DNA from: a virus
Length of the DNA: 25,002 nt
Direction: 5' to 3' (one strand)
IMG/VR virus record: IMGVR_UViG_3300044621_000652
Location: 1-25,002 of that record
Shown here: positions 1 to 25,002 of the stretch, piece after piece
Numbering within the stretch: the first letter of the stretch is position 1
Layout of the letters: each line of letters opens with the position of its first letter
Notes under the pieces: generated by a model
The model's database searches: none
Told to the model about the DNA's origin: nothing
Seen by the model: only the letters and a program-made list of their open reading frames with translations
Made by a program: the position numbers and the translations under genes

Positions 1-132
1 GGCTTGCGAGCAAGCGTGAGTTTTCGGGAAATTTCGGATCGGGGCTTTTCGGCCGGGAAACATCGGTTTTTGGCCTATGACGCGGGATGGGTTGACATCC
101 TACGCAGCAGCCCTCGCGAGGTCTAGAGCCTG
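1..132. other. Leader upstream of terS, no gene seen
   Basis: No supportable reading frame is seen here. A 5-bp stem with a 4-base loop lies at 2-15 (GCTTG/CAAGC), and a TTGACA hexamer at 92-97 has no convincing -10 partner. A GAGGT stretch at 118-122 sits about 10 bases before the terS ATG and can serve as its ribosome binding site. The segment may hold the end of an upstream transcription unit or the packaging site often found near terS, but nothing in the sequence proves either. Confidence 0.4.
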
Positions 133-597
133 ATGGGCCGACATCCAGTCCCCACTGCGATCAAGATGGTGAGGGGCAACCCGAGCAAGACTCCGGTGAA
201 CGACCGCGAGCCGACTCCGCCTCGCGGCGACAGGTCTCCGCCTCGCGGACTCGAAGGTCTCGCCCTTGAGAAGTGGGAGGAGATGGTTGATCTTCTCTCC
301 AACATGGGCGTGTATACTCAGGCCGATCGCGGACCCCTCCAGAGATACTGCCTCATGTGGGAGCAGTGGTTCTCGCTGGAGGCACACTGCCGGGAGCATG
401 GAAGCACCCAGATCACATCAACCGGATACTCGCAGGTGACTGCGGAGGCGACTTTGGTGAAGTCGCTCAGGTCCGAGCTACTCGCGATCGAGAGGCAGTT
501 CGGCCTCACGCCTGCCGCGAGGTCGTCCATCAAGGTCTCAGATGCCGCTGCCTACTCCGATCCGCTGGAAGCGTATATCGAAAAGCGATGCTCTTGA
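133..597 (+). CDS. terS: Phage terminase small subunit, P27 family
   Basis: This 154-residue protein should recognise the phage packaging site and recruit the large terminase. The N-terminus has the P27-type signature: GRHPVPTAIKMVRGNPSK (residues 2-19) followed by a proline-rich N..EPTPP stretch. A helical middle region follows, and near the C-terminus comes FGLTPAARSSI, the typical family ending. Length is normal for the family. The ATG at 133 is preceded by GAGGT about 10 bases upstream. The gene is immediately followed, with overlap, by the large terminase, the expected order. Family membership is recognised from sequence; the DNA-binding role is family knowledge. Confidence 0.88.
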   Translation: MGRHPVPTAIKMVRGNPSKTPVNDREPTPPRGDRSPPRGLEGLALEKWEEMVDLLSNMGVYTQADRGPLQRYCLMWEQWFSLEAHCREHGSTQITSTGYSQVTAEATLVKSLRSELLAIERQFGLTPAARSSIKVSDAAAYSDPLEAYIEKRCS

Positions 598-2216
598 GAA
601 GGGCTTCGCCTACTACTTCGATCCGGCGAAGGCCGACCACGCCGTCGGATTCTTCGAGAGGTTCCTGATCCACTCGAAGGGCAAGTTCGCAGGCAAGCCC
701 TTCAAGCTCCTCGAATGGCAGAAGACAGACGTCATCGAGGAACTGTTCGGCTGGATGCGGGTCGACACCGACGCGAGGCGATACCGCGTGGGCTATATCG
801 AGGTGCCTAAAAAAAATGGCCGCTTCGCCCCTGCGGCGGGTTGCCGTGGGGGCGAGGTGGTGACAAGGAAAGTCGACTCTTCTGTCAGGGATTGGACTCT
901 ACCAGCTTGTTGCTGACGGCGAGCAGGCGGCTGAGTGCTTCGGCGCGGCGACGTCGCGAGAGCAGGCCGGGATTGTCTACAAGCAGATGGCTGAGCTTGT
1001 TCGAGCCAGTCCATTCCTGTCGAAGCGGCTGGAGATCATCGACAGTCGCAAGACGATCGCCTGCGTTCCAACCAACTCTTTCTGGAGGGTGATCTCCAGC
1101 GACAGCAGCCGAGCCGAGGGTCTCAACATTCACTCGCTCTGCTATGACGAGCTACATAGCGTTAAGGACCGGAGGCTATGGGACGCCGTTCGCTACGGCG
1201 GAATTTCCAGAGAGCAGAGCCTGATCCTCGCGATTACCACGGCCGGAGTGGATCGGAACTCGATCTGCTACGAGCAGCACGAGCGGGCGACGAAGGTTTT
1301 GGCCGACCCGAGCTACGACCCAACCTTCTACGCCTACATCGCGGCTGCGGCGCACGACGACGACTACCGGGACCCGGCGGTCTGGAAAGCCGCGAACCCC
1401 TCGTGGGGCGAGACGATGGACTCGGAGAGCTTCGCGTCCGACGTCCGCGAGGCGGAGCAGGACAACTCGAAGCTCGCGAGTTTCCTGAGATACAGGCTCA
1501 ACGTCTGGTCGAATGGTGGCGAGGACAAATTCATCAAGCTCGACCAGTGGGACAAGTGCCGGGGAAGTTCAGGCCACCTCGACCCGAGCCGGGTCTGGTA
1601 CGCGGGCCTCGACCTTGCCCAGACGTGGGACTGCAACGCCTTCGTCGCGGTGAGCAAGGCGTCCGACGACACGTTCGACGTCCTGTGCAGGTTCTGGATT
1701 CCGGCCGACAATGCCCACCAGAGGGACGTCAAGGAGGGCATCGCCTACACGGCGTGGGCCAAGGAGCAGCGGGTCGGCCTGTGCCTCACTCCCGGAGACG
1801 TGTGCGACTACGACTTCATCAAGAGGGACATCCTCCAGTTCTGCAAGGAGCGGACTGTGCGGCGGATCGCCGTCGACCCCCACAACTCTCACTACCTCGT
1901 ACAACAACTTCAGGGTGAGGGCCTCGAAGTGATAGGATTTTCGCAGGCGGCGAGTTCCATGAACACGCCCGTGAAACTTCTGTCCACGCTCATAGCACAG
2001 GGCCGTCTTCGGACGAATGACAACCCGATTCTCAACTTCATGGCTGGCAACGCCACCGTGAAGACCACCAGCGATGGGTACATCAAAATCGTGAAGCCGA
2101 GTGCAATGTCCCCGATGCGTGTCGACGGGATCGTGGCCTTGGCTATGGCGCTGGGGCTGGCGAATGACGAGGCCGCGTCTCCTCCGACTCCAGACCCGGA
2201 GATCATCCTCCTGTGA
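542..2216 (+). CDS. terL: Phage terminase large subunit, interrupted by a 49-base hairpin insert
   Basis: This is the ATPase/nuclease motor that packages DNA into proheads. It is readable in two frames: 542-820 gives the N-terminus up to EVPKKNG, and 869-2216 continues KSTLLSGIGLYQLVADGEQ. Removing 820-868 (or an equivalent 49 bases) restores one ORF with a perfect Walker A motif (PKKNGKST). Walker B is CYDELHS. The RuvC-like nuclease has YAGLDLAQTWD and AVDPHNSHY, and the C-terminus has MRVDGIVALAMAL, all typical of Terminase_1-type proteins. As read literally, the first frame stops at 914-916 and gives only 124 residues. The start at 542 overlaps terS by 56 bases and has AAGG six bases upstream. 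The gene is either rescued by translational bypassing or is broken; the rest looks intact, with no further stops. Confidence 0.85.
820..868 (+). other. 49-base hairpin insert in the terL Walker A motif, candidate bypass element
   Basis: Bases 820-837 pair with 843-860 over 18 consecutive base pairs (four are G-U) around a 5-base loop GGGTT. The stem is followed by TGACAAGG. The insert falls exactly between the Gly and Lys codons of the Walker A motif: GGC at 818-820 precedes it and GGA at 867-869 is the in-frame Gly codon just before AAG TCG ACT. A stop TGA at 861-863 lies in the downstream frame, and the upstream frame runs into a stop at 914-916. A GAGG at 854-857 lies 9 bases before the GGA. 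The placement of a stem just after a Gly codon, a second Gly codon as landing site and an SD-like stretch before it is reminiscent of the T4 gene 60 hop. Confidence 0.7.
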
Positions 2217-4681
2217 GCGACATTGTCTGGACACCCGAACAAGGAACGCAGGCTCAGGACCCTGAGGTGCGAGGCCTGTCGTGGAACAACCTCCTTGCTT
2301 CAGACGAGTCCTATTCGACTAAGTGGCGGACGGCGAGCGACATCCGGATCACTCCGGACAAGGCCCTTCAGTCGACTGTCATTCTCAGTTGCTGCCGCAT
2401 CATCGCGGAGACGATCGCCACCCTGCCCCTCTGCGTCTATCGCCGCAAGAGCGACGGGTCTCAGGAACTCGCCTACGACGTCCCGCTCTACAAGGTCCTG
2501 CACTTTGCTCCGAATTCGTGGCAGACCAAGTTCGAGTTCATCGAGCAGGTCTGCATGCACATCGGGCTGTGGGGCAATTCCTACAGCCAGATCATCTCCG
2601 GAAGGTATGGGGCTGTCACCGAGCTACAGAACCTGCATCCGAGCCGCATGCAGGTCGAGCGTCTGGAGAATGGCCGACTGCGTTACAGCTACACGAATCC
2701 GCAGACCGGCAGGCTGGAGCGGTACACGCAGGATCAGATCATGCACGTCCGGTGGACTCCGGAGCCGGACGGCATCAAGGGCATGGTTCCGATCGAGGTG
2801 AGCAGGGACGCCATCGCGCTCGCGAGGAGTCTGGAGATTCATGCGTCCAAATTTTGGGCAAACTCTGCCCGCCCCGGCGTGGTTCTCACGACGGATGGAA
2901 GCCTGTCGGCAGAGTCCGCCGAGCGGCTGCGGGACAACTGGGAGAGGATTCATAGAGGCAGCGAGCGAGCTTATAAAACTGCGATCCTCACCAACGGACT
3001 GAAGGCCACTGAGCTTGGGTTCACGAATGAGGCCAGCCAGTTTGTCGACTCACGGAAGTATCAGTGTGAGGAGCTATGTCGGGTCTACCGCATCCCTATG
3101 CATTTGGTGCAGGGAACGAGCGGAGGGAACCTTGAGGTGCAGGGTCAGGAGTTCGTCACCTATACGCTCATGCCGTGGCTGGAGCGGATTCAGGCTGCCA
3201 TCTCGCGGAGCCTGATCTACAACGACGACCTCCTCTTCGCGGCGTTCGACGTTCGTGGCCTTCTGCGGTCCGACAGCAACAGCCGCGCGGGCTACTACTC
3301 AACGATGATGGGCCTCGGAATTTATTCCGTGAACGAGGTGAGAAGCCTCGAAGGTCTGGCCCCTCTCGGCCCAGAGGCCGACAAGCACTTCGTCGCGATG
3401 AACATGCAGACGCTGGAGGACGCGGCGAAGCCGAAGCCAGACCCGTCTCAGATGCCCGGCGCTCCTCCGCCAGCAGCGGGAGGGGTGCCGAGCCTGCCGG
3501 GAGTCAAGACAGGGGAGGCCCCGAAGGAGTCTGAGAAGGGCGAGGCATCGACCAAGAAGCCCGAGATGGAGGACGCGATCGAGGAGTCGTCCGCCGACTG
3601 GGAGGACGCGATCGAGGGCCGGGCCTTCTGTGCGACAGGCGAGGGCGGAGGGATCGACAACTCGTGTGGAGACGATGAAGGCGGCTCGTCATCCCCCGCC
3701 GCAGCAAACGGCAAGGGCGGCTCCTGCCCCGCTCCGTGCCACGAGCCGGACGTTAACTCCGACAAGAACAAGGACGGCGTCACGGACGCTGCTCGCGTTG
3801 GCTGCCCTGCGTTCGAGGTTCCGCCCCCTCCGGCCGTAGGCCGAGTACCCAACTTGGACCCATACCAGAGGTCGGTCGAGGACGCATTCATCTCGCACTT
3901 CGAGTCGGACCCCGAGAAGGTCTCGTCTCAGTTCCGCGATCTTGTCGTCGCTCAGGGCGATCCGCCGACGTTCGGGACAGACGACGCCAAGTGCCTGACC
4001 TCGGCGTGGTCGCATCCGGACCCAGAAGTCCGTGCAGAGAACCGCGCGACTCTGAACACGATCCTGCACCAGACAGCCAACGCGATCGCCAAGAGGGCGT
4101 TTCTCCAGCACCTCGACACGCTCAAAGAGGGCGACGAGATCATGGTGACCGTCGGCGGGTGCGGAGCGGGCAAGGGCTTCGCCCTCAAGAACGTACCGGC
4201 CGCGATGGAGATGAAGTCCCGCGCGAAGGTCGTGTGGGACAGCGCTGGTGACCAGAACGCGACCGAGAACCCGTGGATTCTCAAGGAGGCCGAGAGTCGT
4301 GGCCTCAAGGTCAACTACGTGTTCGTTCACGCAGACCCGCAAACGCAGTGGGCAGACCCGGATCGGGGAGTCGTGAAGCGAGCGAGCGATCCGAAAGACG
4401 GCAGGATGGTTGACGCCAAGGTCTTCGCTGACAGCTACGCGATCGGCGCGAAGAACCACCACGCATTTCATCAGGCCAACAAGGACAACAAGTCTGCATC
4501 GTTCGTGTTTCTCGACAATACATCGGGGCCGAAGCAGGTGGCTGGAGTGCCTAAGGAGGCGCTGTCGCTCGACGCCGACAAGCTGGCGGCTTTCGCCGAG
4601 AGCAAGGTTCAGGAGTCTTCGGCTCCGCCGAGAGTGAAGGCGGGCGCTCTTCTGGGCAGGCGGATATGGGGCAAGAAATGA
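2213..4681 (+). CDS. HK97-type portal protein fused to a zeta-toxin-like P-loop domain
   Basis: Residues 1 to about 400 are a Phage_portal-family protein, the dodecameric DNA channel at the capsid vertex. Landmarks are LQSTVILSCCRIIAETIATLPL, WGNSYSQI, ARPGVVLTTDG and RVYRIPMHLVQG. A proline-rich linker follows, then copy 1 of the Cys motif (residues about 458-485). The unusual C-terminus (about 550-822) holds MVTVGGCGAGKGFALKNV, a Walker A loop near residue 650. It continues with an Asp in VVWDSAGDQN, NYVFVHADPQ, GRMVDAKVF and FVFLDNT, an order that matches zeta-toxin/P-loop kinases. Standard HK97 portals are about 400-450 residues, so roughly 370 residues are extra. The GTG start overlaps the terL stop by 4 bases (GTGA). 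Kinase activity and substrate are inference. Confidence 0.85.
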   Translation: MSDIVWTPEQGTQAQDPEVRGLSWNNLLASDESYSTKWRTASDIRITPDKALQSTVILSCCRIIAETIATLPLCVYRRKSDGSQELAYDVPLYKVLHFAPNSWQTKFEFIEQVCMHIGLWGNSYSQIISGRYGAVTELQNLHPSRMQVERLENGRLRYSYTNPQTGRLERYTQDQIMHVRWTPEPDGIKGMVPIEVSRDAIALARSLEIHASKFWANSARPGVVLTTDGSLSAESAERLRDNWERIHRGSERAYKTAILTNGLKATELGFTNEASQFVDSRKYQCEELCRVYRIPMHLVQGTSGGNLEVQGQEFVTYTLMPWLERIQAAISRSLIYNDDLLFAAFDVRGLLRSDSNSRAGYYSTMMGLGIYSVNEVRSLEGLAPLGPEADKHFVAMNMQTLEDAAKPKPDPSQMPGAPPPAAGGVPSLPGVKTGEAPKESEKGEASTKKPEMEDAIEESSADWEDAIEGRAFCATGEGGGIDNSCGDDEGGSSSPAAANGKGGSCPAPCHEPDVNSDKNKDGVTDAARVGCPAFEVPPPPAVGRVPNLDPYQRSVEDAFISHFESDPEKVSSQFRDLVVAQGDPPTFGTDDAKCLTSAWSHPDPEVRAENRATLNTILHQTANAIAKRAFLQHLDTLKEGDEIMVTVGGCGAGKGFALKNVPAAMEMKSRAKVVWDSAGDQNATENPWILKEAESRGLKVNYVFVHADPQTQWADPDRGVVKRASDPKDGRMVDAKVFADSYAIGAKNHHAFHQANKDNKSASFVFLDNTSGPKQVAGVPKEALSLDADKLAAFAESKVQESSAPPRVKAGALLGRRIWGKK
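3584..3667 (+). repeat. Cys motif copy 1 (portal), CxTGxGGGxDNSC type
   Basis: The copy encodes ESSADWEDAIEGRAFC followed by ATGEGGGIDNSC; the Cys-to-Cys part is 3629-3667. It sits at the boundary between the portal domain linker and the zeta-like domain. Its DNA is almost the same as copy 2 at 4792-4875. Confidence 0.8.
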
Positions 4682-7554
4682 AGACTCAGACTCTCTCCGG
4701 CTGGTGGGCAGAAGACGCCGAACGAGTCAACAAGCTCGCCGAGGCCGCGAAGAAGATTGCCTGCAAGATTCCTGCCCGCAAGGGGAAGGGAGAGTCGTCC
4801 GCCGACTGGGAGGACGCCGTCGAGGGCCGGGCCTACTGCCCGACAGGCGAAGGCAACGGCACCGACAACTCGTGCAGCAGCGCGGGCAGTAAGGCGTCCA
4901 AGGCCGAAGCGCTCGCCAAGTCGATGCCCAAAGAGATCAGCGCGGAGGTGGCCCGCGAGAGGCTGCCGGGCTACAAGCCGTTCCGGCCGATTGGAGGCTC
5001 GAAGAACTCGGACCATATCGGTCAGGCGACCGACGACGAGTTGCGTCAGTTTCTGAAGGACTCGAAGGACCCGGACAAGAGCCAGAAAGGCAAGGTCGGC
5101 GGAAGCCGTGACCTGCCAGAGGGAACTCCAGTAGCTCTTCGGATCGACATTCCTGCTTTCAACAAATCCGAGGGGAAGACTTACGCCGTCACTGTCCATG
5201 AGGGCAAGCCGCAGGGCGGTAAGAAGGCGTTCGGCAAGGCTCTCGGATACGACTCGCTCGCGAAGCTGAAGGGCGACGTTCGGTTCGACTCCGAAGACGA
5301 GGGCCGCGCGACGGTTGTCGCGGCTGGCGGAGGCAAGACTCCTCTGGCAGTTGTCAACGGAAAGTTTGATCCCAGCAGGAACATCCCGGACGACATCGAC
5401 TCTTGGACTCCGGTCGGATACGACCCAGCAAAGTCAACGTATTTCTACGACAAGCGAACCGGAGACGAGATCGTCGGCGGCACTGACGCGGTCTCCGTCG
5501 GGAACACTGTGTTCACTCGCGACCCTGTTCGCGGGCCTCGCAACGTAAAGACCCGCTACAGGTCCGAGGACCGTGCCGACGAGGAGTTCAGCGACCCTTC
5601 GCCACCCATGCACAACGTCGGACAGCCTGTCCTTTCGGACGATGCCGACGATGACGCGGCCAAGTCGGCATCGATCGTGCAGTCTGCGATCGGTCGCCCG
5701 GACAGGCTTGTGAAGGTGTATCGCCCATTCAGGAAAGGCCAGTCCCTGAAGCGGATTTCGTCAGGCGACATGGTGACGATCAGCCGTGTTCAGGCTGCAA
5801 AGCACGGGAAAAAGCACTTTGGTGGAGACTTCGAGATCGTCTCCAAGGTGGTTCAGGCAAAGAGCCTCTACAGCGGTTCCGACGGCCTGCACGAGTGGGG
5901 CTACTCCAGTTTCGAGGACGAGTCCAGAGACCACGACGCCGCTCAGGCGGAGAGCCGCGACGGAGCGGACTGTGGAAGGGACGACGGCGGGCGGTTCGGC
6001 AGCGACAACAAGTGCCAAAAGCAAGGCGACGGAACTGGTGACAGCCAGCCTAGTGACAGAAAGCCTGCGACCACTCAGGAGGTTGTCGACGAAATTCTCC
6101 GCAGCATTGAGGAGACTGGCGGTTTCTCAGTTCATCCGATGACGGCAGAAAGCCCAACGACGGGCTTCATGTGTGCGACCGTCCCTAATGCCGAAAAGAT
6201 TATTGACAGCAAGGAAGAGGTCACTGAAAAGCTCGTCGACGAGTACTTTGCTCAGCACAAGGACTACCTTTCTTCGCGGCCTAAGCTACACTTGGGTGGT
6301 TGGATCAACGCTGAGGAGGGCAAGGTTTACCTCGACCTTTCAGAGCGGTTCGAGACTCAGGAAGAGGCTGAGAAAGCTGCGATCGAACACAAGCAAATCG
6401 CGATCTGGGACGTAAAAAACAAGAAAGAGATCAGGATCAATCATGGCGACAAGCGATCAGCCGAAGAAAATGGTGAGGTTCGACTTTCCTCCCGGAGCGT
6501 CGTCGAAGGAGATCGCAGCGGCGATCGAGGCGGCGAGGAAGAAAGCGGTCCGCGAGTTCGCGGAAGCGAAGGCGAAAGCCGAGCAGCAGGCGACTGCGGA
6601 CGAGTAGAGGGCGGGCGGTTCGGTCCGCAGAATGACTGCGCGTCCGAAGACGGTCTCTCACAGGACGTCGCGTCGGCGGCTGTCCTAAAAGCCTCTGAGT
6701 CGGCTGCCGGGTTCGGGGTTGCGACCGACCCGATGAAGCTCCTCAAGCATGTCGGCAAGTCTCGCCAGTACGAGATCATTGGCGCTGTCGCCAACAACTT
6801 CGGCCGCAACGCATCCGACAACGCCGAGGCAGCCGTCGAGATGGTATCCAAGTCTGGCTACAGCGGGCGTGACGTCGAGGCCGTCGGTGAGTACGTGACG
6901 CGAGCTTCCCGCACTGTTGCAGGCCGCGCGGCAGCGAGCGCCGCAGTCGGTGTGCTGCTCGCGGCTAAGCATGCCTGCCCAGAGGTGGAGTTTGAAGTAA
7001 GCCACAACGGCGAGGTCGAGCAGCACCTCGGCTCTGCGAACATGAGCGTCAGCAAGACTCCTGCCTACTATCGGATTCTGCAAAACAGGACCGTGGTGAA
7101 CCTCGACGCGCAGATGGCTGGGGTTGCCATGACTGCCGATCAACCTGATTGGTTTAGCACGACCAGCCTTGCTCACGCAGTCGCTCACGAGGACGGTCAC
7201 AAGATTCACTTCGAGGCTATTCGCGATCACCTTGGCATTCCGAGAGACCTAGAACTACAGGCCGGAATGCCTGAATTCGACACGCTCGACAGGTTCCTGT
7301 CCGAACTTCACGGCAAGGCCGTGTTGGCTGTTCAGCCAAGCGCAGATTCGATCCTTGGCACGGAACTGAACGACGAAATCCGCGCATTGTCTGGATACGC
7401 GGTCAACAGCGCGCAACCGCGAGAGGCCGTGGCTGAGTACTACGCTAGGGTTCGCCTTGGCGGGAAGCGTTCTGCGGCTCTTGATCGCTTCATGGAACTG
7501 ATGATGTTCCCGATGGACCGCCTCAACATTCCAAAGCAGGGGAAAAAGAAGTGA
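4678..7554 (+). CDS. Polyvalent phage protein: ADP-ribosyltransferase-like, conserved phage domain and zinc metallopeptidase
   Basis: This 958-residue protein starts at the ATGA that overlaps the portal stop; an in-frame ATG at 4666 is the alternative. In order: Cys motif copy 2 (39-66); a phage-protein region with LPEGTPVALRIDIPAF and YFYDKRTGDEIV..VGNTVFTRDP (about 140-285); an ADP-ribosyltransferase-like stretch with KVYRPF, SSGDMVTISRVQAAKHG and HEWGY (about 345-412); motif copy 3 (431-446); a domain beginning GGFSVHP with LGGWINAEEGKVYLDLSE and KQIAIWDV (about 480-587), seen in many phage cargo-like proteins but without known function; motif copy 4 (639-654); and a gluzincin-like domain with HEDGH (837-841) and a likely third ligand in AVAEYY (E920). 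Around 6443-6607 its codon use is abnormal, see the overlapping ORF. No signal peptide is seen. Toxic or host-directed activity is inference. Confidence 0.72.
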   Translation: MKTQTLSGWWAEDAERVNKLAEAAKKIACKIPARKGKGESSADWEDAVEGRAYCPTGEGNGTDNSCSSAGSKASKAEALAKSMPKEISAEVARERLPGYKPFRPIGGSKNSDHIGQATDDELRQFLKDSKDPDKSQKGKVGGSRDLPEGTPVALRIDIPAFNKSEGKTYAVTVHEGKPQGGKKAFGKALGYDSLAKLKGDVRFDSEDEGRATVVAAGGGKTPLAVVNGKFDPSRNIPDDIDSWTPVGYDPAKSTYFYDKRTGDEIVGGTDAVSVGNTVFTRDPVRGPRNVKTRYRSEDRADEEFSDPSPPMHNVGQPVLSDDADDDAAKSASIVQSAIGRPDRLVKVYRPFRKGQSLKRISSGDMVTISRVQAAKHGKKHFGGDFEIVSKVVQAKSLYSGSDGLHEWGYSSFEDESRDHDAAQAESRDGADCGRDDGGRFGSDNKCQKQGDGTGDSQPSDRKPATTQEVVDEILRSIEETGGFSVHPMTAESPTTGFMCATVPNAEKIIDSKEEVTEKLVDEYFAQHKDYLSSRPKLHLGGWINAEEGKVYLDLSERFETQEEAEKAAIEHKQIAIWDVKNKKEIRINHGDKRSAEENGEVRLSSRSVVEGDRSGDRGGEEESGPRVRGSEGESRAAGDCGRVEGGRFGPQNDCASEDGLSQDVASAAVLKASESAAGFGVATDPMKLLKHVGKSRQYEIIGAVANNFGRNASDNAEAAVEMVSKSGYSGRDVEAVGEYVTRASRTVAGRAAASAAVGVLLAAKHACPEVEFEVSHNGEVEQHLGSANMSVSKTPAYYRILQNRTVVNLDAQMAGVAMTADQPDWFSTTSLAHAVAHEDGHKIHFEAIRDHLGIPRDLELQAGMPEFDTLDRFLSELHGKAVLAVQPSADSILGTELNDEIRALSGYAVNSAQPREAVAEYYARVRLGGKRSAALDRFMELMMFPMDRLNIPKQGKKK
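4792..4875 (+). repeat. Cys motif copy 2, CxTGxGGGxDNSC type
   Basis: The copy encodes ESSADWEDAVEGRAYC followed by PTGEGNGTDNSC and lies near the N-terminus of the polyvalent protein. The DNA closely matches copy 1 in the portal gene. Confidence 0.8.
5968..6015 (+). repeat. Cys motif copy 3, DCGR type
   Basis: The copy encodes DCGRDDGGRFGSDNKC and separates the ADP-ribosyltransferase-like region from the GGFSVHP domain. Confidence 0.8.
6443..6607 (+). CDS. Possible small overlapping gene, 54 residues, function unknown
   Basis: An ATG at 6443, with AGGA about six bases upstream, opens a 54-codon frame ending at TAG 6605-6607, in the +1 frame relative to the large ORF. The product starts MATSDQPKKMVRFDFPPG and continues as an Ala/Glu/Lys-rich helix (SKEIAAAIEAARKKAVREF), so it looks like a real compact protein. 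By hand count, 42 of 53 codons after the ATG end in G or C, against about 26 of 54 for the host frame over the same stretch. The host frame here gives low-complexity Gly/Arg/Glu/Ser sequence. It may be a translated overlapping gene, or a once-separate gene now read through. I do not recognise its family. Confidence 0.5.
   Translation: MATSDQPKKMVRFDFPPGASSKEIAAAIEAARKKAVREFAEAKAKAEQQATADE
6592..6639 (+). repeat. Cys motif copy 4, DCGR type
   Basis: The copy encodes DCGRVEGGRFGPQNDC and precedes the metallopeptidase domain. Its first third overlaps the end of the 54-residue ORF in another frame. Confidence 0.8.
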
Positions 7555-10500
7555 TTCTCGCGCCAATCGAAGGAGAGACTGAGGAAGAGTTCCTGCTGCG
7601 ATACAACGCGATCGCGAAGTCGCTCGGCTACCCGCAGTCTCCGGAATCGGACTGGCTCTCCGATGAGGCCGACAGCGAGTGGCGTGGTTTCGGAGACCAA
7701 GAGAGCCGGTCTGCGTCGCCGCAGGCTGAGAGCCGCGAGGCTGCCGACTGCGGCCGTGACGAGAAGGGGCAGTTCGGCGAAAAAAACAAGTGCCAAGAGG
7801 ATGGGGATGGGTCCTCTGGAGACACCGCGACGGCCGCGAAGGGTTCCAAGAAGTCCGAAGAGGACATTCCGCTTGGCAACGTCCGTCGGCAGGACGTCAT
7901 GCTTCGCGGCGGCAGGTCCGTTGTCGTCATTGACAGGGAGGCGACCGAGCGGGCCAAGCAGGATCGCGTAGACAACCCGAAGCCGCCGGATTCACACCCC
8001 GCCAGCACGTCTGACCTGTACGGACGGACGTTTGTCCGGCGTGACGACCCGAAGAAGCCAAACAAGATCACCAGCCACGACCCGGTGTTCACGGACGAAG
8101 ACCTCGCTCAGAATGACATGTACGTGGCTCACGACGCTGCTGGACGGTTCCTTTCCGGCAGGCACGAGGACGAGAGACGAGCCGCTGGCGGGGAGGGTCC
8201 GGGTGCCGTCATCGACACTCGGAGAGACCTCACGCCAGAGCAGTTCGACTACGTTGTGTCCGCGCTCAAGGAGGACGTCGACAGGGCTTACGAGGAGGGC
8301 CGCAATCCCGGCTTCTACAGCACCGACATCGCCGAGTGCATGGACACCATGTCGAGCATGTACCCTGAGCTTCGGGACGAGTCCGAGGCGAAGAGGCTCG
8401 GGACGACGCCGGAAGATGCGTCCTTCGTATTCACGATGATCACGGCGATCACGAGTAATGGAACGGACCCTGCCCTCAACCTTGAGTCGGCCGATCGAAT
8501 CTATCGCCTGTATCGGGAGCATGGCTCGGTCCGGACCAACGATGACCTGATGGGCGGCCCACGGGCCGCAAAGATCAGGGAGTCTCTCGGGCGATTCCAA
8601 GACATGATCGACGAGTTCGGGGAGTCCCGCGTTCGTTCGCTCATGTCCGGCGTCACTCATGCCTCCTCGATCAATACCGCGATGAAGAAGCTCGCGAGGA
8701 GGTCGAAGGAGATCGGCGGTAGTTGGGGCGACAGGGGTGTCGGAGACTCTGAGCTACCGGACGAGGTCGTCCCCGTCGCGGCCGTGTTCGGCCCGAAGAT
8801 CGGCTCCTTCTTTGCGAACCTGAGCGGCAGGCATCAATTCCTGACGATGGACCGATGGCTGATGCGTTCTGTCGGCCGCGTGACCGGAGAACTCTTGTCG
8901 CGGTCGTCTCCCGAGTCGGCTAACAAGCAGGCTAACTTGGCGCTGAAGACTCTCAGGGCGATCAAGGGCAAGGAGGGTCTGTTCGGTGTCGACAAGCCAC
9001 CTCTCTCGCTCAAGAGGCAGGACGTCATCAGGTCCCTTGAGCTACAGGCGAGGTCCGGGATCGTCGAGGAGAGCGGCGCAGCGTACGAGTGGGCAAAAGC
9101 TGCTGAGAGGGCCTACAACAAAGTTCCGCGAGGGGTCGACAAGGATGGCAAGCCGAAGGGCAGCTACGGCGATCACCCTGACCCTCAGGTGCGGGCAGCG
9201 CACAAGGCCGGAAACGCGATGGCGAAATCGCTTGTCCACGAGCAGCAAGACCCACGGTCCGCTAGGGCAAGGCGAGTGCTTCGAGAAGTGTTTCGCGAGG
9301 TGGCGAGGAGAGTGGAGGCCGACAGCCCAGACTCCCGCGAAGGCGTTCAGGTCAGCGAGATTCAGGCTGTCCTCTGGCAGTACGAGCAGAATCTTTGGAA
9401 GAAACTTGGAGCGAAGACGAAGATCGAGGGAGACTCGCTGTACTCTGCGGCGGCGAAGTCGCTGAAGGCTAGCCGCGACTCTGGAAACTCGCCGAAGGCG
9501 CTCACTCCGCAAAAGTCTCGCAGGCCCAAGTCTGTTCGGTCGGAGGACAGGGCAGGCGAGTCTGACGACGGCGTCGAGACGGATTACCCGAACCAGTCCG
9601 GACAAGACTTGTGGGACGACGAAATCGAGACAGCAGGCGTCGACGTCCAGAAGCTCCTGAAGGCAGTTTCCGAAGACATCGTCGCCGAGTCCCGCTCCTG
9701 CGTAAAGGCCGAGGGCGGCAGGTTCGGACCCGGCAACGACTGTGCGGCTGATGGAGGCTCGACCGCCGTCTCTGATTCGCCGAGGGCTCGCGTTGACAAT
9801 AGCTGGAAGAAGATGCCGGAGGCAGTGCAGTGGACGGGCGACGACCTGAAGTCCTCGCCTCCGGCGAAGTCTCTCAGTGGCGTGAAGTCCGTCACGATGG
9901 CGGACGCGGAGCTTGTTGGAGACTCGCTCAAGGTTGTCGGCGTGACCCTCGATCAGGCGGCGAAGACGCTCGCGCCCGTCGGCAACAAGGACGCATCGGT
10001 TCAGATTCTGCACGGAACGCTCACTGAGGCTGCCCGGTATCTTTCTGACCCGAGCCTTCCGAGAGAGCCGTCCGCATCAGTGACGTTCTCCAGTCAGGTC
10101 TCGGTGGCAGGAATTGCGGACGCCGTCCAGACTGCCGCCACCTTGACGCGGACGGACGAGGAAGAGCTTCTGATGACCTACTCGATGTTCGCCGTCAAGC
10201 CAGAGGCGCAGCAGAACGCGAAGTTCGCGGTCGCTCGCGAGATGATGCGAGGAGTTGTCGACAGCATCTCGCAGGCCGAGAAGCTCGGCGTCAGCGACAT
10301 TATGATGCATGCCGCAGGCAGCGAGGCGAGCGAGCAGTTCAAGGGGTACAGGCTGTGGCCGAAGCTCGGGTTCGACGGCATCATCGACCGGCACATCATC
10401 ACTCCGACGTGGTCGGTTCGTCTTGGGTTCTTCGAGCCTTACGGAAGCAGTCTTCCGGACTCGATTCTTTCCCCGAGAGCCCAGCAGGAAAAGAGGTCTG

Positions 10501-11813
10501 GCAAGCTGACGGTTCAGGCTCTGTACGAGACGGCAGAGGGTCAGGATTGGTGGGAGCAGAACGGCCGCGAGATGTTTATGACGATCCTGCCCGGCCGCAA
10601 AGACTCGCCGGGGTGGCAGCGTTTTCAGCGGATGCGGGACAAGTTCTCGTCGCGATCGCTGAGCGTGTGCGATGCATTTGGCGATTCGGCAGAGTGCAGG
10701 AGCCTCATGGATGAGGTGTGGGCGGAGTTTCGGTTCGACCCAAACCAGCCTCGCGAGAACGACGGCAAGTTCGCGTCGAAAGCAGGCGGTGGAGGCCCGA
10801 CGACTATTCGCGGCGAAGCCATTCAGGACTGGGGGAAAAGTCGAGAGACTGAAATCTGGACTCCCGACAGGCCCCTGATTCGAGGGGCTGAGAACATCCC
10901 CAGCATCAGGATCGAGAAGCCGAGCGACGTTCGAGGGATCGCAGAGGACGAACTGAAGATGCCGATCTCTGACGTCGTGTCTGTTGGCGGTCCGGTTATT
11001 GACGCCGCAAAGAGGGCCGGGATAACTCTTCCGAGAATGGAAATCAGGCCGGATGACTTCGGTGGCCTGCACATCTCTTGGACTGCGAGAGGAGTCGCAA
11101 CGGGTCGAGGGTTTGCCGAAGACGAGAAAGAGTATGTCGAGGTCGGCCAATCGGTCAACGCCGTCGAGGCCAGCAGAACTCTCCAGAGGTCAAGGTCCGG
11201 GATCGTGATGAGCATGAACGGGTTCTTCATCCATCCGGATTTTCAGGGGATGGGGCTTGCCCTAGAGTCTCACGTTCGTTCGCTCTCCGTTTCATCCGAG
11301 AGAGTCAAGATGACGGCTGAGAGGTACGACACTCCAAACCCGATGAACAGAATGACCGGATACAAGGCGTGGATCAAATACGGCTACAACGCGCCAATGT
11401 CGAAGGTTTCCCTGCGAGTACCCATCCCCGAGAAGTTCAGTTCAGCGAAAACGCTTCTCGACGTGTACAGGATTCCGGGCGGACGGGAATGGTGGGCCGA
11501 GGTTGGACACAGCATCGACCTTGAGTTCGACCGCCGCCCCCGTAGCGATAGCATCGAAACTCTGCTAAAATTGCAGGATGCAATCCGCGCAAAGCACAGC
11601 AGGAGGAGCGTAGACATGACCGTTGATCAGGACCGTGTCGGCATCGACTGCGACCTCGACAAGATCGTCGACGAGGTGTGGGACGAGTTCGTCAAGGAGG
11701 GTCCGTCAGGGAAGACGGGCAACTCTCCGACTCAGGAAGACTGGGACAGGTGGGACCAAGAAAACGCGGAGTTGAAAGCCAAGGATGGCAAAGAAAAAAG
11801 CGAGCGAGATTGA
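7551..11813 (+). CDS. Giant multidomain phage protein with two GNAT-like domains
   Basis: This 1420-residue protein has a GTG start that overlaps the previous stop by 4 bases and a GGGGAA stretch upstream. Motif copy 5 is at 66-81. A large domain (about 100-640) has landmarks TMDRWLMRSVGR (near 432) and VSEIQAVLWQYEQNLW (near 605); similar pieces occur in phage polyvalent proteins, but I know no function. Degenerate motif copy 6 (716-731) follows. The first GNAT-like region (about 885-1015) has FKGYRLWPKLGFDGII and ALYETAEGQDWWEQNG. A cysteine-less motif copy 7 (1063-1077) follows. The second GNAT-like region (about 1200-1330) has HPDFQGMGLALE, matching the acetyl-CoA loop, then GYKAWIKYGYNAPM and PGGREWWAEVG. 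The C-terminus is acidic and may also be translated from an internal start at 11616. Substrates are unknown, and acetyltransferase activity is inference. Confidence 0.7.
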   Translation: MILAPIEGETEEEFLLRYNAIAKSLGYPQSPESDWLSDEADSEWRGFGDQESRSASPQAESREAADCGRDEKGQFGEKNKCQEDGDGSSGDTATAAKGSKKSEEDIPLGNVRRQDVMLRGGRSVVVIDREATERAKQDRVDNPKPPDSHPASTSDLYGRTFVRRDDPKKPNKITSHDPVFTDEDLAQNDMYVAHDAAGRFLSGRHEDERRAAGGEGPGAVIDTRRDLTPEQFDYVVSALKEDVDRAYEEGRNPGFYSTDIAECMDTMSSMYPELRDESEAKRLGTTPEDASFVFTMITAITSNGTDPALNLESADRIYRLYREHGSVRTNDDLMGGPRAAKIRESLGRFQDMIDEFGESRVRSLMSGVTHASSINTAMKKLARRSKEIGGSWGDRGVGDSELPDEVVPVAAVFGPKIGSFFANLSGRHQFLTMDRWLMRSVGRVTGELLSRSSPESANKQANLALKTLRAIKGKEGLFGVDKPPLSLKRQDVIRSLELQARSGIVEESGAAYEWAKAAERAYNKVPRGVDKDGKPKGSYGDHPDPQVRAAHKAGNAMAKSLVHEQQDPRSARARRVLREVFREVARRVEADSPDSREGVQVSEIQAVLWQYEQNLWKKLGAKTKIEGDSLYSAAAKSLKASRDSGNSPKALTPQKSRRPKSVRSEDRAGESDDGVETDYPNQSGQDLWDDEIETAGVDVQKLLKAVSEDIVAESRSCVKAEGGRFGPGNDCAADGGSTAVSDSPRARVDNSWKKMPEAVQWTGDDLKSSPPAKSLSGVKSVTMADAELVGDSLKVVGVTLDQAAKTLAPVGNKDASVQILHGTLTEAARYLSDPSLPREPSASVTFSSQVSVAGIADAVQTAATLTRTDEEELLMTYSMFAVKPEAQQNAKFAVAREMMRGVVDSISQAEKLGVSDIMMHAAGSEASEQFKGYRLWPKLGFDGIIDRHIITPTWSVRLGFFEPYGSSLPDSILSPRAQQEKRSGKLTVQALYETAEGQDWWEQNGREMFMTILPGRKDSPGWQRFQRMRDKFSSRSLSVCDAFGDSAECRSLMDEVWAEFRFDPNQPRENDGKFASKAGGGGPTTIRGEAIQDWGKSRETEIWTPDRPLIRGAENIPSIRIEKPSDVRGIAEDELKMPISDVVSVGGPVIDAAKRAGITLPRMEIRPDDFGGLHISWTARGVATGRGFAEDEKEYVEVGQSVNAVEASRTLQRSRSGIVMSMNGFFIHPDFQGMGLALESHVRSLSVSSERVKMTAERYDTPNPMNRMTGYKAWIKYGYNAPMSKVSLRVPIPEKFSSAKTLLDVYRIPGGREWWAEVGHSIDLEFDRRPRSDSIETLLKLQDAIRAKHSRRSVDMTVDQDRVGIDCDLDKIVDEVWDEFVKEGPSGKTGNSPTQEDWDRWDQENAELKAKDGKEKSERD
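7746..7793 (+). repeat. Cys motif copy 5, DCGR type
   Basis: The copy encodes DCGRDEKGQFGEKNKC near the N-terminus of the 1420-residue protein, just after ESREAA. Confidence 0.8.
9696..9743 (+). repeat. Cys motif copy 6, degenerate
   Basis: The copy encodes SCVKAEGGRFGPGNDC. The GRD part is lost, while the GGRF core, NxC and Cys spacing are kept. It lies between the first large domain and the first GNAT-like region. Confidence 0.7.
10737..10781 (+). repeat. Motif copy 7, cysteine-less PRENDGKF form
   Basis: The copy encodes DPNQPRENDGKFASK, which I recognise as the PRDxxGRF-type motif widespread in phage head-associated proteins. It lies between the two GNAT-like regions, so it links the local Cys motif to the wider phage motif. 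Confidence 0.7.
11601..11618 (+). promoter_or_regulatory. Strong internal ribosome binding site and ATG
   Basis: AGGAGG at 11601-11606 lies 9 bases before an in-frame ATG at 11616. It could start a separate 65-residue acidic C-terminal product (MTVDQDRVGIDCDLDKI...) of the 1420-residue gene, ending at 11813. Confidence 0.45.
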
Positions 11814-14301
11814 CCTCACCCCGCCGCAGGCCGCTCGCAAGGAAGCGGAGCGAGCCTTGGCGTGGAGGAGGGAGTTCGGACGAGGCGCGACCGCCGTCGG
11901 CATTGCCCGCGCGAGAGACATCAAGAACGGCGTCCGGCTTTCCCCCTCGACAGTGAGGAGGATGAAGGCTTTCTTCGATCGCCACGAGATCGACTCCAAG
12001 GCCGAGGGCTTCCGCCCCGGCGAGAAGGGCTACCCATCGAACGGCCGCATCGCGTGGGCCGCGTGGGGAGGCGATGCCGGAAGAAGGTGGGCTGAGAAAA
12101 TCGTTCGCCGCCTGAACGCCGCTCGTAGTACGGACAAGCGTTCCGCTACGATCGATAGAAAGAGGGCCACAATGACGAATATCGAGCGAAGGTATTTCGG
12201 TTCTTTCGGCGCGGCCGAGCAGTCCGAAGACGGAATGCTGTCCGTCGAGGAGAGAGCCGAAGAAGGCGGGGTCAAGAAGACCTACGTTGTCGGCTACGCT
12301 GCAAAATTTGGAATGGACTCGGTTTTGTTGGGGGATTTTGTTGAGAGGATTGCCCCGACTGCTTTCGACATCCTGAAGGAAGGCAAGGACCTGTCTGGCA
12401 AACCGATCCAGACTCGCGGCCTTTTCAACCACGACCCGAACCACCTCCTCGGTCGCTACCCGTCGACGATGAAGCTGAGCGTCGACGAGAAGGGTCTCCG
12501 CTACGAAATTCTTCTGCCTGAGACCCGGAAGGACATCGCCGAGATGGTTCGCAGAGGCGATCTGAGGGGAAGCTCGTTCAGCTTCATCGTGGCCGAGTCG
12601 GGCGGCGAGAAGTGGCACTACGAGAAGGGCCAGTCGATTAGAACCGTCCTAAAGATAAAAACTTTGGTCGACTGCGGACCCGTCACTTACCCGGCCTACG
12701 ATTCGTCCTCCTGCGCGATCGCGCAGCGGAGCTACCAGCAGTTCGCCGCGAAGAGAAGCGAGCGAATGGAGAAGAGAAACTCGCTGATGAGCGTTGTCAC
12801 GGCGGAGATCGCCAAGACTCAGGAGTTCATTGCTGAGCGGAGAGGCGGCGACTGTGGACGAGATGCTGACGGCAAGTTCTCTTCGGGGAACGCCTGCGCG
12901 TCGGGTTCCGGATCGGGGTCGTCCAAGCCCAACGCCGTCATTAAGAAGACGACCGGAGGAGACTCTATCAAGTCTTCTGCCAAGAAGATCATCTCCGACA
13001 CTGCCTCCGGAGCCACGCTCGGCGCGGCTATTCACGCCGGGTACAGCGCAGCAGCCGGTGCGGCCGTCGGGGCCTCGATCGGCGGCGTTCCGGGCGCGAT
13101 CGGCGGCGCGGTGGTCGGCGCGGCCACCGGAGCCGGTGCAGGCGCGGTCATCGGCGGCGCTTCCGCAGGCGGAGTCTCCGCGTCAACGGAGGTCGGCTCG
13201 AAGGTAGCCTCTGCCATATCGCCATCCACTAAGCAGAACAACCTCATCAACCTCGGCGGCGCCTTGGCGGGTTTCGTAGCTGGCGGCATCCCCGGAGCGA
13301 TGGCAGGCGCTGCCATCACTTCGATCGGTCAGGGTGTGGCTAATAAGATTTCCAGCGCGGGCAAGGCGAGGTTTGAGTCTGCCAAGAAGGGGGTCCGCGT
13401 CAGCGACTCGCAACTCAAGGCTGCCCAGAAGATTCTGGACGGCAACTCGCGAGGCAAGGCGAGCGGGAAGGTCAATGCGTGGACGAACAACGACGGAAAG
13501 GTTCACATGCATGACGACTCCGGGAAGAACCTTGCCTCCGTCTCGAAGGTAGGGAATGCCACGAACGCTCACGTTCACGTTGACTGGGCTGTCGCCGGTA
13601 CGGATGCCCCCAAGCTCGTTTCCAAGGTCGGGAAGGCTCTCGGCACCAATCGAGTCTCGACCGAGGTGCCTGACAACGACGCTGGCGACGTCATGGGGAA
13701 GGCTCTCGCTAAGGCAGGCTTCAGGGAGGACAAGAACTCGACAGGAGACGCCAGCGGCTCCCGCGTCTACGTGAAGACCCTCTCGAAGCCAAAGGTCGCC
13801 AAGCGGTTCGACGAGCTTGTCGTGTACTTCACCGAGAGGAGAGACTGCGGCCGGGACGACGACGGGAAGTTTTCGTCGGGCAATGACTGCGGCTCAACGC
13901 CTTCAAGCTCAGGGAAGTACATGGAGTGGAAGAAGGGCAAGGACCACAAGGACAAGGAGAAGGAGAAGTCCGCTCAGGAGTTTCTCGACAGGGCTCGCGA
14001 GGAGCAGTTGAGCAAGGGCGGCAAGGACGGCGGCAAGTCCGACGACGGTGGCGGCGTCCAGACATGGAGCAAGGGCGAGCATTTCCCGTGGACTGCCAAG
14101 CAGGTCGGCAGCGACGAGGGCTACGTTCAGGGGCAGCATCCTGACGGCAGCAAGACCGCGAAGTATCCGTTCAAGGGCGGAAACTACGCCGATGCCTACA
14201 AGAAGGTCTCGGAAGAGATCAAGGGGAAGCCAAAGAAACGGTCTGTCGACCCTCGCCAAGTCATCGAAGACACTCTGAGGTTTCTCAAGGACCGTCGCTG
14301 A
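11785..14301 (+). CDS. HK97-family prohead protease with N-terminal phage domain and long cargo-like C-terminus
   Basis: In this 838-residue protein, residues about 10-110 are a common phage domain (LSPSTVRRMKAFFDRHEID, GYPSNGRIAWAAWGGDAGR). Residues about 130-330 are a U35/S78-type prohead protease that would cut capsid and scaffold parts inside the prohead: YVVGYAAKF, LFNHDPNH with probable catalytic His216, and RGDLRGSSFSF with Ser263/264. Motif copies 8 (356-371) and 9 (687-702) flank a Gly/Ala-rich glycine-zipper stretch (about 418-515) that may insert in membranes, then a segment with WTNNDGKVHMHDDSG and HVHVDW. A charged Lys/Asp-rich tail ends the protein. Usual proteases of this family are about 200-250 residues. 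The ATG at 11785 overlaps the previous gene by 29 bases; a well-placed internal ATG lies at 12172. The extra parts may be carried into the capsid, which is inference. Confidence 0.82.
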   Translation: MAKKKASEIDLTPPQAARKEAERALAWRREFGRGATAVGIARARDIKNGVRLSPSTVRRMKAFFDRHEIDSKAEGFRPGEKGYPSNGRIAWAAWGGDAGRRWAEKIVRRLNAARSTDKRSATIDRKRATMTNIERRYFGSFGAAEQSEDGMLSVEERAEEGGVKKTYVVGYAAKFGMDSVLLGDFVERIAPTAFDILKEGKDLSGKPIQTRGLFNHDPNHLLGRYPSTMKLSVDEKGLRYEILLPETRKDIAEMVRRGDLRGSSFSFIVAESGGEKWHYEKGQSIRTVLKIKTLVDCGPVTYPAYDSSSCAIAQRSYQQFAAKRSERMEKRNSLMSVVTAEIAKTQEFIAERRGGDCGRDADGKFSSGNACASGSGSGSSKPNAVIKKTTGGDSIKSSAKKIISDTASGATLGAAIHAGYSAAAGAAVGASIGGVPGAIGGAVVGAATGAGAGAVIGGASAGGVSASTEVGSKVASAISPSTKQNNLINLGGALAGFVAGGIPGAMAGAAITSIGQGVANKISSAGKARFESAKKGVRVSDSQLKAAQKILDGNSRGKASGKVNAWTNNDGKVHMHDDSGKNLASVSKVGNATNAHVHVDWAVAGTDAPKLVSKVGKALGTNRVSTEVPDNDAGDVMGKALAKAGFREDKNSTGDASGSRVYVKTLSKPKVAKRFDELVVYFTERRDCGRDDDGKFSSGNDCGSTPSSSGKYMEWKKGKDHKDKEKEKSAQEFLDRAREEQLSKGGKDGGKSDDGGGVQTWSKGEHFPWTAKQVGSDEGYVQGQHPDGSKTAKYPFKGGNYADAYKKVSEEIKGKPKKRSVDPRQVIEDTLRFLKDRR
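12161..12174 (+). promoter_or_regulatory. Internal start for a protease-only product
   Basis: AGAGGG lies just upstream of an in-frame ATG at 12172, exactly where a normal prohead protease would begin (MTNIERRYFGSF). The N-terminal phage domain and the protease may therefore also be made as separate products. Confidence 0.4.
12850..12897 (+). repeat. Cys motif copy 8, DCGR type
   Basis: The copy encodes DCGRDADGKFSSGNAC directly after the protease domain and its trailing helix (TQEFIAERRGG). Confidence 0.8.
13843..13890 (+). repeat. Cys motif copy 9, DCGR type
   Basis: The copy encodes DCGRDDDGKFSSGNDC, preceded by a helix ending TERR. It separates the glycine-zipper module from the charged tail of the protease protein. 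Confidence 0.8.
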
Positions 14302-15275
14302 TGAGCAGCCTTTCGACGGACGCGAAGATAGCGAGCCTTGAGGCGTTCCTTCAGTCTCGTGCCTTTTGCCCCACCGGCATCGGCGGAGGCGTGGATAATT
14401 CGTGCGGCTCTTCCGGTCTGTCTACTGCGAAGTCGATTCCTAAAGAGGCCGCATCCGTCGCAACGCTGGCAAAGGGCGGTGCCTCTCGCACGGAGATTCA
14501 GGCCTCGATTGAGAAGGCGATCATCGGTGAGTCTAGTTGGCTCAGCGGCTACAAGCCGGGGCCGGTCTTGCCGTCGGAAATGTGCCGCGCTCTCGGCATC
14601 GCAATCGAGAACGAGGATTCACTCGACGAGATGATGGCGTCTTCTTGGCACTTCGAGCGGAGCGGGATCGCGGCGGCTATTGCGCAGATTGCTGCCGTTC
14701 GTTCGCTGGACCCGTCGATGCTACGGGGCGTCACCGTTCGGATAGACACGGCGAAAACAATTTCCGTGGAGACCGGAGAAAAATGGACTGAGTTTATCGA
14801 CGTTGCCGGAACCTACTTCCCTGCGACTGACACCGTCTACGTCTTAGCAGGGACTGTTGACTCTGATCCAAAAGACGTCGCGAGGCAGTTCGAGAGCGGC
14901 TTCCTCTCAACGCCAAGCGACATACACATAATCGTTCACGAGTTAGCCCACAAGGGCCACTACAAAGAGATCGAGCGGAAGACCGGCCTTAGATCGCCAA
15001 GGGGCGGAAGCGAGAAAGCGCAAGAGAGCTATCTCAGGGACGCCCAGCAGGCAGCCTATTCGAGCCTTACTTCAGAAACCTTGGCCGACCCTGAGTGGAA
15101 GGCTCGCTTTATTGGCAAAGCTCGCGGCGTTTCTTTTTATGCGACCACCGACCCGTTTGAGTTGGTCGCCGAGTATACAGCGGCGGTTCGGCTCGGCCAG
15201 AAGCAAAACGACGAAGACCTCGATCGCTTTTGCCGAGCCATGCTCGCTCCAGTCCCCCGGAGGGCAAGGCGATGA
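14301..15275 (+). CDS. Zinc metallopeptidase-like phage protein
   Basis: This 324-residue protein has an ATG overlapping the previous stop by one base (TGATG). Motif copy 10 is near the N-terminus (residues 23-35), preceded by ASLEAFLQSR as in the other copies. The C-terminal half holds HELAH (213-217) within IIVHELAHKGHY, and a probable third zinc ligand in LVAEYTAAVRLG (E291), the gluzincin arrangement. The same two elements (HExxH, then AEYxAxVRLG) are found in the C-terminal domain of the 958-residue protein at 7186-7460, so the two are paralogues. No signal peptide or transmembrane segment is seen. The substrate is unknown; it could cut host proteins or phage cargo. Zinc protease is recognised from motif, activity is inference. 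Confidence 0.7.
   Translation: MSSLSTDAKIASLEAFLQSRAFCPTGIGGGVDNSCGSSGLSTAKSIPKEAASVATLAKGGASRTEIQASIEKAIIGESSWLSGYKPGPVLPSEMCRALGIAIENEDSLDEMMASSWHFERSGIAAAIAQIAAVRSLDPSMLRGVTVRIDTAKTISVETGEKWTEFIDVAGTYFPATDTVYVLAGTVDSDPKDVARQFESGFLSTPSDIHIIVHELAHKGHYKEIERKTGLRSPRGGSEKAQESYLRDAQQAAYSSLTSETLADPEWKARFIGKARGVSFYATTDPFELVAEYTAAVRLGQKQNDEDLDRFCRAMLAPVPRRARR
14367..14405 (+). repeat. Cys motif copy 10, CxTGxGGGxDNSC type
   Basis: The copy encodes CPTGIGGGVDNSC near the N-terminus of the metallopeptidase protein. Confidence 0.8.
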
Positions 15276-16507
15276 CTCAAATCATTCCGAAGACACCCGG
15301 CGTTACCCTCGGTCAGCTTAGAAGCGGGCTCTCGGCTCTTGTCGCTCAGCCGCCGCCGGATTGGTGGGTGAACGAATTTGCCGACTCGTCGGCCGCGATG
15401 ACGGGCGCGCAGATGGCGAGCCCCGTCGACTTCTCGCAGGCCCGCTACGCATCGCTGATGGCGTTCGCGCAGTCTCGCGGAGCCGACTGCGGCAGGGACT
15501 CTGACGGCAAGTTCGGGTCCGGAAACAAGTGCCAAGAGGACGCAGGTCAGGGGGAATCAGGCCCTTCTCTGCACCTTCTCGCGGGGAGAGACGCCGAGGC
15601 CCCTCAGGCAAAGATGAAGAGCGGAGACCGCGAGGTAACGGTAGTCGACAGGAAGGACGTTGGAACTCCTGACTATCTCGACGAGATCGAGTGCCAAGGC
15701 CGCGACTGTGGACTCGAAGTGACGTTCCAGTTGGCGAAGCAGTTGCAGCCAGACAGCGAAATCAAAGACGACTGGAGTCCTCTTGACGCATACGTAGGGC
15801 CGGGTGCCGGATACTTCACTGGTCACGAAGGCTCACTCGGCACGAGCGCCGAAAGCAGCATTGACTTCCACGGCATGGACTACGGCGCTCTCGACGACCA
15901 CTTGGCTTCCGAACTTATGTCACGGAAGCAGAGGCAGGCCGAGGCCGAGTGGAATGCTCTTAGCGACGATGAGAAGGAAGCTGTTTCGATAAAGGCATTG
16001 TACGGCGAAGGAGCGACGGTCGCCGACGAAGACGACAGGGATATCCTTCTGGAGGCCGGGAAAAAGGAGTGGCTCCAGCAGAAGGACTACGACATCCAGT
16101 CCGAGGTCCGGGAGATGAGAGAGAAGGCGAGAACTGAGGCTGTTGCGGCGATGAGAAGAGACCTTGAAGCCGCTGTTGCCGCAGACACGATCGAGTGCTG
16201 CCTTCAGTTGTATCGCGGCCTTGAAGTCGATCCACACGACATTGACCAGATGATCTCTGACGGGTACGTGGTACACGGTGGAGTGAATAGCTGGACGACC
16301 TCGCGTGGCGTGGCGAGAAGTTTCGGTGCTAACAGACTCCTGCTCGTCACGAGAAAGCCTCGCGTCGGACATGTTTTCTCGTCAAACGCCCACGAAGAAA
16401 TGGAGGTCATTCGCCCTCCGTCTCGCATGAGAATTCTTGGAGTCGTGAGAACGAAGACTGGCACCGTGCTGCACGTCGACGAGGACGAGGACTACAAGGG
16501 GCTGTAA
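15272..16507 (+). CDS. Mono-ADP-ribosyltransferase-like phage protein
   Basis: This 411-residue protein starts at the ATGA overlapping the previous stop, with GGAGG 8 bases upstream (15259-15263); an in-frame ATG at 15230 is less likely. Motif copy 11 is at residues 72-87, after ARYASLMAFAQSR. The middle is acidic and helical (SRKQRQAEAEWNALSDDEK, AVAAMRRDLEAAVAAD). The C-terminal domain carries the arginine-specific ADP-ribosyltransferase signature: LYRGL with R315, SWTTSRGVARSF with T342-T343-S344 at the STS position, and HEEMEVI with E376-x-E378. A GYVVHGGVNS strand precedes the STS part. This is the R-STS-ExE class that includes bacterial mono-ADP-ribosylating toxins and phage enzymes. 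All key residues are present, so activity is likely. The target and the time of action are unknown. Confidence 0.78.
   Translation: MTQIIPKTPGVTLGQLRSGLSALVAQPPPDWWVNEFADSSAAMTGAQMASPVDFSQARYASLMAFAQSRGADCGRDSDGKFGSGNKCQEDAGQGESGPSLHLLAGRDAEAPQAKMKSGDREVTVVDRKDVGTPDYLDEIECQGRDCGLEVTFQLAKQLQPDSEIKDDWSPLDAYVGPGAGYFTGHEGSLGTSAESSIDFHGMDYGALDDHLASELMSRKQRQAEAEWNALSDDEKEAVSIKALYGEGATVADEDDRDILLEAGKKEWLQQKDYDIQSEVREMREKARTEAVAAMRRDLEAAVAADTIECCLQLYRGLEVDPHDIDQMISDGYVVHGGVNSWTTSRGVARSFGANRLLLVTRKPRVGHVFSSNAHEEMEVIRPPSRMRILGVVRTKTGTVLHVDEDEDYKGL
15485..15532 (+). repeat. Cys motif copy 11, DCGR type
   Basis: The copy encodes DCGRDSDGKFGSGNKC. The surrounding 15461-15517 DNA differs from 16663-16719 (copy 12) at only about three of 57 bases. 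Confidence 0.85.
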
Positions 16508-18426
16508 TGTCGACACAGCTACAGCGGCTCGTTGGCGGAAAGGACTCGCTTGGAAGCCCAAGCTGGGAGAAGCCTCAGCACATACTGGACGTGATCGCAA
16601 AGAAAAATAGCGCGGCCAGTCCCATCCGCCGTTCGCTCGACGCCCGATACGCAGGCCTTCTCGCGTTCGCGCAGTCTCGCGGAGCCGACTGCGGCCGGGA
16701 CTCTGACGGTAAGTTCGGCGTTGGTAATACGTGCCGAATCGGCATCAACATCAATGATTCAGAACAAGACTTCACGGGCCAGATTCTATCTGGTGCAAAG
16801 ACCACGGAGACTCGCGTCACCGACTCCCTGAGGCCGTATGTCGGCAAAACCGTCGGCATAGTAAGGACCGGCAAGGGAAAGGCCACTCTCGTCGGCACGA
16901 TGAAAGTTGGCGAGCCGAAGTTCTACAAATCCAAAAAAGAGTTCGACAAGGACTTTGAGAAGCATCGAGTCGGCGAGGGGTCGTCGCACTACATCGGCCA
17001 CGAGGGAAAGTACGGTTACCCGCTCTCAGAGGTAAAGAAGGTCAGGCCGGTTGTCCTCGACTCGAAGGGGATAGTGGCGAGAGTCGTTCACAAGTCAAAA
17101 CGTGACATGACCGTCGTTTTTGACTTGTCTGGCGAGTCGCCGGAGCATCCCAAAGACGAAGAGCCGAGGTCGGCGGACTGCGGCCGGGACGATGACGGCA
17201 AGTTCGGCGGGGGCAACAAGTGCGCGAACGCAGACGGAGACCCGCGTCCGTCCGGAGGCAGGCTTCGGCACAGCGACGGAACGCAGACCAACGTCGCGAG
17301 GAAGCTGTACCAGATGGGGACCAGCGAGGAGAAGCTAGGGGACCTTGTTCGCGGGCTCGGAGGAGACCCGAAGGCGACGACCGTGAAGTCGAATCCGCCG
17401 AACTTAAACGTCACAGTGAAGAGCAGCAAGGGTGAGACGCTCTACCACGCGGATATCGGCTACTACCGCGTCCGCGTCTACGCAGTCGCGAAAAAGGTCG
17501 GCGACGAAGTGGTCGAGAACATCAAGCAGATTGCAAAGGGCGTCTTCCCTTCCAAGCCGACGAGCGGCAAGAAGAACGCCTCGGTGACCGTCTCGGTCTA
17601 CGGTGATCCGGAAGAGTTCGGGAAGTGGAAGTCTGAAAACGCGGAGAAGCAGAAGGCGATGAAAGACAAATACCAGTTCTCGCCGTATCTGGCCCCGAAC
17701 GAGAAGCCGATCGAGTGGAAGTCTGACGCCACTCTGGCGAGCCTGCTGGCGTTCGCCGCCTCCCGGAACTGCGGAAACGGTCCGGGAGGCTTCCAGCCGG
17801 GAAACACATGCGCCAGCGGCAAGCTCGCCGATGCCGCCAAGGGTGCCGCCAAGGGTGCGGTGTCTGGAGCCGCCGCAGCGGCTGGCGGGCTGGCCCCCTA
17901 CCCCCCCTATGTCGCGAAGGGCGCTGCCGTCGGGGCTGTGGCGGGAGCCGTGAAGGGCCTGTACGACAACAAGATGCGGCCCACGAGGGTGATGGAAAAG
18001 ATCGCCGAGGTTGGGTCGACAGAGAAGAAAATCTCATCTCTCGTGAAGAAGCTCGGCGGCACTCCGTCGTCGTCGGCCGACGTCAGTCGCGGGAAGTTGC
18101 AACTCACCGTCCGGAACGAGGCCGGGAAAAAGATTTTCCACGTCCAGATCGGCAAGGAGGACGTCGTCATCTACCCGAGGTCCGCTACCGGGACCCTCAG
18201 CGACAAGCAGATCGCGAGAGTGAGGCAGGTGGCGAAGGAGTCTGTCCCGAAGAATGTTTCCATCGAGGTGAAATCGTCCTCGAAGGCATACATCGGCAGG
18301 CTCGTTAGGAATGGTTTCAAGGTGGCTGCGGATGCTGCCGGGAAGCTGATAGCGACTGCTGTCTTCGCCCCGGTGGCCGACACGGTTGTCGGCGAGGCTA
18401 CTTACTCGTTGAAGAAGAAAAGGTGA
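16507..18426 (+). CDS. ASCH-like domain protein with duplicated domain and Gly/Ala hydrophobic segment
   Basis: This 639-residue protein begins at an ATG sharing one base with the previous stop (TAATG). In order: motif copy 12 (61-76); an ASCH/PUA-like domain (about 77-200) with FTGQILSGAKTTETR, YVGKTVGIVRTGKG and GYPLSEVKKVRPV; motif copy 13 (224-239); a first copy of an unknown domain (about 262-378; TSEEKLGDLVRGLGG, LNVTVKSSKGETLYHADIG); motif copy 14 (421-435); a Gly/Ala-rich hydrophobic stretch (about 440-485); a second copy of the same domain (about 495-595; STEKKISSLVKKLGG, LQLTVRNEAGKKIFHVQIG); and a basic C-terminus ending KKKR. ASCH domains generally bind RNA and some cut it. The hydrophobic part resembles the one in the protease protein and could aid membrane passage, which is inference. 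Confidence 0.62.
   Translation: MSTQLQRLVGGKDSLGSPSWEKPQHILDVIAKKNSAASPIRRSLDARYAGLLAFAQSRGADCGRDSDGKFGVGNTCRIGININDSEQDFTGQILSGAKTTETRVTDSLRPYVGKTVGIVRTGKGKATLVGTMKVGEPKFYKSKKEFDKDFEKHRVGEGSSHYIGHEGKYGYPLSEVKKVRPVVLDSKGIVARVVHKSKRDMTVVFDLSGESPEHPKDEEPRSADCGRDDDGKFGGGNKCANADGDPRPSGGRLRHSDGTQTNVARKLYQMGTSEEKLGDLVRGLGGDPKATTVKSNPPNLNVTVKSSKGETLYHADIGYYRVRVYAVAKKVGDEVVENIKQIAKGVFPSKPTSGKKNASVTVSVYGDPEEFGKWKSENAEKQKAMKDKYQFSPYLAPNEKPIEWKSDATLASLLAFAASRNCGNGPGGFQPGNTCASGKLADAAKGAAKGAVSGAAAAAGGLAPYPPYVAKGAAVGAVAGAVKGLYDNKMRPTRVMEKIAEVGSTEKKISSLVKKLGGTPSSSADVSRGKLQLTVRNEAGKKIFHVQIGKEDVVIYPRSATGTLSDKQIARVRQVAKESVPKNVSIEVKSSSKAYIGRLVRNGFKVAADAAGKLIATAVFAPVADTVVGEATYSLKKKR
16687..16734 (+). repeat. Cys motif copy 12, DCGR type
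   Basis: The copy encodes DCGRDSDGKFGVGNTC after AGLLAFAQSRGA, just before the ASCH-like domain. Confidence 0.85.
17176..17223 (+). repeat. Cys motif copy 13, DCGR type
   Basis: The copy encodes DCGRDDDGKFGGGNKC between the ASCH-like domain and the first unknown repeated domain. Confidence 0.85.
17767..17811 (+). repeat. Cys motif copy 14, shortened
   Basis: The copy encodes NCGNGPGGFQPGNTC after ASLLAFAASR. It is intermediate between the two motif types and precedes the Gly/Ala hydrophobic segment. Confidence 0.75.
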
Positions 18427-18427
18427 C

Positions 18428-18631
18428 ATGGCTCTCTCCAGTGGCGATAAGTGTCCGTGTGCGAAGTGTCAGGGACGAATGCGTACCCGGACGAGCAAGC
18501 AGTGCGGCGACTATCAAGTCCGCTATCTCCAATGCCCTGCATGCGGGCGAAGCGACAAGTCGATCGTCGCCGCGACGGCCGTGTGGCGACGAAGCGACCC
18601 TTCGGCGGGAAGTTCTGCCATACAACGGTGA
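18428..18631 (+). CDS. Small zinc-ribbon protein, possibly Ogr/Delta-like
   Basis: This 67-residue protein starts one base after the previous stop codon. Cysteines are arranged as CPCAKC near the N-terminus and CPACG at about 36-40, around a stretch RTRTSKQCGDYQVRYLQ. That makes a two-knuckle zinc ribbon similar to the small Ogr/Delta-type phage activators, though similarity is limited to cysteine spacing and the basic/YRVRY-like middle. It sits between the effector-like block and the capsid gene. It might regulate transcription or bind nucleic acid, but no target site can be seen. The stop codon lies at the left arm of an inverted repeat that reaches the capsid gene's ribosome binding site. 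Confidence 0.6.
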   Translation: MALSSGDKCPCAKCQGRMRTRTSKQCGDYQVRYLQCPACGRSDKSIVAATAVWRRSDPSAGSSAIQR

Positions 18632-18721
18632 TTGCTTCCTGAATCCGCCTCCCCGCTTTTAGGTTGAACGTGTCGCCCCAAGGCGTCCGCGTAACACACC
18701 GTCTCAAGCAGGGAAGCAATC
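18630..18721 (+). promoter_or_regulatory. Inverted repeat spanning the gap before the capsid gene and masking its ribosome binding site
   Basis: GATTGCTTCC (18630-18639) is the exact reverse complement of GGAAGCAATC (18712-18721). Two further pairs follow after a one-base bulge (18640-18641 with 18709-18710). The right arm contains part of the AGGGAAG ribosome binding site of the capsid gene (ATG 18725); the left arm contains the last bases of the upstream stop codon. Folding would hide the start region of the most abundant structural protein, and ribosomes ending the upstream gene could open it. Regulation is inferred. Confidence 0.5.
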
Positions 18722-18724
18722 GAA

Positions 18725-20227
18725 ATGGAAGCGAACAACAAGGTCAAGGCCCTTCTCGACGAACTGGCCTCCGTGCTTGCGGAGATGGGCGCGCTTGGCG
18801 AGGTTGACGAAGCTCCCGAAGGCGACGAGATGGAGTCGAACTCGGCCGAAGGCAAGAAGCACGGCTACGAGGACTCGCCCGAGGACGAGGCTGCCGACGC
18901 CTCCGCCGAAGAGAGCGCCGACGAGGAGATCGAGACGCAGAAGGAAAAGAAGCTGCGTTGCCTCTGCGAGCGGGCCGAGAAGCTCCGCGAGCGAATCAAG
19001 TTCTACGAGGGTGTCGCCGCGAAGGAGTTGGAACTCCGTGCGGTCCTCGACAAGTCCACCCCTGCTTCCGAGTCCGCAATTCTCAACCCAGCCAAGGAGG
19101 GCCGGTCTGTGTCCATCTATCACAATCTCCCCGGTGCCGGTCGTCTTCGTGCCTTCAAGGGTCCGAACGCAGAGGAGCGGGCCTATCGCGCTGGTCAGTT
19201 CTATCGTGCGACCCTGCTCGGCGACAAGAACGCGGCTCGCTGGTGTGCCGACCACGGCGTCGTGACCGAGTCCCGCGCTCAGGGCGAAACGGTCAACTCG
19301 CTCGGCGGAATTTTCGTAAATGACGAAGTGCTGAATGAGATCATCGTGCTGGTTGAGCAGTACGGCGCGTTCGCCTCGGCCGCTCGCAACGTGAACATGC
19401 AGTCTGACACCCTTATCATTCCTCGCAGGGTTGGCGGTCTGTCCGCGTACTTTGTCGGGGAAAACACGGCCGTGACGGATTCCGACGCCAGTTGGGACCG
19501 CGTCCAGCTTGTGGCGAAGAAGGTGGCTGTCTCGAACCGCATGTCGTCGGAGATTCTGGAAGACTCCGTCCTGAATCTTGCAGATTATTTGACCAGCGAG
19601 GTGGCCCGCGCCATCGCGCAGCTTACGGATCGCGTCGGGTTCGTGGGGAACGGGAGCGGGGCGGACGGTGGTATCATCGGTGCCTGCACGAAGATCGTCG
19701 ACGGCACCCACAACGCCAGCGTCGTGACCGCCGGTACGGGTGCCGTGAGTGCCGAGACTCTGACGATCGCCGACCTCGTGGCGACCGCCGGTCGACTGCC
19801 GCTTTACAGTCGTGCCAATGCTCAATGGTACGTGAGTCCGGCCGTCTACTCGGCGACCGTGCAGCGTCTCGGCCTGTCGAGCAACGTCGGTACTCTGGCC
19901 GGTGGCAATACTCAGGATACGCTCACCAGCGCTCCTGAGCTTCGCCTGCTCGGCTACAAGGTCAACTTCGTTCACACGATGAACAGCACCCTCGGGTCGG
20001 ACCCCGGTGCCGTGAAGTTCCTGCTCGGCGACATGAAGCTGTCCAGCATGTACGCGACCCGCCGGAGCCTCCAGCTTCGGACGAGCGTGGATCGGTACGC
20101 GGAGCTTGACCAGACCCTGCTGGTGGCTTCGACCCGCTTCGATGCGGTGACGCACGACTGCGGCTCGAACACTGTCGCCGGTCCGCTCGTGGCCCCAACC
20201 CTCAAACCCCGTCCCCAGCCCCAGTAA
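18725..20227 (+). CDS. HK97-family major capsid protein with N-terminal scaffold (delta) domain
   Basis: This 500-residue protein should form the capsid shell. Residues 1 to about 125 are acidic and coiled-coil-like (LLDELASVLAEMG, then a D/E/A-rich stretch, EKLRERIKFYEG), typical of a delta domain removed by the prohead protease. The mature part follows: GRLRAFKGPNAEERAYRAGQF, GETVNSLGGIFVNDEVLNEII, ARNVNMQSDTLIIPR, VGENTAVTDSDASWDRVQL, MSSEILEDSVLNLADYL, GNGSGADGGIIG and VNFVHTMNSTLG. The C-terminus has a Cys and a proline-rich tail (PTLKPRPQPQ). The ATG is preceded by AGGGA at a good distance. The cleavage site cannot be fixed from sequence alone. Confidence 0.92.
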   Translation: MEANNKVKALLDELASVLAEMGALGEVDEAPEGDEMESNSAEGKKHGYEDSPEDEAADASAEESADEEIETQKEKKLRCLCERAEKLRERIKFYEGVAAKELELRAVLDKSTPASESAILNPAKEGRSVSIYHNLPGAGRLRAFKGPNAEERAYRAGQFYRATLLGDKNAARWCADHGVVTESRAQGETVNSLGGIFVNDEVLNEIIVLVEQYGAFASAARNVNMQSDTLIIPRRVGGLSAYFVGENTAVTDSDASWDRVQLVAKKVAVSNRMSSEILEDSVLNLADYLTSEVARAIAQLTDRVGFVGNGSGADGGIIGACTKIVDGTHNASVVTAGTGAVSAETLTIADLVATAGRLPLYSRANAQWYVSPAVYSATVQRLGLSSNVGTLAGGNTQDTLTSAPELRLLGYKVNFVHTMNSTLGSDPGAVKFLLGDMKLSSMYATRRSLQLRTSVDRYAELDQTLLVASTRFDAVTHDCGSNTVAGPLVAPTLKPRPQPQ

Positions 20228-20242
20228 GGAGCAATAGAAGAG

Positions 20243-20674
20243 ATGAACCACCTCGAAGGCACGAAGACTGCTGCCAAGATTTCCGCCAGCGTGGCGACCT
20301 CGGCGACCCACTCGCACGAGATCGACACCTACGGCTACGACTATGCGTCGATCGACGTGGTCTACAGCCCGTTCTCGGCTGCCACCACGGCCTACGCATC
20401 GGTGCTGAAGCTCCAGCAGAGCGATTCCGCTGGCTCGGCTCAGGTCGACGTCACGGGCTTCACGGTCACGGCTGGCGCGGGCAGCACGACTGGCGCAAGC
20501 GTCGGTGCGGTTGCCCGGTTCAACGTCGACCTGCGGGGCAAGAAGCGATACCTGACGGTTGTCACCACCCCCGGCAACTCGGTTGCCGTCGCCTCGGTCG
20601 CTCGACTGAGCAAGGGCGAGGACATGCCGATCACGGCGTCTGCGGCTGGCGTCAACAGCTTCGTCAGCGGCTGA
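20243..20674 (+). CDS. Probable capsid decoration or head accessory protein
   Basis: This 143-residue Ser/Thr/Ala/Gly/Val-rich protein directly follows the capsid gene, with AAGGAG at 20226-20231. It has beta-strand-like alternation: IDTYGYDYASIDVVYSP, ASVLKLQQSDSAGSAQVDVTG and FNVDLRGKKRYLTVVTTPG. The last reads like the outer strands of a small beta-sandwich. No membrane or enzyme motif is seen. Position and composition fit a decoration protein that binds the capsid surface. I recognise a general phage structural pattern but no named family, so this call rests mainly on context. Confidence 0.5.
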   Translation: MNHLEGTKTAAKISASVATSATHSHEIDTYGYDYASIDVVYSPFSAATTAYASVLKLQQSDSAGSAQVDVTGFTVTAGAGSTTGASVGAVARFNVDLRGKKRYLTVVTTPGNSVAVASVARLSKGEDMPITASAAGVNSFVSG

Positions 20675-20734
20675 CGGCTGTTTCCACGGAGGGATTGGCT
20701 GGGCAGGGATGCCCCAGCCGTGTTTGAAACCCTC
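20674..20734 (+). terminator. Hairpin between decoration and glycosyltransferase genes, weak terminator or attenuator
   Basis: GGCTGGG (20697-20703) pairs with CCCAGCC (20713-20719) and is followed by GTGTTT. An outer stem GAGGG (20689-20693) with CCCTC (20730-20734) can extend it. An alternative stem uses ACGGCTG (20674-20680) with CAGCCGT (20715-20721). The T run is short, so strong intrinsic termination is unlikely. It may instead lower expression downstream of the highly expressed capsid genes. Confidence 0.35.
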
Positions 20735-20748
20735 TTGGAGCGGTTGCG

Positions 20749-21522
20749 ATGCGTGTTCTCGTCGGCAATGTCGAGCATGATGTGAAGGTCGCGGCATGCA
20801 TGTCCATGCCGCGACTTTCTTTTACAGACAATTACTTCTGCGCCTATTCGGCTTTCTCTCCCCACGGCATCAACATCACCAAGGGGACTGGTGCGTTCTG
20901 GGATCAGGTAATGTCCCGAATCCTGACGGACCTGTCGAAGGAAGAGACGGGCAATCAGTTCGTCTGCACCATCGACTACGATAGCGTCTTTGAGCCTGAC
21001 TGCCTGACGAGGCTGATGGCGGCGATGCTGATTTCCGGGGTGGACGCTATCGCTCCCTTGCAGACGAAGAGGGACGACAAGACCCTGATGTTCAAGCCTG
21101 TCGGTTCTCCGGAAGCGTCGGCGGACGGCACTGCGAAAATCTCGCTCCCTGTTGAGTGGTGGGAGGCTCAGGCCCAGCCCGTCGAGACGGCTCACTTCGG
21201 CCTGACCCTGATCAGGACCGCTGCGTTGCGTCGGATGCCGAAGCCGTGGTTTGTCGGTCTTCCGGGGAAGGACGGCGACTGGGGTCCGGATCGCGTCGAT
21301 GCTGATATCGCATTCTGGCATCGCTTTCGCGAAGCCGGGAACACGCTCGCGATCTGCCCTCAGGTCGCGATCGGCCACGCCGAGCTTGTCATTACGTGGC
21401 CCGATCAGAAGCTCAACGGCATGCATCAGTATCCGGCGGACTATTGGGGGGGCGGCGGCAAGAGGCCGTCCGAGGCTTGGGGGTCTGAGGCACACGCGGC
21501 AAAGTCCGCAGGGAGTCAATGA
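20749..21522 (+). CDS. GT-A fold glycosyltransferase (family 2-like)
   Basis: This 257-residue enzyme likely transfers a sugar from a nucleotide donor. A DxD-type metal site is in FVCTIDYDSVFEPDCL. The acceptor part has ETAHFGLTLIRTAALRRMPKPWF. A later DADIAFWHRFREAGN, followed by CPQVAIGHAEL, supplies the usual C-terminal acid/His elements of GT-A enzymes. The N-terminus (MRVLVGNVEHDVKVAACMSMPR) replaces a typical GT2 opening. It sits between capsid and connector genes, an uncommon place for an enzyme. Likely substrates are the capsid or another virion surface; host modification is also possible. The fold is recognised and the substrate is inferred from position only. Confidence 0.68.
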   Translation: MRVLVGNVEHDVKVAACMSMPRLSFTDNYFCAYSAFSPHGINITKGTGAFWDQVMSRILTDLSKEETGNQFVCTIDYDSVFEPDCLTRLMAAMLISGVDAIAPLQTKRDDKTLMFKPVGSPEASADGTAKISLPVEWWEAQAQPVETAHFGLTLIRTAALRRMPKPWFVGLPGKDGDWGPDRVDADIAFWHRFREAGNTLAICPQVAIGHAELVITWPDQKLNGMHQYPADYWGGGGKRPSEAWGSEAHAAKSAGSQ

Positions 21523-21523
21523 C

Positions 21524-21730
21524 ATGAAGGTTCGCATGTTGAGGAATTGGGGATGGTATCAGCAGGGAGAAGTGGCTGAGCTTTTTGACCCGGTGGCCGA
21601 AGAGTACATCAAGAACGGATTCGCGGAGCGGCTGGGGGAGAAGAGGTCCGTCGAGGTGGAGCGGGCCGAAGAGGGACGTGGCGGCGTTGAGGCAGCCGTC
21701 GTGAACGAAAGGCGAAGGCACGGACGGTGA
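21524..21730 (+). CDS. Small conserved phage head-region protein, unknown function
   Basis: This 68-residue protein starts at ATG 21524 with AGGGA upstream (CAGGGAGTCAATGAC). It ends with a GTGA overlap into the next gene. It begins MKVRMLRNWGWYQQGEVAEL and continues FDPVAEEYIKNGFAERLGE, a pattern seen in short proteins coded between capsid and connector genes of many phages. Function is unknown. The C-terminus is charged. Confidence 0.65.
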   Translation: MKVRMLRNWGWYQQGEVAELFDPVAEEYIKNGFAERLGEKRSVEVERAEEGRGGVEAAVVNERRRHGR

Positions 21731-22365
21731 GAGACTACAGGTACTTCGAGGTCGTTCAGCGAAGCAACGTCAAGTACAGGTCGCTTGTTCGTGTCGAAGA
21801 GCCTGTTGTCGAGCCGGTTAGCATCTCCGAGGCCAAGTCTCACCTTCGAGTGGACTCGCAGTTCACGGACGACGACCTGTACATTCAGGGCCTGATCTCG
21901 TCCGCGAGGCACTACGTGGAGACTGTCAGCGACAGGACTCTCGTTAAGTGCCGTTATCAGATGAGCTTGGACGTGTTCCCCCCGTGGGACATCGAGCTTC
22001 CGAGGCCCCCGTTTCTCGTTGGCGGAGAGGTCACGATCACGTACGTGCCGTCCGACGGCGTCTACACTCCAGTCCAGTACACGGGGTTTCGGCTCGATTC
22101 AGCGGCCACGCCAGCCGCCATCCGTCCCCCGTGGAACGGTTGCTGGCCTACGTGCAGGGGTGCTGAGAACGACGTGGTCGTGACTTGGTCGGCCGGGTAC
22201 GGAGATGATGGGACCAGAATCCCACCCCCGGCAAAGAACGCGATGCTTCTGCTGATCGGAAGCTGGTACGCGAATCGTGAGGCTGTCGTTCAGGGCGGCA
22301 TGAACCCCGTCCCAATGTCTGTGGACGCACTGCTCGGCACTATCAACTGGGGGCAGTATCGGTGA
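21727..22365 (+). CDS. Head-tail connector protein, HK97 gp6-like
   Basis: This 212-residue protein begins at GTG 21727, overlapping the previous stop by 4 bases. The core VSISEAKSHLRVDSQFTDDDLYIQGLI is the classic gp6-like opening. It is followed by ARHYVETVSDRTLV and a C-terminal helix PPPAKNAMLLLIGSWYANRE. Proteins of this family form a ring below the portal after DNA packaging. The order (capsid, connector, adaptor, gp10-like, completion protein) supports the call. Confidence 0.82.
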   Translation: MRDYRYFEVVQRSNVKYRSLVRVEEPVVEPVSISEAKSHLRVDSQFTDDDLYIQGLISSARHYVETVSDRTLVKCRYQMSLDVFPPWDIELPRPPFLVGGEVTITYVPSDGVYTPVQYTGFRLDSAATPAAIRPPWNGCWPTCRGAENDVVVTWSAGYGDDGTRIPPPAKNAMLLLIGSWYANREAVVQGGMNPVPMSVDALLGTINWGQYR

Positions 22366-22697
22366 CTCTCCGCGCGGGTGACATGCGTGAGTCGGTGACG
22401 ATTCAGGCTGCCGTCGAGCAGACGAACTCCTACGGCGAGTCGACCATTTCTTGGGTCGACTACGCCACTCGTCGCGCCGCCATTGATGGAATCAACATCC
22501 AAGAGATGATCTCCGCTCAGGAGCCTCAGACCGTCGGCACCCATCAGGTGCGATTTCGGTACGTTCCGGGCCTCAGGAACTCGATGCGACTCCTGTGGAC
22601 GAGTCGCGTCCCATCGAGGACGCTGGACATCCTCGCCGTCAGCGAGAAGAACAATCGCGAGGAGCATCAGCTTGTTTGCAAGGAGCGGTTCGCATGA
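22362..22697 (+). CDS. Phage head-tail adaptor (head-tail joining family)
   Basis: This 111-residue protein has a GTG start with a 4-base overlap. MTLRAGDMRESVTIQA at the N-terminus and SWVDYATRRAAIDGINIQE then QVRFRYVPGL are characteristic of the phage head-tail joining family (SPP1 gp16-like). Length is normal. It probably forms the stopper or adaptor ring between connector and tail. Confidence 0.8.
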   Translation: MTLRAGDMRESVTIQAAVEQTNSYGESTISWVDYATRRAAIDGINIQEMISAQEPQTVGTHQVRFRYVPGLRNSMRLLWTSRVPSRTLDILAVSEKNNREEHQLVCKERFA

Positions 22698-23086
22698 TGC
22701 TCCTTGCCACCGTACTCGGCGCGGATGAGGTGATAGCGTCACTGTCCGATCTGGACTCTGTTCTGGACAAGGCTCGCGTTCTTGAGTCGCTCGCGAAGGA
22801 GTTCGCCGACGAGCTTCGCGAGAACACTCCTCCGGGGTACAGCAAGAAGCTGAAGGACTCCGTCGAGTACACGCCGACAGAGGTCGGATACGATCAGGGC
22901 GTGGAGACTGCCGGGGACGAGTCTCTGGACTCGGTGACCACCGTGAGAGTTCGCGGGAGGACGGTCCTGAGGAGGTCCAGATGGGTCAAGGTCGAGGGCC
23001 TTGAGGACGTCCTCATGTCGACGGCGGCAAAGGCTGCTGGCGGCAGTGTCATTCGATTTGAGGAGTCCTTCGTTGGCCGCACCTGA
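22694..23086 (+). CDS. HK97 gp10-like head-tail joining protein
   Basis: This 130-residue protein starts at ATG 22694 with a 4-base overlap and AAGGAG 8 bases upstream. Landmarks are LDSVLDKARVLESLAKEFADELRENTPPGYSKKLKDSVEY and later KVEGLEDVLMSTAAKA. These resemble gp10-type proteins with an N-terminal helix, TP.G and a basic middle. The family assignment relies on position and pattern, so it is moderate. Confidence 0.55.
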   Translation: MMLLATVLGADEVIASLSDLDSVLDKARVLESLAKEFADELRENTPPGYSKKLKDSVEYTPTEVGYDQGVETAGDESLDSVTTVRVRGRTVLRRSRWVKVEGLEDVLMSTAAKAAGGSVIRFEESFVGRT

Positions 23087-23468
23087 GAAGTGGCTCCGCA
23101 CCAGAATCGGATCGGCAACGTCCGCCGGGATTTATCCGGTTCTGGCTGCCATGAACTCTCCGTTCCCCCTCGTCGTCTACCGGAGGACGGGGACCAAGCG
23201 AGAGCGAGGAATGACCGGCAATTTCGGTGTTCCGGTCGCCACGTTCTCGGTCTCGATCGTCAGCGAGACGTACACGCAGGCAAAGGACATCGCGGATTCC
23301 ATTCGCAGGTCGGTCGACAACTTTACGGGCGAGTCGGATGGGGCAAAAATACATTTATCGACGTTGGTCTCCGAGCAGGACAACATGGAACGTCCGCCCG
23401 AGGGCCAGTCGAAACCACTGTACAGGGTTGATCAGGTTTACGAGGTTCGATTTCAAGAAACGGTCTAA
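23073..23468 (+). CDS. Tail completion/terminator protein, DUF3168-like
   Basis: This 131-residue protein most likely starts at TTG 23073, because GAGGAG (23060-23065) lies 7 bases upstream and the family N-terminus begins there; upstream in-frame codons give non-family sequence. The product reads LAAPEKWLRTRIGSATSAGIYPV, then NSPFPLVVYRRTG, then SVSIVSETYTQAKDIADSIRR. This fits DUF3168 proteins, which cap the tail tube. It overlaps the previous gene by 14 bases. Confidence 0.7.
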   Translation: MAAPEKWLRTRIGSATSAGIYPVLAAMNSPFPLVVYRRTGTKRERGMTGNFGVPVATFSVSIVSETYTQAKDIADSIRRSVDNFTGESDGAKIHLSTLVSEQDNMERPPEGQSKPLYRVDQVYEVRFQETV

Positions 23469-23479
23469 GGAGGGACGAC

Positions 23480-23881
23480 ATGGCTTTTGAAGGCGGTCAG
23501 GGCATCATTTTTTCGTATCCGGTGCAGACGATCGCGGGCTACACGGCGTCGTCTCAGAACTTCACCTGCACCTCAATCGCCGTGTCCAAGAAGGTCTCGG
23601 AGATTGACGCCTCGTCGCTCGCGACGAAGACCGGCGATTTCCGTTCGTATCGCCCCGCTCCGATCCGCGACGGCGACGAACTGAAGATCGACTTCATCGG
23701 CATGTGTGTCCCGATGATGACCGCCACGGGCGCGATCACGTGGACGATCGACGGGAGCGGTTCAAACGCCGGTTTCACGTCGAACATGCCCACGGCTGCT
23801 CTCTGCACGTCGTGCGACATCACGGCGTCGGTGGGAGAGTTGATCAAAGGCTCGGCCAGTTTCCGCCTGACGCAGTACTAA
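23480..23881 (+). CDS. Tail tube-like protein 1
   Basis: This 133-residue protein has a very strong AAGGAGGGA ribosome binding site. The sequence has the beta-barrel pattern of tail tube proteins: FTCTSIAVSKKVSEIDASS, RDGDELKIDFIG, and a C-terminal SVGELIKGSASFRLTQY. It is related to the next gene, notably at DELKIDFIG/GELNVDFIA and the C-terminal strand. It may form the tail tube or one of two tube components. Confidence 0.6.
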   Translation: MAFEGGQGIIFSYPVQTIAGYTASSQNFTCTSIAVSKKVSEIDASSLATKTGDFRSYRPAPIRDGDELKIDFIGMCVPMMTATGAITWTIDGSGSNAGFTSNMPTAALCTSCDITASVGELIKGSASFRLTQY

Positions 23882-23897
23882 CTGCTAGGGGGGCAGC

Positions 23898-24347
23898 ATG
23901 CCGGTATTGCCCGGAGGAGAGCCCGTATCCTCTCAGGGAGTGTCGTGTAGTTGGGGCGACGTGACGATGACGGCAACGTCAGTCCAGTTCCAGCAAGCGG
24001 CTGCGGCCGAGTACGACATCACTGGGTTTGACGCTAGGATCACCGCCGATCAGGGCAATACGTGCCATTTCCTCGTGGCCAAGAGCGTTGACTACGCCGT
24101 CATCGAACCCGGCGAACTCAACGTCGACTTTATCGCGAACATGTCCGCGTTGGGGCTGACCTCAAAGATCGGCCTGAGCAAGCTCGTCACGTTCAAGCAT
24201 CAGCCGTCGTCGGGCGGCAGTGCCTTGATACAGACTGCCCCGTCGTTCAACATCACGGCGACGGCGTTCCTGACATCGATTTCGCTCAACGCGCAGGTCG
24301 GTCAGTTCGTCACCGGGAACTGTACGTTCAAGCTCTCTGACAGGTAG
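23898..24347 (+). CDS. Tail tube-like protein 2, paralogue of the preceding gene
   Basis: This 149-residue protein has GGGGGG just upstream of its ATG at 23898. It shares the layout of its neighbour: PGELNVDFIANM in the middle and QVGQFVTGNCTFKLSDR at the end. The extra N-terminal segment (PGGEPVSSQGVSCSWGDVTM) is not in protein 1. Two adjacent related genes suggest a duplicated tail tube, with major and minor forms. Role is inferred. Confidence 0.6.
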   Translation: MPVLPGGEPVSSQGVSCSWGDVTMTATSVQFQQAAAAEYDITGFDARITADQGNTCHFLVAKSVDYAVIEPGELNVDFIANMSALGLTSKIGLSKLVTFKHQPSSGGSALIQTAPSFNITATAFLTSISLNAQVGQFVTGNCTFKLSDR

Positions 24348-24395
24348 TATGAAAGTACGGGCAAGGTAACTCTTTTTCTATCTACGAGGCAGGCA
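24348..24395. other. Short gap before tail chaperone gene
   Basis: The 48-base gap has a CTTTTTCT run at 24372-24379 and GAGGCAGG just before the ATG at 24396, which is the ribosome binding site. No hairpin that would make a terminator is seen. Confidence 0.4.
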
Positions 24396-24761
24396 ATGGC
24401 TTATCTGAACAAGGCGGCGATTCTGGCGGCTAAGGACAAGAAAATGGTCGACGTGGTCGTCGACGAGTGGAAGGGCGATGACGGCACTCCGGGTACGGTC
24501 AAGATTCGAGTGATGACCGGGACGGAGCGGGATCGCTTCGAGGCCGAGTTCGTCGGTGGCAACAAGTCGGTCGACATGGTGCGAGCCAAGCTCGTCGCCA
24601 AGTGCCTCTGCGACGAGGAAGGGAATCGGTTATTCACCGAGGCCGAGATTCCCGCCCTCGGCGAAAAGTCGGCGGCCGTTCTCGACAAGCTCTTCACGAT
24701 CTGCATGAAGCACAATCGGTTCACGAAGGATGATGTGGAGGAGATGGCGGGAAACTCCTGA
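24396..24761 (+). CDS. Tail assembly chaperone (G-like)
   Basis: This 121-residue protein shows the tail chaperone pattern: VKIRVMTGTERDRFEAEF, VRAKLVAKCLCDEEGNRLF, TEAEIPALGEKSAAVLDKLF and a C-terminal TKDDVEEMAGNS. It would help tail length control and folding of the tape measure protein, whose gene is not reached in this window. Near its end lies a slippery GGGAAAC that permits a -1 shift into the overlapping frame. Confidence 0.78.
   Translation: MAYLNKAAILAAKDKKMVDVVVDEWKGDDGTPGTVKIRVMTGTERDRFEAEFVGGNKSVDMVRAKLVAKCLCDEEGNRLFTEAEIPALGEKSAAVLDKLFTICMKHNRFTKDDVEEMAGNS
24749..24755 (+). promoter_or_regulatory. Programmed -1 frameshift site, G GGA AAC
   Basis: The heptamer GGGAAAC is in the X XXY YYZ phase relative to the chaperone frame (zero-frame codons GGA AAC), two codons before the stop. 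The -1 frame is open from 24734 to the window end and encodes a typical chaperone extension. The lambda G/GT site is GGGAAAG. Downstream structure was not assessed. Confidence 0.75.
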
Positions 24762-25002
24762 GCCGTCCGAGGCGGCGATTCGAGTTTCGTCTGGCGTTGG
24801 CCCTCGGGAAGACACACAAGCAACTCCTAGAGGAGTGTGACGCCGAAGAACTGGCCGAGTGGGAAGCGTTTTGGACCATCGAGCCGTGGGGGGACGAGTG
24901 GCGTCAAATCGCTCGTCTTACTACGGCTCTTTGCACGGCTTGGGGAAGTAAAAACCTCGAAGAAGAGATGATTATGCCGAGCCACAGGAAGCCGCCGCAG
25001 TC
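24755..25002 (+). CDS. Tail assembly chaperone extension (T-like), made by frameshift, runs off the window
   Basis: In the -1 frame after the slippery site, translation gives LLSRPRRRFEFRLALALGKT, then AEELAEWEAFWTIEPWGDEW and IARLTTALCTAWG. This is the recognisable second half of a GT chaperone. It has no start of its own, so it is joined to the first part by frameshifting and the full product starts at 24396. The frame is open at the window end, so the gene is partial. Confidence 0.75.

What the first reader, a model, noticed from the sequence alone, without database searches (positions are those of the whole stretch)
3584..17811. Fourteen copies of a Cys-bracketed motif in the portal, protease and all effector-like proteins
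Seen: consensus DCGRDxDGKFxxGNxC (10 copies including degenerate ones), a CxTGxGGGxDNSC form (3 copies) and one Cys-less PRENDGKF copy. Nearly all follow a short helix ending in SR, ERR or EGR, and nearly all lie between domains. Known: PRDxxGRF-like motifs occur in many phage head-associated proteins with unclear role. Inference: the motif is a shared tag or linker. It may be a docking site on the capsid interior, a prohead protease cleavage site, or a disulfide- or metal-closed knob. Its presence in both portal and protease links the cargo proteins to head assembly.
Basis: partly seen in the sequence, partly recalled or inferred. Interest (0 to 1): 0.92.

Follow-up and report, generated by a model that had tools for sequence, protein, structure and literature searches.

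The report
Predicted cut tag on phage cargo
A short, Cys-bracketed protein tag sits in front of nearly every cargo domain in the head genes of this phage and dozens of relatives, and it directly follows what looks like the cut site of the phage's own head-maturation protease, so it is probably the device by which a phage packs a chain of effector proteins into its capsid and cuts it into single proteins.

Summary
In detail: 14 copies in seven consecutive genes between terminase and major capsid protein (MCP), none elsewhere in the window. Relatives hold several hundred more, in three interchangeable length forms, on the head-gene strand. In five relatives with 44-94 kb contigs all lie in the ~16 kb before MCP. 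Relatives without cargo genes almost never have the motif (3 of 41); those with cargo all do (23 of 23). Codons are randomised, so selection acts on the protein.

The key is the residue just before the motif. 69% of copies have E-x-R within 5 residues (background 2.9%), matching the conserved V-E-S-R|A at the MCP maturation site. Other phage lineages use N, Y/F, K or L there, constant within a phage (424 of 430 pairs), and N and Y/F lineages carry N|A or Y|A in their MCPs. Cys-less PRDxxGRF copies follow the same rule.

Best explanation: helix, prohead-protease site and Cys-closed cap form one cassette that packages cargo and then releases it. Cleavage and packaging are predicted, not shown. 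The Cys role is open. New variant of a known kind.

The parts
2213..4681 (+). Portal gene with C-terminal cargo extension (P-loop, kinase-like); predicted cut after R470
   Evidence: PF04860 E=2e-93, residues 56-381; extension holds GCGAGKG by eye
3620..3667 (+). Copy 1: EGR|AF + CATGEGGGIDNSC (T form), portal
4666..7554 (+). Cargo polyprotein E1 (three motif copies)
4828..4875 (+). Copy 2: EGR|AY + CPTGEGNGTDNSC (T form), E1
5956..6015 (+). Copy 3: ESR|DGAD + CGRDDGGRFGSDNKC, E1
6580..6639 (+). Copy 4: ESR|AAGD + CGRVEGGRFGPQNDC, E1
7551..11813 (+). Cargo polyprotein E2 (three copies, one Cys-less)
7734..7793 (+). Copy 5: ESR|EAAD + CGRDEKGQFGEKNKC, E2
9693..9743 (+). Copy 6: ESR|S + CVKAEGGRFGPGNDC, E2
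10731..10772 (+). Copy 7: EFR|FDPNQ + PRENDGKF (Cys-less), E2
11785..14301 (+). Prohead protease (S78, residues 154-321) with two C-terminal cargo modules
   Evidence: PF04586 E=1.6e-30
12841..12897 (+). Copy 8: ERR|GGD + CGRDADGKFSSGNAC, protease
13840..13890 (+). Copy 9: ERR|D + CGRDDDGKFSSGNDC, protease
14301..15275 (+). Cargo E3: 20-residue propeptide, cap, then HEXXH (zincin-like) domain
   Evidence: AlphaFold pLDDT 81, helix 6-19, motif disordered; invariant H213 E214 H217
14358..14405 (+). Copy 10: QSR|AF + CPTGIGGGVDNSC (T form), E3
15272..16507 (+). Cargo E4: propeptide, cap, ART-like C-terminal domain
   Evidence: weak Foldseek top hit ADP-ribosyltransferase Vis 4xzj, E=0.09; model pLDDT 56
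15476..15532 (+). Copy 11: QSR|GAD + CGRDSDGKFGSGNKC, E4
16507..18426 (+). Cargo polyprotein E5 (three copies; ASCH-like module, glycine-zipper module)
   Evidence: weak ASCH hit E=0.09, below the family's cut-off
16678..16734 (+). Copy 12: QSR|GAD + CGRDSDGKFGVGNTC, E5
17167..17223 (+). Copy 13: EPR|SAD + CGRDDDGKFGGGNKC, E5
17764..17811 (+). Copy 14: ASR|N + CGNGPGGFQPGNTC (G form), E5
18725..20227 (+). Major capsid protein with N-terminal delta (scaffold) domain
   Evidence: PF05065 E=3.3e-31
19268..19282 (+). MCP maturation site E182-S-R184|A-Q: the reference for the E-x-R| rule
   Evidence: R 116/116, A 113/116, E or D 110/116 in distinct MCPs; aligned with RcGTA EGK|ALN and 9gyi ETR|ALS; R184 codon starts at 19274

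Best explanation
The motif is the second half of a head-cargo processing cassette. The cassette consists of (1) a short helix that ends in E-x-R or (Q/A)-S-R, (2) a cut site for the phage's own S78 prohead protease directly after that Arg, (3) the 13-15-residue Cys-bracketed cap, and (4) a Gly-rich spacer that leads into the cargo domain. A cassette stands before nearly each cargo domain. Cargo enters the prohead either because it is fused to the portal or the protease, or, in stand-alone cargo, through the N-terminal helix acting like a T4 capsid-targeting propeptide. During maturation the protease that trims the MCP delta domain after V-E-S-R also cuts the polyproteins after each E-x-R. This leaves separate effector domains inside the capsid, each starting with a Cys-closed cap, ready to be ejected with the DNA. 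Shown by sequence: the cassette, its invariance, its confinement to head-cargo genes, its exchange between unrelated domains, and the match to the MCP site. Inferred: packaging, cleavage, ejection. Unknown: whether the Cys pair makes a disulfide or binds metal, and whether the cap also docks.
For: Location: in five relatives with 44-94 kb contigs all Cys copies lie in the ~16 kb upstream of MCP on its strand, none elsewhere. With/without test: compact portal-to-MCP intervals have a motif in 3 of 41 cases, expanded ones in 23 of 23; Spearman 0.81. Marks module borders: 25 of 26 downstream domain families occur behind two or more upstream families, and K, G and T forms replace each other before the same domain. 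Protein-level selection: random codons; both Cys in 405 of 405 copies under Cys-blind models. Cut site: E-x-R within 5 residues of the first Cys in 270 of 391 copies against 2.9% of background 7-mers; a matrix made from MCP sites alone is enriched 24-fold before motifs. MCP V-E-[SAH]-R|A is near-invariant at the place that aligns with the start of the HK97 core. Lineage code: the residue before the motif is R, N, K, L or Y/F by phage, same within a locus in 424 of 430 pairs against 284 expected. N-lineage MCPs have [LFAW]N|[AS] at the start of the core fold; Y/F-lineage MCPs have [YF]|AGATG. Cys-less copies follow the same code in 7 of 7 cases. Companion helix R[YIH]ASLxAFxxxR: 56 of 62 hits precede the motif. 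Cargo in other lineages is typical phage-delivered effectors: ART-PolyVal, ADP-ribosyltransferase, MuF, RelA/SpoT, Topo IB. Precedents: T4 CTS propeptide cut by gp21 (PMC9026906); one protease signature shared by MCP, portal and ejection proteins in SPN3US (PMC10052503).
Against: No cleavage or virion data exist for these uncultured phages. About 12% of copies have no Arg within 5 residues. In the K-lineage (L226, L276) the MCP shows no matching site, and in the L lineage and G019 no MCP was found. N|A and Y|A in MCPs could be fold features rather than cuts, and the Y/F relatives were partly found with a pattern containing that site. MCP would be cut without having the cap, so the cap is not needed for cutting as such. 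E-R-R is also conserved at the usual start of S78 proteases, so E-x-R need not always be a site. Packaging itself is inferred.
Confidence: 0.62

Rival explanations
1. Docking tag without cleavage: helix and Cys cap bind a head protein (scaffold domain of MCP, portal or protease), for example by sharing a zinc ion with the C-x-C of the MCP delta domain, and so recruit cargo into the prohead.
For: MCP delta domain has C-x-C in the K-form, multi-copy phages and S-x-E or similar elsewhere; no phage without C-x-C has a K form. Cys pair invariant. Lineage-specific residues also suit a docking partner.
Against: C-x-C is probably one phylogenetic event, and T-form copies occur in phages without it. 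Portal and protease already belong to the head and need no tag. Docking does not explain why the pre-motif residue equals the residue at the MCP core boundary in three unrelated head types.
Confidence: 0.2
2. Passive disulfide- or metal-closed spacer that keeps cargo domains apart; the E-x-R is just the C-cap of a charged helix.
For: AlphaFold shows a disordered linker after a helix; Gly-rich downstream stretch.
Against: Spacers do not need invariant residues, three interchangeable exact forms, a lineage-specific residue shared by all copies of a phage, or confinement to head cargo.
Confidence: 0.08
3. The site is cut by the cargo's own zincin metallopeptidases (E1, E3), as proposed for polyvalent proteins, and not by the prohead protease.
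For: Zincin-like HEXXH modules are present; Iyer et al. proposed such processing (PMC5512222).
Against: The site matches the MCP maturation site, which the S78 protease is expected to cut. Not tested: whether motif-bearing phages without any zincin exist.
Confidence: 0.06
4. Evolutionary joint only: a short homology that lets effector domains recombine, with no role in the particle.
For: Extensive module shuffling at the motif.
Against: DNA of the copies is not conserved beyond the amino-acid constraint (codon tests), so it is a poor recombination target; the protein sequence is kept instead.
Confidence: 0.03

Closest known systems
T4 capsid targeting sequence (CTS) of IPI-III and Alt, cut by gp21
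   Same: Short N-terminal propeptide on unrelated head-internal effectors; ends in a prohead-protease site whose signature is shared with other head proteins (PMC9026906).
   Different: T4 uses an N-terminal CTS and no Cys cap. Here cassettes are repeated inside polyproteins and inside portal and protease, with a conserved cap after the cut. T4 gp21 cuts after Glu, here the predicted residue is Arg (or N, Y/F, K, L by lineage).
Polyvalent proteins (Iyer et al. 2017)
   Same: Multidomain phage proteins with ART, zincin, MuF, portal and kinase domains, encoded in the head region (PMC5512222).
   Different: That paper's searched text reports no such inter-domain motif and proposes zincin self-processing; here a defined cassette and the prohead protease are proposed.
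MuF polymorphic toxins (Jamet et al. 2017)
   Same: Head protein fused to exchangeable effector domains (PMC5576092). In the N lineage the motif occurs in MuF-containing chains.
   Different: The window has no MuF domain; carriers are portal, protease and free cargo. The words motif, linker and cleavage do not occur in the MuF paper.
SPN3US/phiKZ head proteolysis and P1 DarA/DarB
   Same: One protease signature (A-x-E) cuts MCP, portal, protease and ejection proteins (PMC10052503); P1 DarB has an N-terminal packaging signal (PMC9024508), and DarA and MCP are cut by Pro (PMC12810830).
   Different: Propeptides there are mostly long; no repeated Cys cassette is reported.

Membership tests
T4-type capsid targeting sequence | Short helical N-terminal propeptide on otherwise unrelated cargo | tested here: met
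   E3 propeptide of 20 residues; helix R[YIH]ASLxAFxxxR before the motif in 56 of 62 hits
T4-type capsid targeting sequence | Propeptide ends in a site that matches the phage's prohead-protease signature | tested here: met
   E-x-R enrichment and MCP-derived matrix; sequence match only
T4-type capsid targeting sequence | Propeptide is sufficient to target a protein into the prohead and is removed there | not testable with these tools
   Needs packaging and N-terminus experiments
T4-type capsid targeting sequence | Strictly N-terminal, one per protein | tested here: not met
   Up to three copies per protein in the window and more in relatives, most internal. So it may work like a CTS but is not filed as one
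Phage polyvalent proteins | Several domains of the known repertoire in one chain, encoded with head genes | tested here: met
   ART-PolyVal, ADPrib_exo_Tox, MuF, RelA_SpoT in motif chains of relatives. Window domains are only weakly assignable
Phage polyvalent proteins | Packaged in the capsid and injected | not testable with these tools
   Inferred from position and fusions
MuF polymorphic toxins | MuF domain in the motif-bearing chain | tested here: not met
   No PF04233 in window proteins; present in N-lineage relatives
HK97-type S78 prohead protease with cleaved MCP | S78 domain, HK97-fold MCP with N-terminal delta domain, basic residue at the start of the N-arm | tested here: met
   PF04586 and PF05065; VESR|A invariant Arg; HK97 cut is K103|S104 (PMC10275583). 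The cut itself is not shown
Cys-closed knob (disulfide or zinc) | Cys pair always present together | tested here: met
   405 of 405 distinct copies under Cys-blind models; one copy outside that set seems to have lost its second Cys (L111)
Cys-closed knob (disulfide or zinc) | Bond or metal actually formed | not testable with these tools
   AlphaFold leaves the motif disordered

The most novel reading that the evidence does not exclude
Tailed phages of several unrelated head types share one general cargo code: every head-delivered effector domain is preceded by the lineage's own prohead-protease residue followed by a cap, either Cys-bracketed (CxTGxGGGxDNSC, CGRDxDGKFxxGNxC) or the common Cys-less PRDxxGRF. 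Effector polyproteins and their cut points could then be read from sequence alone, and the unexplained PRDxxGRF motif in portals and minor head proteins would have a function.
Probability: 0.45. Interest if true: 0.88.

Novelty: new variant of a known kind. Interest (0 to 1): 0.78.

Why it matters
How phage polyvalent proteins get into the head, and whether they are cut there, is largely open. This cassette gives residue-level predictions: 14 cut points in the window and several hundred in relatives. It gives a marker to find head-delivered effectors of unknown fold, and a candidate fusion tag for loading proteins into capsids. It also ties the recurrent PRDxxGRF motif of portal and minor head proteins to a testable role.

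Tried and rejected
Cut inside the motif (GRD/GKF): MCP has no such sequence, and the only part of the cassette shared with MCP is E-x-R upstream; rejected as first choice. Recent DNA repeats or recombination target: rejected by codon tests. EF-hand or Excalibur-type calcium loop: by eye the spacing does not fit (Gly at position 4 of DxDG, no DxDxDG); not pursued. MCP C-x-C as the obligatory partner: weakened, since T-form phages lack C-x-C; kept as rival. Conserved ERR in the protease as an autocleavage site: not used, because this is also the normal start of S78 proteases (plus general knowledge). Isolated phages: short tblastn queries with the Cys forms found nothing in 50,697 records (low sensitivity); a Cys-less query hit the portals of Xanthomonas phage PhiXhv-5 and a Helicobacter prophage. 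Host: one weak hint, a Planctomycetota MAG contig with a motif-less relative; host left open. First module clustering failed by single linkage and was replaced. First Pfam and PHROGs scans had a frame error and were repeated. A total-Cys comparison was not used because the comparison set contains spurious ORFs.
Full report
WHAT IS THERE. The window is a 25 kb viral record. Gene order is TerL (987-2216), portal (2213-4681), E1, E2, S78 prohead protease (11785-14301), E3, E4, E5, MCP (18725-20227). Fourteen motif copies lie at nt 3629-17811 in all seven genes from portal to E5, none in MCP or elsewhere. There are three length forms: K (15 residues, CGRDxDGKFxxGNxC; nine copies), G (14, CGxGxGGFxxGNTC; one), T (13, CxTGxGxGxDNSC; three), and one Cys-less copy (PRENDGKF).

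IS IT REAL. Scans with the protease and the MCP brought 130 loci. They hold 203 distinct copies, all on the head-gene strand. The regular expressions used there require the Cys, so their invariance was tested separately with models blind at the Cys columns: 405 of 405 distinct copies have both; one 18-residue-type copy with a lost second Cys was seen outside that set (L111). Codons encoding the same residue agree between the nine K copies of the window no more than random synonymous choice (189 against 181 expected of 343 pairs). Other genomes are near expectation, some a little above. The motif is therefore old and kept by selection on the protein. The K pattern occurs in 57 stretches of 2.9 million viral contigs, all traceable to contigs of this head type.

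WHERE IT SITS. In relatives with long contigs (G001 94 kb, G002 90 kb, G003 76 kb, G004 56 kb, G006 46 kb) all Cys copies lie in the ~16 kb before MCP and nowhere else. Relatives divide into compact genomes, where portal, protease and MCP follow each other, and expanded ones with cargo genes between. Compact: 3 of 41 have a motif. Expanded: 23 of 23. The count rises with the length of the inserted stretch (Spearman 0.81). Some loci were collected by motif pattern, which favours the motif class; among those found only by protease or MCP (L006-L135) all listed compact ones have none and all listed expanded ones have at least one. Downstream domains cluster into families, and 25 of 26 families with four or more members follow at least two different upstream modules; K, G and T forms stand before the same family (D1: T16, K9, G1; D2: T16, K8; D0: K33, G29, T2). 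So the three forms are equivalents, and the motif marks the border before an exchangeable module.

WHAT PRECEDES IT. T forms have Arg at -3 in all 76 counted copies and Glu at -5 in 80%. Over 391 copies E-x-R lies within five residues of the first Cys in 270 (69%), against 2.9% of background 7-mers; Arg within five in 344. The MCPs of the same phages, including motif-less ones, have V-E-[SAH]-R|A-Q with Arg in 116 of 116 and Ala in 113. This lies just before the HK97 core, and aligns with EGK|ALN of the RcGTA capsid and ETR|ALS of 9gyi. HK97 itself is cut at K103|S104 in the N-arm (PMC10275583). A scoring matrix made only from MCP sites picks the motif-adjacent position 24 times more often than background at 6 bits. 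In the window all 14 copies have the Arg, ten as E-x-R; the predicted fragments are pieces of about 150-650 residues plus short N-terminal propeptides of 20-69.

A LINEAGE CODE. The T form also occurs in phages with unrelated head genes. In G014, G017, G023, G031 and L340, L342, L343 (DUF6260 capsid, DUF2213-like protease or MuF where identified) the residue before [AV]-F-C is always Asn. In G028/G029 (Mu-type portal) it is Leu, in G019 Lys or Arg, in L223, L224, L242 and G030 Tyr, Phe or His. Within a locus the residue is the same in 424 of 430 pairs; shuffling gives 284, at most 333. Overlapping or related contigs are not independent in this count; the non-R loci alone give 50 of 56 against 22.7, at most 35. 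The N-lineage capsids have V-[LFA]-N|A-x-x-LRKEEW (W-N-S in one of seven) where the encapsulin-like core begins. The Y/F-lineage capsids have [YF]|AGATG near the N-terminus. The K-lineage capsid of L226 has no such site, and for G019 and G028 no capsid was found. Cys-less copies in these same phages keep the code: R|FDPNQPRENDGKF, K|AFNPNQPRDEAGRF, N|YEGQPRDPDGKF, N|YDEDQPRDEAGRF, N|AEWEEEDHPRDEAGRF, F|EWDESKHPREPAG, Y|AEWNPEAHPR. The exact position was chosen by eye within a window of some five residues, so this count is supportive, not a strict test.

THE HELIX. Stand-alone cargo often starts with a helix of the type R[YIH]ASLxAFxxxR. Of 62 distinct hits of this pattern 56 are followed by a Cys motif within 40 residues; the rest appear to be cut by contig ends or followed by a variant cap. 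E3 begins MSSLSTDAKIASLEAFLQSR|AFC, a 20-residue propeptide in size and place like the T4 CTS (10-19 residues, PMC9026906). AlphaFold gives helix 6-19, a disordered motif and a confident domain (pLDDT 81); for E4 the model is poor (56).

THE CARGO. Window cargo is only weakly assignable: zincin-like HEXXH in E3 (weak Foldseek hits to zincin metallopeptidases, E 0.09), ART-like E4 (4xzj, E 0.09), ASCH-like E5 (below cut-off). In related and other-lineage chains Pfam is clear: ART-PolyVal 3.5e-21 and 2.2e-24, ADPrib_exo_Tox 2e-46, MuF 5.6e-18, RelA_SpoT 1.2e-8, topoisomerase IB 6e-24. This is the polyvalent-protein and MuF-toxin repertoire (PMC5512222, PMC5576092). I searched both texts for motif, linker, cleavage and related words and found no mention of this motif; the library lacks many subscription papers, so novelty is judged within it.

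MECHANISM. Best explanation (0.62): a packaging-and-processing cassette, as stated above. Shown: anatomy, invariance, confinement, exchangeability, agreement of the pre-motif residue with the MCP core boundary in three head types. Inferred: cutting, packaging, ejection. Fusing cargo to portal and protease would guarantee entry, and cutting would release it; this is inference. The role of the Cys pair is open. The MCP C-x-C (residues 79-81), present in the K-form phages and absent elsewhere, is a lead for a docking or metal-sharing rival (0.2), but most likely one phylogenetic event.

AN ASIDE WORTH ITS OWN STUDY. The TerL gene of the window is interrupted inside the P-loop by a 46-nt hairpin that shifts the frame (nt 821-866). 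The same element is found in 29 distinct sequences, with inserts of 43-48 nt in all three length classes between two Gly codons of KKN-G|G-KST. It resembles the translational bypass of T4 gene 60; see Noticed in passing.

Noticed in passing
window 818-869 (insert 821-866); also L136, L156, L194, L218, L225, L254, L256, L283, L363-L390 and others: TerL is interrupted inside the Walker A P-loop (EVPKKN-G|insert|G-KSTLLSG) by a near-perfect hairpin of about 18 bp with a 5-nt loop (window MFE -43, z -5). 29 distinct sequences, insert 43-48 nt in all three length classes modulo 3, Gly codons before/after mostly GGC/GGC (21 of 30 rows, one row a chance hit); 64 relatives lack it. Frame must be restored by translational bypass (as in T4 gene 60) or RNA removal.
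   Followed up: partly
L025 6690-6780, L035 700-800: A different 20-bp hairpin interrupts TerL a few codons upstream of the P-loop in two motif-less relatives (MFE -49 and -53), so hairpin insertion near this site seems to recur.
   Followed up: partly
window 18959-18967 (MCP residues 79-81): C-x-C in the MCP delta domain of the K-form phages, S-x-E or similar in the others; possible docking or metal partner of the Cys caps.
   Followed up: partly
protease C-terminal module about 12950-13320; E5 about 17812-17960: Glycine-zipper stretches (GAAVGASIGGVPGAIGGAVVGAATG type) follow motifs; the E5-type module is the commonest cargo family (64 members). Candidate membrane or channel-forming ejection module.
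   Followed up: no
window 11800-12125: The protease carries an N-terminal domain (residues 5-113, phrog_2859, unknown function) before S78, conserved in the relatives.
   Followed up: no
window 23480-23881 and 23898-24347: Tandem, diverged paralogues (24% identity, E 9e-5), perhaps tail-tube type.
   Followed up: partly
L308 9599-14593: Motif-bearing chain with topoisomerase IB, a weak MuF hit and a weak intein-splicing domain hit (E 1e-4).
   Followed up: no
L324-L328 (G030): The only long contig seen with motif copies in two distant places (16-19 kb and 72 kb of 81 kb).
   Followed up: no
L346 3862-3918, L347 5001-5057: Cys-less form (DAQW[DE]E[NS]KHPRA[DE]NGQFGAG) in the portal C-terminus of Xanthomonas phage PhiXhv-5 and in an HI1409-family (portal-type) protein of a Helicobacter prophage.
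   Followed up: partly
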